A DNA stretch of 64,000 bases from the NCBI GenBank assembly GCA_001972305.1, contig BDDD01001802.1, forward strand, positions 131,554 through 195,553, read 5' to 3'. This DNA comes from Cephalotus follicularis (lineage: Eukaryota > Streptophyta > Magnoliopsida > Oxalidales > Cephalotaceae). The notes beneath the pieces are model-generated. The model was given only the letters and a program-made list of their open reading frames with translations, did not search any database and was not told the DNA's origin. How positions within the stretch are numbered: the first letter of the stretch is position 1; every line of letters begins with the position of its first letter. Both the position numbers and the translations under genes were made by a program. Below, piece after piece: positions 1 through 64,000 of this stretch.

Positions 1-91
1 GCAGGGCAAACATATGCTCAGAATGCACCTAGGGTTGTTGGTAATTAACCTAGACCTATCACCTTCTCTAAAGGTTCAGTTTCTGTTATAA

Positions 92-307
92 CAGTCGGCT
101 GTTTTTCCATAACAGTCGGCTGGATCCTTGAGTCAGTCGACTGTTCTTCCCCAACAGTAGGCTTGTTCATCACGAGTATTCGGCAGTCGGGTGTCTTTCT
201 TCGACAGTCGACTGTCCTGGGTAAAAGCGCATGCACAGTCGCCTATTCTTACATGACAGTCGACTGGATGATCGAGTAGTCGACTGTTTTTCTTAAACAG
301 TCGGCTG
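92..307. repeat. 21-bp-phased TCGA palindrome array in LTR D, distal cluster
   Basis: Ten copies of a degenerate 10-mer (consensus CAGTCGACTG or CAGTCGGCTG) start at 92, 113, 134, 155, 184, 205, 236, 257, 277 and 298. The steps are 21, 21, 21, 29, 21, 31, 21, 20 and 21 bp. The 11-bp spacers share no obvious sequence, so this is not a simple tandem duplication. In LTR orientation the cluster lies about 1.15-1.36 kb from the LTR start. Confidence 0.85.
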
Positions 308-1138
308 TTCTGGATTGGACAGTACCAGTAATTCACTTCTAAATCCATTCAACAAGCAATTGAAACCATTCCACGCGTATTCATATCACAGAATATCATC
401 AGTAATCATATCATGGTCTAAAACACAACTCAGTTCATGCATTGTTCTCCGTTTTCATTCATAATTCAAGTGATATTCAAACATGGTATTGCATGAAAAC
501 CAATCCATCACTTCATCCAAAACTCAGTGTGCATGTTAGGTTATTTATTAACATTTACCACAACATCAATACAGAAATCCATAACCAGCAACTTCACCAT
601 TCATTTATAACCCCATTACTCATAACTTAAAATGCATGCAGAGAATTCTCTACTATTTTCCCCTACCTTTGATTTCAAGTTAGAAATTGAAAGTCCACCT
701 CTTTGTGTCTCCTTTCCAGCGTCTTTGAGCCTCCCAGTAGCTCCAAGGATAGTCCAGTAGGTTCCAACAGAGCTCCAAGCTTGACAATGAGGAATCCTCT
801 CAATTCTCACTATTTTCTCTCTCAAATTCTCACTGTTTCTCTCTCAATTTCTCTGGTTCTTTCTTATCAGATTGTAGGGTGAGAGAGACAAAGGGAAGGA
901 AGCATTTATGCAGTCTTCTCCCATCAGCCCGTTTTTGCATGGCACCTTGAGCCTTCTCTCACATTTACACTTGCATGCACACACACTTGTCATTCTTTCT
1001 CTTCCTTTCTATCCTTGCAGGTTCTGGCGTGGTGGTGCATGCTCAACACGTTTTATTTATCATCAGATGGCGCCTGCAAGATGCTTTATCAGTGGCTGCA
1101 TGTGATCTCGTCACATGCAAATGAAACAGAGCACAATC

Positions 1139-1289
1139 CAGTAGGCTACCTTTCCCTGGCAGTCGGCTGTTCGCCTGACAATCTGTTGCCAAGTGTCACG
1201 ACAATTGGCCAGTCGACTGGTTCATCCCACCAGTCGACTACTTCCACACGTAGCCATCCAGTCGGCTGGTCTTCTGTGCCAGTCGACTG
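1139..1289. repeat. 21-bp-phased TCGA palindrome array in LTR D, proximal cluster
   Basis: Copies start at 1139, 1160, 1210, 1231, 1259 and 1280 (steps 21, 50, 21, 28, 21). Three are CAGTCGACTG or differ by one base. In LTR orientation the cluster lies about 160-310 bp from the LTR start, the same offset as the first cluster in LTRs C, H, I and J. Confidence 0.82.
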
Positions 1290-1451
1290 CCTCCAGTAAA
1301 CTTACCAAGTAATTACGCTTCTAAGTACATAATTGACTTAATAGCGACATCGACATCATCAATTTCGGAGAAAACAATCATTTTATTAATCCCACAAATA
1401 AAGCAAATTTACATTGCGAAATTACAACACGTGAAAATTTCGGGCGTTACA

Positions 1452-1566
1452 CTGACATTTCAGAAACATCAATTTGAACAGGATTGTGTAGGCCATCAAC
1501 TTGTGGTTCTTTAGATCGTTCATCTAGCTCTATCATACTACCACTACTATCTTCCAACAGGAAGTC
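1452..1566 (-). pseudogene. Copia element B: integrase-RT hinge fragment
   Basis: Read on the minus strand, this short piece translates as an acidic linker containing LLEDSSGSMIELDE and PVQIDVSEMS. That fits the region between integrase and reverse transcriptase in Ty1/copia polyproteins. It continues the open frame that ends at 8972 (FVARHANFLEKDL), from which it is separated by insertion of element A. It is cut at 1451 by LTR D, so RT and RNase H of this copy lie left of the window. Confidence 0.72.
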
Positions 1567-2646
1567 TGTAATACACCATTTGTCTGTGAGTTTATTTTTG
1601 GGCTTTTAATTCGATTTGTAGGCTGTCTATTTTGATTGTGGTCCTTGTGGTTTGGGTTGACTGATACCAGCCTTGGGCCTTTTGGGTATTTGTTAGACAG
1701 TGTATATGAATAAGTAAAATTGATTTTATTTTATTTTAATTAGTTTATAAATTAGTTTTATTATAAAATTATTATTTAAAACTAAATTCTTTTAAATTAA
1801 TTCTTCTTTCTCAATCCTATCTACCTCACTCGTGTATGTCTCTCTCTTTCTCTCCTTATCTCATCGAATCTGTCCCTCGTTCCCTCAAATTCTCCCAAAA
1901 ATCTCTCCACTTTTCCTTATCCCTTCTGATTTTGTTTCTCCTTTTTTTGTTTAAGAATGCCTTTGTCCATTGTTTTTGCATCATCTCTTTTTCTTGCGCC
2001 TGGTCATCGCCGAACCTGTAAGACTTGGGAACATGTTTTGTTCTTCAAGCTTTTTGCTTCATCCAAACCAGGTTTGTGCTTTATGATTCTGCTGTTAGAT
2101 GATTTAGTTTTGTAGTATACTCAGTGAAGAAGCTTTGAATCCGTATGTTCTTTCCTTCTCTTTTCCTTTGGAACAGCCGTTGTAAGTCTTGGAAAATTGT
2201 TATGTTCATTCTACGGTTTTGCATCACCATTGCAGGTTAGTCTCTGGTTTAGCAGTGATGGTTTGTTTTTGTTTTTGTTACAAACCCGTTTTCATGTTCA
2301 TATATGCTGTTAGTATGTCATTTTGATTCCTGTTACTCTATGCCTTGCCATTGTTTCTGAGTATGCTAAACAGCCTTTAGGTGTCTTGTATAGGTAGTAA
2401 TTTGGTTTTGATATCTTATAGTGGCATTTTGACAGTAAATTGGATTATATATGTATGAGTCACTCTTTCTCTCTTTAAAGTTTAAAGATTGTCTACGTAC
2501 TCCCTTATAATTCAATGTTCTTTTACTATTTTAATACCTTATAGAGTCTCTTTTAAATGGTTATGATCCTCTGGAAATGTGATATCGAGGTTTTTGATAG
2601 AAAAATTCATAGGATTGTTAGATTTTTGGTGTTCTGTTGTCCAGAA

Positions 2647-2829
2647 CAGTCACCTGTTTCCATAAACAGTCGGCTGTTAGGCTATGTGTAGTCGGCTGTC
2701 TTCCTGATTAGTCACTGCTATGCCTTGCACAGTCGTTTGGACCCCTGTACCAGTCGACTGGCTGCAGTCCTATTTGTGTAGTTGGCTGCCATGTGGGGCA
2801 GTCGACTGCCAGGCTTTAACAGTGGGCTG
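2647..2829. repeat. 21-bp-phased TCGA palindrome array, LTR A (5')
   Basis: Nine degenerate 10-mers start at 2647, 2667, 2689, 2709, 2730, 2751, 2779, 2799 and 2820 (steps 20, 22, 20, 21, 21, 28, 20, 21). Exact CAGTCGACTG occurs at 2751. The order of 21-bp steps with one 28-bp step matches the arrays in both LTRs of element E. Confidence 0.87.
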
Positions 2830-2880
2830 GTCAGTCTAGGAAAATTATGTTTTCAAGTTTCCTTGTCTGTTTCTTCTTCT

Positions 2881-2968
2881 GTTGAATCGGGGTCTGGTTT
2901 AAACACCATTATGATTCTGATTCTGTTGAATCGGGGTCTGGTTTAAACACCGTTATGATTCTGATTTT
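2881..2968. repeat. 44-bp tandem duplication in 5' LTR of A
   Basis: Two near-identical 44-bp units start at 2881 and 2925 (GTTGAATCGGGGTCTGG...). The 3' LTR carries one unit only (about 7371-7415), so the duplication arose after insertion. Confidence 0.85.
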
Positions 2969-3676
2969 AATGTCCGTAATTATTTTAAGTCCTTATATGA
3001 ATGATTTTATATTTTATAGATTTTTTGTTCTACCGAAGTGCAGTTTAGAAATTCATAAAGTTATTTCTGTGATTGCATAAGGTGCAGATTCTTCCCTACT
3101 TGGTTATCTTCGATTGGTTTTAATTGAATAAAACTTGTTTTATTGTTTAATGAAATAAGTACATAGTATTCTTCGCTTTTATTGAAATGAATTCAATGTT
3201 GTACGGATCTTCTTTTCTTGATACACTTTTAGTGTTTCCATTAGAGTATAAACATTGTTTTGGAAGTACAGGTATTCCTCGTTTTTGTCTATTCCTGGTT
3301 TTATTTGAAATTGATTTAATATCGTTTTTGTTACAGACTTTCGTATATGACATTTTTCTTTTGGTTCATGAATATGTACGGATTTTGTTATCAGATGTTT
3401 GTTTCAATTCTTATAAAATCTATTTATTACTAAAGTTTAATATTACCGATTTTATAAATTTAGTATGACTTTCACTATCGTAAGAATGCTAAACGAGTAT
3501 GACTCTCACTTACGAAAGTATACTGATTTTGAACGTGACTTTCACTTTATGAAGTATGTTAACTTTGAGATACAAATATGATTATGATTTCAGATATTTT
3601 CAGAATTATTTAGAAAATCTTTTTATGTTTTAAAATTGTTTTAGAATTAAACAATATTTTACAGAGATATTTCCTA

Positions 3677-3695
3677 CCTATGGAGGTACCATAGG
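3677..3695 (+). promoter_or_regulatory. Conserved LTR hairpin CCTATGG-N5-CCATAGG
   Basis: A perfect 7-bp inverted repeat with a 5-base loop. Element E has the same stem with a different 7-base loop (31526-31546 and 37945-37965). In the 3' LTR of A (8120-8138) the right arm is CCGTGGG, which still pairs as RNA through two G-U wobbles. Stem kept and loop changed suggests a structured RNA or DNA element, by inference. Confidence 0.6.
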
Positions 3696-4533
3696 CATGT
3701 CGTAGGCCTAGCACGGGGACATGACAATTCTGTAGCGGTGTAATTAGACTACGACGTCTCTCATTGTTTTGATATAATGTGAATAGGATTTGGATCCCAC
3801 TTTTTATAGAGGCGTATGGGTTAACCCTAGTATTTGTTAAGGATTTGGACTTTGAGGATTCATTGTGTAGTGCCGTACACGTCATTCTGTTGGAGCATGG
3901 GGCTTTGCAAACCCCTTGCATTTATGTGTATGTATATGGACACCGGATCTCTGTTATGGGATTTTTGAAATCGGATAAAGCTATGATTTATGTTATTTGG
4001 AAATCTTGGTGTTTTATAACTATTTTAGACAAATATTCTGTTTTACTTTATGTAAAAGTATTTTTGTCTCGTTTTTCATGAGATGCATGATATTTAAAAG
4101 TTCAGGTATTTTCTATCTTTTAAATTATCGTTAACCGTTTTATGTTTCCTTATCCGTACTGAGGTTTGCGCAGCCTCGTTTTGTTTTCCATGCGGCAGGT
4201 TATCAGGAGCATCGGGGCAATGTGTGATGAGAGGTGTCTCCCTTATGTCAATGGATCATCTAGGAGTTTGATCCCACTATGCTTATGTTGTCTCATGGTC
4301 GTGTTAGGGCCTGTTTTAAGAATAATGTGATGGTTTCAGTTTATGACACTTTAGTTTATGTTAAAAGGCTTTCAAACTATGTTTTCAGATTATGAAATGA
4401 TATGCCTTAGACCACCCCGTATTTTTGAATAAATATAAGTTTATGCCTTCAGTTCATGTTTTGATATTCTTTTATGTTTAGTATTGTATTATGACCTGTA
4501 AGGGCTCTCTCCATTCGGGGGTGTTACAGATTA

Positions 4534-4546
4534 TGGTATCAGAGAG
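4534..4546 (+). promoter_or_regulatory. Primer binding site of A (tRNA-Met)
   Basis: TGGTATCAGAGAG lies five bases after the 5' LTR end. It matches the plant initiator tRNA-Met complement (TGGTATCAGAGC), the usual primer of plant gypsy and copia elements. Confidence 0.88.
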
Positions 4547-4701
4547 TAGGTTTTTTTTTCCTTAGAAGACCTAACTAGGATTGACTTGTGATATTGGGTA
4601 GACTATGGGTTAAGGCTTATTCCGTTATGGTCATTCGATATGTTCTTTGTTTTAGCTTGATAATATGTTTGTTGTATTTTGTCATGGTATGTGTTTTGAA
4701 G

Positions 4702-5714
4702 ATGGTGCAAACAAGGAATAATTCTCAGGGACTGAACCAGCTGGGTCTCTGGAAGAGGTGCGAAACGAGCCTATGGTTGAGGAAATGGTAAGACAGGCAG
4801 TTGCTCAAGAAGTAGATCGACTGATTTACGCTATGCAAAATCCGGGACAGGGTCATCGGGAGAATGTCGCTGAGGAAAATGCATCGGTTGATGTTTTGGC
4901 TAATAGGGAAGCTGGGGACCGGCCTGACACTCCTGTTTATGTCTGGCTAGAGCGGTTCCAAAAGCATAGACCACAATCCTTCACTTCAGACCTGACACAT
5001 GTAGAGGCTGAACATTGGATCACGCATATGGAGATATTTTTTGTTGTGCTAGGATGTGACAATGAACAGAAAGTAAGGTTGGCTGCATACAAGCTGGAAG
5101 GAGATGCTCAACGATGGTTGAAGTTAGCTAAAGGCAGAGACTATATTGATGCTTTGTCATGGTTTGAGTTCTGTGAAGTCTTCTATCAACAGTATTTTTC
5201 CACTGCTGATAAGGAGGCTTACGCAAGGGAGTTTGTAAATACTAGGCAGAAAGATAGTGAATCAATCACCGAGTTTTTGGCACGGTTCACTAGATTCAAG
5301 GGTCTTGCTGGATCAGCGGCCGGGTCGGCATTCGAGAAAGCTGAGAAATTCAAATGGAAGCTGCATTATCAGCTCATAGGAAAGCTGATAAATTCCAGAT
5401 TTGCTGATATGTCAGAAGTTGCGAATGCTACAACGAACATTGAAATGGAGAGATTAGACTTCCAGGTAGCCCGACAAGAGGGAGAAAGGAAGCAGAATAG
5501 GACCTATTCCCAAGGACAGAATTCTGGGATGCAAGGTGAAGGACAAAACGGCCAAGGGAATAAGGGTCGTGATTGCAAACAGCATAAAAAGGATCATAAT
5601 CAGAATAGACATGGGGGTAACCCCAATGTTCAGATTGTCTTGTGTGATACTTGTGGGAAGCGACATCTGGTTGGGACATGTTACAAGGCCACTGGGGTGT
5701 GCTTTGCGTGTTGA
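4702..5714 (+). pseudogene. gag: Element A gag (broken)
   Basis: This is the retrotransposon capsid/nucleocapsid protein. The ATG at 4702 (MVQTRN) aligns with MARTRN of element E. A frameshift near 4740 moves the reading frame to the one open from 4758 to 5714. The body contains the retrotransposon gag core (AEHWITHMEIFFVVLGC, DAQRWLKLAK, FCEVFYQQYF) and an Asn/Gln/Gly-rich basic tail. The nucleocapsid end has CDTCGKRH and then CFAC followed by a TGA at 5712, inside the second CCHC zinc knuckle; element E has GGA there. The gag is otherwise long and open, so decay looks light. The leader at 4529-4701 shows only the PBS. Confidence 0.85.
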
Positions 5715-5993
5715 CAGATGGGTCATATTTTTAAGAATTGTCCAAATCCTCGTACAAGGAATAAAGGAGGAGATGGCAATGATGCGGGACGGCGCAACGT
5801 GGGAGGCAGAGTCTTCACCATAACGACGCATCAGGCTGCGAACGCTCCAGGTATTGTTTCGGTTTTTCCTTGCTATTTGGTAACCATAAGGAGTTTGTTT
5901 TGTTTGACGATGGGTCAACTCAGTCTGTGACAACTGAATCTTGTGTTTGGTATCCTTGGGTGCCTTTTCAGTTGTTTGATCCGGGTAGGTAGA
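5715..5993 (+). pseudogene. Element A zinc-knuckle end and protease stub
   Basis: After the stop, the frame continues with QMGHIFKNC, completing the CCHC knuckle, and then a linker matching element E (ITTHQAANAPG). After another frameshift the aspartic protease begins (VLFDDGSTQSV); the usual D-T/S-G triad reads D-D-G here. The protein stops about 20 residues later at TAG (5989-5991). The sequence then passes directly into the typical gypsy 3' end and the PPT, so roughly all of pol is missing. The junction has no obvious duplicated sequence. Confidence 0.8.
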
Positions 5994-6021
5994 TGTTTAG
6001 ATTTTGAGACGAAATCTTTTT

Positions 6022-6034
6022 CAGGGGGAGAGGA
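6022..6034 (+). promoter_or_regulatory. Polypurine tract of A
   Basis: CAGGGGGAGAGGA directly abuts the TGTAATGCCC start of the 3' LTR, as required for plus-strand priming. Confidence 0.88.
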
Positions 6035-8971
6035 TGTAATGCCCTGTTTGTCTGTGAGTATATTTTCAGGCTTTTAATTTGTTTTGTCGGCTGTCTATTT
6101 TGATTGTGGTCTTTGTTGTTTGGGCTGACTGATACCAGCATTGGGCCTTTTGGGTATTTGTTAGACAATGTATACGAATAAGTAAAATTGATTTTTTGTA
6201 TTTTAATTAGTTTATAAATTAGTTTTATTATAAAATTATTATTTAAAACTAAATTCTTTTAAATTAATTCTTCTTTCTCACTCCTATTTACCTCAATCCC
6301 GTAAGTCTCTCTCTTTCTCTCCTTATCTCACCGAATCTGTCCCTCTTTCCCTCAAATTCTCCCAAAAATCTCTCCACTTTTCCTTATCCCTTCTGATTTT
6401 GTTTCTCCTTTTATGTTTAAGAATGCCTTTGTCCATTGTTTTTGCATCATCTCTTTTTCTTGCGCTTGGTCATCGCCGAACCTGCAAGACTTGGGAATTT
6501 GTTTTGTTCTTCGTGCTTTTTGCTTCATCAAAATCAGGTTTGTGCTTTATGATTTTGCTATTAGATGATTTAGTTTTGTAGTATACTCAGTGAACAAGCT
6601 TTGAATCCGCATGTTCTTTCCTTCTCTTTTCCTTTGGAATAGCCCTTGTAAGTCTTGGATAACTGTTGTGATCATTCTACGGTTTTGCAACACCATTGCA
6701 GGTTAGTCTCTGATTTAGCTGTGATGGTTTATTTTTGTTTTGGTTACAAATCCATTTGCATGTTCATATAGGCTGTTAGTATGTCATTTTGATTCCTATT
6801 ACTCTATGCCTTGCCATTGTGTTTGAGTATGCTAAACAGCCTCTAGGTGTCTTGTATAGGTAGTAATCTAGTTTTGATATTTGATAGTGGCATTTTGACA
6901 GTAAATTGGATTATATATGTATGAGTCACTCTTTCTCTCTTTAAAGTTTAAACATTGTATACATACTCCCTTATAATTCAGTGTTCTTTTACTGTTTTAA
7001 TACCTTATAGAGTCTCTTTCAAATGGTTATGATCCTTTGGAAATGTGAAATCCAGGTGTTTGACAGAAAAATTCATAGGATTGTTAGATTTTTGGTGTTC
7101 TGTCATCTAGAACAGTCGGCTGTTTCCATAAACAGTCGGCTGTTAGGCTATGTGTAGTCAGCTGTCTTCCTGATTAGTCGACTGCTATACCTTGCATAGT
7201 CAACTGGACCCCTGTACTAGTCAACTAGCTGCAGTCCTTCTTTTGTAGTCAGCTGGCCATGTGGTGCAGTCGAATGCAAGGCTTCAACAGTCGACTGGAG
7301 TCCTGCTACAGTTGGCTGGTCAGTCCAGGAAATTTTTGTTTTAAAGTTTCCTTGCCCGTTTGTTCTTCTGTTGAATCGGGGTCTTCTTTAAACACCATTA
7401 TGATTCTGATTTTAATATCCCTAATTGTTTTAAGTCCTTATATGAATGATTTTATATTTTATAGATTTTTTGTGCTACCGAGGTGCAGTTTAGAAATTCA
7501 TAAAGTTATTTCTGTGATCGCATAAGGTACGGATTCTTCCCTTATTGGTTATCTTCGATCGGTTTTAATTGAATAGAACCTGTTTTATTGTTTAATGAAA
7601 TAAGTATAGAGTATTCTTCGCTTTTATTGAAATGATTTCAATGCTGTATGGATCTTCTTTTCTTGATACACTCTTAGTGTTTTTATTAGAGTATAAACTT
7701 TGTTTTGGAAGTACATATATTACTCGTTTTTGGCTATTCCTGGTTTTATTTGAAATGGATTTAATATTGTTTTTGTTACGGACTTTCATATTTGACGTTG
7801 CTCTTTTGGTTCATAAATATTTACAGATTTTGTTATCAGATGTTTGTTTCGATTTTTTTAAAATATGTTTTATTACTGAAGTTTAATATTACCGGTTTTA
7901 TAAATTTAGTATGACTTTCACTATCAGAAGCATGCTAAAGTAAGACTATCACTTACGAAAGTATACTGATTTTGAATGTGACTTTCACTTTAGGAAGTAT
8001 GTTAACTTTCAGATACATATATGATTATGATTTCAGATATGTTCAAAATTGTTTAGAAAATATGTTTTTGTTTTAAAATTGTTTTAGAATTAAACAATAT
8101 TTTACAGAGATATTTCCTACCTATGGAGGTACCGTGGGCATGTCGTAGGCTTGGCACGGGGACATGACACTTCCGTAGCGGTGTGATTAGACTACGACGT
8201 CTCTCTTTGTTTTGATATCCTGTGAATAGGATTTGGATCCCACTTTTGATAGAGGCGTATGGGTTAACCCTATGATTTGTTAACGATTTGGACTTTGGGG
8301 ATTGATTGTGTAGTGCAGTACACGTCATTCCGTTGGAGCAAGTGGGCTTTGCAAACCCCTTGCATTTATGTATATGTATATGGACATCAGATCTCTGTTA
8401 TGGAATTTTAGAAATCAGATAAAGCTATGATTTATGTTATTTGGAAATCTTGGTGTTTTATAACTGTTTTAGACAAATATTCTGTTTTACTTTATGCAAA
8501 AGTATTTTTGTCTCGTTTTGCATGAGATGCATGGTATTTAAAAGTTTAGGTATTTTCTATCTTTTGACTTATCGTTTACCGTTTTATGTTTCCTTATACA
8601 TACTGAGGTTTACTCAACCGCGTTTTGTTTTCCATGTGGCAGGTTATCAGGAGCATTGGGGTAATGTGTGATGAGAGGTGTCTCCCTTATGTCTATGGAT
8701 CATCTAGGAGTTTGATCCTACTATACTTATGTTGTCTCATGGTCGTGTAGGGCCTGTTTTAAGAATAATATGATGGCTTCAGTTTATGACACTTTAGTTT
8801 ACGTTAAAAGGCTTTTAGAGTATGTTTTCAGATTATGAAATGTCATTTCTTAGACCACCACGTATTTTTGAATAAAGATAATTTTATGCCTTCAGTTCAT
8901 GTTTAGATATTGAGTTAAGTTTAGTTTTGTATTATTACCTGTAACGGCTCCCAGCATTCGGGGGTGTTACC
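6035..8971 (+). mobile_element. 3' LTR of element A
   Basis: Homologous over its whole length to 1567-4528, with many scattered substitutions and small indels, so the insertion is not recent. It starts TGTAATGCCC and ends GGTGTTACC, then TSD AAGTC. It carries one more palindrome than the 5' LTR and a single copy of the 44-bp unit. No gene is present. Confidence 0.9.
7113..7318. repeat. 21-bp-phased TCGA palindrome array, LTR A (3')
   Basis: Ten 10-mers start at 7113, 7133, 7155, 7175, 7197, 7218, 7246, 7267, 7288 and 7309 (steps 20, 22, 20, 22, 21, 28, 21, 21, 21). CAGTCGACTG is exact at 7288. Several copies are TAGTCAACTA-like, as expected from C-to-T change at the central CG. Confidence 0.87.
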
Positions 8972-9860
8972 AAGTCCTTCTCAAGAAAATTAGCATGCCT
9001 GGCTACAAACAGTTTGCTGTCAGGTGGATAATAGAAGTAATATCCTCGTGTTTCTTTAGGATATCCCACAAGTTTACATTTTATGGACCTAGATTCCAAT
9101 TTATCTACTACTGCCTGCTTGACATATGCAGGGCAGCCCTATATACTTAGGTAACTAAGATTGGGTTTCTTCCTAATCCATATCTCATATGGGGTCTTGG
9201 GAGCAGATTTCGTTAGTGTCCTGTTCAATAAGAGAACAGTAGTCTATAAAGCATAATCCCAGAAAGACAGTGGAAGTCTAGTATCACTCATCATGCTACG
9301 CACCATGTCTAGCAAAGTGAAATTCCTCCTTTCAGACACACCATTATGCTGTGGTGTTCCCGAAGAGGTCCAATGAGAGATAATCCCATTATCTTTGAGA
9401 TAAGCTAAAAACTCGGTGGAGAGATACTCACCACCTCGATCTGATCAATGAATTTTCAGACTTCTACAAGTCTGTTTCTCTACTGTATGTCTGAATTCTT
9501 TGAACTTTTCAAAGGCTTCGGATTTGTGCCACATAAGGTACAAATAACTAAAACAAGAATGATCATCCGTAAAGGTTATGAAGTAGGAATATCCACCTCT
9601 AGCCTCAACTGTCATCGGTCCACATACATCACTATATACTAGACCTAGCAGTTATGGGGTCCTTTCCCCTTTCCCTGTGAAGGGAGATTTGGTCATTTTA
9701 CCTTTAAGACAGGGTTCACAAGTTGGAAGCGGTTGATACATTGAAAAATCAAAATATCCATCCGAGATCAACCTGCGGGCTCTTTTCTCACTTATATGAC
9801 CAAGTCTGCAATGCCATAGATACGATTGATTAACTTCATCTTTTATTCTTTTATTGTCTT
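8972..9860 (-). pseudogene. Copia element B integrase (decayed)
   Basis: Minus-strand translation gives a Ty1/copia integrase. From right to left it has an HHCC-type region (LWHCRLGHISEKRARRLI, CEPCLKGKM), the catalytic core with the first Asp in YSDVCGPM, the second in SDRGGEYLS (about 9424-9448), and the catalytic Glu in GTPQHNGVSERRN (about 9340). The GYYFYYPPDSKLFVARHANF segment typical of the copia integrase C-terminus follows. Stops interrupt at several places, for example before SDRGG and before GCPAYVK. The frame runs into element A at 8972 and continues at 1566. Confidence 0.85.
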
Positions 9861-9861
9861 T

Positions 9862-10224
9862 TTACACATTAAAAACAGTTTCATGTTTACACAATATATA
9901 TAATCCATCATGAAGGAAACATTTTGCATAAATCATATTATTAAATAAAATAGAACAACACTTGCCTTTAAAAATAATATGAAAACCTTCAGCATCTAAT
10001 TCTGGAATAGAAATAATATTACACAAAATGTAAGGCGAATAAACACAACTTTTGAGTTCTAAAATCTGGCCCAAAGGAAGAAAAAAATAAATCGATCCTA
10101 TACGTATGGCTTTAATGACACAACCATCCACAAGCCGTAGATCTCCCTCACCCTTCTCAAGGTTTCTTCTGTCCGTGAGGGCCTGTAAATTAGAACATAT
10201 TTGAGTATCACATCCGCTGTCTAA
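9862..10224 (-). pseudogene. Copia element B protease and pre-integrase region
   Basis: The minus strand reads LDSGCDTQICSNLQA at about 10224-10180, the D-S-G active site of a copia aspartic protease with the usual cysteine spacing. It continues through RLVDG and a pre-integrase segment to a stop at 9861. Relative to the expected ILDSG junction, a 7-bp insertion (GATTTTA on the minus strand, near 10225) shifts the frame from gag into protease. The catalytic Asp is intact. Confidence 0.78.
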
Positions 10225-10857
10225 AATCTAGGATATTCACCTCTACATAAGACAAATAGGGCATACCTTTGTCAATTGATCTAAGGAATGGCACACAGTT
10301 CCTTTTCCAATGTCCGGGCTTCCCACGGTGGAAGCACGGTCCCTTATCAGGAGCTTCTGAGGTAGATGCCTCAGCAGGTGCAACTCTTGCGACAGTGTCC
10401 GGCGCAACAATAGCTTGTTGGTTTGTTTGATTACGTGGTCTGGCTTTTGCTGTTTTGAAAGATGCCGGTCGTGGTGGTATCGTCCCATTTTTAGTCTTCC
10501 CCTTCTCAAGGTTCGACTTACCCTTCCTCTTGGGCCTACGGGACTGGCCTACCATCATGACTGATGCCTTGCCCTTATTCATGTTCACTTCGGCTACTCT
10601 CAGCATGTTTAGAAGATCAGGCAGAGTAGCTGATATCCTATTCATGTTAAAATTGATGATGAAACAAGAGAAGGAAGGTGGAAGCGAATGAAGGATCATA
10701 TCAGTGCTTAATTCAGCATCCTGAATGATGCAAAGAGCAGCAAGATGTTCAATCGCATTGATCATCTTAAGCACATGATCATTAACAGAAGCTCATTCAG
10801 TCATTTTAGTGCCATACAGCTCAGCAGTGAGCAGCAACCGAGCATTCCAACTAGTTT
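10208..10857 (-). pseudogene. gag: Copia element B gag, C-terminal part
   Basis: The minus strand carries the C-terminal half of a copia gag (UBN2-type). A segment SWNARLLLTAELYGTKMTE near 10857-10795 is followed by a stop. An open frame from 10774 then has INAIEHLAALCI, ILHSLPPSF, a basic linker and one zinc knuckle (CFHRGKPGHWKRNC; the second Cys reads Arg). The N-terminal part lies at 19581-19938, beyond the inserted element C; the two halves join at the duplicated AGTTT. Known role: virus-like particle shell and RNA packaging. The damaged knuckle and stop make this copy non-functional. Confidence 0.82.
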
Positions 10858-12419
10858 TGTCACACCCCGTTATTCCGATACATTTCGACAACATAGGTGA
10901 TGATATCAGGAATAAGTAAATAATCCAGCATTCCAAATAACAATTCAAAAAAAAACCATAGCGGAAGCATTCCATAAACCGGGTTATAAAATAAAGTCAT
11001 CAACACGCAGCCCATACTACGTGCATGTACAATACCAGCAATTATCGTTATACATAAGGAAAGTAAAACAACCACACGGAGTGCGAATCGTTCATTACAA
11101 AATAAATACAACATAAGAATAACAACCTTAACTGAAATAGCAACTCTCCAAAAGCTTCAACAGCACTTCCCGTACGTCTTCGCTGAACCTGAAATTGTAG
11201 GGGGTTAGCCGTTGTCCTCACTTGGCTAAGTAGGAAGATAGTGCATGATAATTGAATCTATAGATGCAACATGTATGACATTTTATATATAAAATAGCAT
11301 TTTTAAATATTCCAATATATAAGCAATTGTGCCAAGTGGCCATAGACAGTACAATGCAAGAATACCGCATAAGGGTAAAATCAATCAATACAGTAGTTTG
11401 GGTGTTACATGTCGCTAACTCCTAGCACCAACTGTGCACCACCTATCTATCACCCTTCACTCCGAAGATGATAGATCAGGTTAGTTACTACCGGCATTAG
11501 CGGGCAGTTTAACAGTCAAGATCTGCATTGCAGACAATTTGGCTGGATACTCTAGCCAACTCCTGGCACATAGGACCACCTCCGTAGCAAGTGATGTCTC
11601 CTATCACTCGACTAACGGCAATAACATAGACAATCAATTCAGTAGTAATATTACATATATCCATAGTATGCAATATAAAAGTTGTTTTCTTTAGAAACAT
11701 TTAACAACTCAGTAATCGTACATCTCATAGGAGGAAAACGATATGCAGTCCAGTAACAGTACCTCTCATAGAAGGGAAAAACAGTAATCATTAGGTTTCA
11801 TTTGAAAATGATCGTTGAAATCATTAATTGTGCGTATAGCACTTAGTTGGTTCAATCCTTTGAAAGTAATGGAACAATAATGTTAATGAACACTCAACTA
11901 GTATGTACAAAATTGTAAAAGTAACATATACAACAAATTAATAAGGCACAATAGCAATTAGAGGATTCAATAAAGTCATTAGCATACAATAGTCATTCTT
12001 GCACAACTTCCACAAGAAGTGCATACGTTGTTTAATTTTTGAAATGTAATTATAAAAGACCAGGACTGACTGTTACAGTCATCCCATATGGAGGCAAGGT
12101 TAATTACATTCAATTTAATGCCTAAACAGAACCTATAACAGACTTTTATCCCAGGAAAGTCGACTGTTCCCAAGAACAATCGGCTGTTTTGATTGAGTAG
12201 TCGGATGTTTGTTCTTAACAGTCGACTGGTTCAATTGAGGTTTCGACTGCCATGAAGAACAATTGACTGCTTTGCCGATAAATTGGAAGGCAGTAGCAGG
12301 GTATGTATAATCCATATCCAAATAATAACACAAAAAACACATGCAATCAAACAGAAAATTAACCATACATGATATGCATATTGTATATTCAAAAACACGT
12401 AATTACCCCTACCTTATAC
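10858..12419 (-). mobile_element. Truncated 3' LTR of element C
   Basis: Aligns with 16930-18479 from TGTCACACCCCGTTATTCC up to CCTACCTTATAC. At 12420 it changes abruptly to integrase coding sequence, so the LTR start, the PPT and the chromodomain end are missing. It holds hairpin TTAGCC-N13-GGCTAA at 11205-11229 and the palindrome array. No gene is present. Confidence 0.88.
12157..12269. repeat. 21-bp-phased palindrome array, 3' LTR of C
   Basis: Copies start at 12157, 12177, 12198, 12219, 12240 and 12260 (steps 20, 21, 21, 21, 20). The sister LTR (18228-18320) has one unit fewer, a difference of one 21-bp step. Confidence 0.85.
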
Positions 12420-12423
12420 AATA

Positions 12424-13749
12424 TCAAAGGTCGTAGCTCAATATGTGAGATGGGTCAGGTACGTATTTCCGTAACATAGAGACATGAAATACGTTATGCA
12501 CATCAGACAAACTAGGCGATAGTGCAATCTGATATGCCAAATCCCCCACTCTTTCCAGGATTGCATAAGGTCCAATATACCTTGGAGCCAACTTACCCTT
12601 GAGGCCAAAATGGTGTATCCCTTTTGAATGCGAGATCTTCAGGAAAACATGATCCCCCTTCTCGAATTCTAGCTTTCTCCTCTTGCTATCGGTGTAACTC
12701 TTCTTCCAACTTTGTGCAGCTAGCAGCCTCTTCTTGATTATTTCTACTTTATCAGTAGTCTCTTGTACCAAGTCCAGTCCCAGCACTTGTCTCTCACCTA
12801 CCTCATCCCAGCAGATTGGCGATCTGTATTTTCTCCCATACAATGCTTCATAGGGAGCCATTACAATGTTGGTGTGAAATCTGATGCTGTAGGAGAACTC
12901 AATCAGTGCCAGATGATCCTCCCAACTCCCAGCAAAATCAATCATGCAAGCCCATAGCATATCGTCCAGAGTCTAAATGGTACGCCCCGACTGTCCGTCG
13001 ATCTATGGGTGGAATGCAGTGCTAAAGTTCAAGGTTGTTCCCATTGCTGCTTGGAACTTCTTCCAGAACCTTGAAGTAAATCTAGCATCTCGGTCACAGA
13101 CAATACTGACTGGCACCCCATGCAATCTCACTATCTCCCGGATATACAATCGAGCAAGATTCTCGATAGAATACGTCATGTTCATTGGAAGAAAGTGAGC
13201 AGACTTAGTAAGTCTGTCCACTGCTACCCACACTGCTTCATGCTGATTTCGTGACCTCGGTAATCCCGATATGAAGTCCATGGTCACATGCTCCCACTTC
13301 CACTCAACCACTGGTAACGATTGTAGCAGTCCCGCGGGTTTCTGATGTTCAGCCTTCACTCTCTGACAGGTCAAACATCTTGCTACGAATTCGGCAATCT
13401 CTCTTTTCATGCCACTCCACCAGTAGTCTCTTTTCAGGTCGTGCCACATATTGGAACTTCCCGGGTGAACACTGTATTTTGACTTGTGAGCTTGTTGCAG
13501 TAGTTCATTCTTGATGCTCTCATCATCCGGAACACATATCATTCCTCGGAACCTTAGTATGCCATCAGTATGAATGGAGAATTCAGAATCAGTGTCTAGG
13601 ATCTCACGAATACTCCATAACTCAGTGTCACTTACTGAGCCATCAGAATACGTTCCAAAAATTCTGGTTGTGCTCTCAGATTTGCCACAATAACTCCAAG
13701 GGAAACCATGAATGGATTCCATCTCTGAAATTCCTCCAATAGCTTCCAT
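12424..13749 (-). pseudogene. Element C integrase (truncated before chromodomain)
   Basis: Two minus-strand frames, 13749-13003 and 12960-12424, encode a gypsy integrase. They contain the HHCC zinc domain (HPGSSNMWHDLKRDYWW, CLTCQRVKAEHQ), the catalytic core with Asp in MDFISGLP and CDRDARFTSRF, and the downstream end (APYEALYGRKYRSPICWDEVGE, LAPRYIGPYAILERVGDLAY). Two stops fall between the frames at 12960-13003, both where relatives have Gln (HPQTDG, SIQTL), as from C-to-T change. The protein breaks off after DPSHILSYDL, where element I continues for about 55 residues into its chromodomain-like tail. Confidence 0.87.
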
Positions 13750-14885
13750 TGTGAAACCATTGCTCCGGCAATCATAGCTTTGCGACTCAGCAAATCTGCC
13801 ACTACATTCGCCTTTCCCGGGTGGTATTGAATGTTGCAGTTGTAGTCATTAAAGAATTCCACCCATCGTCTCTGTCTCATGCTGAGCTCCTTCTGGGAAA
13901 ATAAATACATTAAACTTTTATGGTCAGTAAAGATCTCAAATTGAGCACCATAGAGGTAGTGCCTCCATTTCTGTAAAGCAAACACTATGGATGCCAACTC
14001 AAGATCGTGTACGGGATAATTTTCTTCATACGGCTTTAATTTCCTTGACCCGTATGCAATCACCCTACCATGTTGCATAAGAACGCATCCCAAACCTTTC
14101 CCAGAGGCATCAGTACAGACAGTGAAACCCTCATTACCTTCCGGTAATGCCAACACTGGAGCCGAAATCAACCGACTCTTCAACTCTTGGAAACTTGCCT
14201 CACAAGCATCATCCCACACAAAACTTGACTTCTTCTGAGTCAACTGTGTCAACGGTGTGGCAAGCTTCGAAAACCCTTTGATGAACCCTCGGTAGTAGCC
14301 AGCCAATCCCAAGAAACTACGAACCTCAGTAACGTTCCTCGGTTGGACCCAATCAATGATACTTTCTATCTTTGAAGGATCCACTGACAATCCTTCACTC
14401 GACACTATGTGACCTAGGAAAGTCACATGATCCAATATAAATTCACACTTGCTACATTTGGGGTATAGCTGTTCCTTCCGTAGTGTCTGCAATACAATTC
14501 TCAAGTGTTGCATGTGTTCCTCAATGCTCTTCGAATAAATCAGGATGTCGTCTAGGAATATGACGACAAACTGGTCAAGATAGGGTTGGAACACTTTGCT
14601 CATCAGACACATAAAGGATGCAGGAGCATTTGTCAAACCAAACGGCAATATCAGAAATTTGTAATGCCCATATCTGGTTCGAAATGCGGTCTTCTCCATA
14701 TCGCCTTCTCTGATCCTCAACTGATGATAACCTGTTCTCAGGTCAAGTTTGGACAATACAGTTGAGCCTTGCAATTGGTCAAACAACTCCTCAATATGTG
14801 GCAGTGGATACTTGTTCTGCACAGTTACCTGATTTAGCAGCCTATAATCGATGCATAGTCGCATTGATCCATCCTTCTTTTTCAC
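13632..14885 (-). pseudogene. Element C reverse transcriptase and RNase H
   Basis: A 417-residue open frame on the minus strand. RT motifs: [34 protein letters not shown], and the catalytic FLDDILIYS (FxDD box), followed by [15 protein letters not shown]. RNase H follows: [10 protein letters not shown] (Asp), [10 protein letters not shown] (Glu), FTDHKSL (Asp) and [10 protein letters not shown] (Asp), so all four catalytic residues are present. The N-terminal end of RT is in another frame (14882-15625), and the C-terminal end shifts into the integrase frame near 13740. Apart from those two frameshifts the domain looks intact. Confidence 0.88.
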
Positions 14886-15625
14886 AACAGAAACGGTGCT
14901 CCCCAGGGTGATACACTCGGCCTGATGAAGCCCTTATCAAAGTAATCCTGCAATTGAATCTTCAACTTCTTCAATTCAGTAGGAGCCATTTGGTACGGTG
15001 CTTTGGATATAGGAGCAGTTCCAGGCAACAGCTCAATACTGAACTCTATATCTCTCTCCGGTGGCAATGAAGTGAGATCATCTGGAAATACATCAGGAAA
15101 TTCACATACAATAGGAACTTGTTCAATACTAGGCGTACCTTTCGTATGATCAAGCACATACGCCGAATAGCCTTCACATCCTTGCTTGAGATACTTCTGT
15201 GCTCGAGTATACGAAATAATCGGAGCAGAAACATTCTTCTCCCCAATAAACTTGCACTCAGTCCCATCTTGAAGGTAAAAAGTCATCATCTTATTGTAGC
15301 AATCAACACAAGCATGATGAGTATATAACCAGTCCATCCCCAAGATTACATCAAAATCCTGGATAGGTAATACTATCAAGTCAGCAGATAACTGAATCAT
15401 AGCTACCATGATATCACAACCTTTCATTATAGTGTCAGATAGAAGACAAGTACCCACAGGAGTACTCACCTCCAATACATACGGTAATCTAGAAGTAATA
15501 CCATGAAAATTGTGTGCAAATTCAGATGCAATGAATGAATGTGTCGCACCAGGGTCAATCAGTACATGAGCTAGTATGCCAGATATATAAATAATACCTC
15601 CCACAACAGTAGTAGATTCTGGCAC
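14882..15625 (-). pseudogene. Element C protease and RT N-terminus
   Basis: A 247-residue minus-strand frame. It opens with MPESTTVVGGIIYI and reaches LIDPGATHSFIASEF at 15556, the aspartic protease active site; the triad is D-P-G rather than D-S-G. ILGMDWL is the second protease signature. The linker and the start of RT follow ([50 protein letters not shown]). The frame ends at 14882 where RT continues one base out of phase, so a single frameshift separates it from the 14885 frame. Confidence 0.85.
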
Positions 15626-16825
15626 ATCATCTCAAGATAAGGTGTAGACCCTACCTTTAATAATTCGCTTTCCGGTATCCTTCCGCGGTTGAGCAGCCGC
15701 TACACTACCACTTGCACTGGCACTTCCCTGTTGGCCGTGTGCTTGATCCCTCATCATTAGACAACTGTTCAGCATATGTTCTTGTGAACCACACCTCAAG
15801 CATTTCCCCATATTTTTCTAGCACTCAGTCTCATCATGATTCTGACGACCACAAAAAGCACATCCACGTGAATTCTGTTGACCGCTTTGGTTAGGAGTCC
15901 TTGATCGTGAATTTCTGCGTCGAGAACCTCCTTGACCTTTGTTGTCAGACTTTGTTGACTTAGCAGGATTACTACTCTCTTGCCCCTGTGATTGCGCGGC
16001 CCTCGATTGATTAGTACGAGACCGCTCTGCTCTCCTTTCATTCGCATCTGCTTCCAGAATCATCACCCTTTCAGCAATATTTACAAAAGAGGTTAGCTGT
16101 AACATTAACAGTTTAGATCTGATGTCAGGTCAAAGGCCTTTCAGAAACCTTTGGATCATTCACGATTCACCCTCCACAAGATAAGGTGTATGTCTTGCCA
16201 GCTCCACAAATCTAGTCTGGTACTGAGCTACCGTCATGTCTCCTTGACGTAACTCCATCAGTACAGTCTCCCTCCGGTCACGTTCTATCTGTGGTACATA
16301 AGTTGCAAGGAACTCAGACTGAAATCTGTCCCAAGTCCTGTCAAGTCCACGAGATTCCCACTTTGCATCAGTCCTTTCCCACCAATCGGTACCCTAGCCC
16401 CATAAGCAGTATACAGCAAAGTTGAGTTTATGCTCATCAGTACATTAAAGGGCAGCAAATATTTTCTCCAAATCTTTAATCCACTACTCGAAAACAGTAG
16501 CATTCAGCTCACCATTGAATGTCGGAGGATTCTATCTCATGAACCGATCCAGATCACTGCCAAATCCTCCTTTATGACAAGCTTCATGAGCCTGGTAATA
16601 GGCCAGGTTAGCCTCGTACATTTACCGAATCTCTTCCATGTTCGCCACATTAGCCTGCATCTGTTGTTGAAAGAGGTCATCCATGCAGTCAAAGTTACTC
16701 CTCTCGTCATGCTCTGGAGGAACATTCACTCCTTCATTCGCTGGTGGATCATCTTTGTGCACTGGCGGTGCATTGACTCCTTCGTCGGTTCTACACCTTC
16801 CTCTTCTACCTCTTCGTAGATCCAT
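15626..16825 (-). pseudogene. gag: Element C gag
   Basis: The likely start is the ATG at 16825-16823 (MDLRRGRRGR), which matches MDRRRIS of element I. The N-terminal part reads DDLFQQQMQANVANMEEIR. The middle is split between frames by several breaks. The C-terminal part, open at 16105-15818, is basic and Gln/Ser-rich and carries zinc knuckle CAFCGRQNHDETEC; a second knuckle CLRCGSQEHMLNSC follows after a stop, near 15790. The protease frame starts just downstream at 15625. Function: capsid and nucleocapsid. Confidence 0.8.
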
Positions 16826-16914
16826 TCGGTTTCCTATATGGAATGACATAATCATTAGGAAACAATTTCACTTAATTTCCGAGAAACTTATCCGAGCTAG
16901 CATATATGGAATAT

Positions 16915-16926
16915 GCTCTGATACCA
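16915..16926 (-). promoter_or_regulatory. Primer binding site of C (tRNA-Met)
   Basis: GCTCTGATACCA on the plus strand is TGGTATCAGAGC on the minus strand, an exact initiator tRNA-Met PBS three bases from the LTR edge at 16930. Confidence 0.9.
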
Positions 16927-18227
16927 TGCTGTCACACCCCGTTATTCCAATACATTTTGACAACATATGTGGTGATATCAGGAATAAGTAAATAATCTAG
17001 CATTCCAAATAACAATTCAAAAAAAAAACCATAGCGGAAGTATTCCATAAATCTGATTATGAAATAAAGTCTTCTACACGCAGCCCATACTACGTGCATG
17101 TACAATACCAGCAATTATCCTTATACATAAGGAAAGTAAAGCAACCACACGGAGTGCGAATCGTTCCTTACAAAATAAATACAACATAAGAATAACAACC
17201 TTAACAGAAATAGCAACTCTCCAAAAGCTTCAACAGCACTTCCCGTGCGTCTTCGCTTAATATGAAATTTTAGGGGGTTAGCCGTTGTCCTCACTTGGCT
17301 AAGTAGGAAGATAATGCATGATAATTGAATCTATAGATGCAACATGTATGACGTTTTATATATAAAATAGCATTTTTAAATATTCCAATATATAAGCAAT
17401 CATGCCAAGTGGCCATAGACAGTACAATGCAAGAATACCGCACAAGGGTACAATCAATCAATACAGTAGTTTGGGTGTCACATGTCGCTAACTCCTAGCA
17501 CCAACTGTGCACCACCTATCTATCACCCTTCACTCCGAAGATGATAGATCAAGTCAGTTAATACCAGCATTAGCAGGCAGTTTAATAGTCAAAATATGCA
17601 TTGCAGACAGTTTGGGTGGATACTCTAGCCAACTCCTGGCACATCGGACCACCTCCGTAGCATTGATGTCTCCTATCACTAGACGAATGGCAATAACATA
17701 GACATTCAATTCAGTAGTAATATTACATATATCAATAGTATGCAATATAAAAGTTGTTTTCTTAGAAACATTTAACAATTCAGTAGTCGTACATCTCATA
17801 GAAGGAAAACAATATTCAGTCCAGTAAAAGAACCTCTCATAGGAGGGAAAAATAGTAATCATTCGGTTTCATTTGAAAATGATCGTTGAAATCATTAATT
17901 GTGCGTATAGCACTTAGTTGTTTCAATCCTTTGAAAGTAATGGAACAGTAGTGTTAATGAACACTCAACTAGTATGTACAAAATTGTAACAGTAGCATAT
18001 ACAACAGATTAATAAGGCACAATAGCAATTCGAGGATTCAATAAAGTCATTAGCATACCATAGTCATTCTTGCACAACTTCCACAAGAAGTGCATACGTT
18101 GTTTAATTTCTGAAATGTAATTATACAAGGCCAGGACTAACTGTTACAGTCATCCTATATGGAGGCCAGGTTAATTACATTTAATTTAATGACTAAACAG
18201 AACCTATATCAGAATTTTATCCCAGGA

Positions 18228-18320
18228 CAGTCGGCTGTTTTGGCTGAGTAGTCGGCTGTTTGCTATTAACAGTCGACTGGTTCGATTGAGAAGTCGACTG
18301 CCATGAAGAACAGTCGACTG
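18228..18320. repeat. 21-bp-phased palindrome array, 5' LTR of C (distal)
   Basis: Copies start at 18228, 18249, 18270, 18291 and 18311 (steps 21, 21, 21, 20). Three contain exact AGTCGACTG. The cluster is about 1.25-1.35 kb from the LTR start. Confidence 0.85.
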
Positions 18321-19320
18321 CTTTGCCCAGAAATTGGCAGGCAGTAGCAGGGTATGTATATTCCATGTCCAAATACTAACTCAATCAACACATGCAATCA
18401 AACAGAAAATTAACCATACATGATATGCATATTGTATATTCAAAAACACGTCATTACCCCTACCTTATACGCTATCCCGAAATCAATTTGGATTGATTTC
18501 TCTCTTTAGTGTCCAAAGTTCTTTCTCCAACTTAATCTTCCAATCTCAACAGAAATGATCTATACCATTGCATGTTGGAAGGTTCAGACATTTAACCAGT
18601 ACATTTAACTAATTACCTAGTCAATTACCAGTTCCAACAGTAGCTTATCAATCATTTACCAAGCCTCCAATTTTACCCTTTACAACTTCCCTTTGAACCC
18701 TTTACCAATTGTATTTCAATTCCAGATTCATTAACCTTAATCATGTTAACAGACGATGTATATATAGTGGAATCAGTATACAAATACCTATTGACAACTA
18801 TAACAACGACTATAATTTGAATTAGAGGCTTATCAACAATTCCTTAAGCTTCACTTCCACATTATGGACAGAAGACATGTAAGCCGTATGTGCTACTGGT
18901 AGCCTACAACTTCAACCATAATCCCAAATTTGGAAGCTTACCAGGAATCAAGCTTCAACTCCTTCTTCGAGCTCCAATCCTTCAACATGCAAGCTCCATG
19001 ATAATCTTCCTCTCCTTTAGTGTTTTCTAGCAACCAAACCCTCAGGCAGTCTCTGTTTATAAGGAAATTAACACTCCAATCCCGTTTCATTCTTTAACTC
19101 TGTCATTTAACATTTTCTCCCTTTTCTCTCTCACATGCATAACTTCCTCTCACTTTACTTCTTTTAATTCTTATGTTTGCAGGTTAGCAGGTCTGTAGAG
19201 CACATGCAGGGCACTCCTCTTGCATGTTATGGCAGCTGTTGTCTCGCATGACACCTGTCCATCATGGACTTCCCTTGGCTATGTCTCACATGCATGCATA
19301 GACCCCTGTTCTGTACATTC

Positions 19321-19427
19321 CAGTCGGCTGTATTCACTTGGCAGTCGACTGTCCACTCCACGCATCAGACAGTCGGCTGTTCCTCCATAAACTAGGTAGT
19401 CGACTGTTACCTTGTGACAGTCGGCTG
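19321..19427. repeat. 21-bp-phased palindrome array, 5' LTR of C (proximal)
   Basis: Copies start at 19321, 19342, 19370, 19397 and 19418 (steps 21, 28, 27, 21). The offset from the LTR start is about 150-255 bp. Confidence 0.83.
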
Positions 19428-19575
19428 TAATTGCCTATTTTGGTTGCTTAAGTTTGCTCCCTCAATTAAATTCACAACCACAATTCATATAACAATTGGA
19501 CATTAAAATTCAAGAAAGTGCATATTTTATTCATCAAGAGTACAATATAAACGAATTGAAATTGCGGTTATTACA

Positions 19576-19938
19576 AGTTTCTCTGTATAACTCGCGGAGA
19601 TGTAAGAGAATTTCCGTTGAGTCTCGCATCGATTCATGCTGGACTTGCAGGGCATTTCTCATCGATACCATTAGGTAGCTTCTGACTTTCTTTTCATCAG
19701 CCACCCATTTCTTATAAATGGCATGATCTTTGGTTGAGGCATCTTCAGCAGGCAGTGCTGGCATAGGGGCCTCTAAGACATAATTGATGTCCTCAGAATT
19801 CAAAACTATTTTGACATTCCAAAGCCAGCCCACATAATTTGGACCTGTCAACTGATTTCTCTCAAGAATTACAGTGAGGGGGTTTGTCACTGTGATTTCT
19901 GCACATATAAAATAAAGACAATATTCAAATAAATTCAA
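19576..19938 (-). pseudogene. gag: Copia element B gag, N-terminal part
   Basis: The minus strand reads NPLTVILERNQLTGPNYVGW, the copia gag N-terminus (the 'L-GPNY-W' signature), followed by LPAEDASTKDHAIYKKWVAD and SMRDSTEILLHLRELY. The frame then meets element C at 19576. The true start is uncertain: the only upstream Met is followed by a segment (LFEYCLYFICAE) that does not look like gag and may be leader sequence. It joins the C-terminal half at 10857. Confidence 0.8.
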
Positions 19939-21625
19939 TTTAAATGTTTATAACCATAAATATTTGGTCTTTAATCTTTTAGGTCTTTTTCCTCTCAGGC
20001 TCCCACTGTTTTATGCGAATCCCATAACCCTCAAATATTATGGGAGGTGAGAAATAACAATCCAAATATCATGGATCTTATTTCCGAGTGGGGATCAATG
20101 TCCTACAACATATTAAATATAACCTCGATGGGGGCCAAAACGCTATACTGAATCTTGTAGTTAGGCAAACTCTTGCCAACCATACAATAGCATGATTCCC
20201 GATCATCTCTTTTGCCTCTAGTCTACATATGACCTTGACGGGGGCCAAAACTCCATATGCATTCTAGTCAAGTTTAACCTACAATCCAACACACAATGAA
20301 TAAATGAATGTGAATCTTGACGAGGGCCAAAACATTCACTTTCACAATTCATATGTATGTACATCTCATGTTCAACTCATATAGATGTCCCTAGAAAAGG
20401 CAAGCCTTGATGGGGACCAAAACACTTACAATTTCCAAAAGCATCTATACAAGTTGTAATGGCAGAAGGCAACGCCCGAACACTCTTTTGTGCCCGTTTC
20501 GCTGGAACTTGATATCATGGTATAATTGAGGATTAAAAATAAAAATATTATTATTTTAGCCAAGCCTTTATTAATCTCATTACAGGTAGATGGCATAATA
20601 TGGAGAGGCCGGTGGAACTAAGGGGGAGGCCGTTGGAACCTCAAGAGCAAAATTTAGACATGCATCACATACATACTATAATCTAATTGCAGGTTAAGGA
20701 CTTTTACTACTGCAACTTGTTTGACTCTCAAACAAGCTGCTGGTCTCATTCCTTGGTATGTTATTACAATCATACATTCGCTCCCATACATGCATGGGTC
20801 TTGTAATATCTTCGTTCTCCTCCAACTTCCTTCCGCTGCGATGGTCGTTCTTCAATTACATAAACCAACTATAAACTACAGAAACCTTAAAATAAATCAA
20901 GGGGAGTTACAAGGAGGTGAAGAAGAATTACAGATAAAAATAGGAGAGAGAAGAGAGACATGCAAGTCTCAAAATATTACAACCCGAAAAATATGAAAAA
21001 CAAAAACCATACATTCAACACTTGAATAAAATAAGACAAACTACGTCAAGTCCATAGCCATACCATCATGCATATTCAATCTCATTGAATCAACAATTAA
21101 ACTTCATAGATATAATTCTAAAAATATAGACAATTGATTGGGTAATTTGGAAAAACTCTTTTCCCGTAATAACACGCCAGAGCGTCGACGCTTCATTAGA
21201 AAGCGTCGACGTCCATACGTTAAGCGTCGACACTTAGTGCTGTTCTTTCGCGCTTGGCTACGAAAGCGTTGAAAACATTAGCGCCCAACGACATGAGCGT
21301 CGACGCTTCCTCAAGCGTGGACACTTTTTTCGAACGAAGGCGTAGTTTTTAATGCCATAAGCGTCAACGCTTTTATCAAAAGCGTCGGCACTTTAGTGTC
21401 TATGCGTCAAAGCTTTTCTCAAAGGCATCGATGCTTTACGCATCTTCGTATGATTCTGAAGTGGTATCGCGTGTTGATGTTGACGCTTTAGTCCAAAGCT
21501 TCAACGCTTTCGCGACTACACAAACCTCAAATTGCATCCCATGCTTCTGTCTCACGAATTAAACCCAAACAATTCAAGCATATCATCAACAAACATGTTT
21601 CTAAGTATATATATGCATCAAATCT
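19939..21625 (-). other. Untranslated leader of copia element B
   Basis: A non-coding leader of about 1.7 kb between PBS and gag on the minus strand. It contains four copies of a roughly 19-bp motif (CTTGACGGGGGCCAAAAC) near 20123, 20233, 20315 and 20405, an imperfect 21-bp tandem pair around 20605-20645 (GAGGCCGGTGGAAC / GAGGCCGTTGGAAC), and the palindrome array at 21184-21505. The open frame at 20721-20996 looks incidental. Confidence 0.7.
21184..21505. repeat. GCGTCGACGC palindrome array in copia leader
   Basis: TCGA-type cores preceded by AAGC or GC lie at 21184, 21205, 21226 (steps 21, 21), then 21299, 21317, 21363, 21384, 21406, 21427 (steps 21, 22, 21), and 21479, 21500 (21). This copia element therefore uses the CG-flanked version of the palindrome in its leader, with the same 21-bp step as the gypsy LTRs. 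Confidence 0.82.
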
Positions 21626-21638
21626 GGCTCTGATACCA
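21626..21638 (-). promoter_or_regulatory. Primer binding site of copia B
   Basis: GGCTCTGATACCA on the plus strand is TGGTATCAGAGCC on the minus strand, next to the LTR edge at 21642. An exact initiator tRNA-Met match. Confidence 0.88.
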
Positions 21639-21641
21639 ATT

Positions 21642-24600
21642 TGTTGGAACCTTGTAGCGATTTAGCAATAAAATATCTACATGGATAAAACCCTAATATA
21701 TATATATATTGTGTGATCATCTCAGGAATATCAAGCCATATGGTTCGTTTCTAGGATCTTTTGAGCGTACATATATAGTTACATATAAAACAATAGGGAG
21801 GAGCAGGCGGAATTACTCACATGAATGGAGTGGCTCCTTCCTTCTTCCAATGAGTCTTATTGCCTTCAAAAGCACATCTACTTGTTGAACGTTTGAAATG
21901 GTTCTAGCTTCCAAGTATAGAAAGCCTCTAAAGTATCCACCCCAAGCTTCAATCTCCAACAAGTAAGCTTCGCAAGCTATCAACACTTGATTGTATGAGA
22001 GAGAGAAAGAGAGAGGCGGCTAGGGTTTTGCAAAATAGAGCAAAAGTCTTTTTATTGTGAATAGTGAGATGTGTTTATATATTAGCTGCTAGACTAATCC
22101 TGTTTAAATACAGTCTCCTAATTCAACCATCCCTATTACTTAAAAGGAATCCCTTTCCTTTTAAATCTCTTTCTTTCTTTATTATCATTAATCTCATTAA
22201 ATATATATATATATATATATTAATCTCATTAAATATATTTATATATATTTATTCTCCGTAAATATAATTAGGAAATAATATCCTAATTATTTTTCTCCCA
22301 TCACGTTTTGGAAATATCTGCCTGCAATGTGTGTGACCCTATGGGTTCACTATTATGTTGGCCGTAGAATTAATATTGTGATGCTCACATTCATCCAATT
22401 AAATATTTATTATCACATAAAAAAATATTCTCTTGAATATATCGAATTAAAACTCTTTTAATTCTTTTCTTCCAAGATTAATTTATCAATTTAATGTCGG
22501 GCATCCTACTAATTGACATCGACATCTAGCAATGCATAACGACCCCCAGGTAATATGAATCATTTGCGAACCACTATTTACAGGTACATGCACGTATAGT
22601 CCCTCCATTGACAATGCTCTGATTAAATCTAGGGTCAGGATTATGTCAGACCCCAATAATTTAATTTTTGGCCTCGTGACTATCTTTCATTAGCATAAAT
22701 AATATTAGAAGTGCCCCTATAATATTCAACCAATGATATCACACTCTTGATATCGTGGCTAGCCTGTCCGGGAATTTAATCGCTAATGAAAATCATCCTG
22801 AGCATAATCTTCTTTTACTAGAAGCAATGGATTCATTGTTGCCAGTTCCCATGCCTCCAAACATAAGCGTACTATGTCCAACTAATGCTTGTATACACTT
22901 CATAGAAAGTGTATTTAAGAATCATCAAAACACAGCACCCTATGCACAAGACATCCAGTGACGACTCATGTTCAAGGACCACATGCACTGCTGTAAAACT
23001 AGAATTCTGTCTAACATGTAAGTAAAACTCTATACAGATATTCTATCAACAGTCACCTTCAGTGAACTCATTAGATGAGCACCCACGTAATTGTCATAGC
23101 ATCATCCATGCAAGTGAGTGTGAGATCAGTCACCCTCTGCTTACCGATCTGACAGTACGTGTTGGTCTATCCGGATTGATCATGCCCTGATTGGCAATCC
23201 TAGTACCTGGAAGATTCGAAATAAAGTATACCGAGTTTCCAACTCTGACATCATGATCTCATCGTGAACTTGGTTCTCTAACTTAATTCCAGGACATTCA
23301 TTTACAATTAATTAAGCATGTATTAACGAAACGAACTCATAGCCATTGATAAAACATAAACATCTTTATTTAATTTAAAAATCATTTATACAAGACAAAG
23401 TAAATACAAGCTCAACACTGGCTTGCAACACTTCATTTCTAACATCAACGCATGCTCTTCATGGCGTCGACGCGTACGATATGATGAGACACTCTCTTTC
23501 ATACATTACAACCTTATGCATGGAGATTTCATCGTGGCATTGCATGGACCTAGATCGAGCAAATGAAATACTCACTAGCAAAGTAACATCTCCCTGATGT
23601 TATTTTTTTCACTAAATGACATGTGTTGCACACACGTGTCAACCTGTTCAAAGTCAGAGAGGACCTGGAAAGCCTGGTCGTTATCCGGTACGCTGATATA
23701 TGTCTCAGAACATCCCGAGTTCTGGTACGACCATCCTAATAGTGCTCTTGATTATTCACAAGATGTCCCCACTGTGAGCTTTAATCACCCCCGGATTCGT
23801 GTATTACCACGACTATCAGTTGATAGCCAGATAGCCAGTGCTTTAAGCCCGTCTTCAGCATACATGTCATGTGTCCCTCATCGCCATTGACTCCAACGAG
23901 GGACTAGGGTGTGAATTAAATGTCCACCCTAGAAATATCGCGACCGTATAAATCTGTGAACACATTGTGACTTCAGCGGATCTCCCCGAAATCAGCTGAT
24001 ATCCAATTCGCCTAAGCCTGGCCAGGTCTTTTAGTCAACAATGGTAAAGATCATATAGAGACATTCATTGATCATTAAGGGTGTGATGATTCCATATTAT
24101 GAACTTCGCCCATACGTCTCAATGCAGCTTCGACATGACCAAAAGACAACCCTTTTGCTAGCACATGGCTAGTGCTGGGGAAGGTAGAAATCAAAGACAT
24201 GCGGTCACTACACAACATATGTCAGTCGCTCAGGTCTAAGGATACAACGTAGGCTAAGACCTACTAGTCACCATAAACTATACACTATAGAAAATAATAG
24301 GGATCCTATTGACAATGGTAATGTCCATCCAGATAGGTCACATATGGTTGGTCGGTTCAATATCAAGCTCCTGCATGTACCTCACATTAGCTTTAGGGAT
24401 AAACCCAAATGGCAACGAGATAACCATCCTCCACTGCTAACCCATGAGCAAGCTTATTGTGACAAGTCTTTGCGGTTCATCAATTGCCCAAAAAGTGAAC
24501 CTATGACTGGGAACTTTTGTCTGAAGGGACTAAGGATCTCATTCTCATTACCTCTCTAGGCATGAGATGCAACCCCTCGATGATAGGGGGCTATATGTGT

Positions 24601-24846
24601 ATTCAGTTGACATGGTTATCAATTGATCCGCTTTTGGCAGTTTGGGATATTACATATAGCCGGTTTTGCCATTGTGAATATATATGCACAATTTAACATA
24701 ACTGGAACTTAGAATGTAGGATAAGAGTGTAAAATACATACATGCAGCCAACCATAGGCTTTCATGGATTATTCCAATTAAGGAATATATCAAATATGTA
24801 CACCCATTTAGCCCTTCACGGCTTGCAGGGACACCCAACTCCAACA
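21642..24846 (-). mobile_element. Copia LTR shared by elements B and K
   Basis: A 3.2-kb LTR bounded by TGTTGGA and TCCAACA. It has a PBS on its left (21626-21638) and a PPT on its right (24847-24863), both on the minus strand. It therefore served as 5' LTR of B and 3' LTR of K, the signature of a tandem LTR-internal-LTR-internal array made by recombination. It holds AT microsatellites near 21697 and 22200, and a GTCGACGC motif near 23464. No gene is seen; open frames at 22064, 22755, 23597 and 24344 have no recognisable homology. Confidence 0.85.
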
Positions 24847-27196
24847 ATCTCCCACTTGTCCCTACAGGCATGAAGACTTTACAGCCTAAGCATATCGTAC
24901 ATATGACTGTTGCAAGTACAGAGTAGCTAATGGCATTTGTCAGTGGGTCTGCTAAGTTTGCTACCTTCGCAAATCTCTCCATTGGGTTTATTTCTCTGTA
25001 TTATGATCTCCATGATCATAGGATATAATTGATCAAGTGATACCATCGCTGTTTAAAATGATGGAGCGGTAATGAGACCGCGGTTCCTGGGTTAGTGCAA
25101 AGCCCTCCATCATCATCATAGTCCCCAAAACTAGATTAACAATGGGTTGGAACCACTAGAAATTCACCAATGAACTTTCGCTTCCAAAATAGCTAGTTTA
25201 ATGTGGTATACTAGGTCATGACATACTCAAATTGCACTGAGTAGTTTTTAGCATCCTTTGCCTTAAACTCCTGTATCTCTTACAACACCTACGTTCAAGA
25301 TATTAAAAATATCCTTAAAGGGTTTCGTGATCATCCAAATCACTTTTAAACTATAGAGTTCCCATAACCCTTAAGTTTTAAATTTCACTATATTCTCCAT
25401 ATGTCAAGTAGGGATCCTGAGCTCTTCTCAGTTTTGCCATTATCCCTATTGACAATTCCCAGTGCCAATCACTGGAATTAGGACTGAAAATCGACTAGCC
25501 ACTCTCTCGAGCATGTCTAAGGCTTAGTACAAGGCATGACATCTCGTATTCCACAGCCTATGCTCATGCTTTCCTGTTCATGCATGTCCTCTCCTCAATG
25601 TCCTCAAAGACATCCTCTCGAAGAGAAGAATTCCATGGCCAATTGACAGTAGGCCATATAGATGGAATCCTTTTTTCCGTACCATATTAGCTCCCTACTG
25701 ATGTACTTGCTTTGGGAAGCCCAAGCAATCTACTCGATGTACTCTTTAGATCTTCATTCTCTAAAAACATAGAAAGCCTCTCCCAAATACTTGATAGAGA
25801 AATTCTTGGTTTATTGTACTTACATGAACTGTATCATGTACATGTACTTTAATCAAGACAGTGATATTTGGGTTATCCTATATCCGGTAGTCTTAAGGCG
25901 CATCTATACCAAAAGATGTTTCAACTACGGGATGCTTGCTTAAGGTAAACAATAGACCTTTATAGCTTGCATTATCTGAATAGACTTAAGCATTTGCGAT
26001 TTGCTAGAAAATATAGTCAACCTCTCGTTTCATTCTATACCCTTTCAGTGATAATCGTGCTTTAAAAGGTTTCAACCGTTTCCATTAATGCCTATCTTCT
26101 CTTTGAATATATATATGCAACCAATGGGAATCCACCCTTAGGAGCATTTACCAAGTACCACACCTGGTTGGCGTATATGGTGTCCATTTCGAATGTCAAG
26201 GCTCTATGCCATGCCCTGGAATCAGTGTCCTTCACTGGTCCTTGTAGTTGATAGGCTTTTCATCCCTTGATGACATTAGTTTTTCTCAGTGCCTTCGTCG
26301 AGAAACCCTATCTCTCAAGCATTGTTGAAAACTTTGCCTATTATCCTCCCTCGAGGATTGCCTTACTGAAATTTCATCTTAGATTTGGGATCCTTTCCCA
26401 ATTATGTCTTAAGGGGACTCAACCTATAATTCCTTATCGTTCTACAATTTTTCACCCAATAGTAACTTCGTTACTTACACCTTTCTCCCACCACTTCCTG
26501 TAATAAGGTATTCCCTCCTTGGGAATATGCAATACGTAACAAAAAACTTTTGTTAGCTGGGATACACGTAACAAAAACTTTTGTTCGCTGGGATGGTGAA
26601 ATGATATCATAAGCTCGTCTTAAGATATCCCACAAACCGACAATGATCCATTCATGCCTCCAACTTAAAAGGTTTTCACCTTCTTATATAAGCTAGACAG
26701 CCTTTAACCAACCAATGGTTTAGGTTGGGTTTCCTCCATGTATGGTCTCCTTGAGCATATGCTATCTCCATGATATCGGAGGGGACGGATTTCAAGGAAT
26801 CCTCATTTGGATATGTATTGCCCTGTACAATGCATAACCCAAAAGGAGATAGGAAGATGTATAAAAGACATTATGGACTGGACCTTTTCCGCAAAGTCCA
26901 TATGCTCCGTACGGATATACCATTCACATATGGTTTTGCAGGAGATGTCCATTTAGAGAGAAAGTCCTATTATCTCTCATAATCTTTTATTATTTGTTCC
27001 TTATAGAATTGTTAATGCAATGGTTAAAACTTAGATCCTGTGAAAGTTTATATCCATTTGGAAAATTTATACAATTCATTACACCTATCCAAACGGTGTG
27101 AATCCCCTGATTCATCACCATGGTGTATATCCACAACATCAACAGCTCCTTGATGTCTAGCTTCTCGTAGCTCCTTACATAGAGAACCAATGTTAG
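24847..27196 (-). pseudogene. Copia element K pol remnant
   Basis: Heavily decayed copia pol on the minus strand, recognisable only piecewise. From right to left: late integrase near 26900-26600 (VQSIMSFIHLPISFW, followed by segments like those of B), the RT entrance near 26290-26000 (AWHRALTFEMDTIYANQVWYLVNAP, ETFKARLSLKG), the RT thumb near 25800-25700 (GLPKQVH-like, YISREL), an RNase H remnant, and the C-terminal tail at about 24980 (RFAKVANLADPLTNAI). A stretch of RT palm seems deleted between 26000 and 25800. Stops occur throughout. A minus-strand PPT (AAGTGGGAGAT) precedes the LTR. The part at 27000-27196 is not recognised. A 33-bp tandem repeat with ACAAAAACTTTTGT lies at about 26534-26598. 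Confidence 0.78.
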
Positions 27197-28026
27197 TGTC
27201 ATAACCTGAGTTCCCTACTCAAGTTCAACTTACATTGTATTCTAGAAAGAATAAACACACACAAACCCTAGCACTTGCAATCCAAAAACCTGAACCATGG
27301 CAATCCCTCACCCTAAGGGATTGCAACGGTTAACTCAAAAAACCAAGAGGGTTTGGCCAAGGTTGGAAAACCTTAGCCACAACCTGAAACAACATGCTAT
27401 AACCCAGCATAAGACAAACAAAAACACATATAAAAGTTCATCTTGGTTTGGCTTGGGCTGGCAAACCCTAGCCCCAATCTGAATCCACAAAGAGGGAATA
27501 AGAAAATGACTAGCTCTAGTGATGGCTCCTTCCTTCAAGAGCTCCCTCATCACTTTAATCCCAAAATTCCAAGAAATTCCCAAGCTCCTCCTCAAGCCAC
27601 AGATAAGGAAGAAGATGATGGAGGTCTATGTGTTTAACCAACACTAAAATCTATAGGTAAAGATAAGATGCAAGGAACAATTTATCTCCACATATATCAC
27701 GCTTTGAGGGGTAAAAGGAGGGTTGAAAATGGCATCTTCATCATCCAGAAGTTATTGGCGTTGACGCATGCACATCATGGCATCAACTCCTATCGGAAAT
27801 GAGACAGAAAGAGAAACGCACGGACTGGAAATGAGAGAGAGGAAGAGTAAAGTGTCTTTAATCATTAGACCTCTTGTCTTATATGCATTTTGCCCTTTCT
27901 CATTAAATGCTCAAAGTCCACTCTTTGGCTTGTTGAGCACACTTCCCATTTTCCCACCAACTTCCCATAAGCTGGAAAATGCCGTGTGTCAGCCCAGCAT
28001 GGCGACAATGCCATGTGTCTCATCCT
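27197..28026 (-). mobile_element. LTR-like fragment L
   Basis: Begins TGTCATAACCTGAG, which would be the CTCAGGTTATGACA end of an antisense LTR, and is cut at 28026 by insertion of J. The part near 27990-28020 (CATGTGTCTCATCC context) resembles the U3-proximal part of neighbouring chromovirus LTRs, and a GCGTTGACGC motif lies at about 27760. No second LTR or coding domain is in the window, so this identification is tentative. The open frames at 27297, 27335 and 27768 look incidental. Confidence 0.45.
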
Positions 28027-28540
28027 TGTCACACCCCATTCTCACAACATCGACCAGGAGGTCATGGCAATAACCATTTATTCAGCTTATATAAAAATAC
28101 GAAAAATTTAAAACTTTCCAAACACATAATATCATTGCGGAAGCATTTTACATAAGCTTAATAAAAAAATGTAACATGCAGCCCATACTACATGTTACAA
28201 AATCCATAATACAATATCATCGTTGTCAATTGCCCTCAAACGGAGCATGAACTAAATTAGTCAATACATTAATCCTTTTAACATTTCCCAAAAGAAAATA
28301 CAACTTAAAATTCTCTTCATTTCACCCAAGCTCAACGATGTCGATCCACTGCGTCAATATGAAATTGATAGGGTTAGTCGAATCCACTAGCTAAGAAGGA
28401 AAAACAGACATACACTTTGAGGTCAACGATAATAAATGTCATGTAATGAATGCATTATGATGCAATACATACATATCACAATATATATATATATATATAT
28501 ATATACCACCCGTAGGTTGGTAGTATTTCACTCACATCAA

Positions 28541-28768
28541 TGCTAACCGTCCAAGGCTAGGAAGGTCCCTAGGCTAACCGGTACGTAGGCTGAGAAAGCT
28601 CAATCAAACAATATGATGCTATCCGTCCAAGGCTAGGAAAGCACGCATGCTAACCGGCACATAGGCTAAGAAAGCTCATTCAAACAATATGATGCTATCC
28701 ATCCAAGGCTAGGAAAGCACATAAGCTAATCGGCACATAGGTTGAGCAAGCTCATTCAATCCAATCAA
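28541..28768. repeat. Three 76-bp tandem repeats in LTR J
   Basis: Units start at 28541, 28617 and 28693, each beginning TGCTAACCGTCCAAGGCTAG or a near match and each carrying a GGCTAAG-like element. They lie in the 3' third of the LTR. Confidence 0.87.
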
Positions 28769-29186
28769 TCAATTAACTCAATCAATGATGTTCCAAGTAA
28801 TTTATACATTTATAAACTCTTGAAATCAGATGCACGTTTGGATATATAATAAATCCTTTCCAAATCCATCATCAAGTAATTTATGTGTCATAAAATACTT
28901 GTCAAAACATATTTGTTCAAAATGTGTAACAGTCTATCGAAATCCCGTTTCAATCCATTGAAATATAATATTTCATAAAAAATATTGGTTATGATAAAAC
29001 ATGAGTGCAATTGTCTAAAATGATCAAACATTTTAGAAATCATATACATTTCAATCCACAGTCCAATCTATAGCGATATGCCATAAAGCCATATGCTCAA
29101 AATGCAAACAGGCTCTACTCGCGTCAATGTGTACCATGCAGGCATTAACGTCCAAATAGTCACTTAACCGTCACCATTTGTCCTTG

Positions 29187-29435
29187 GCGTCGACGCTTAT
29201 GTCCTTTAGGTGTCGGCGCTTTAACACTTAGCATCAGCGCTTTAGTACAGAAGCTCTACGCGTCATTACCATGTCTCTTTGCATCGACACTCAAGGCATG
29301 GACCCTTAAGCGTCAGCGCTTATCTCCTTGGCGTCGACGCTTTGAGGTAGGAACCTCAAGCGTCATCGCTTCACACATCCATTTTCACGCACAACAAACC
29401 AAGGCGTCGATGCTTTCCTATAAGTGTTAACGTTT
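29187..29435. repeat. GCGTCGACGC palindrome array, LTR J
   Basis: Cores (GTCGAC or one-base variants, flanked by GC or AAGC) lie at about 29189, 29212, 29233, 29254, 29283, 29312, 29333, 29362, 29406 and 29426. Steps are 23, 21, 21, 29, 29, 21, 29, 44 and 20. Offset from the LTR start is about 1.0-1.4 kb when the insertions are removed. A proximal cluster lies at 39430-39470 and 60150-60250. Confidence 0.8.
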
Positions 29436-29645
29436 ATCGCAAAAATAGTGTTCATTCTCTGCATAACAGTCCATAGCGTCAACAATTTTCCTTTAAGCAT
29501 CGACAGTAGAAGAAAACCAGAACGTCGTCTTCTTCAAAATATCTCAATACCAGTGGAAATCAAGCATCATAACATGCAATCCAATCCATATTCATTCTAG
29601 AATACAACATGCATGGCAGGCTAATCATCCACAGTAACCATATAA

Positions 29646-32390
29646 TGTAATACCCTGTTCGTTCGTGAATGTATTTTTACGGGTTCGTAAATATATTTTT
29701 ATGGATTTTATATGTCTTTTCGGACTTTTAATTTCGTTTATTTTTAAAAGTCCGGTTGCCCTATGATCGGGTTTATGTGAATTGTGCGGAATGATACCAG
29801 TCCGATATTTGGGTATGTTATGCTATGTTGGGTTTTATAAATTCTTATTTTAATCCAAAACTTATTTTATTAAAAACAATTATTATTCTTTTATTTGAAT
29901 ATTCCTTAATTCTTTTATTATTATTCTTTTATCTTTAAAATCCATAATTCCTTTTTCTATTATTCCTTTAATTTCTTTTTTTCTTATTTTAGCATTTTCT
30001 TCAACTCTCTTCCTACTTCCTTCCACCATCTCCTTCTTTCCAGCAAATCCCACCATCAAATGCCATGTTAGAATCTCTCTTTTTCTATATCTAAATCCAG
30101 AAAAGTTCCCTCCTTCTCCCTTTTGTCTAATCTTGTCTCCTCCTTTCTTCATTATTGGGTGCCATTGCCATTTTAATATGATGCCACCATCCTTATTGAA
30201 AACCAATCCGAATCTACCTTGTTTGTGTGAAATAATCTGCTGTGTAAATCATTCTTCAAAGTTCAAGAGGTAATCTCAACCCTTAATTGATTCTTTTGGG
30301 TTAAATTCTCTTAGTTTGCTATGTATGTCTAAAAATACCATGGTTTTGTATTCTTCTTCCTTTGTTTCTATTCACAGCCGAATTGTGTGTTGTGTTTGTG
30401 TTCCTCCTACTGTTTTCTGGGTTCCTCAACATCACTACAGGTCAGTGAATTCATTCCCTTTAATTACATTTTTGTTTCAATGGCTTACTTTGAGTTTTTG
30501 TGCTCTTAGTGTCTTGGGGTCTTTGATTATTGTCTAAACATGTTGTCATTGTGTTAGTGATGTTATCGGCACGTTTTATGCACCTATATATGTCACAAAC
30601 TGAGTCTATAACATCTGCAATCAATAAAACACAAAATTTGGACATGTTCATGCATTGTCTCCTTACTTCCTCTTGCAAGTTAAATCATGGAAAGGTCGTT
30701 TCCTAGTCAAATTTGTGTTTGTAAATCACCTACAAGTCATATATAATCATATGTTTACGTCCATATGTCTCTAGTTTAATGTAGAAATCATTTGAACCAT
30801 TTTCAGTAGCAAATCGTCGGATTTCCAACTGTTCTGTCGCCCAGAATAGCCGACTGTCTCAGTGGACAGTCGACTGGAATGGTTGTGTAGTCGACTTGAT
30901 TGAAGAACACAGTCGACTACCTGCATTTTTGGTTGAGTAGTCGACTGTTCATATTATCCAGTCGACTGCCAAGCCTCTCCAGTCCACTGGACCCTTGTTC
31001 TAGTCGACTGTTATGCCCTGGAATATGCTGTTTTCAACTGTTTTGATTCGTTTGACCCCCGAATCGATCCGAATCTTTTCCAAAACTTTTATGAGTTTGT
31101 TTAATGCTTCTAATGTGTTTTAGACTCTTATAAATATGATTTTGAATGTCTTTATAGATTGTTGTACTTCAAGTGGATTCCGTTTAAAATTGTCTATTCG
31201 TAAGTACTTTGCAAGCGCATAAGGTACGGATTTTCTGTTCCTTGGCTATCTGACATTCAAACTGAAACTGTTTTCATAAACATCTTCGTTTATGAAATCA
31301 ACGATGTATCATGATTTTGATACGTTTCGAATTTAAGTTGGTTTGACATTTTAATTGATTCCAACTTTATCCATACGATATGTTATGGTACGATATGTTA
31401 TGATATGATATGCTATAATACTGTTGTGAGCAGTTTTTGAATATGTGTGTGAAAACATTTTTATGTGATTTAAGTTGATTTTGATAAATCAATTATTTTA
31501 AATTAAATACTGAGTATTGTACCCACCTATGGGGCGTATCCATAGGCACGTCGTGGGCTGGCACGGGGACGTGACACTTCCGTAGCGGTGTGATTAGACT
31601 ACAGCGTCTCTGAGTGTATGAACGAATCCCATGAGGTGGATTTGTGGATCCGCTATGTGATAGAGGCGTATGAATCGATTCTAGTTTATGTGATCTGAGG
31701 TGAATTCAGATATGTGGTCCGAAGTGTGATCGGACATGTGTATGTGAGAATTGACTGTGTAGTGCCGTACACTTCAATTCTAGTGGGCATGTGGAATTAG
31801 CTACTCCCTTGCCAAAATTTATGATATGTGATATGAATATGGCTCAATATGTTTTAAACAATTATGATTTCGATGTTTCGTAATTGTTTCGAAAGATATG
31901 CAATTGTCATTTGAGTATGATTAAACTGTTTTATCTGTTAAAGATTTATGTTACGTTATTATTGGATTATTAACATTTTTAAATTACCATTTACTGTTTT
32001 AATTCCCTTATCCGTACTGAGGTTTGCTCAGCCGTGTTTTTGTTTCTATGCGGCAGGTTTTCTGGAGCAGCGGGGGAAAGCGTGATTGAGTGATGACCAC
32101 CCTATGTGTTGGATCCTTAGGAGAGTGATCCATATGTTATGTTTAGTGGTCTCAAACTTTGACTTTATGTTTTATGTTTTAAATTGGAACTGATTTATGC
32201 TTTGAATTTTCCGCAACCACTTAATATGTTAAATGTTAAGTTTTAATGTTTGGATAAGACTGCCACGTTTTCGGCTGTTATTGGCTAATAAAGTAAACTT
32301 ATGATTTGTTAAGAAATGTATATGCTCAGATAGTTAATGTTACGTATGATATGACCCTGTGATGACTCCCGCCGTTCTGGGGGTGTTACA
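29646..32390 (+). mobile_element. 5' LTR of element E
   Basis: 2745 bp. It contains the palindrome array at 30847-31010, GATATGTTAT repeats near 31375-31430, hairpin 31526-31546, a conserved block 31547-31613 shared with LTR A, and stem CTGAG-GTTTG-CTCAG at 32017-32031. The frames at 29883, 30316 and 30460 lie in LTR sequence and are not genes. Confidence 0.92.
30847..31010. repeat. 21-bp-phased palindrome array, 5' LTR of E
   Basis: Eight copies start at 30847, 30867, 30888, 30910, 30938, 30959, 30980 and 31001 (steps 20, 21, 22, 28, 21, 21, 21). Exact CAGTCGACTG occurs at 30867 and 30959. Confidence 0.9.
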
Positions 32391-32395
32391 GATTG

Positions 32396-32407
32396 TGGTA
32401 TCAGAGA
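32396..32407 (+). promoter_or_regulatory. Primer binding site of E
   Basis: TGGTATCAGAGA, five bases after the LTR end, matches initiator tRNA-Met except for the last base. The leader 32408-32560 shows no other feature. Confidence 0.88.
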
Positions 32408-32560
32408 TTTAGGTTTTGTTTCCTTAGAAGACCTAACTAGGTTTGACCTGTGAGATTGGGTAGACACCGGGTTAGGTTGTTTCGGTTTTGATTTTCTAAT
32501 ATGTTTTCTGCTTTCTATTTTGTTCCTTGTGACGTTTTATGTTTAAGCGCCTTTTTGTAG

Positions 32561-33700
32561 ATGGCACGTACAAGGAATGCTGCTCGGAGGACTGCACCCG
32601 TTGAGGCTCAGGAGGCTAGAAATGGGCCTACCATGGAGGAGCTCGTACGTCAGGCAGTCGCTCAGGAGATACGACGTGTGTTGAATAAACAGAATCAGAA
32701 TCAAGACCATAGGGAGCCGGTTGCTGCTAATAATGCTCCAGCTGATGTCCAGTGGGGAAGAGATGCTGGGAACGGGACTGTTCTGCCCACTTATGTTTGG
32801 CTAGAACGGTTCCAGAAGCAGAGACCATTGTCTTTCAGCTCAACCGTGACTCTGGTGGAAGCTGAACACTGGATTGCTAATATGGACAAGATCTTTGATG
32901 TGCTCGGTTGCAGTGATGAACAGAAGATTAAGTTGGCTGTGTACAAGCTTCAGGGTGATGCTCAGAAATGGTGGAAAGCTGTGGTTTTGGCTAAGGGTGG
33001 CAACTATACGGAGACTTTGACCTGGTCTGAGTTTTGTGAGGTCTTTTATCAGCAGTATTTTCCCACCGCTGATAAGGAGGCTTACGCCAGAGAGTTTATC
33101 AATACTTGACAGAAGGATGGAGAGTCGGTGACAGAGTTCTTGACCCGATTCACTAGACTTGCAGGTTTTGCTGGGTCCGCTGCAGGAACAACATTGGAGC
33201 AGGCAGAAAAGTTCAAGTGGAAGTTGCACTATCAGTTTCGGGGTAAATTGATCAACACCAGGTTTACTGATGTATTTGAAGTGGCTAATACGGCTAAGAA
33301 CATTGAGCTGGAAAGGTTAGATTTCCAGGCTGCTCGACAGGAGAATGACAGAAAGGGAAACAGAGGTGATTCTCTATGGCAAGGTTCTGGACAGAATAAG
33401 AATAGAAATGGTAAACGTGGGAAGAGGAATGATAACCGGGGACAGCAACATCCCGTTAATGACCAAAGGCAGACACAGGGAGCTGCGGATGTTCCGATTG
33501 CAAAGTGTGATGTGTGTGGCAGACAGCATCCAGTGGGAGTATGCTATAAGGCTATTGGGGCCTGTTTTGTGTGTGGACAGAGAGGGCATTTTGTGAAGGA
33601 TTGTCCTGACCCTCGTGCAAAGGAAAGGAAAGGAAACAATGCAGATCGTGGACAGCGCAACATGGGAGGTTGTGTCTTTGCTATCACGACTCAGCAGGCA
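32561..33700 (+). pseudogene. gag: Element E gag
   Basis: Starts at ATG 32561 (MARTRNAARR). The gag core is clear: LPTYVWLERFQKQRPLSF, AEHWIANMDKIFDVLGC, GDAQKWWKAV, FCEVFYQQYFPTADKEAYA. TGA at 33107-33109 stands where element A has Arg (NTRQKDSES), a CGA-to-TGA change; the frame stays open from there to 34558. The C-terminus has CDVCGRQHP and the CCHC knuckle [14 protein letters not shown], with a linker [13 protein letters not shown] into protease. One stop is the only defect in gag. Confidence 0.9.
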
Positions 33701-34990
33701 GCTAACGCACCAGGTACTGTTTCGGGCCTTATTTATGTTGGTAACCGTAGGGCTTATGCTTTGTATGATACTGGATCGACGCATTCGGTTGTAGCAAGGT
33801 CTTTTGTTCGGCATCTTGGGATGTCTCCTCAGTTGCTTGATCCAGCTTTGATTCTTTCGACCCCTACGGGTTCTTCTGTTGTGATATCTAAGTGCTTTTA
33901 TGCTTGTCCTCTTGTTTTCGATGATCGGGTTCGTGATGCGGACCTTTTGCCTATCGACATGTACGACTTCGATATGATTTTGGGAATGAACTGGTTGGAT
34001 TGTCATCGGGCTACGATCGACTGCTATGCTCAGAGAGTTCTGTTTGGGGATTTGAATAGTCTTGAGTTTGTTTTTCAGGGTTCACAGCCTAGGAAAGAAG
34101 GGAAAGTTATATCCGCTTTGAAACCTCGGAAGTTGGTAGCTAAGGGCGCTGAATGTTTCTTAGCTGTTGTGAAGGATGTCTCAAAGGTTGAGCCTCGCCT
34201 TGAAGACTATCCTGTGGTGCGAGAATTTTCTGATGTGTTTTCGGAAAAGTTACCGGGTTTGCCACCACAACGGGAAGTTGAGTTTACCATCGAAATCATT
34301 CCCGGGGCGGCACCTATATCTAAGGCACCTTACAGAATGGCACCGTTGGAACTGCAAGAGTTGAAAGAACAGTTGCAAGAGCTGTTGGATCGGGGTTTTG
34401 TTCGGCCTAGTGTTTCGCCGTGGGGTGCTCCGGTTCTTTTTGTAAAGAAGAAAGATGGGTCTATGAGGTTATGTATATACTACAGAGAGTTGAACCGAAT
34501 CACTATTCGGAACAAATACCCGCTACCTAGGATTGATGACTTGTTTGATCAACTCTAAGGTGCTCGGTATTCCTCGAAGATCGATTTGAGATCGGGATAT
34601 CATCAACTTCGGATAAAGGATGAAGATGTGCCTAAAACTACTTTCCGTACTCGGTATGGGCATTATGAGTTTTTGGTGATGCCTTTCAGACTCACTAATG
34701 CACCGGCAGTTTTCATGGATTTGATGAATAGGGTTTTTCATGAGTACTTGGATCAGTTTGTTATTGTGTTCATAGATGACATTCTTGTATATTCCAAGTC
34801 GAGGGAAGAGCATGAAGAACAGCTTCGCATTGTGTTGGGGATTCTGAGGAAGAATCAGTTATACATGAAGTTCTCAAAGTGTGAGTTCTGGTTGGAACAG
34901 GTGGCGTTTTTGGGTCATATGGTTACAGTTGAAGGTATCTGTGTGGATCCTACTAAAGTTAAGGCTATTACTAAATGGTCGAGACCTACC
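33701..34990 (+). pseudogene. Element E protease and reverse transcriptase
   Basis: The protease active site is [15 protein letters not shown] (33766 on), with [10 protein letters not shown] as its second signature. The linker has [16 protein letters not shown] follows: [53 protein letters not shown] at 34556 stands where relatives have Gln. RT continues in the frame open from 34586, with [21 protein letters not shown] and the catalytic FIDDILVYS near 34770-34796, then [10 protein letters not shown]. One stop is the only defect seen in these two domains. Confidence 0.9.
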
Positions 34991-35587
34991 ACAGTGACGG
35001 AGGTTAGGAGTTTCTTGGGTTTGGCAGGATATTATAGGCGGTTTGTGGAAGGCTTTTCCTCTATAGCCTTACCACTTACTCAGCTTATGAGGAAAGGAGC
35101 GAAGTTTGAATGGAATGAAGATCGAGAAGCAAGCTTTGGGAAATTGAAGAATGGTCTTGTGTCAGCACCAATTCTTCGTTTACTGTCTGGGTCGGGTGGA
35201 TACCGGATATACAGCGATGCTTCTAAGAAGGGTTTGGGGTGTGTTCTGATGCAACACGGTCATGTGATAGCTTATGTTTCGAGACAGTTGAAGCCTTATG
35301 AAATGAACTATCCTACACATGATCTCGAGTTGGCAGCGGTAGTGTTTGCGTTGAAGATTTGGAGGCACTACTTGTATGGAGAAACTTGTGATGTCTTTAC
35401 CGATCATAAGAGTCTCAAGTACATCTTTACGCAGAAAGAGTTGAATATGCGTCGGAGAAGGTGGTTAGAACTTCTGAAAGACTATGATCTGAACATTCAC
35501 TACCATCCTGGTAAAGCAAATGTGGTAGCTGATGCTCTTAGTCGGAAGAGTTTTGGGAGTGTAGCGGCCTTGCTTACTCAGCCGTAG
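34991..35587 (+). pseudogene. Element E RNase H
   Basis: Continues the RT frame. It has the connection segment [19 protein letters not shown], then RNase H with catalytic residues in [10 protein letters not shown] (Asp), [10 protein letters not shown] (Glu), [10 protein letters not shown] (Asp) and [10 protein letters not shown] (Asp). All four are present. The frame stops at TAG 35585-35587, where Gln would be expected. Known role: removes the RNA strand during reverse transcription. Confidence 0.9.
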
Positions 35588-36301
35588 TTGATAGCTGATA
35601 TGGAGCGGATGGATTTACATTTGTATGTTCGGGGTTCTGAAGGTAGTTTTGCTGCGATGAATGTTGAGCCTACTCTTGTATCTCGGATTAAGACATCTCA
35701 GAGTGTTGATGGTGAGCTTTGGGCCTTAGTCCAGAATGTTGAAAAGGGTAAACAATCAAAGTTCCGTATGGATGAGCATGGTGTGATATGGCTGGGTAAT
35801 CGGTTGTGTTTTCCATCAGATTCTTCTATCAGAGATGCTGTTTTGTCTGAGGCACACAGTTCTCCATTTTCTATACATCCGGGTTCTACGAAAATGTATA
35901 GAGACTTGAAGAAGAATTTCTGGTGGAATGGAATGAAAAAGGATGTTGCGGAGTACGTTGAGAAGTGTTTGATCTGTCTGCAGGTAAAGATTGAACACCA
36001 GCGTGCTAGTGGTTTGTTACAACCCTTGGAAGTTCCGGTATGGAAATGGAAAGTATATCGATGGACTTTGTTACGGGTTTGCCGAGAACTTTCAGAAAGC
36101 ATGATGCTATCTGGGTAGTAGTGGATCGATTGACTAAATCGTCTCACTTCTTGGCTATCCGAGAAGACTATTCGGTTGACCGTTTGGCTGAGGTGTTTCA
36201 GCAGGAGATAGTGAGACTGCATGGGACTCCGGTATCCATTGTTTCGGATAGGGATCCTCGTTTCACTTCACGGTTTTGGAAAGGGTTTCAGAAAGCTTGG
36301 A
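35588..36301 (+). pseudogene. Element E integrase, truncated
   Basis: The zinc-binding HHCC domain is present (EAHSSPFSIHPGSTKMYRDL, EKCLICLQVKIEH), followed by a frameshift near 36045. The core continues in the 36040 frame with [11 protein letters not shown] and [12 protein letters not shown], the first two catalytic Asp. The catalytic Glu, the C-terminal domain and the chromodomain are missing, because at 36301-36302 the sequence jumps into the 3' LTR at the position equivalent to 29898. Confidence 0.9.
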
Positions 36302-38803
36302 AATATTCCTTAATTCTTTTATTATTATTCTTTTATCTTTAAAATCCATAATTCCTTTTTCTATTATTCCTTTAATTTCTTTTTTTCTTATTTTAGCATT
36401 TTCTTCAACTCTCTTCCTACTTCCTTCCACCATCTCCTTCTTTCCAGCAAATCCCACCATCAAATGCCATGTTAGAATCTCTCTTTTTCTATATCTAAAT
36501 CCAGAAAAGTTCCCTCCTTCTCCCTTTTGTCAAATCTTGTCTCCTCCTTTCTTCATTATTGGGTGCCATTGCCATTTTTATATGATGCCACCATCCTTAT
36601 TGCAAACCAATCCGAATCTGCCTCGTTTGTGTGAAATAATCTGCTGTGTAAATCATTCTTCAAAGTTCAAGAGGTAATCTCAACCCTTAATTGATTCTTT
36701 TGGGTTAAATTCTCTTAGTTTGCTATGTATGTCTAAAAATACCATGGTTTTGTATTCTTCTTTCTTTGTTTCTGTTCACAGCCGAATTGTGTGTTGTGTT
36801 TGTGTTCCTCCTACTATTTGCTGGGTTCCTTAACATCACTACAGGTCAGTGAATTCATTCCCTTTAATTATATTTTTGTTTCAATGGCTTACTTTGAGTT
36901 TTTGTGCTCTTAGTGTCTTGGGGTCTTTGATTCTTGTCTAAACATGTTGTCATTGTGTTAGTGATGTTATCTGCACGTTTTATGCACCTATATATGTCAC
37001 AAACAGAGTCTATAACATCTGCAATCAATAAGACACAAAATCTGGACATGTTCATGCATTGTCTCCTTACTTCCTCTTGCAAGTTAAATCATGGAAAGGT
37101 CGTTTCCTTGTCAAATTTGTGTTTGTAAATCACCTACAAGTCATATATAATCATATGTTTATGTCCATATGTCTCTAGTTTAATGTAGAAATCATTTGAA
37201 CCATTTTCAGTAGCAAATCGTCGGATTTCCAACTCTTCTGTCGCCCAGAACAGCCGACTGTCTCAGTGGACAGTCGATTGGAATGGTTGTGTAGTCGACT
37301 GGATTGAAGAACACAGTCGAATACCTGCATTTTTGGTTGAGTAGTCGACTGTTCATATTATCCAGTCGACTGCCAAGCCTCTCCAGTCGTCTGGACCCCT
37401 GTTCTAGTCGACTGTTATGCCCTGGAATGTGCTGTTTTCAACTGTTTTGATTCGTTTGACCCCCGAATCGATCCGAATCTTTTCCAAAACTTTTATGAGT
37501 TTGTTTAATGCTTCTAATTTGTTTTAGACTCTTATACATATGATTTTTAATGTCTTTATAGATTGTTGTTCTTGAAGTGGATTCCGTTTAAAATTGTCTA
37601 TTCGTAAGTACTTTGCAAGCGCATAAGGTAAGGATTTTCTGTTCCTTGGCTATCTGACATTCAAACTGAAACTGTTTTGATTAACATCTTCGTTTATGAA
37701 ATCAATGATGTATCATGATTTTGATACGTTTCGAATTTAAGTTGGTTTGACATTTTAATTTATTCCGACTTTATCTATACGATATGTTATGGTACGATAT
37801 GTTAGGATACGATATGTTATGATATGATATGTTAGAATACTGTTGTGAGCAGTTTTTGAATATGTTTGTGAAAAAATATTTATGTGATTTAAGTTGATTT
37901 TGATAAATCAATTATTTTAAATTAAATACTGAGTATTGTACCCACCTATGGGGCGTATCCATAGGCACGTCGTGGGCCTGGCACGGGGACGTGACACTTC
38001 CGTAGCGGTGTGATTAGACTACGGCGTCTCTGAGTGTATAAACGAATCCCATGAGGTGGATTTGTGGATCCGCTATGTGATAGAGGCGTATGAATCGATT
38101 CTAGTTTATGTGATGAATTCAGATATGTGATCCGAAGTGTGATCGGACATGTGTATGTGAGAACTGACTGTGTAGTGCCATACACTTCAATTCTAGTGGG
38201 CATGTGGAATTAGCTACTCCCTTGCCAGAATTTATGATATGTGATATGAATATGGCTCAGTATGATTTAAACAATTATGATTTCGATGTTTCATAATTGT
38301 TTCGAAAGATATGGAATTGTCATTTGAGTATGATTAAACTGTTTTATCTATTAAAGATTTATGTTACGTTATTATTGGATTATTAACGTTTTTAAATTAC
38401 CGTTTACTATTTTAATTCCCTTATCCGTAATGAGGTTTGCTCAGCCGCGTTTTTGTTTCCATGCGGCAGGTTTTCTGGAGCAGCGGGGGAAAGTGTGATT
38501 GAGTGATAACCACCCTATGTGTTGGATCCTTAGGAGAGTGATCCATATGTTATGTTTAGTGGTCTGAAACATTGATTTTATGTTTTATGTTTTAAATTGG
38601 AACTGATTTATGTTTTGAATTTTCCGCAACCACTTAATATGTTAAATGTTAAGTTTTAATGTTTGGATAAGACTGCCACATTTTCGGCTGTTATTGGCTA
38701 ATAAAGCAAACTTATGATTTGTTAAGAAATGTATATGCTTAGATAGTTAATGTTACGTATGATATGACCCTGTGACGACTCCCGCCGTTCCGGGGGTGTT
38801 ACA
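36302..38803 (+). mobile_element. 3' LTR of element E (lacks first 252 bp)
   Basis: Aligns with 29898-32390 and ends GGGTGTTACA followed by TSD TATAA. Its palindrome array starts at 37251, 37271, 37292, 37314, 37342, 37363, 37384 and 37405, the same spacing as the 5' copy. It has one more GATATGTTA unit near 37783-37845, and hairpin 37945-37965 is intact. No gene is present. Confidence 0.92.
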
Positions 38804-39498
38804 TATAATCAATCACACAGTCAACAATCCACAATAACCATGCAATCATCAATGATCATCTACTAATTTTGAACTCAAAATTGCATGTATATAATCCCTA
38901 CCTTAGATTCCAAGTTAAGAATCGAAGTCTACATCTTTAAGCTTTATCGACTAGTAGCTTTGAGCTCACAGGTTCGGTCAAGTAGCCATAAAATCAAGGT
39001 TTGAGCTTCAAGATTTCCAAGATTTTGTCCAGCCCAACAATGGAGGATATGGTTTCCTCTCTCCTTTGTTTGGTTTCCTTCACTGTTTCTCGCTCTTTCT
39101 TTTCTATTTTTCTTTCTCTTTTGTTTCTGACCAGGTCTGGGTGAAGAAGGAGATGAGGGCGCGTGTTTTATGAATGTTTTTCACTCTCTTTCCCTCACCC
39201 GCATGCATGCCCCATGTGCATGATGCTAGGCTCTTCCCTCTCTATTTCACCTGCCGCATGACACCCATGTGTCATTGTCTCTCTTCCATTTTATCAGGGC
39301 AGGCCTGGGTAACTGATGGCATGTCTAACATGCCATCCCTGGTTTGGTAATGCGCTCGAATAGTGGTCAACACCTGCGCCCTTCACACGTTTTTTGACAG
39401 TGTTCTAATCCACATGTTGTTCATCTTTAAGCGTTGACGCTTTCATCTTGGCGTCGACGCTTAAGGCAATAAGTTATACGCGTGCCTTACTTTCATAG
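38804..39498 (-). mobile_element. 3' LTR of element J, fragment 2
   Basis: Continues the J LTR after E (TSD TATAA at 38804-38808). It holds CCCTACCTTA at 38897-38906, an AAGGTAGGG-type motif on the minus strand as in C, D, H and I. It also has a GCATGACACCCATGTGTCA segment near 39255, and GCGTTGACGC / GCGTCGACGC at 39431-39470. It is interrupted at 39499 by G. No gene is present. Confidence 0.82.
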
Positions 39499-40673
39499 TA
39501 TTGGGTTTCATCTAACAATCCTGGTTTTGATGGTAACAAAGCAACAAACGTGTTTGCTAATATGAAAGAATGAATAAAGATAATCAAAACGTGCAAAAAC
39601 TAGACAAAGCGCCGACGGTTTGTATATAAGTGGCAGCGCTTAAGGGCAAACCGACGAGGTCATTGGACAAAGCTTCAACGGTTGATAGAACAAAATTGGT
39701 TAAAGCGCCGACGGACTAATGGAAAGCGTTAGCGGTTTGGACTAAGGCGTCAACGCCTAAGAGCAATGTATCAGTGGTTAAAAACATAAGCTTTCAAGAT
39801 CATTTGAGGGACTGAAAGCAGGGACGCTCTTAAGTAAGCATCAGCGCTTGAAGCAAAAGAGTCAATGCTCAGAACAAGGCGTCAACGGTTGGTGCAAGAA
39901 ATTAAAATTAATATGTACAACAGTAACATAAGCATCGACACTAGTGTTACTCCGTCGATGCTTTGCGCACGGGCAGAAATTAACTAGACCATTCTTTGAG
40001 CGTTGTTTCAATCACAACAAGTTGCAATGCAACTCCAACGGCCAAATAACTTCATCAACGGCTAGAATAAAAAAAAATCTGTACATACAAGCCAAGAATC
40101 AATATCAAAGTACTTCTTCATCAACTTACAAAGAAACCTTCATCATCTTAGAAGACAAGAACATCAAGGGAGAAAACCTTCCACTTTCATATATATATAT
40201 CAAAGCTTGTGTCAAGCACTTTTAGCATTTTCAAATAAAACCTTTGAGAGGTTATTTGTAAACACAAAACCATCCATTACAAATCTTTCATTATAAAAAG
40301 GGGAGCAAACCCTTAGTGAGATAATCAAGGGAAGTGAACCCTTAGTAGGATTATCACGGGGGGTGAACCCGGTGGGGAGTGAACTCTTGGAAGGTGTTTC
40401 TTTGATTTGCACCCGTAACCCAAAATCAAAGGGTACTAGTGGTTTCTAGTGGAATCTCAAGGAGCTACCTTGGGAAAAGTGGACGTAGACAAGAGTTAGC
40501 CGAACCACTATAAACTTCGTTTGCAATCTTCTAACCCTATCTCTTTACTTAATATTGTTTGTTTATTTGCATTGTTATTAAGTGTTCTCGTATGCTTGCT
40601 TACATTCACAGTCTAATTTGTATTTTTCGTAAACCACAAATATCTCTTTAGAGGTGGCCATTAAGGACCTACA
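39499..40673 (+). mobile_element. LTR1 of array G
   Basis: 1175 bp. It begins TATTGGGTTTCATC, with an A where LTR2 and LTR3 have TGTTGG, and ends GGACCTACA. Palindrome-like cores of the GCGCCGACGG type lie at about 39611, 39632, 39650, 39674, 39707, 39728, 39749 and 39770; the last three steps are 21. A short minisatellite with repeated GTGAACCC(TTAG) lies at 40300-40395. The AT tract is short (about 40188-40200). The open frame at 39944-40225 is in the LTR and not a recognised gene. Confidence 0.87.
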
Positions 40674-40674
40674 A

Positions 40675-40688
40675 TTGGTATTAGAGAG
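40675..40688 (+). promoter_or_regulatory. Primer binding site of G, unit 1
   Basis: TTGGTATTAGAGAG follows the LTR end directly. It differs from TGGTATCAGAGC by a T in the middle and the final base. The second unit has the same site at about 56648, with one further change. Confidence 0.75.
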
Positions 40689-40728
40689 GTAGATTCATTA
40701 TTCTTAATTGTTAGAGTCTTAAAGATCC

Positions 40729-42356
40729 ATGGAAACTTCTATGAATCTAAACGTAGGATTAGAAGGATCATCCATAACTAGACCTCCTTTCTTTGACGAA
40801 AATAATTATAGTTTTTGAAAAACTAGAATGACCATATTTTTACAATCCTTAGACTATAAATTATGGCACATTATTGTTAATGGTCCTAGGATTCCCACGA
40901 GAACGGTAGAAGGAGTAGTTTCTTCAAAACCCGAAAATGAATTTAACGATAATGACTTTAGAATGCTTCAATTAAATTCAAAGACTAAACATGTTTTGTT
41001 TTGTGCCATGGGTCCAAATGAGTTTAATCGCATTTCTTCTTGTGATTTACCTAAAGAAATGTGGGACTTATTAGAAGTTTCTTATGAAGGCACTAATAGA
41101 GTAAAGGAATCAAAAATAAGAATGCTTGTACACGAATATGAATTGCTTATGATGCATGATAATGAAAATATCAGTGATATGTTTTCTCGCTTTACTACGA
41201 TTATTAATTCTCTTAAAAATCTTGGGAAATGTTATCCTAACCAAGAACTTGTTAGGAAGATTTTAAGGTGCTTGCCAAGAATTTGGGCACCAAAGGTAAC
41301 GGCTATTGAGGAAGCTGAGGACCTCACGACTCTTACTCTCGGGCAACTTCTTGGATCCTTAATGACTTATGAGACTACAATGAAAAATCATGAAAATTAG
41401 GTGACAAAGGTGAGACCGACTATTGCTTTAAGATCCTCAAAGGAAGAAAGTGAGAGTGATGAAAATGGTTATATGGCTCTTATCACAACTCAATTTAAGA
41501 AGTTCCTCAAGAGTCAAAAAGGTAAAAAGGCTTTCAAAAAGAGGTTCCCTCAAAATGAAGAATCAAGGAAAAAGGAATAGCTAACTTGCTTTGAGTGCAA
41601 CAAACCGGGTCATTTCAAAAGCGAGTGCCCAAGTCTTAAAAAGAAAGAGAAATTAAAGAAAAGTAATGAGCACTCCAAGAAGAAGAAAGCAATGGCAGCA
41701 ACTTGGGATGATAATGATCCCTCAAGCTTCGATGAAGAGAGTGATGAAGAAATAGCCAACATCGCTTTCATGGCAATTGAGGAGGAGGAAGAAGATGAGG
41801 TAAATTTTTCTTTTGATGAATTACAAGATGCCTATGAGAATTTATTTAATGAATATAAAAATGCTTGTTTGAAGAATAAATCTCTCAAGAAAGATGCTAT
41901 TTCAATGTCAAAAGAAATTGAAACTCTTAAGAATGAGTATAGTAACTATATAAATGAGATTGAAATTTTAAATATTTCTTTGAAATTGACAAATGATTTT
42001 AAGGATGAAAATGAAAATTTGAAACTTGAAATTGATGCTTTAAAGAAAACCTTTGCTAAGTTTTCAAATAGTAGCGACAAATTGGATAATCTTTTGGGTC
42101 TTCAAAGATGTGTGTTTGACAAAGCCGGTCTAGGCTATGAAGAAATGAAAAATGTCAAACACTTTAAAAATTTCTTTGTTAAGAAAAATGAGATCAAAAT
42201 TTTTTAAAACTATTGTGGTAAACAAGGATATATCTCTACTTCTTGTGTTCATAAAAAGAATTCAGGCTTTGTTAAAACGAGAAAAATTTGGGTTCCCAAA
42301 GTTACCTTTGTACTAAATTACAAGGACCCAAGTTCACTTGGGTACCAAAAGCCTAA
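40729..42356 (+). pseudogene. gag: G unit 1 gag (Sirevirus-like)
   Basis: Starts at ATG 40729 (METSMNLNVGLEGSS). The copia gag core has LWHIIVNGPRIP, KEMWDLLEVSYEG, ENISDMFSRFTTIINSLKNLGK and ILRCLPRIWAPKVTAIEEA. A CCHC knuckle CFECNKPGHFKSEC lies near 41591. An acidic stretch and coiled-coil-like Lys/Glu/Asn-rich segment follow, ending in RKIWVPK and then WVPKA-type sequence at 42356. Breaks: TGA at 40816 (Trp in unit 2), TAG at 41398 and near 41578, TAA at 42205. The long C-terminal extension after the knuckle is typical of Sirevirus gag. No protease follows. Confidence 0.85.
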
Positions 42357-42822
42357 ACTTTGTTTTTGTAGGTGTACTTAAAGTCAAAATGTCCAAGTAC
42401 ATTTGTTGGAGAGAAAAGCTTTTATTGAGGGGGAGGTAATGATATGAATGTTATAATTAGAATTTGTTTACACTTAATACATTAATCCTTTCTTTAACAT
42501 TTTTTCAACTTTCAATTAGTATCACTTTATCTTTCAAAAGGTATCACTTTTATGTTGTCAAATTGGTATCAAAGTTGTAAACTTAAAATTATTCTCTCTG
42601 TGCTAACAAAAAGGGGGAGAAAACACATGTTAAGGGGGAGTTGATAAAAGTAGTATTGGTATAATGAGCATGTTGAAAAATATCTTAATGGATGTATTAA
42701 GGGGGAGCTTAACTAAGGGGGAGTTTGTCATTTTAAATTTTTGATATGTGTTAAATTTCTATTATCTTTGTTGTTGATGCGTTTTATTGTAAATGTTTTG
42801 TCATCATCAAAAAGGGGGAGAT
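42357..42822 (+). promoter_or_regulatory. Multiplied polypurine tracts, G unit 1
   Basis: A 466-bp non-coding stretch with six AGGGGGAG tracts at about 42428, 42610, 42633, 42700, 42716 and 42813; the last abuts LTR2 (TGTTGG at 42823). Repeated PPTs upstream of the 3' LTR are a described hallmark of Sireviruses. Confidence 0.85.
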
Positions 42823-42907
42823 TGTTGGCTTTTATCTAACAATCCTGGTTTTGATGATAACAAAGCAACTAATGTGTTTGCTAATATGAAAGAATGAATA
42901 AAGATAA
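42823..42907 (+). mobile_element. LTR2 of array G, fragment a
   Basis: The first 85 bp of LTR2 (TGTTGGCTTTTATC...), ending in GATAA, the target site of solo LTR H. Confidence 0.88.
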
Positions 42908-43412
42908 TGTCACGCCCCGGTTTCAGGTAGACACGCATAAAAGTGGTAAAGGAAATTAACATTAAGATTCAGCTCATGCAAAAACCATAAAAATTAAACT
43001 TTTCAACAGATATCAGTTGCGGAAGCATTAAACTCATAAGCTGAAAACACGTAACGTGCATCCCATACTGCACGCTACTCAATACAAGTCTGTCATAGTT
43101 AAAAGCCCACAAAACGGAGCGTGATAACAGTACATTATCCAAACCAGCATTAAACATAAACCAATAGATACGGTACATAAGCATCCTTTACTACAAAACC
43201 AACTTATTACAACCCAGATGAACATAAACCCAACAGAAACCTAAAAGGCTTGTTCTTCGTCCCTGCTAGACCACCACTGGTCCAGTGCATCAATCTGTAA
43301 AGTAGGGGTTAGCCTTTGTCCTCACTCAGCTAATTCATAAAAGTAGTTGGGATCAACATTACATGCATGTCATGAAATGTATGCGTAGATGATGCAATAC
43401 AATAAAAAATAC

Positions 43413-43443
<31 letters not shown>

Positions 43444-45722
43444 AGTTAGCAGTACAGTAAAATAACCATAGGGACATATATACAAAAATGTATGTATGCA
43501 ACAATAGTATAGTAGTAGTCCGGCCAGGGCTTCATCAATAGGCACAGTAGTGTTCGAAAAGGACTAACAAGCAGTACAGTAAGTCCACAAAGGGACCACA
43601 AACAGGTAGGCAGTAAGTGTAACACCGCCAACTCCTGGCCCCACGTTACACTCCCACTTCGGTCCCTACCCCAGGTAACCAAGCAAGACAACAGTACAGT
43701 ACAGTGAGTTACCCAGACAACTCCTGGCTCCTAGGTCAACCTTGCCACTAGCCTGCGCTGGCAGTCTCCGCCATGCAACCAGTGGCTCAAGCACAACCAT
43801 ATAAAATTCATAGAGCAAACAGTGAATAGTCATAGTAAACAGTACAGTAATGATCGTTAGATCAACAACAGGTAGTTTATTTCAAATTATTTTCGAAAAT
43901 GATATCATTTGAAATATGTATTTCTAATAGATAGAGAATACTTTAAACAATTCAGTAGTGGAAATCGCTTTCCAGTTTGTTCGAAAATAGGATATTAACA
44001 AATATATATTTTCGTACTCAAAATAGTGTATTCCGAGTTCACATATGCATTTCTAAATATGACAACTTAGAAATCATAAACGATTTATAGACAGTCAATA
44101 AACAGGCAGTAAACAGTGTATATGCAATGCATACAAATGCCCAAATGAATCCTAACAGAAGTTGGGATCGTTTCGTATCGTTATATAAGAAAACTTCCAA
44201 AAAGTACAAGAAGGCGACAAAGTCCATTATTAGGCATCGATGTCTTTGTCCCTCAGCGTCGACGCTCAAGTCCTTAGCATCAGCGCTTTCCACTATTGAA
44301 GATGTCGATGTCCATCTTTATACGCATCGACGCTCAAGGTATGTAACCTTAAACATCAGCGCATTGCTCAATTCGTCGATGCCTTAAGGTAGGAACCTTA
44401 GGCGTCGACGTATAATACGTCAATATCCAAGCAGATAACCCAAAGGAATCGATGTTCCTAAAAGGCGTCGACGTGTTTCGAGCACCAGTCGTCTTCTTCC
44501 TCATGACGTAACAAATAGTAGCTAACATAGTCCATATACATGCAGGACAACATGAAATCAAGCCATAAAACCAACATGCAGATACATATCACATACCCAG
44601 TATAACATGGCATTGACCCAGTGATAAAAAAAATAGTTCAATAATCATGTAATCTATGCACAGAACCATAGTCCAGACATGAAAATTAATCTCAAGAATA
44701 CGATTATGGATTACCCTACCTTTTTGTTCAAAGTTAGGAACTAGAAAGCCCACCTCTTTAAGTCCTAGAACCAGTCACAGCAGCTCCAAGGATTTCCCCA
44801 TTGCTGCTAGCCCACAAGCTTCAAGGCTCAAGCTCTAAATTGCTCAACAATGGTGGAGGTTCCCTTTCCTTCTCTCACTGGTTTCAAACCTTTTTCTTTT
44901 CACAAGTGTTTCAGCAGGAGAGAGGTGAAGGAGAAGGTGCTTTTAAGCTGATGGTTCCCTTCTATTTCTTCCTCCCTGCCTTGAATGCACTCTCACACCC
45001 ACACACCTGTTCTCTTTCCTTCCCCCGTTTTTGTTCTTTTCTTCCTCTGAGTTTTTGTAGGTCACATGTGTCTAGGGAACTTCCACCCCTGCATGCAATA
45101 GTTGAGCTCGTTTCTCAGCCCTTGTCTCAGCTCTCACGCCAGAGAATGCCACACTCCCTCTAACCGTCCATTGCATGCACACATGTCCCTCTCTTATTTT
45201 CACTTGTTGCATGCTATCACAGGTGTCACCCTTACCCTCACAACTTCATTCATGCAGGTCAGGGAGCCATATGCATGCTCAACACTTCCCATTTCGCGCC
45301 TCAAGGTGCCTGAAAAAGGCCCTAAATCATTTCCCTTTGCACGTTATTCTGTCAGCAGAAGAACGTGCCTCACATTCGATGTTATGCATCGACGTCGTCT
45401 TTAGACGTCGATGTATTTTCCCTTTTTACACGAGGACATCGATGTTCTCGCTTGCATCAACGTGCATGCACATGCAGTTACGTGCGTCTCTTTGTTTCAA
45501 AGGCATCGATACGTTCAAAAAGGCGTCGATGCGTTTTACCCAAAATAGCACCGTTTTACTTCAAATTGCCCTTTTAACATTTCTTTAACATTTTTTATTC
45601 CAAAATCAATATCATTAGAGTTTGGAAAACATCATCGAAGTTGGGAATTTAATTATCCTCATTAATATCACGATAAGGTTTCAAATTGAAATACTACAAT
45701 AATGAAAATCCCGGGCGTTACC
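42908..45722 (-). mobile_element. Solo LTR H (chromovirus, antisense)
   Basis: 2815 bp from TGTCACGCCCC to GGGCGTTACC with TSD GATAA at 42903-42907 and 45723-45727. There is no internal sequence, so it is a solo LTR left by recombination. Read on the minus strand, long parts align with the LTR of element I, such as the stretch around TTGTATGCATTGCATA and the CACTGTTTACT-rich part. Its palindromes are GCGTCGACGC / GCATCGATGC (44236-44410 and 45388-45531), not CAGTCGACTG. A TTAGCC..AGCTAA hairpin lies at 43309-43333 and an AT tract at 43421-43443. The frames at 43446, 44127, 44801 and 45175 are not genes. Confidence 0.92.
44236..44410. repeat. GCGTCGACGC palindrome array, solo LTR H
   Basis: Cores lie at about 44236, 44258, 44279, 44304, 44326, 44355, 44375 and 44404 (steps 22, 21, 25, 22, 29, 20, 29). 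They include GCGTCGACGC at 44256 and CATCGA forms. A looser second cluster lies at 45388-45531 (45388, 45407, 45438, 45456, 45505, 45525). Confidence 0.78.
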
Positions 45723-46334
45723 GATAATCAAAACAAGAAAGTGCAAAAACATGACACAACGCCAACGGTTTGTAAATAAACGACAGTGCTTAAGGGAAAA
45801 CCGACGAGGGCATTGGATAAAGCTTTAGCGGTTGATAGAACATAACTGGTTAAAGCGCTGACGGTCTAATGGAAAGCGTCAGCGGTTTGGACTAAGGTGT
45901 CAACGCCTAAGAGCAATGTATCAGTGGTTAGAAACAGAAGCTTTCAAGATCATTTGAGGGACACAAAGCGGCGATGCTCTGAAGTAAGCGTCAGTGCTTG
46001 AAGAAAAAGAGCAGACGCTCAGAACAAGGCATCAGCGGTTGGAGCGAGAAATTCAAATTAATATGCACAATGGTAACATAAGCATCGACACATAGTGTTA
46101 GTTTGTCGATGCTTTACGTGCGGGCAGAAATTAACTAGACCATTCTTTGAGCGTCGTTTCAATCACAACAAGTTCCAATGCAACTCCAACAGCCAAATAA
46201 CTTCATCAACGGCTAGAATAAAAAAAAGTTATATATACAAGCCAAGAATCAATATCAAAGTACTTCTTCATCAACTTACAAAGAAACATTCATCATCTTA
46301 GAAGACAAGAACATCAAGGGAGAAAACCTTTCAC

Positions 46335-46370
<36 letters not shown>

Positions 46371-46560
46371 AAGCTTTGTCAAGCACTTTAGCATTTTCAT
46401 ATCAAACCTTTGAGAGGTTATTTGTAAACACAAAACCATCCATTACAAATATTTCATTGTAAAAAGGGGAGTGAACCCTTAGTGAGATAATCAAGGGAAG
46501 TGAACCCTTAGTAGGATTACCATCGGGAGTGAACCCGGTGGGGAGTGAACTCTTGTAAGG
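45723..46560 (+). mobile_element. LTR2 of array G, fragment b
   Basis: Resumes after H with the duplicated GATAA, aligns with 39560-40390 of LTR1, and ends at TAAGG where I inserted. It carries palindrome-like GCGCTGACGG / GCGTCAGCGG cores at 45760-46110 and an expanded AT tract (about 46339-46368), plus the GTGAACCC minisatellite. No gene is present. Confidence 0.87.
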
Positions 46561-49101
46561 TGTAACGCCCTGGATTTTCGCACGTTGTAATATTTGAATT
46601 CCAAATGTAATCTTATTATGAAATTAATGAGAAAGATGAATTTCATGGCTAATATTTTGATTCGCAAATCAAATAAAAAAACTTAGAAGTATGATTGTTG
46701 AAATATTGACGGGGACAGTCAACTGGTGCAGTAGACAAGCTGACTGGTGGACCGTTTAATGGAATAGTTGACTGGTGGGATGGACCTGCCGATTGGAGGG
46801 CTGTCGAGCCACCTGGAAAACACAGCCAAGAGGACAGCCGACTGTCAGGAAAGAACAACCGACTGGTTTATGCTCTGTTTTGTTGCATGTGATGATATCA
46901 CATGCAACGACTAACAAGGAGAAAGGATGTGCCATCTGTGCATCATGCGGCCAATGTAGAGGGAAGAGTGAACACCTATGCGCCATGCGGGTCATGGGAC
47001 AGGGAGAATCAGTCATGTGTGTGTGTGCATGCAGACATGAGAGGAGTATAGCATTTAGTGCCATGGAAACAGGTTGGAGAAAAGAGAGAGGGAACCACCT
47101 GCATAAAACGCTCTACTCTTCACCTCTCTCACCCAGTGCGTGCAAGGAAAGAAACCAGTGAGAAATTATAGAGGAAAACAGTGAGGAGTTTGGACATGAC
47201 GGGTTGGAGCTACTGGATTGGAGTTGAATCCTCTGGGGAGCTCAAAACGTCACTGTTGGAACACAAAGAGGTGGACTTACAGATTCCTAACTTTGAATCA
47301 AATGGTAGGGGAAGTTATATTTGTATTTTGAGCTCAAAGTTACTGGATGTCCTGTGATCGAATACTAGTTGTATGAACAGTGGTTTTCAACTTTTATGAC
47401 ATGGTTACTACTGGTTTTTCGTACTCCATGCTTACTGATTGAGAATCATTTGAGTTCATGTACATGCATGTTGAGTATTATCTTGGTATTGAATTGATGG
47501 ATAAAATGCATGTTTGCTGTTGTGTTCTATGAACCTTTTGAGGACTGATTGATGATATTCTATTTTGAGAATATATATGGATGCTTACAATGATCCGTTT
47601 GAGTGATATATATTGGATTGTATGTAACTAGTTTCCCATAACAGTTGACTGTCGAAGGAAGACAGCCGAATGCTCAACCAAAATAGTCGACTGTTGAAGG
47701 ATAAAAGCCGACTGCCAGATGAACAGTCGACTGGTAGAAGGAACCAGCCTACTACTCATGTACTGATCACTCAGAAACTAGTGAAGAATCCAGCCGACTG
47801 CCAAGCTGCTATTTGGGCCTCTCTTGCTTAAAGTGATGCGCGATGATCCCGACTCCGATTAGAATACATTAGAGCATATGTATGCATTGCATATGTACTG
47901 TTTACTACCTATTTATTGACTGATTATAAACTGTTATGATTTCTAGATTACTATGTTAATTAGAAAGGCATATGTGAAACTGAAAATGACTATTTTGAGT
48001 ACGAAAATATATTTGATAATAACATATTTTCGAATAATTGGGAAAGCGGTTTCCACCTACTGAACTGTTTAAAAGTATTTCATACTACTGAAAATACATA
48101 ATTCAAATGTTTATGACTTTCAAAAAATTTTGAAATGAACTGTTTGTTATTAACCCAACGATCACCACTGTACTGTCTACTGCACTGTTTACTATAATGA
48201 TTCACTGTGTTGCCCTGTGAATTTACTGTGTTTGTGTTTGAGCCGTACTAGTTGCGTGGCGGGGTCTCCTAGCGATGACTAGTGGCAGGGTTGACCTAGG
48301 GGCCAGGAGTTGGCTGGGTAACTCACTGTACTATATTGTTGTCTTGCTTCGTTGCCTAGAGACGGGACCGAAGTGGGAGTGTAACGTAGGGCCAAGAGTT
48401 GGCAGCGTTGCACATACTGCCTGCCTGTTTGTGGTCCCTTTATGGACTTGCAATACTGTTTACTGGTCCTGTTCGGACACTACTGTGCTTGTTTGACGTA
48501 GCCCTGGCCGGGCTACTACTGTACTATTCTTGCATACATATATTTTTATATATATGCCCCTACTGTTATTTTACTGTACTGCTAACTTATATATATTTCA
48601 TATATATATAAACTGGTATTTTCTACTGCACTGCATCATCTACGCATACATTTCATGACATGCATGTAATGTTGATCCCAAAGTACTCATATAACTTAGC
48701 CGAGTGAGGACGAAGGCTAACCCCTTACTTTACAGATTGATGCAGTGGATTAGCTTGGGGATCAACATGGATGAAGTACAAGTTTTTAATAATGTTTTAC
48801 AAGGGATTATGTCCCTTTGTGTGTTGTGTATCATATTTTTCCGGTTCACTAGACTTTTGATGTTATTGGATAATGTTTTATGGATCACGCTTTGTTTTGT
48901 GGGATTTTAACAACAACAAACTTGTTTGAGTAGCGTGTAGTATGGGATGCACGTTATGTGTTTTCAGCTTATGAGTTTAATGCTTCCGTAACTGATATCT
49001 TATTTGAAAAGTTTAAATTTTTATGCTATTTGCATAAACTGAATCTTAATGTTAATTGCCTTTACCACTTTTATGTGTGTTTCTGAAAACGAGGTGTGAC
49101 A
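46561..49101 (+). mobile_element. 5' LTR of element I
   Basis: 2541 bp, TGTAACGCCC...GTGTGACA. Arrays: 46716, 46737, 46765, 46786, 46835, 46856 (steps 21, 28, 21, 49, 21) and 47642, 47663, 47684, 47705, 47724, 47745, 47791. It has AATGGTAGGG at 47302-47311, two GCCA(A/G)GAGTTGGC modules near 48300-48313 and 48390-48403, AT-rich tracts near 48590-48612, and hairpin TTAGCC-N13-GGCTAA at 48696-48720. No gene; the frames at 46775, 48275, 48399 and 48704 are incidental. Confidence 0.92.
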
Positions 49102-49105
49102 ACAT

Positions 49106-49117
49106 TGGTATCAGAGC
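49106..49117 (+). promoter_or_regulatory. Primer binding site of I
   Basis: TGGTATCAGAGC, four bases after the LTR end, is an exact initiator tRNA-Met PBS. Confidence 0.9.
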
Positions 49118-49213
49118 ATATTTCATATATGCTTAGCTAGGATATTTTCCTTGGCAATTAATAAGTTCTTTTCCTAAGGTCGTGACTAATTGTCATCCTT
49201 CTTATAGGAAACA

Positions 49214-50384
49214 ATGGACCGAAGGAGAATAAGTGTTGGGGCTAGAGCTGTTGGAGCCAATGCCCCTGAGGAAGCGAATGTTCCGCAAGGGATGAATGTC
49301 CCCCAGGATGAGAGATATCCGATGACCAGAATTGCGGATTATTTTCAGCAACAGATGTCATTTAATATGGCTAATGCAGAGGAGATGCGCCAGTACTACA
49401 CGCAAGCTCGGCCGCGACATAGAGCTCCTGACCATTACCCGAGAGAGGATGGTAACCAGTTTGGGAGGGACATTGAAAGGTTCATGAGGTAGAATCCACC
49501 CAGTTTCCGGGGGGAACTTGATGCCACCGTTGCCGAGAGATGGCTGCAGGATTTGGAAAAAAATATTTGAAGTGATGGACTGTACTGACAATCAAAAACT
49601 AAAGTTTGTTGTATACCGTCTATGGGGTGAGGCCACTCATTGGTGGGAGATTGTCAAAGAAAAATGGGAATCTTAGAGGCTTGATAGCACTTGGGGCAGA
49701 TTCCAGACAGAGTTCTTGGAGACCTATGTTCCGCAGATTGAACAAGAGCGATGGGAGACGGAGCTCCTGGAGGTACGACAGGGAGAAATGACAGCTACAA
49801 AGTATCAAGCAAGGTTCATGGAGCTAGCCAGACATTCATCCTATCCAGTAGCTGATGAAGTGAAGAAGATATGGAGGTTTTTGAGAGGTCTACGGATGGA
49901 TCTTCGATTAAGGATTAGGGCTATGGAACTCTGGACTTTTGTGGAGGTTGCTCAGAAAGCAAGATTACTCGAGACCATATCCAGTGAAGACCGGGCTGAG
50001 AGAGCTCCCGCACAACAGAATAAACAGAGTCCTACACAATCCAAACCAGCATCGTCGAAATGGAAAGATGGTGGTTCTCTGATGAATTCGTCCAAGAGCA
50101 AATCTCAGCAGACAGCTTCATAGGGCTCTCTCATCCAGGGGAGTAATGCTAGATCCGGAGGTTGTTTCTATTGTGGTCGCACGGGACACCAACAGAAAGA
50201 TTTCTGGAGGTTCAATGGCTGGTATTTGAGGTGCAGGGCACCTGGTCATTCGATGAAAGACTGTCCGAAGAGTTCAGCTACGGCACCTACTGGGCTAGGA
50301 AGTAGTAGTGGTGTGGCGGCGGGACCATCACAGAGGAAGGACACGGGCAAGGGCATCGCAAAAGGTAGAGTTTTTGTACTTGCT
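49214..50384 (+). pseudogene. gag: Element I gag
   Basis: Starts at ATG 49214 (MDRRRISVGARAV), with ADYFQQQMSFNMANAEEM and the core (ATVAERWLQDLEK, WGEATHWWEIVKEKWE, QTEFLETYVPQIEQERWE, VRQGEMTATKYQARFMEL). TAG at 49490 stands in a position expected to be Gln. A run of seven A near 49557-49563 causes a frameshift. Further breaks occur near 49675 and 50121. Nucleocapsid: CFYCGRTGHQQKDF (last Cys lost) and CRAPGHSMKDC. Confidence 0.86.
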
Positions 50385-50880
50385 CAGACAGAGGTTCCAG
50401 AGTCGACTTCCGTTGTTGGAGGTACTCTGTATATCTATGGTCTTTCTGCTAGAGTGTTGATGGATTCTGGAGCATCACATTCTTTTATATCTGCACGTTT
50501 TGCATCTTGCTTAGATGTCACCCCAAACTGCATGTCATATATGCCTAATGTGAGTACACTAATTGGGACCTCTATGTACACTGACTCGATATATAGAAGT
50601 TGCGACATGTCTATAGCTGGCATCTCTTTGTATGCAGATTTGATAGTACTGCCTATCCGTGACTACGATGTTATTCTGGGATGGATTGGCTTTCAGCACA
50701 CCGTGCTCGCCTGGATTGTTATAATAAAACGGTGGATTTTTGTCTACCTGCTGGAACGACGTTTCAGTTCAAGGGAGACAAAGGGTTCTCAACACGGATC
50801 ATATCCTTTATTCGAGCGCCGAAGTATCTAGAGAAGGGATGCGAGGGATACCTGGCATATGTAATTGATCAAAGGAAAGA
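50385..50880 (+). pseudogene. Element I protease
   Basis: The frame from 50226 continues from gag. The active site reads VLMDSGASHSFISARF, with the D-S-G triad at 50463-50471, unlike the D-P-G of C and J. The second signature (VILGMDWL) is split by a one-base frameshift at about 50681; from there the frame 50681-51667 takes over with [15 protein letters not shown]. Confidence 0.84.
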
Positions 50881-51868
50881 GAAAGGTTTGAGCATGGAGG
50901 AGATTCCAGTTGTGCGTGAATTTCTGAACGTGTTTCCTGATGACTTGGGGTCTTTACCGCCAAGGAGGAGTATGGAGTTCGTTATTGATCTTTTTCCTAG
51001 AATGGCTCCTATCTCTAAATCACCTTATCGAATGGCTCCTACCGAGTTGCGAGAGCTGAAGTTACAGTTAGAAGACCTGATTGATAAAGGTTTTGTTAGA
51101 CCTAGGGTTTCTCCGTGGGGTACGCCTGTACTATTTGTCAAGAATAAGGATGGGTCGATGAGGCTCTGTATCAACTACAGAATGTTGAACAAGGCAACTA
51201 TCAAGAACAAGTATCCTTTACCCCACATAGAGGATTTTTTTGACCAGTTGCAAGGATCAAGAGTGTTTTCCAAGCTTTATTTGAGATCGAGTTATCACCA
51301 ACTGAGAGTAAGGGAAGGAGACATTGAGAAGACCGCCTTCCGGACACGGTATGGTCATTACGAGTTCTTGGTGAGGCTGTTTGGTGTTACCAATGCACCG
51401 ACAGCTTTCATGTCATTGATGAATGACGTATTTCGGTCAAACATGGATCAGTTTGTCGTAGTGTTTATTGATGACATACTGGTATATTCAAGGAGTGAGG
51501 AGGAACACACTCACCATCTGAGGCTGGTATTGCAGGTTCTCAGAGAGCATCGGTTGTATGCCAAGTTCGGAAAGTGTGAATTCTGGCTTGATCATGTGAT
51601 CTTTCTTGGTCACATCGTATCTGGGGAAGGCTTGACGGTGGATCCGTCAAAGACTGAAGTTGTGTGAGACTGGCCACAACCGAAGAATGTGACGGAGGTA
51701 CGTAGTTTTCTTGGCTTTGCGGGGTATTACAGAAGGTTTACCCAGAACTTTAAGAGGATAGCCTTGGCCTTGACTAGACTGGCCCAGAAGAAGACCTTAT
51801 TTGAATGGGACTAAGATTGTGAAGCTAGTTTCCATGAGCTGAAGGATCGGTTAGTTTTCTCTCCTATC
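50881..51868 (+). pseudogene. Element I reverse transcriptase
   Basis: Linker [14 protein letters not shown], then [74 protein letters not shown] and catalytic FIDDILVYS near 51463-51490. TGA at 51665 interrupts VVRDWPQP (Arg expected). A second stop lies near 51812 (FEWD*DCEASF). The fingers and palm are otherwise full length. Confidence 0.87.
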
Positions 51869-52285
51869 TTGGCATTACCTGGCGGTAATGAGGGCTTTGC
51901 AGTCTACAGTGATGCATCGGGTAAGGGCTTGGGTTGCGTATTTATGCAGCGAGGAAGAGTGATCGCCTATGCTTCTAGGAAGCTAAAGCCGTATGAACAA
52001 AACTACCTAACACATGACCTTGAACTTGCATCTATTATCTTCGCCTTTCAGAAGTGGAGGCACTATCTTTATGGGGAATCGTTTGAGGTCTTTACAGATC
52101 ATAAGAGTTTGAGGTACCTGTTATGTCAGGATACACTAAACATGAGGCAACGAAGGTGGGTGGAATTATTTAACGATTATGATTGCAGTGTTCAGTACCA
52201 CCCGGGGAAAGAGAATGTGGTCGCTGATTCCTTGAGTCGCAAGGCTATGGTTGCCAGTACGATGGTGTTACAATGGGAAATGTGA
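51869..52285 (+). pseudogene. Element I RNase H
   Basis: Open from 51869 with [45 protein letters not shown] and [10 protein letters not shown], so the Asp-Glu-Asp-Asp set is complete. It ends in a TGA at 52283. Confidence 0.87.
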
Positions 52286-52297
52286 GACGACTTCCAA

Positions 52298-53600
52298 GTG
52301 TGGTTTCCGTTTAATCAGTCACCTGGAGTTTTTGTGGCTATCATGAGAGTGCAGCCAGTTTTGCTTGACGAAATAAAGAACACTCAAGAACAAGATCCTG
52401 AATTGCAAAAGATTCGTGAGAATCTGGACTCGGAGTCTGATTTTCGGGTACATGCCGATGGTGTCTTAAGATTTCGGGGACGGGTGTGTGTTCTGAATGA
52501 ACATGGGTTGAAGAGTGAGTTGCTTTATGGGGCTCATAAATCTCAGTACAGCATTCGCCCAGGTAGCACAAAAATGTACCAAGACATGAAGAGGGATTAT
52601 TGGTGGCCTAGCATGAAACGAGAGATCGCCGAGTATGTGGCAAGGTGTTTGACTTGCCGACAGTCAAGGCCGAGCACCAGAGACCGACAGGGTTGCTGTA
52701 ACCTTTACCAATCCTAGAGTGGAAGTGAGAGCATGTTACGATGGATTTTGTTTCGGGTTTTCCTCTGACTCGGAACTGTCACAACGCCGTGTGGGTTATC
52801 ATGGATAAACTCACCAAATCAGCGCACTTTCTACCTACACATGTTACTGATTCTGTGAGCAAGCTGGCTCGTTTGTATGTGATGGAGATAGTGAGGCTAC
52901 ACGGTGTTCCAGTCAGTATCGTATGTGATAGAGATGCCATCTTCACTTCCAACTTCTAGAAGAGATTTCAGACAGCTTTCGGGACGAAGCTGAACCTTAG
53001 TACTGCCTTTCACCCTCAGACCGATGGGCAGTCTGAGCGTAGCATCCAGACCTTGGAGGATATGCTACGGGCTTGCGTTATTGACTTTGCTGGTACATGG
53101 GAGGATCACATTCCTTTGATAGAGTTCTCTTATAATAACAGCTATCATTCCAGTATCGGTATGGCACCGTTTCAAGCACCGTATGGGAGGAAGTGCAGAT
53201 CTCCTATTTGTTGGGATGTGGTTGGGGAGCGACCTTTACTTGGGACTGAGTTAGTGGAAGAGACTTCAGAAAAGATCAGGATGATTAAAGAGAAGCTACT
53301 TGCTGCTCAGAGCCAGTAGAAGAGCTATGTGGACAGTGTCAAGAGGAGGCCTTTGACCTTCAGTATTGGCATTCATGTGTTCTTAAAGGTTTCACCATGG
53401 AAGGGCATGCAAAGGTTTGGGGAAAAGGGCAAGTTAGCTCCACGCTATATTGGTCCTTTTGAGATTTTGGAGAGAGCTGGGGAGGTAGCCTACCAACTTG
53501 CCTTACCTCCTGCACTGTCAAACGTGCACGACGTTTTTCGTGTGTCTATGCTGAGGAGATATATCCCGGACCCATCACATGTCCTAGTTTATGATATTGT
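52298..53600 (+). pseudogene. Element I integrase
   Basis: Split into frames 52298-52717, 52741-52959, 53053-53319 and 53329-53781. The zinc domain is GAHKSQYSIRPGSTKMYQD with CLTC (the usual second His before PGS reads Arg). The core has [11 protein letters not shown] and [11 protein letters not shown], then a stop at 52957 (Trp expected), HPQTDGQSERSIQTLEDML with the catalytic Glu region, and APYGRKCRSPICWDVVGERP. A stop at 53317 separates KKSYVDS-type sequence. The C-terminal domain has LAPRYIGPFEILERAGEVAYQLALP. Confidence 0.87.
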
Positions 53601-53781
53601 TCCTGTGCAAGATGATTTATCTTGTGAGGAGTTGCCTGTGCGGATCCTAGATTGGAAAACGCAAACTTTGAGGAACCAAACCATCTCCATGGTCAAGGTT
53701 CAATGGCAGTTCCGTCGACCGGATGAGGCCACTTGGAAACGTGAGGAGGATATCCGAGAGCGTTACACACACTTTCTCTAG
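53601..53781 (+). pseudogene. Element I chromodomain-like tail
   Basis: The last 55-60 residues (LSCEELPVRILDWKTQTLRN, then VKVQWQFRRPDEATWKRE, ending TAG at 53779) match the C-terminus of Tekay-type chromoviruses, where a chromodomain-like fold is thought to guide integration to heterochromatin. This part is missing in C and E and present in J. Confidence 0.78.
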
Positions 53782-53812
53782 TATTGTTTTAATTTCGAGG
53801 CCGAAATTCCTT

Positions 53813-53826
53813 GAAGGAGGGGTGGA
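53813..53826 (+). promoter_or_regulatory. Polypurine tract of I
   Basis: GAAGGAGGGGTGGA lies immediately before the 3' LTR start TGTAACGCCC at 53827. Confidence 0.85.
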
Positions 53827-56365
53827 TGTAACGCCCAGGATTTTCGCACGTTGTAATATTTGAATTCCAAATGTAATCTTGTTATTAAATTACTGAGAAA
53901 GATGAATTTCTCGGCTAATATTTTGATTTGCAAATCAAATCAAAACACTTAGAAGTATGATTGCTGAAATACTAATGGGGACAGTCGACTGGTGCAATAT
54001 ACCAGCCGACTGGAGGGCTGTCAAGCCACCTGGCAACCACAGCCAAGAGGACAGCCGACTGTCGGAAAAGAACAGCCGGCTAGTTTATGCTCTGTTTCGT
54101 TGCATATGATGATATCACATGCAACGACTGACAAGGAGAAAAGATGTGCCATCTGTGCGTCATGCGGCCAATGCAGAGGGAATAGTGAACACCTGTGCGC
54201 CATGCAGGTCATGGGACAGGGAGAATCAATCATGTGTGTGTGTGCATGTAGATATGAGAGGAGTATCCCATTTAGTGCCATGGAAACGGGTTCGAGAAAA
54301 GAGAGAGAGAACCACCTGCATAAAACGCTCTCCTCTTCACCTCTCTCACCCAGTGCGTGCAAGGAAAGAAACCAGTGAGAAATTACAGAGAAAAACAGTG
54401 AGGAATTATGAGAGAAAGATTCTCAAATTGTTGAACCAAGAGGAGTTTGGACGTGACAAGTTGGAGCTACTGGATTGGAGTTGAAGCTTCTGGGGAGCTC
54501 AAAACGTCACTGTTGGAACACAAAGAGGTGGACTTACAGATTCCTAACTTCGAATCAAACGGTAGGGGAAGGTATATTTGTATTTTGAGCTCAAAGTTAC
54601 TGGACGTCCTGTGATCAAATGGTAGTTGAATGAAATGCGATTTTCAACTTTTATGACATGGTTGCTACTAGTTCTTCGTACACCATGCTTACTGATTGAG
54701 AATCATTTGAGTTCATGTACATGCATGTTGAGTATTATCTTGGTATTGAATTGCTGGATAAAATGCATGTTTATTGTTGTGTTCTATGAACCTTTTGAGG
54801 AGTGATTGATGATATTGTGTTTTGAAAATATATATGGATGCTTGCAATGATCCGTTTGAGTGATATATATTGCATTGTATGTAACTGGTTTCCCAAGATA
54901 GTCGACTTTCGAAGGAAGACAGCCGACTGCTCAACCAAAATAGTATACTGTTGAAGGATAACAGCCGACTGCCAGATGAACAGTCGACTGGTAGAAGGAA
55001 CCATCCGACTACTCATGTACTGATCACCCAGAACAACCGACTGGTGAAGAATCTAGCCGACTGCCAAGCTGCTGTTTGGGCCTCTCAAGCTTAAAGCGAT
55101 GCGCGATGATCCCGACTCCGATTAGAATGCATTAGAGCATATGTATGCATTGCATATGTACTGTTTACTACCTGTTTATTGAGTGATTATAAACTGTTAT
55201 GATTTCTAGATTACTATGTTAATGAGAAAGGCATATGTGAAACTGAAAATGACTATTTTGAGTACGAAAATATATTTGATAATAACATATTTTTGAATAA
55301 CTGGGAAAGCGGTTTCCACCTACTAAACTGTTTAAAAGTATTTCACACTACTAAAAATACATATTTCAAATGTTTATGACTTTCAAAAAATTTGAAATGA
55401 ACTGCCTGTTATTGATCCAACGATCACCACTGTACTGTCTACTGCACTGTTTACTGTAATGATTCACTGTGTTGCTCTGTGAATTGACTGTGTTTGTGTT
55501 TGAGCCGTACTAGCTGCGTGGCAGGGACTACCAGCGATGAATAGTGGAAGGGTTGACCTAGGGGCCAGGAGGTTGCTGGGTAACTCACTGTACTGTACTG
55601 TTGTCTTGCTTGGTTGCCTGGAGAAGGGACCGTAGTGGGAGTGTAATGTGGGGCCAGGAGTTGGCGGCGTTGCACATACTGCCTGCCTATTTGTGGTCCC
55701 TTTGTGGACTTACTGTACTGTTTACTGGTCCTGTTTGGACACTACTGTGCCTGTTTGACGTAGCCCTAGTCGGGCTACTACTGTACTGTTACTGCATACA
55801 TATATTTTTATATATATGCCCCTACTGTTATTTTACTATACTGCTAACTTATATATATTTCAAATATATATATAAACTGGTATTTTCTACTGCACTGCAT
55901 CATCTACGCATACATTTCATGACATCCATGTAATGTTGATCCAGAAGTACTCTTATAACTTAGAAAAGTGAGGACAAAGGCTAACCCCCTACTTTACAGA
56001 TTGATGCGGTGCATCATCTTGGGGATCAGCATGGATGAAGTACAAGTTTTTAATAATGTTTTACCGGGGGTTATGTCCCTTTGTATGATGTGTATCGTAT
56101 TTTTCCGATTCACTAGACTTTTGATGTTATTGGATAATGTTTTATGGATCACGCGCCGTTTTGTGTGCTTTGAACAACAACGGGCTTGTTTGAGTAGCGT
56201 GTTGTATGGGATGCACGTTATGTGTTTTCAACTTATGAGTTTAATGCTTCCGCAACTGATATCGTATTTGAAAAGAGAAAATTTTTATGGTATTTGCATA
56301 AGCTGAATCTTAATGTTAATTGCCTTTACCACTTTTATGTGTGTTCCTGAAAATGGGGTGTGACA
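53827..56365 (+). mobile_element. 3' LTR of element I
   Basis: 2539 bp, aligned end to end with 46561-49101. The proximal array has copies at 53982, 54003, 54052 and 54073 and lacks a 49-bp segment present in the 5' LTR, equal to one 21-bp plus one 28-bp step. The distal array at 54899-55063 has a complete pair (55034 and 55054) that is damaged in the 5' LTR. The 5' arm of the conserved hairpin is mutated (TTAGAA) near 55960. The frames at 53992, 54119 and 55601 are not genes. Confidence 0.92.
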
Positions 56366-56646
56366 TAAGGTGTTTCTTTGATTTGCACCCGTAACCCAAA
56401 ATCAAAGGGTACTAGTGGTTTCTAGTGGAATCTCAAGGAGCTAGCTTGGGAAAAGTGGACGTAAGCAAGAGTTAGCAGAACCACTACAAACTTCGTTTGT
56501 AATCTTCTAACTCTATCTCTTTACTTAATATTGTTTGTTTATTTGCATTTTTATTATGTGTTCTCGTATGCTTGCTTATATTCATAGTGTAATTTGTATT
56601 CGTAAACCGCAAATATCTCTTTAGAGGTGGCCATTAAGGACCTATA
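56366..56646 (+). mobile_element. LTR2 of array G, fragment c
   Basis: Resumes with the duplicated TAAGG and ends GGACCTATA, followed by PBS TTGGTATTAGGGAG and unit 2. It aligns with 40393-40673 of LTR1. Confidence 0.88.
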
Positions 56647-56701
56647 ATTGGTATTAGGGAGGTAGATTCATTATTCTTAATTGTTAGAATCTTAAAGATC
56701 C

Positions 56702-58328
56702 ATGGCAACGTCTATGAATCTAAACGTAGGATTAGAAGGATCATCCATAACTAGACCTCCTTTCTTTGACGGAAATAATTATAGTTTTTGGAAAACTATA
56801 TTGACCATATTTTTACAATCCTTAGACTATCAATTATGGCACATTATTGGTAATGGTCCTAGGATTCCCAAGAGAACGGTAGAAGGAGTAGTTTCTCTAA
56901 AACTCAAAAATGAATTTAACGATAATGACTTTAGAATGCTTCAATTAAATTCAAATGCTAAACATGTTTTGTTTTGTGCCATGGGTCCAAATGAGTTTAA
57001 TCGCATTTCTTCTTGTGATTCAGCTAAAGAAATGTGGGACTTATTAGAAGTTTCTTATGAAGGCACTACTCAGGTAAAGGAATCGAAAGAAGCATACTTG
57101 TACACGAATATGAATTGTTTATGATGCATGACAATGAAAATATCAGTGATATGTTTTCTCGCTTTACTACGATTATTAATTCTCTTAAAAATCTTGGCAA
57201 ATCTTATCCTAACCAAGAACTTGTTAGGAAGATTTTAAGGTGCTTGCCAAGAAGTTGGACACCAAAGGTAACGGCTATTGAGGAAGCTAAGGACCTCATG
57301 ACTCGTCCACTCGAGCAACTTCTTGGACCCTTAATGACTTATGAGACTACAATGAAAAATCACGAAAATGAGGTGAAAAAGGTGAGAAAGACTATTACTT
57401 TAAGAGCCTCAAAGGAAGAAAGTGAGAGTGATGAAGATGGTGATATGGCGCTTATCACAAGTCAATTTAAGAAGTTCCTCAAGAGTCAAAAATGTAAGAA
57501 GTCTTTCAAAAAGAGGTTCCCTCAAAATGAAGAATCAAGCAAAAAGGAAGAGCTAACTTGCTTTGAGTGCAACAAACCGGGTCATTTCACAAGCGAGTGC
57601 CCAAGTCTTAAAAAGAAAGAGAAATTAAAGAAAAGTAATGAGCACTCCAAGAAGAAGAAAGCAATGGTAGCAACTTGGGATGATAGTGATCCCTCAAGCT
57701 CCGATGAGGAAAGTGATGAAGAAATAGCCAACATCGCTTTCATGGCAATTGAGGGGGAGGAAGAAGATGAGGTAAATTTTTATTTTGATGAATTACAAGA
57801 TGCCTAAGAGAATTTATTTAGTGAATATAAAAATGCTTGATTGAAGAATAAATCTCTCAAGAAAGATGCTATTTCAATGTCAAAAGAAATTGAAACTCTT
57901 AAGAATGAGTATAGTAACTATACAAATGAGATTGAAATTTTAAATGTTTCTTTGAAATTGACAAATGATTTTAAGGATGAAAATGAAATTTCGAAACTTG
58001 AAATTGATGCTTTGAAGAAAATCTTTTCTTAGTTTTTAAATAGTAGCAACAAATTGGATAATCTTTTAGGACTTCAAAGATGTGTGTTTGACAAAGCCGG
58101 TCTAGGCTACGAAGAAATGAAAAATGTCAAACACTTTAAAAATTTCTTTGTTAAGAAAAATGAGCTCAAAATTGTTTGCAACTATTGTGGTAAAAAGGAC
58201 ATATCTCTACTTCTTATGTTCATAAAAAGAATTCAGGCTTTGTTAAACCGAGAAAAATTTGGGTTCCCAAAGGTACCTTTGTAACTAACTTACAAGGACC
58301 CAAGTTCGCTTGGGTACCAAAAGCCTAA
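56702..58328 (+). pseudogene. gag: G unit 2 gag (Sirevirus-like)
   Basis: ATG 56702 (MATSMNLNVGLEG). It is nearly identical to unit 1 and keeps Trp where unit 1 has TGA. A frameshift near 57090 separates frames 56702-57124 and 57115-57807. The latter holds the capsid core, a Lys-rich segment and the knuckle CFECNKPGHFTSEC, followed by acidic SDPSSSDEESDEE. Stops at 57805, near 57838 and at 58030 break the coiled-coil-like extension. The end reads NYCGKK, then after a shift IWVPK-type repeats to TAA at 58326. No pol domain follows. Confidence 0.86.
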
Positions 58329-58796
58329 ACTTTGTTATTGTAGGTGTACTTGAAGTCAAAATGTCCAAGTACATTTGTTGGAGAGAAAAGCTTTTATTGA
58401 GGGGGAGGTAATGATATGAATGTTATTATTAGAATTTGTTTACACTTAATACATTAATCCTTTCTTTAACATTATTCCAACTTTCAATTATTATCACTTT
58501 ATCTTTCAAAAGGTATCACTTTTATATTGTCAAATTGGTATCAAATTTGTAAACTTAAAATTATTCTCTCTGATGCTAACAAAAAGGGGGAGAAAGCATA
58601 TGTTAAGGGGGAGTTGATAAAAGTAGTATTGGTATAATGACCATGCTGAAAAATATCTTAATGCATATATTAAGGGCGAGCTTAACTAAGGGGGAGTTTG
58701 TCATTTTTTAATTTTTGATATATGTTAAATTTCTATTATCTTTATTGTTGATGCATTTTATTGTAAATGTTTTGTCATCATCAAAGAGGGGGAGAT
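58329..58796 (+). promoter_or_regulatory. Multiplied polypurine tracts, G unit 2
   Basis: Non-coding, with AGGGGGAG tracts near 58400, 58585, 58607, 58688 and 58787, and one mutated copy (AGGGCGAG) near 58672. The arrangement matches unit 1. Confidence 0.85.
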
Positions 58797-59484
58797 TGTT
58801 GGGTTTTATCTAACAATCCTAGTTTTGATGATAACAAAGCAACTAACGTGTTTGCTAATATGAAAGAATGAATAAAGATAATAAAAACAACAAAGTGCAG
58901 AAACAGGACAAAGCACCGATGGTTTGTAAATAAACGACAGCGCTTAAAGGAAAACCGACGAGGGCATTGGATAAAGCTTTAGCGGTTGATAGAACAAAAC
59001 TGGTTAAAGCGCTGATGGTCTAATGGAAAGCGTCAGCGGTTTGGACTAAGGCATCAACGCCTACGAGCAATGTACCAGTGGTTAAAAATAGAAGCATTCA
59101 AGATCATTTGAGGGACTCAAAGCGGCGACACTCTGAAATTAGCGTCAGTGCTTGAAGCAAAAGAGCAGACGCTCAAAATAAGGCCTCAGCGGTTGGAGCG
59201 AGAAATTCAAATTAATATGCACAACGGTAACATAAGGGTCGACGCTTAGTATTACACTGTCGACGCTTTGCGCGCGGGCAGAAATTAACTGGACCATTCT
59301 TTGAGCACCGTTTCAATCACAACAAGTTCTAATGCAACGGCCAAATAACTTCACCAATGGCTAGAATAAAAAAAAAAGCTATATATACAAGCCAAGAATC
59401 AACATCAAAGTACTTCTTCATCAACTTACAAAGAAACCGTCATCATCTTAGAAGAGAAGAACATCAAGGGAGAAAAGCTTCCAC

Positions 59485-59520
<36 letters not shown>

Positions 59521-60147
59521 AAGCTTGTGTCAAGCACTTTAGCATTTTCATATCAAACCTTTGAGAGGTTATTTGTAAATACAAAACCATCCATTACAAA
59601 TTTTTCATTGTAAAAAGGGGAGTGAACGCTTAGTCAGATTATCAAGGGATGTGAACTCTTAGTAGGATTATCCCAGGGTGTGAACCCGGTGGGGAGTGAA
59701 CTCTTGTAAGGTGTTTCTTTGATTTGCACCCGTAACCCAAAATCAAAGGGTACTAGCGGTTTCTAGTGGAATCTCAAGGATACAAATCTTTCATTGTAAA
59801 AAGGGGAGTGAACCCTTAGTAAGATTATCCCGGGGTGTGAACCCGGTGGGAAGTGAACTCTTGTAAGGTGTTTCTTTGATTTGCACCCGTAACCCAAAAT
59901 CAAAGGGTACTAGTGGTTTCTAGTCGAATCTCAAGGATTTACCTTGGCAAAAGTGGACGTAGGCAAGAGCTAGCCGAACCACTATAAACTCCGTTTGCAA
60001 TCTTCTAACTCTATCTCTTTACTTAATATTGTTTGTTTATTTGCATTGTTATTAATTGTTCTCGTATGCTTGTTTCTATTCATAGTGTAATTTTTATTTT
60101 CCGCAAACCACAAATATCTCTTTAGAGGTGGCCATTAAGGACCTACA
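58797..60147 (+). mobile_element. LTR3 of array G
   Basis: 1351 bp, TGTTGGGTTTTATC...GGACCTACA. It is longer than LTR1 because of a 186-bp tandem duplication (units from 59595 and 59781). It has palindrome-like cores at 58910-59280, including GGTCGACGC near 59228 and GTCGACGC near 59260, and an AT tract at about 59488-59518. No gene is present. Confidence 0.88.
59595..59966. repeat. 186-bp tandem duplication in LTR3
   Basis: TACAAATTTTTCATTGTAAA at 59595 recurs, with one change, at 59781, and the following sequence (minisatellite, CACCCGTAACCC, CAAAGGGTACTAG) is repeated. LTR1 and LTR2 have one copy. Confidence 0.88.
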
Positions 60148-60355
60148 CCTGGCGTCGACGCTATTTCATGGCATCAAAGCTTAAGGCAATTCCTTAACGT
60201 CATATTTTGTTCCTTGGCGTCGACACTTTGCTTCATAGCGTCGACGATTTAGGCCATTTCATTATTTCAATTCAATACAACATTCTTTACTCAAAATTCA
60301 ACACCACAAGTTGGACATTCATGTTTTTCATTAATTCATGATTCAAGACATTACA
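60148..60355 (-). mobile_element. 3' LTR of element J, fragment 3 (LTR start)
   Basis: The right edge GACATTACA at 60355 is TGTAATGTC on the minus strand, the start of the J LTR, next to a PPT. It carries GCGTCGACGC-type palindromes at about 60153, 60222 and 60238. It joins fragment 2 across array G, possibly with some LTR sequence lost, because no TSD is visible. Confidence 0.83.
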
Positions 60356-60367
60356 ATCTCCCCCCTT
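60356..60367 (-). promoter_or_regulatory. Polypurine tract of J
   Basis: ATCTCCCCCCTT on the plus strand is AAGGGGGGAGAT on the minus strand, next to the LTR start. Confidence 0.85.
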
Positions 60368-60397
60368 CAAATAATTCATCCTCGAATTTTAAAATTC

Positions 60398-61990
60398 CTA
60401 GAAAAGATGAGGGTAGCGCTCCCGAATCTCATCTTCACGTTCCCACATTCCTTCATCAGGATGATGGAACTGCCATTGAACCTTCACCATAGGAATAGTT
60501 TGATTCCTCAACACTCGAGTCCTCCAATCCAGGATCCTTACAGGCAGTTCCTCACAAGAAAGATCATCTTGCACCGATATCGAGTCATAATCCAAGATAT
60601 GTGATAGATCTCGGATGTAGCCGCGCAACATAGAAACATGGAAGACGTCATGTACATTTGACAATGCAGAAGGCAAAGCGAGCTGATATGCCACCTCCCC
60701 AACTCTTTCAAGAATCTGAAAATGACCAACGTAGCGTGGAGCTAGTTTGCCTTTTTTTTCCCCAACCATTTGGACACCCGTCCAAGGAGAAACCTTCAGA
60801 AATACATGATCTCCGACATCAAATTTCAAATGTCTTCTTTTCACACTATCGACATAACTCTTTTGTCCTCATTGAGCTACAAGCAATCTCTCTTTCATCA
60901 CCTTGACTTTCTCCATAGTCTCCTCAACAAGATTCGACCAAATATCGGTCGTTCACCAACTTCATCCCAACAGATAGGTGATCTACATTTCCTTCCATAA
61001 AGTGCCTCGTTACGGAGCCATACAAATGCTCGAGTGATAACTGTTATTGTATGAAAACTCTATCAAGGGAATATGATCCTCCCAAGTACCATTGAAATTA
61101 ATAACACAAGCTCAGAGCATATCTCCCAAAGTATGGATAATACACTCGAACTATCCGTCAGTCTGCGGATAAAAAGTTGTGGTAAAAATCAGCTTAGCTC
61201 CAAAAGCTGTCTGAAATCTCTTCAAAAAATTGGAAATAAACATCGAATCTCGATCACATACAATACAAACAGGAACATCATGCAGTCTCATAATCTCCTT
61301 AATATACAGCCGAGCCAACTTGCTCACTGAATCAGTAACATGTGTAGTTAGAAAGTGAGCAGACTTCGTGAGTCTATCAACAATAACCCACATTGCATTA
61401 TGACGATGCCGAGTCAACGAAAATCCTGAAATGAAATCCATAGTCACGTGTTCCCATTTCCACTTTGTCATTGGCAATGACTGCAGTAATCCTGCCGGTC
61501 TTTGGTGTTCGGCCTTGACCCTATGACAAGTCAAACACTTGGCGACATACTCAGCGATCTCACGCTTCATGCCGGGACACCAAAATTTATGCTTCATATC
61601 CTAATACATTTTTGTACTACCAGGATGAATGCTATACTGAGATTTATGAGCCTCATAAAGTAGCTCGCTTTTCTATCCATCATCATTCGGAACACACGCC
61701 TGTCCTCGAAACCTCAATATACCATCAGAATGCATCTGAAAATCATACTTCGATCCCAGACTCTCTTGAATCTTCTGCAATTTAGGATCATACATCTGAG
61801 CATTCTTAATCTCACTAACCAATGCAGGATGAGCTCGAAGACTAGCAACAAAGACCCCAGGGAATCTCGCAAACGGAGACCATTTCTGAAAGTCTTCCAG
61901 CATCCTCAGTTACGACACCATTGTATTAGCTATCATAGCATTACGACTCAAAGCATCAGCAACAACATTAGCTTTTCCAGGATGGTACTA
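60398..61990 (-). pseudogene. Element J integrase and chromodomain-like tail
   Basis: Minus-strand frames at 61903-61673 (DFQKWSPFARFPGVFVASLR, LRFRGQACVPNDDG), 61597-61151 (CLTCHRVKAEHQRPAGLLQS, MDFISGFSLTRHRHNAMW, CDRDSMFISNFLKRFQ) and 60844-60398 (FLKVSPWTGVQMVGEKKGKL, RYVGHFQILERVGEVAYQLA, VKVQWQFHHPDEGMWERE). The first two catalytic Asp are present; the region around the Glu, near 61000-61150, is broken. The tail is complete to the stop at 60398. Sequence is very close to element I, so the two are the same family. Confidence 0.87.
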
Positions 61991-62890
61991 AATATTACAA
62001 TCATAATCGTTGAAGAATTCAAACCATCTACGATGCCTCATATTTAATTCGTCTCGGCAGAACGAATACTTCAAACTCTTGTGATTAGTAAATATCTCAA
62101 ATTGTGCTCCATATAAATAATGTCTCCATTTTTGAAGGGCAAAGAGAATAGCAGCCAATTTGAGATCATGCGCTGGGTAATTCTCTTCATAAGCTTTCAG
62201 CTTCCTCGAAGCAAAAGCAATCACCCTACCACGTTGCATCAATACGTAACCCAAACCTTTACTCGAAGCATCGCCATACACAACAAAATCTTCATTACCA
62301 TCGGCAATGCCAAATTACGAGTAGAAATCAACCGATCCTTCAATTCTCACAAACAAGCCTAGCAGTCTCCATCCCAGACTAATAAAGGCTTCTCCTGGCT
62401 CAGTTGTATCAACGGCATGGCAATTCTCAAAAAATTTTGGATGAATCTCCGATAATAACCCGCCAATCAAAAGAAACTGCGTACCTTGGTTACATTCTTC
62501 GGTTGTGGCCAATCCCAGAAAACCTCAGTCTTCGACGGATCCACAACCAAACCTTCTCCAGAAATTATGTGACCAAGAATGATCACATGATCAGGCCAAA
62601 ATTCACGCTTACCGAATTTGGCATACAAACACTATTTCTGAGAATCTGCAAAACAACTCTCAGGTGGTATGCATGTTCCTCCTCATTCTTCGAATATATC
62701 AGTATGTCATCGATAAATATTACAACAACTGATCCAGATACGGTCGAAACACATCGTTCATCAATGACACGAATGCTATCAGTGCATTGGTAACACCAAA
62801 CGGCATTACTAAGAACTGATAGTGACCATATCAAATTCAAAAAGCACTATTTTCGATATCACCTCCCCGTACTCTCACCTGGTGATAACC
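61991..62890 (-). pseudogene. Element J RNase H and RT C-terminal half
   Basis: The minus-strand frame 62281-61988 has [34 protein letters not shown] (the catalytic Glu reads Lys) and FTNHKSL (the third Asp reads Asn), so RNase H is inactive. RT is split: 62840-62583 contains [15 protein letters not shown], the catalytic FIDD box. Between 62300 and 62580 the connection domain is scattered over frames. Confidence 0.82.
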
Positions 62891-63330
62891 CAATCTCAAG
62901 TCGATTTAGAGAATACTTTCGAACCTTGTAACTGATCGAACAATTCCTCGATGTGTGGAAGAGGATACTTGTTCTGAATTGTTGCCTTATTCAAAATCTG
63001 ATAATCGATACAAAGTCTCATCAACCCATCTTTCTTCTTCACAAACAATACCGGTGCACCCCACAGGGAAACACTAGGTCGAACGAAGCCTTTGTCAATC
63101 AAGTCTTGCAACTGCAACTTCAACTATCTCAACTTTGTAGGAGCCATTCTATATGGTGCCTTAGAAATAGGAGCTGTTCTGGGTACAAGATCAATAACAA
63201 ACTCCATATTCCTCTTCGGCGTCAATGATACCAAATCTGCAGGAAATACATCAAGAAATTCTTTTACAACAGGAATTTCCTGAAGGCTCAATCCCTTCTC
63301 CTTTCTACTATCAATCACATAAGCCAAATA
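62891..63330 (-). pseudogene. Element J RT N-terminal half
   Basis: Frames 63327-63124 ([59 protein letters not shown]) and 63123-62896 ([58 protein letters not shown]). A stop between them interrupts TKLR*MKLQLQD. The match with element I is close throughout. Confidence 0.86.
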
Positions 63331-63780
63331 TCCTTCTCATCTTTTCTCAAGAAACCTCGTTGCACGAGTGAAGGATATAATTGGTGTCAAAAATCCCGTG
63401 TCTCCTGTAAACTGGAAAGTAGTACCATCGGGAAAACAAAAATCCACTATCTTGCTGTAACAGTCCAGCCAAGCATGATGAGTTGATAGCTAATCCATAC
63501 CCAAGATGACATCAACATCTCGAATGGGCAATACAATCAGATCTACATACAACGGTATGCCCGCCATAGAAACTTTGAAACACTTATATATGATATCCGT
63601 ACACATGGAATCTCCAGCAGGTGTACTCACATCCAAAACATATGGCATGCAATCGGGTGTCATACCCAAACAAGATGCAAATCGGGAAGCAATAAATGAA
63701 TGTGATGCTCCCGGATCCAACAACACTCTAGCAGAAAAGCCATAAACATACAATGTACCTCAAATAACAGAAGTAGATTC
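63331..63780 (-). pseudogene. Element J protease
   Basis: Minus-strand frame 63753-63490: MYVYGFSARVLLDPGASHSF with the active-site triad D-P-G at 63717-63709, and [16 protein letters not shown] just before a stop at 63490. Downstream sequence continues with LDCYSKIVDFCFPDGT-type protease end in the same neighbourhood. Confidence 0.84.
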
Positions 63781-64000
63781 CAAAACTTCTGTCTGAGCAA
63801 TAGTAAAGACTCTACCTTTCATGATGCTTTTGCCAGTATCTCTCCGCTGCGAAGGCCCAGATGCAGGCACCGCTGCTACTCGCAGATTCAATAGGTGCTA
63901 TCACCTGACCCCTACAATATTCTTTCATCATATGGCCAGATGCCCCACACCTCATGCACAATCCATTCTTCGCCCAACAATCCATCTGCTGGTGGCCTAT
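63781..64000 (-). pseudogene. gag: Element J gag, C-terminal end (cut by window)
   Basis: The minus strand reads, from 64000 inward, IGHQQMDCW, then GLCMRCGASGHMMKEYC, a CCHC knuckle with one extra residue before the last Cys. A Ser/Ala-rich linker and RYWQKHHER-type sequence lead towards the protease. The rest of gag, the PBS and the 5' LTR lie beyond the window. Confidence 0.75.

Follow-up and report, generated by a model that had tools for sequence, protein, structure and literature searches.

The 64-kb window, that is, the whole stretch of DNA analysed, carries phased arrays of TCGA-centred words in its retrotransposons. Two 10-mers were involved: the near-palindromic CAGYCGACTG (P1), arrayed in Ty3-type elements, and RCRTCGAYGY (P2), arrayed in Ty1-type and unassigned elements. 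Both were repeated at a step of 20–22 bp, to which a step of 27–29 bp was added. From sequence, we put at roughly 55% the probability that these arrays are LTR enhancers, in which a predicted host factor on each word would raise transcription from a downstream TATA box.

The words CAGTCGACTG and GCRTCGAYGC occurred in the window 30 times exactly, 61 times with one mismatch and 107 times with two, compared with 0.2, 2.1, and 45.6 in 10 order-2 Markov simulations; this count is partly circular because both words were derived from the same window. In a word-free test of all 16 palindromic 4-mer cores, the step peak was confined to TCGA. At least two of the three arm pairs were present at 86 of 211 TCGA sites (expected 33.0) and all three at 31 (expected 3.3), and 16 TCGA pairs were found at a lag of 19–22 bp, against 2.6 ± 1.6 (maximum 9) in 2000 jitters. 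An arm excess was likewise found for the AT-rich cores ATAT and TATA, but with no peak at a lag of 19–22 bp above their own background. The P1 cluster steps in the window and the fetched loci, with L002–L004 omitted as overlapping copies of one locus, were 21 bp (49), 20 bp (12), 22 bp (4), 19 bp (2), 18 bp (1), 28 bp (5), and 27 bp (2); the other 25 steps, of 41–92 bp, crossed decayed units or longer gaps. There were 8–10 units in elements A and E, 5–6 in C, and 10 in one array of a D-like LTR. The P2 locus L038 had 16 units in one copy and contained internal block repeats.

The P1 arrays belonged to elements A, C, D, and E, a minus-strand D-like LTR (1–1567), and an element that was not delimited (19321–19427, with a 28-bp step containing CACG). 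The D-like LTR, whose segment 658–1326 is homologous to the inverted D LTR, had a minus-strand array of 10 units at 92–307 (CAGYCGACTG in sense, one 29-bp step with CACG) and a second at 1139–1289 (28-bp step with CACG). Element A, with a Ty3-type gag, had plus-strand LTRs at 1567–4528 (5′, PBS-like site at 4534) and 6035–8971 (3′). Its 5′ array (2647–2829) had asymmetric units reading CAGTCGGCTG in sense, and its 3′ array (7113–7318) comprised 10 units with steps of 20, 22, 20, 22, 21, 28, 21, 21, and 21 bp. Element C, on the minus strand, had its left (3′) LTR at 10858–12425 with an array at 12157–12269, and its right (5′) LTR at 16930–18476 with an array at 18228–18320; the outer limits of both LTRs are uncertain, and the PBS-like site was at 16926 (minus). 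The Ty3-type element E, on the plus strand, had LTRs at 29898–32390 (5′, PBS-like site at 32396) and 36302–38803 (3′), with eight units each at 30847–31010 (one 28-bp step) and 37251–37414. The plus-strand Ty3-type element D had its 5′ LTR at 46561–49101 (PBS-like site at 49106; TATA-like TATATATATAAA at LTR offset ~2044) and its 3′ LTR at 53827–56365. Each D LTR had two arrays, at 46716–46865 and 47642–47800 and at 53982–54082 and 54899–55063, respectively. The Ty3-type domains comprised Retrotrans_gag (A and E), RVP_2, RVT_1, and RT_RNaseH (C, D, and E), Integrase_H2C2 (C and E), and SH3_Tf2-1 (C). A TATA-like box was located 800–900 bp downstream of the C array and of the second D array, and the first D array was 1.7 kb upstream of it; an array lies clearly upstream of such a box only in these two elements.

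All the remaining arrays in the window were of the P2 type, and some of them adjoin a copia-type gag (PF14223). Three were on the plus strand: 39431–39961, in the LTR or leader region 5′ of a Ty1-type gag (40819–41397, PF14223); 45855–46112, in a second Ty1-type unit; and 59009–59266, in a third Ty1-type repeat. Arrays to which no strand was assigned were found at 29121–29506 (69% related to 44233–44464), 44234–44474 (10 units), 45386–45532 (six units), and 60152–60247 (four units), together with two P2-like units at 23442–23473 and two decayed ones at 27758–27789, both at a step of 22 bp. The minus-strand array at 21182–21507 was probably in a leader, ~130–460 bp internal to a PBS-like site at 21638 (minus), a position that counts against the reading as an LTR enhancer.

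In the source genome (1.58 Gb), exact P1 pairs (CAGTCGACTG) at steps of 19–23 bp numbered 38,210, against 136 for a reversed-pattern control. There were 34 pairs at steps of 10–18 bp and 18,562 at steps of 24–41 bp, 7,682 of the latter at 27–28 bp. Exact P2 pairs (GCGTCGACGC) at steps of 19–23 bp numbered 3,529, against four in the control; the short-step control covered P1 only. The first-pass annotation had described TCGA 10-mers at steps of 20–22 and 28–29 bp, and the lag peak in the window and the P1 pairs in the genome bear this out. It also considered the arrays to be shared across Ty3 and Ty1 elements, which holds for the step and the TCGA centre and not for the words. A single adjacent exact pair mixed P1 with P2, against the tens of thousands and thousands of within-class pairs above, and the two vocabularies are kept separate. 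Viral contigs searched with the P1 pair yielded no relatives, and those searched with the element E RT yielded four stretches, none of them confirmed. The P1 pair was found in 13 stretches across 257 Gb of prokaryote genomes, which was taken as the chance level.

The P1 arrays, described at first as palindromic, consist of near-symmetric units and are mostly directional, head to tail. Same-way pairs of CCGA units (GCCGACTG) numbered 32,638 in the source genome versus 376 opposed pairs, the latter figure covering one opposed arrangement and excluding CAGTCGGCTG then CAGCCGACTG. Both directions were mixed in three of the 15 clusters with at least two asymmetric units (two in L019 and one in L020). 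On the sense strand, asymmetric units carry CCGA in C, D, and the D-like LTR, and TCGG in A; the direction is not fixed relative to transcription, and it could be a mere relic of direct duplication. The variable direction and the mixed clusters count against an LTR enhancer.

Conservation was concentrated in the words. Among 113 oriented P1 units (from 14 of 17 arrays, both LTRs per element included), A2 was found in 111, T9 in 112, and A7 in 106, and position 4 was C in 60 or T in 49. Between insertions, P1 words differed by 0.07–0.23 and spacers by 0.33–0.52, in a comparison whose core columns were chosen by likeness to the word and which is thus biased toward core identity. The values for cores and spacers were 0.19–0.21 and 0.48–0.49 for A vs. 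E, 0.16–0.19 and 0.42–0.52 for D vs. the minus-strand D-like LTR, and 0.07 and 0.39 for L001 vs. L006b. For E vs. L006a, the flanks (0.21) were less different than the spacers (0.33). The earlier claim that the 10-mers are conserved and the spacers are not was thus upheld between insertions. Old 21-bp minisatellites, in which the 10-mers look conserved by chance or local homogenisation, would also give a prevailing direction such as that of the P1 arrays and internal block repeats such as those in L038, and the oriented spacers kept a weak consensus: 51 distinct spacers carried 2.84 bits across their 11 positions, compared with 0.60 after shuffling and 1.35 after random flips. However, whole units were not alike between neighbours, as they are in a minisatellite: spacer difference was 0.668 for adjacent spacers (41 pairs), 0.619 for non-adjacent ones in the same array (168), and 0.699 between arrays (2,069), whereas every word position except position 4 was alike in 85 to 112 of the 113 units. 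Slippage is also unlikely to give two vocabularies with a common step and TCGA centre, and we consider this origin very unlikely.

Comparison of the two LTRs within single insertions showed decay of the P1 words. In the LTR pairs of A, C, D, and E, changes were found at 44 of 333 core positions, 43 of 567 spacer positions, and 503 of 8536 positions in the rest of the LTR. In-place homogenisation would instead predict alike cores after insertion. The first-pass annotation had proposed such LTR pairs as a test of core against spacer, which proved misleading because the P1 cores differ more than the spacers within one insertion. Their richness in CG and CHG predicts this, since six of the 10 base pairs of the word are symmetric CG/CHG positions (CAG, CG, and CTG). 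CHG positions had changed after insertion at 24 of 128 sites in cores and 106 of 561 in the rest of the LTR, and CG positions at 11 of 61 and 103 of 446, respectively; the faster core decay looks to have a neutral reason. Since CG and CHG positions changed at similar rates inside and outside the cores, the methylatable richness looks like a consequence of conservation and not its cause. In the P2 repeat pair of L038, core decay was not faster (5/180 in cores, 7/356 in spacers, and 59/1035 in the rest). The P1 words, kept between insertions and decaying within them, indicated selection during element activity and not later.

The words might alternatively form a methylation or anti-silencing platform that gathers symmetric CG/CHG sites, perhaps read by an element-tuned protein; the six symmetric methylatable positions of the P1 word, and their change at about the frequency seen elsewhere in the LTR, would be in line with that. 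However, any CG/CHG-rich sequence would suffice for it, yet conservation was highest at A2, T9, and A7, and it leaves the strict step unexplained, so that such a platform appears improbable. The first-pass annotation had offered binding sites, a methylation platform, or a nucleosome-positioning device. A pure nucleosome device is unsupported because the 10-bp sequence itself is conserved, and the wealth of methylatable sites looks like a by-product of conservation. A core kept without its spacer, the strict spacing, and, for C and D, the position 5′ of a TATA-like box make predicted protein-binding sites the best-supported reading.

The 28-bp step enclosed CACG in 36 of 50 places among the P1 matches listed. 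Among typed distinct spacers, CACG was present in 16 of 22 for 28-bp steps vs. none of 31 for 21-bp steps, and 5,996 strand-matches with a central CACG in a 28-bp step were found genome-wide. A step of 28 bp does not correspond to an integral number of helical turns, so the proposed placement of the words on one face of DNA holds within the 21-bp runs and does not extend across the 28-bp steps.

As LTR enhancers, the arrays would work as follows. Each word would be occupied by a host DNA-binding factor, molecule next to molecule, at a spacing of two helical turns; docking would raise transcription from the TATA box downstream and switch the element on, and CACG inside many 28-bp steps may be a partner site. 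The near-symmetry of the 10-bp footprint, CAG-Y-CG-A-CTG, points to a dimer or to a pair of contacts close together, with either C or T accepted in one half. Arrays probably expand when blocks of units are copied, after which the spacers would drift while the words would be held by selection on copies still transposing; methylation would drive the decay of the words after insertion. No known factor with this site was found.

The binder could instead be a DREB/CBF-type AP2/ERF factor, the arrays being stress-inducible C-repeat enhancers with CACG, presumably an ABRE- or NAC-like site, as partner. This reading is doubtful. RYCGAC occurs in at least one direction of intact P1 and P2 words, except for the ATCGAT forms of P2, and P1 units have Y at position 4 and A at position 7. 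The loose barley C-repeat core, (G/a)(C/t)CGAC (PMC3602543, PMC3349671), is matched by GYCGAC in P1 and, for the majority of P2 forms, by RTCGAC. An association with DREB1D sites is reported for plant LTRs (PMC11656987), and one with A/GCCGACNT for stress-responsive maize TEs (PMC4287451). However, that DREB1A consensus, A/GCCGACNT, is not matched, the P1 CCGA units reading GCCGACTG, and the word conserved here is 10 bp long and near-symmetric. A2 and T9, the most conserved bases, both lie outside the C-repeat hexamer, which weakened DREB as sole reader, and the exact P1 and P2 words are unmixed, although mixing might be expected if the hexamer alone mattered.

The palindromes might also act in RNA, as hairpins that supply small-RNA silencing, or as signals for dimerisation or packaging. 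All 10 folded arrays were below dinucleotide-shuffle energy on both strands (z from −2.05 to −8.87), although such folding is expected of any palindrome array. Maize Sirevirus palindromes, for which an RNA role of this kind was proposed, have been reported to coincide with hotspots of small-RNA mapping (PMC5311732). However, asymmetric units in the sense RNA of C, D, and the D-like LTR have CCGA, and pairing of two of them would leave two C–A mismatches in the stem. Judged by z, folding was better for the antisense strand in seven of the 10 arrays and for the sense strand in A and E 5′, and hairpins do not need a strict step. An action in RNA is hardly likely.

Among the closest known systems are the RM boxes of Sireviruses, palindromes in 8–32 copies, mostly clustered in the upper LTR half, upstream of TATA (Bousios et al. 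2010, PMC2829016). P1 and P2 resemble them as short palindromic LTR words. The first-pass annotation knew of no such core, yet the RM word varies by element and two of 13 are TCGA-centred, CGGTCGACCG in Vitis and ACAATCGATTGT in Tnd-1 (PMC2829016). RM boxes were described as restricted to Sireviruses (Ty1) and missing from the classic retrotransposons used for comparison, and 12 of 13 have a palindromic CGG-CCG signature, with the TCGA-centred Tnd-1 as the exception (PMC2829016). In contrast, the P1 arrays are found in Ty3-type elements, the CGG-CCG signature is missing from P1 and P2, and the arrays here have a 21-bp step, a prevailing direction for P1, and CACG in many 28-bp steps, none of which has a counterpart in section 9 of that paper, where neither a constant step nor a direction nor a partner site is reported. 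TCGA-centred LTR palindromes were therefore already known; the P1 direction, the separation of P1 and P2, CACG in the 28-bp step, and the core/spacer contrast are new. Among the literature matches listed, from a search outside which most subscription papers lay, no report described 21-bp-phased or directional arrays.

More distant parallels exist. The HTLV-1 LTR and SV40 have ~21-bp enhancer repeats upstream of the promoter, activator-bound and in about three copies. The repeat length is similar, but these are animal viruses with other binding words, and no relationship is claimed. In Arabidopsis VANDAL elements, VANC anti-silencing proteins read short element-specific words in many copies, as such words occur here; VANDALs are DNA transposons, unlike the retrotransposons here.

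It is tentatively conceivable that Ty3 and Ty1 elements use private operator codes (CAGYCGACTG vs. RCRTCGAYGY) on a shared 21-bp geometry, with a new class of plant DNA-binding protein assembling one way and the 28-bp break left for a second factor. If right, many retrotransposons of this genome would be controlled via one geometric code, and how unrelated elements arrive at similar control would become testable. The ~38,000 paired sites could then help to name a new plant DNA-binding factor. The contrast of pre-insertion selection with post-insertion decay provides a means to separate functional LTR motifs from relics.

Two vocabularies of TCGA-centred words were distinguished: Ty3-type elements carry P1 (CAGYCGACTG), and P2 (RCRTCGAYGY) is found in those of Ty1 type and in elements left unassigned. 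Self-comparison showed that the window consists of nested LTR retrotransposons, with four elements that each have two LTRs: A (1567–4528 and 6035–8971), C (minus strand, 10858–12425 and 16930–18476), E (29898–32390 and 36302–38803) and D (46561–49101 and 53827–56365). A D-related LTR was found on the minus strand at 1–1567. The open frames of all four elements matched Ty3-type domains: Retrotrans_gag in A; RVP_2, RVT_1, RT_RNaseH, Integrase_H2C2, and SH3_Tf2-1 in C; RVP_2, RVT_1, and RT_RNaseH in D; and Retrotrans_gag, RVP_2, RVT_1, RT_RNaseH, and Integrase_H2C2 in E. The internal region of A (4529–6034) was just 1.5 kb; it had a gag match, and no pol-matching frame was seen there. When the reverse transcriptase of E was compared with known proteins, its first eleven matches belonged to Tanacetum, Helianthus, and Mikania. 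The twelfth was from Solanum, and this order of matches may point to a host within or close to the Asteraceae. Another protein match (P0049) was a plant-like reverse transcriptase under a Bifidobacterium longum record name, probably a contamination. A 144-bp stretch within 28540–28759 was present twice, the copies being offset by 76 bp and 87% identical. Copia-type gag (PF14223) was matched in frames at 40819–41397 and 57061–57804. Ty1-type units were arranged from 39407 to 60147 in the order LTR-gag-LTR-gag-LTR, with a repeat interval of ~3.3 kb when nested insertions were excluded, and element D (46561–56365) was located inside the second unit.

The window contained 30 exact, 61 one-mismatch, and 107 two-mismatch word matches vs. 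0.2, 2.1, and 45.6 in simulations. Without the use of words, a peak at 19–22 bp was observed in the window for TCGA alone among 16 palindromic cores. In the source genome (1,577,397,061 bases, 9,746 contigs), where the window occupies C1802:131554–195553, exact P1 pairs at steps of 19–23 numbered 38,210 (reversed control, 136), and such genome-wide repeat counts may be lower bounds. The 21-bp-stepped TCGA palindromes described in the first-pass annotation were thus confirmed by the word-free peak and the genome-wide pairs. Only 34 P1 pairs had steps of 10–18 (control, 1). A further 18,562 had steps of 24–41 (control, 52), including 7,682 at 27–28 (control, 13); among the matches listed, a small part, every one was at 27–28 or 39–41. 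P1 words occurred in 3 of 20 10-kb stretches picked independently of the motif, in which CAGTCGACTG ranked third among palindromic 10-mers, behind two AT repeats. The P1 pair was found in 13 stretches of a 257-Gb prokaryotic collection. CAGTCGACTG pairs at step 21 were present in three contigs (L031, L034, and L036) from a single Myxococcales MAG (CANJCO), where they may represent a dispersed repeat with no relation to the present arrays. Each of four Sporosarcina records (L025, L030, L032, and L037) contained one CAGTCGACTG pair, perhaps at one common locus.

P1 and P2 form separate vocabularies. Counting exact words only, CAGTCGACTG stood beside GCGTCGACGC at a step of 19–23 once in the genome vs. 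38,210 and 3,529 pairs within the classes (control for the GCGTCGACGC pairs, 4). Degenerate P2 triples numbered 6,613 (control, 4). At L038, a locus outside the window, a 16-unit P2 array was found in an LTR-like repeat, and a second copy with 13 units lay 5.8 kb off with 94.5% identity; an A-like element was located between these two copies. Seventeen of the 29 units were RCGTCGATGT, and one leaned the opposite way.

The P1 arrays have a direction. The asymmetry is T to C at position 4, and most units within an array shared one orientation. Same-way CAGCCGACTG pairs numbered 32,638 genome-wide (16,265 + 16,373; controls, 55 and 37), and CAGCCGACTG followed by CAGCCGGCTG numbered 1,222 (615 + 607). 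One of the two opposed orders, CAGCCGACTG then CAGTCGGCTG, occurred at 376 places (control, 0) vs. ~16,300, half the same-way count, expected for random orientation. Among 22 local clusters, 15 had at least two asymmetric units, and both directions were mixed in three of these (two in locus L019, one in L020). In a set of 17 arrays (13 in the window, one at L001, two at L006, and one at L019), 14 could be oriented, two had a single asymmetric unit, and that of L019 was mixed. The 113 oriented units, which include both LTRs of each element and whose orientation was defined by positions 4 and 7 themselves, showed A2 in 111, T9 in 112, A7 in 106, G3 in 105, C8 in 104, and C (60) or T (49) at position 4. 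The consensus among oriented spacers was weak: 51 distinct spacers of 11 positions gave 2.84 bits (0.60 when shuffled, 1.35 when flipped at random), and 24 spacers of 10 positions gave 4.54 bits (0.40 and 2.56, respectively). The direction relative to transcription varied: on the sense strand, CCGA was read in C, in D, and in the D-related LTR, and TCGG in A.

The 27–28 step was associated with CACG, which was present at 36 of 50 such places among the matches listed (26 of 39 distinct spacers). In another set of typed, distinct spacers, it occurred in 16 of 22 at this step vs. none of 31 at the 21 step; in the window, three of eight such long steps contained it. Genome-wide, CACG at 4–9 bases from either word gave 5,996 strand-matches (controls, 4 and 8). 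Because CACGTG matches both strands, this represents 2,998 to 5,996 places, compared with 7,682 pairs at the 27–28 step and a chance of ~5% for that placement under even base use. Related copies enter these CACG counts more than once.

Palindromic repeated motifs upstream of TATA have been described in Sirevirus LTRs and tied to stress factors via a motif database (Bousios 2010, PMC2829016). A TCGA centre already exists in two of those 13 motifs, so the core is not without precedent as had been proposed. The arrays described here belong with these motifs in kind and occur in Ty3-type elements as well. Their fixed step, prevailing direction, and frequent putative partner site are not mentioned in the motif section of that paper.

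It had also been claimed that the cores were conserved and the spacers were not. Between insertions this held (cores 0.07–0.23 vs. spacers 0.33–0.52 different), although core columns were picked by word likeness, which flatters core identity. The differences in cores, spacers, and flank were 0.19–0.21, 0.48–0.49, and 0.45–0.49 for A-E; 0.20–0.23, 0.48–0.50, and 0.43–0.44 for A and locus L006a; 0.12–0.14, 0.33–0.34, and 0.21 for E-L006a; 0.16–0.19, 0.42–0.52, and 0.39–0.56 for D and the D-related LTR; and 0.07, 0.39, and 0.40 for loci L001-L006b. Within one insertion the claim failed: A, C, D, and E have five arrays among them, and in each the cores of the LTR pair differed more (0.07–0.17) than the spacers (0.01–0.12). 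The LTR-pair comparison that had been suggested as a check gave, over whole LTRs, changes in 44/333 core, 43/567 spacer, and 503/8536 remaining positions. For P2 the picture was mixed, and the copies compared may be repeat units rather than the LTRs of one insertion: cores, spacers, and rest changed at 5/180, 7/356, and 59/1035 positions between the L038 copies, 7/40, 11/101, and 49/694 between 45723 and 58877, and 16/60, 14/121, and 63/631 between 39579 and 58877.

The strict spacing, the near-symmetric 10-bp footprint, the fact that words are kept from one insertion to another but not between the LTRs of a single insertion, and the position upstream of TATA suggest a protein that docks on U3 DNA. 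A TATA-like box was clear only in C and D, where it lay 800–900 bp downstream of the C array and of the second array in D; one P2 array was apparently in a leader. The P1 word and most P2 forms contained the loose C-repeat core (PMC3349671, PMC3602543), and P1 did not match the DREB1A consensus (PMC4287451); the best-kept P1 bases fell outside the C-repeat hexamer. RNA folding exceeded that of shuffles on both strands, and the antisense was stronger in seven of ten arrays.

When the LTR pairs of these four Ty3-type elements were split by sequence context, cores had changed at 24/128 CHG positions and the remainder of the LTRs at 106/561; for CG positions the figures were 11/61 and 103/446. Cores were higher at CHH (5/16 vs. 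231/2184) and A/T positions (4/128 vs. 63/5345), in small numbers. We infer that methylation drives the decay of cores after insertion. The P1 words, kept between insertions and decaying within them, point to selection during transposition and release after insertion.
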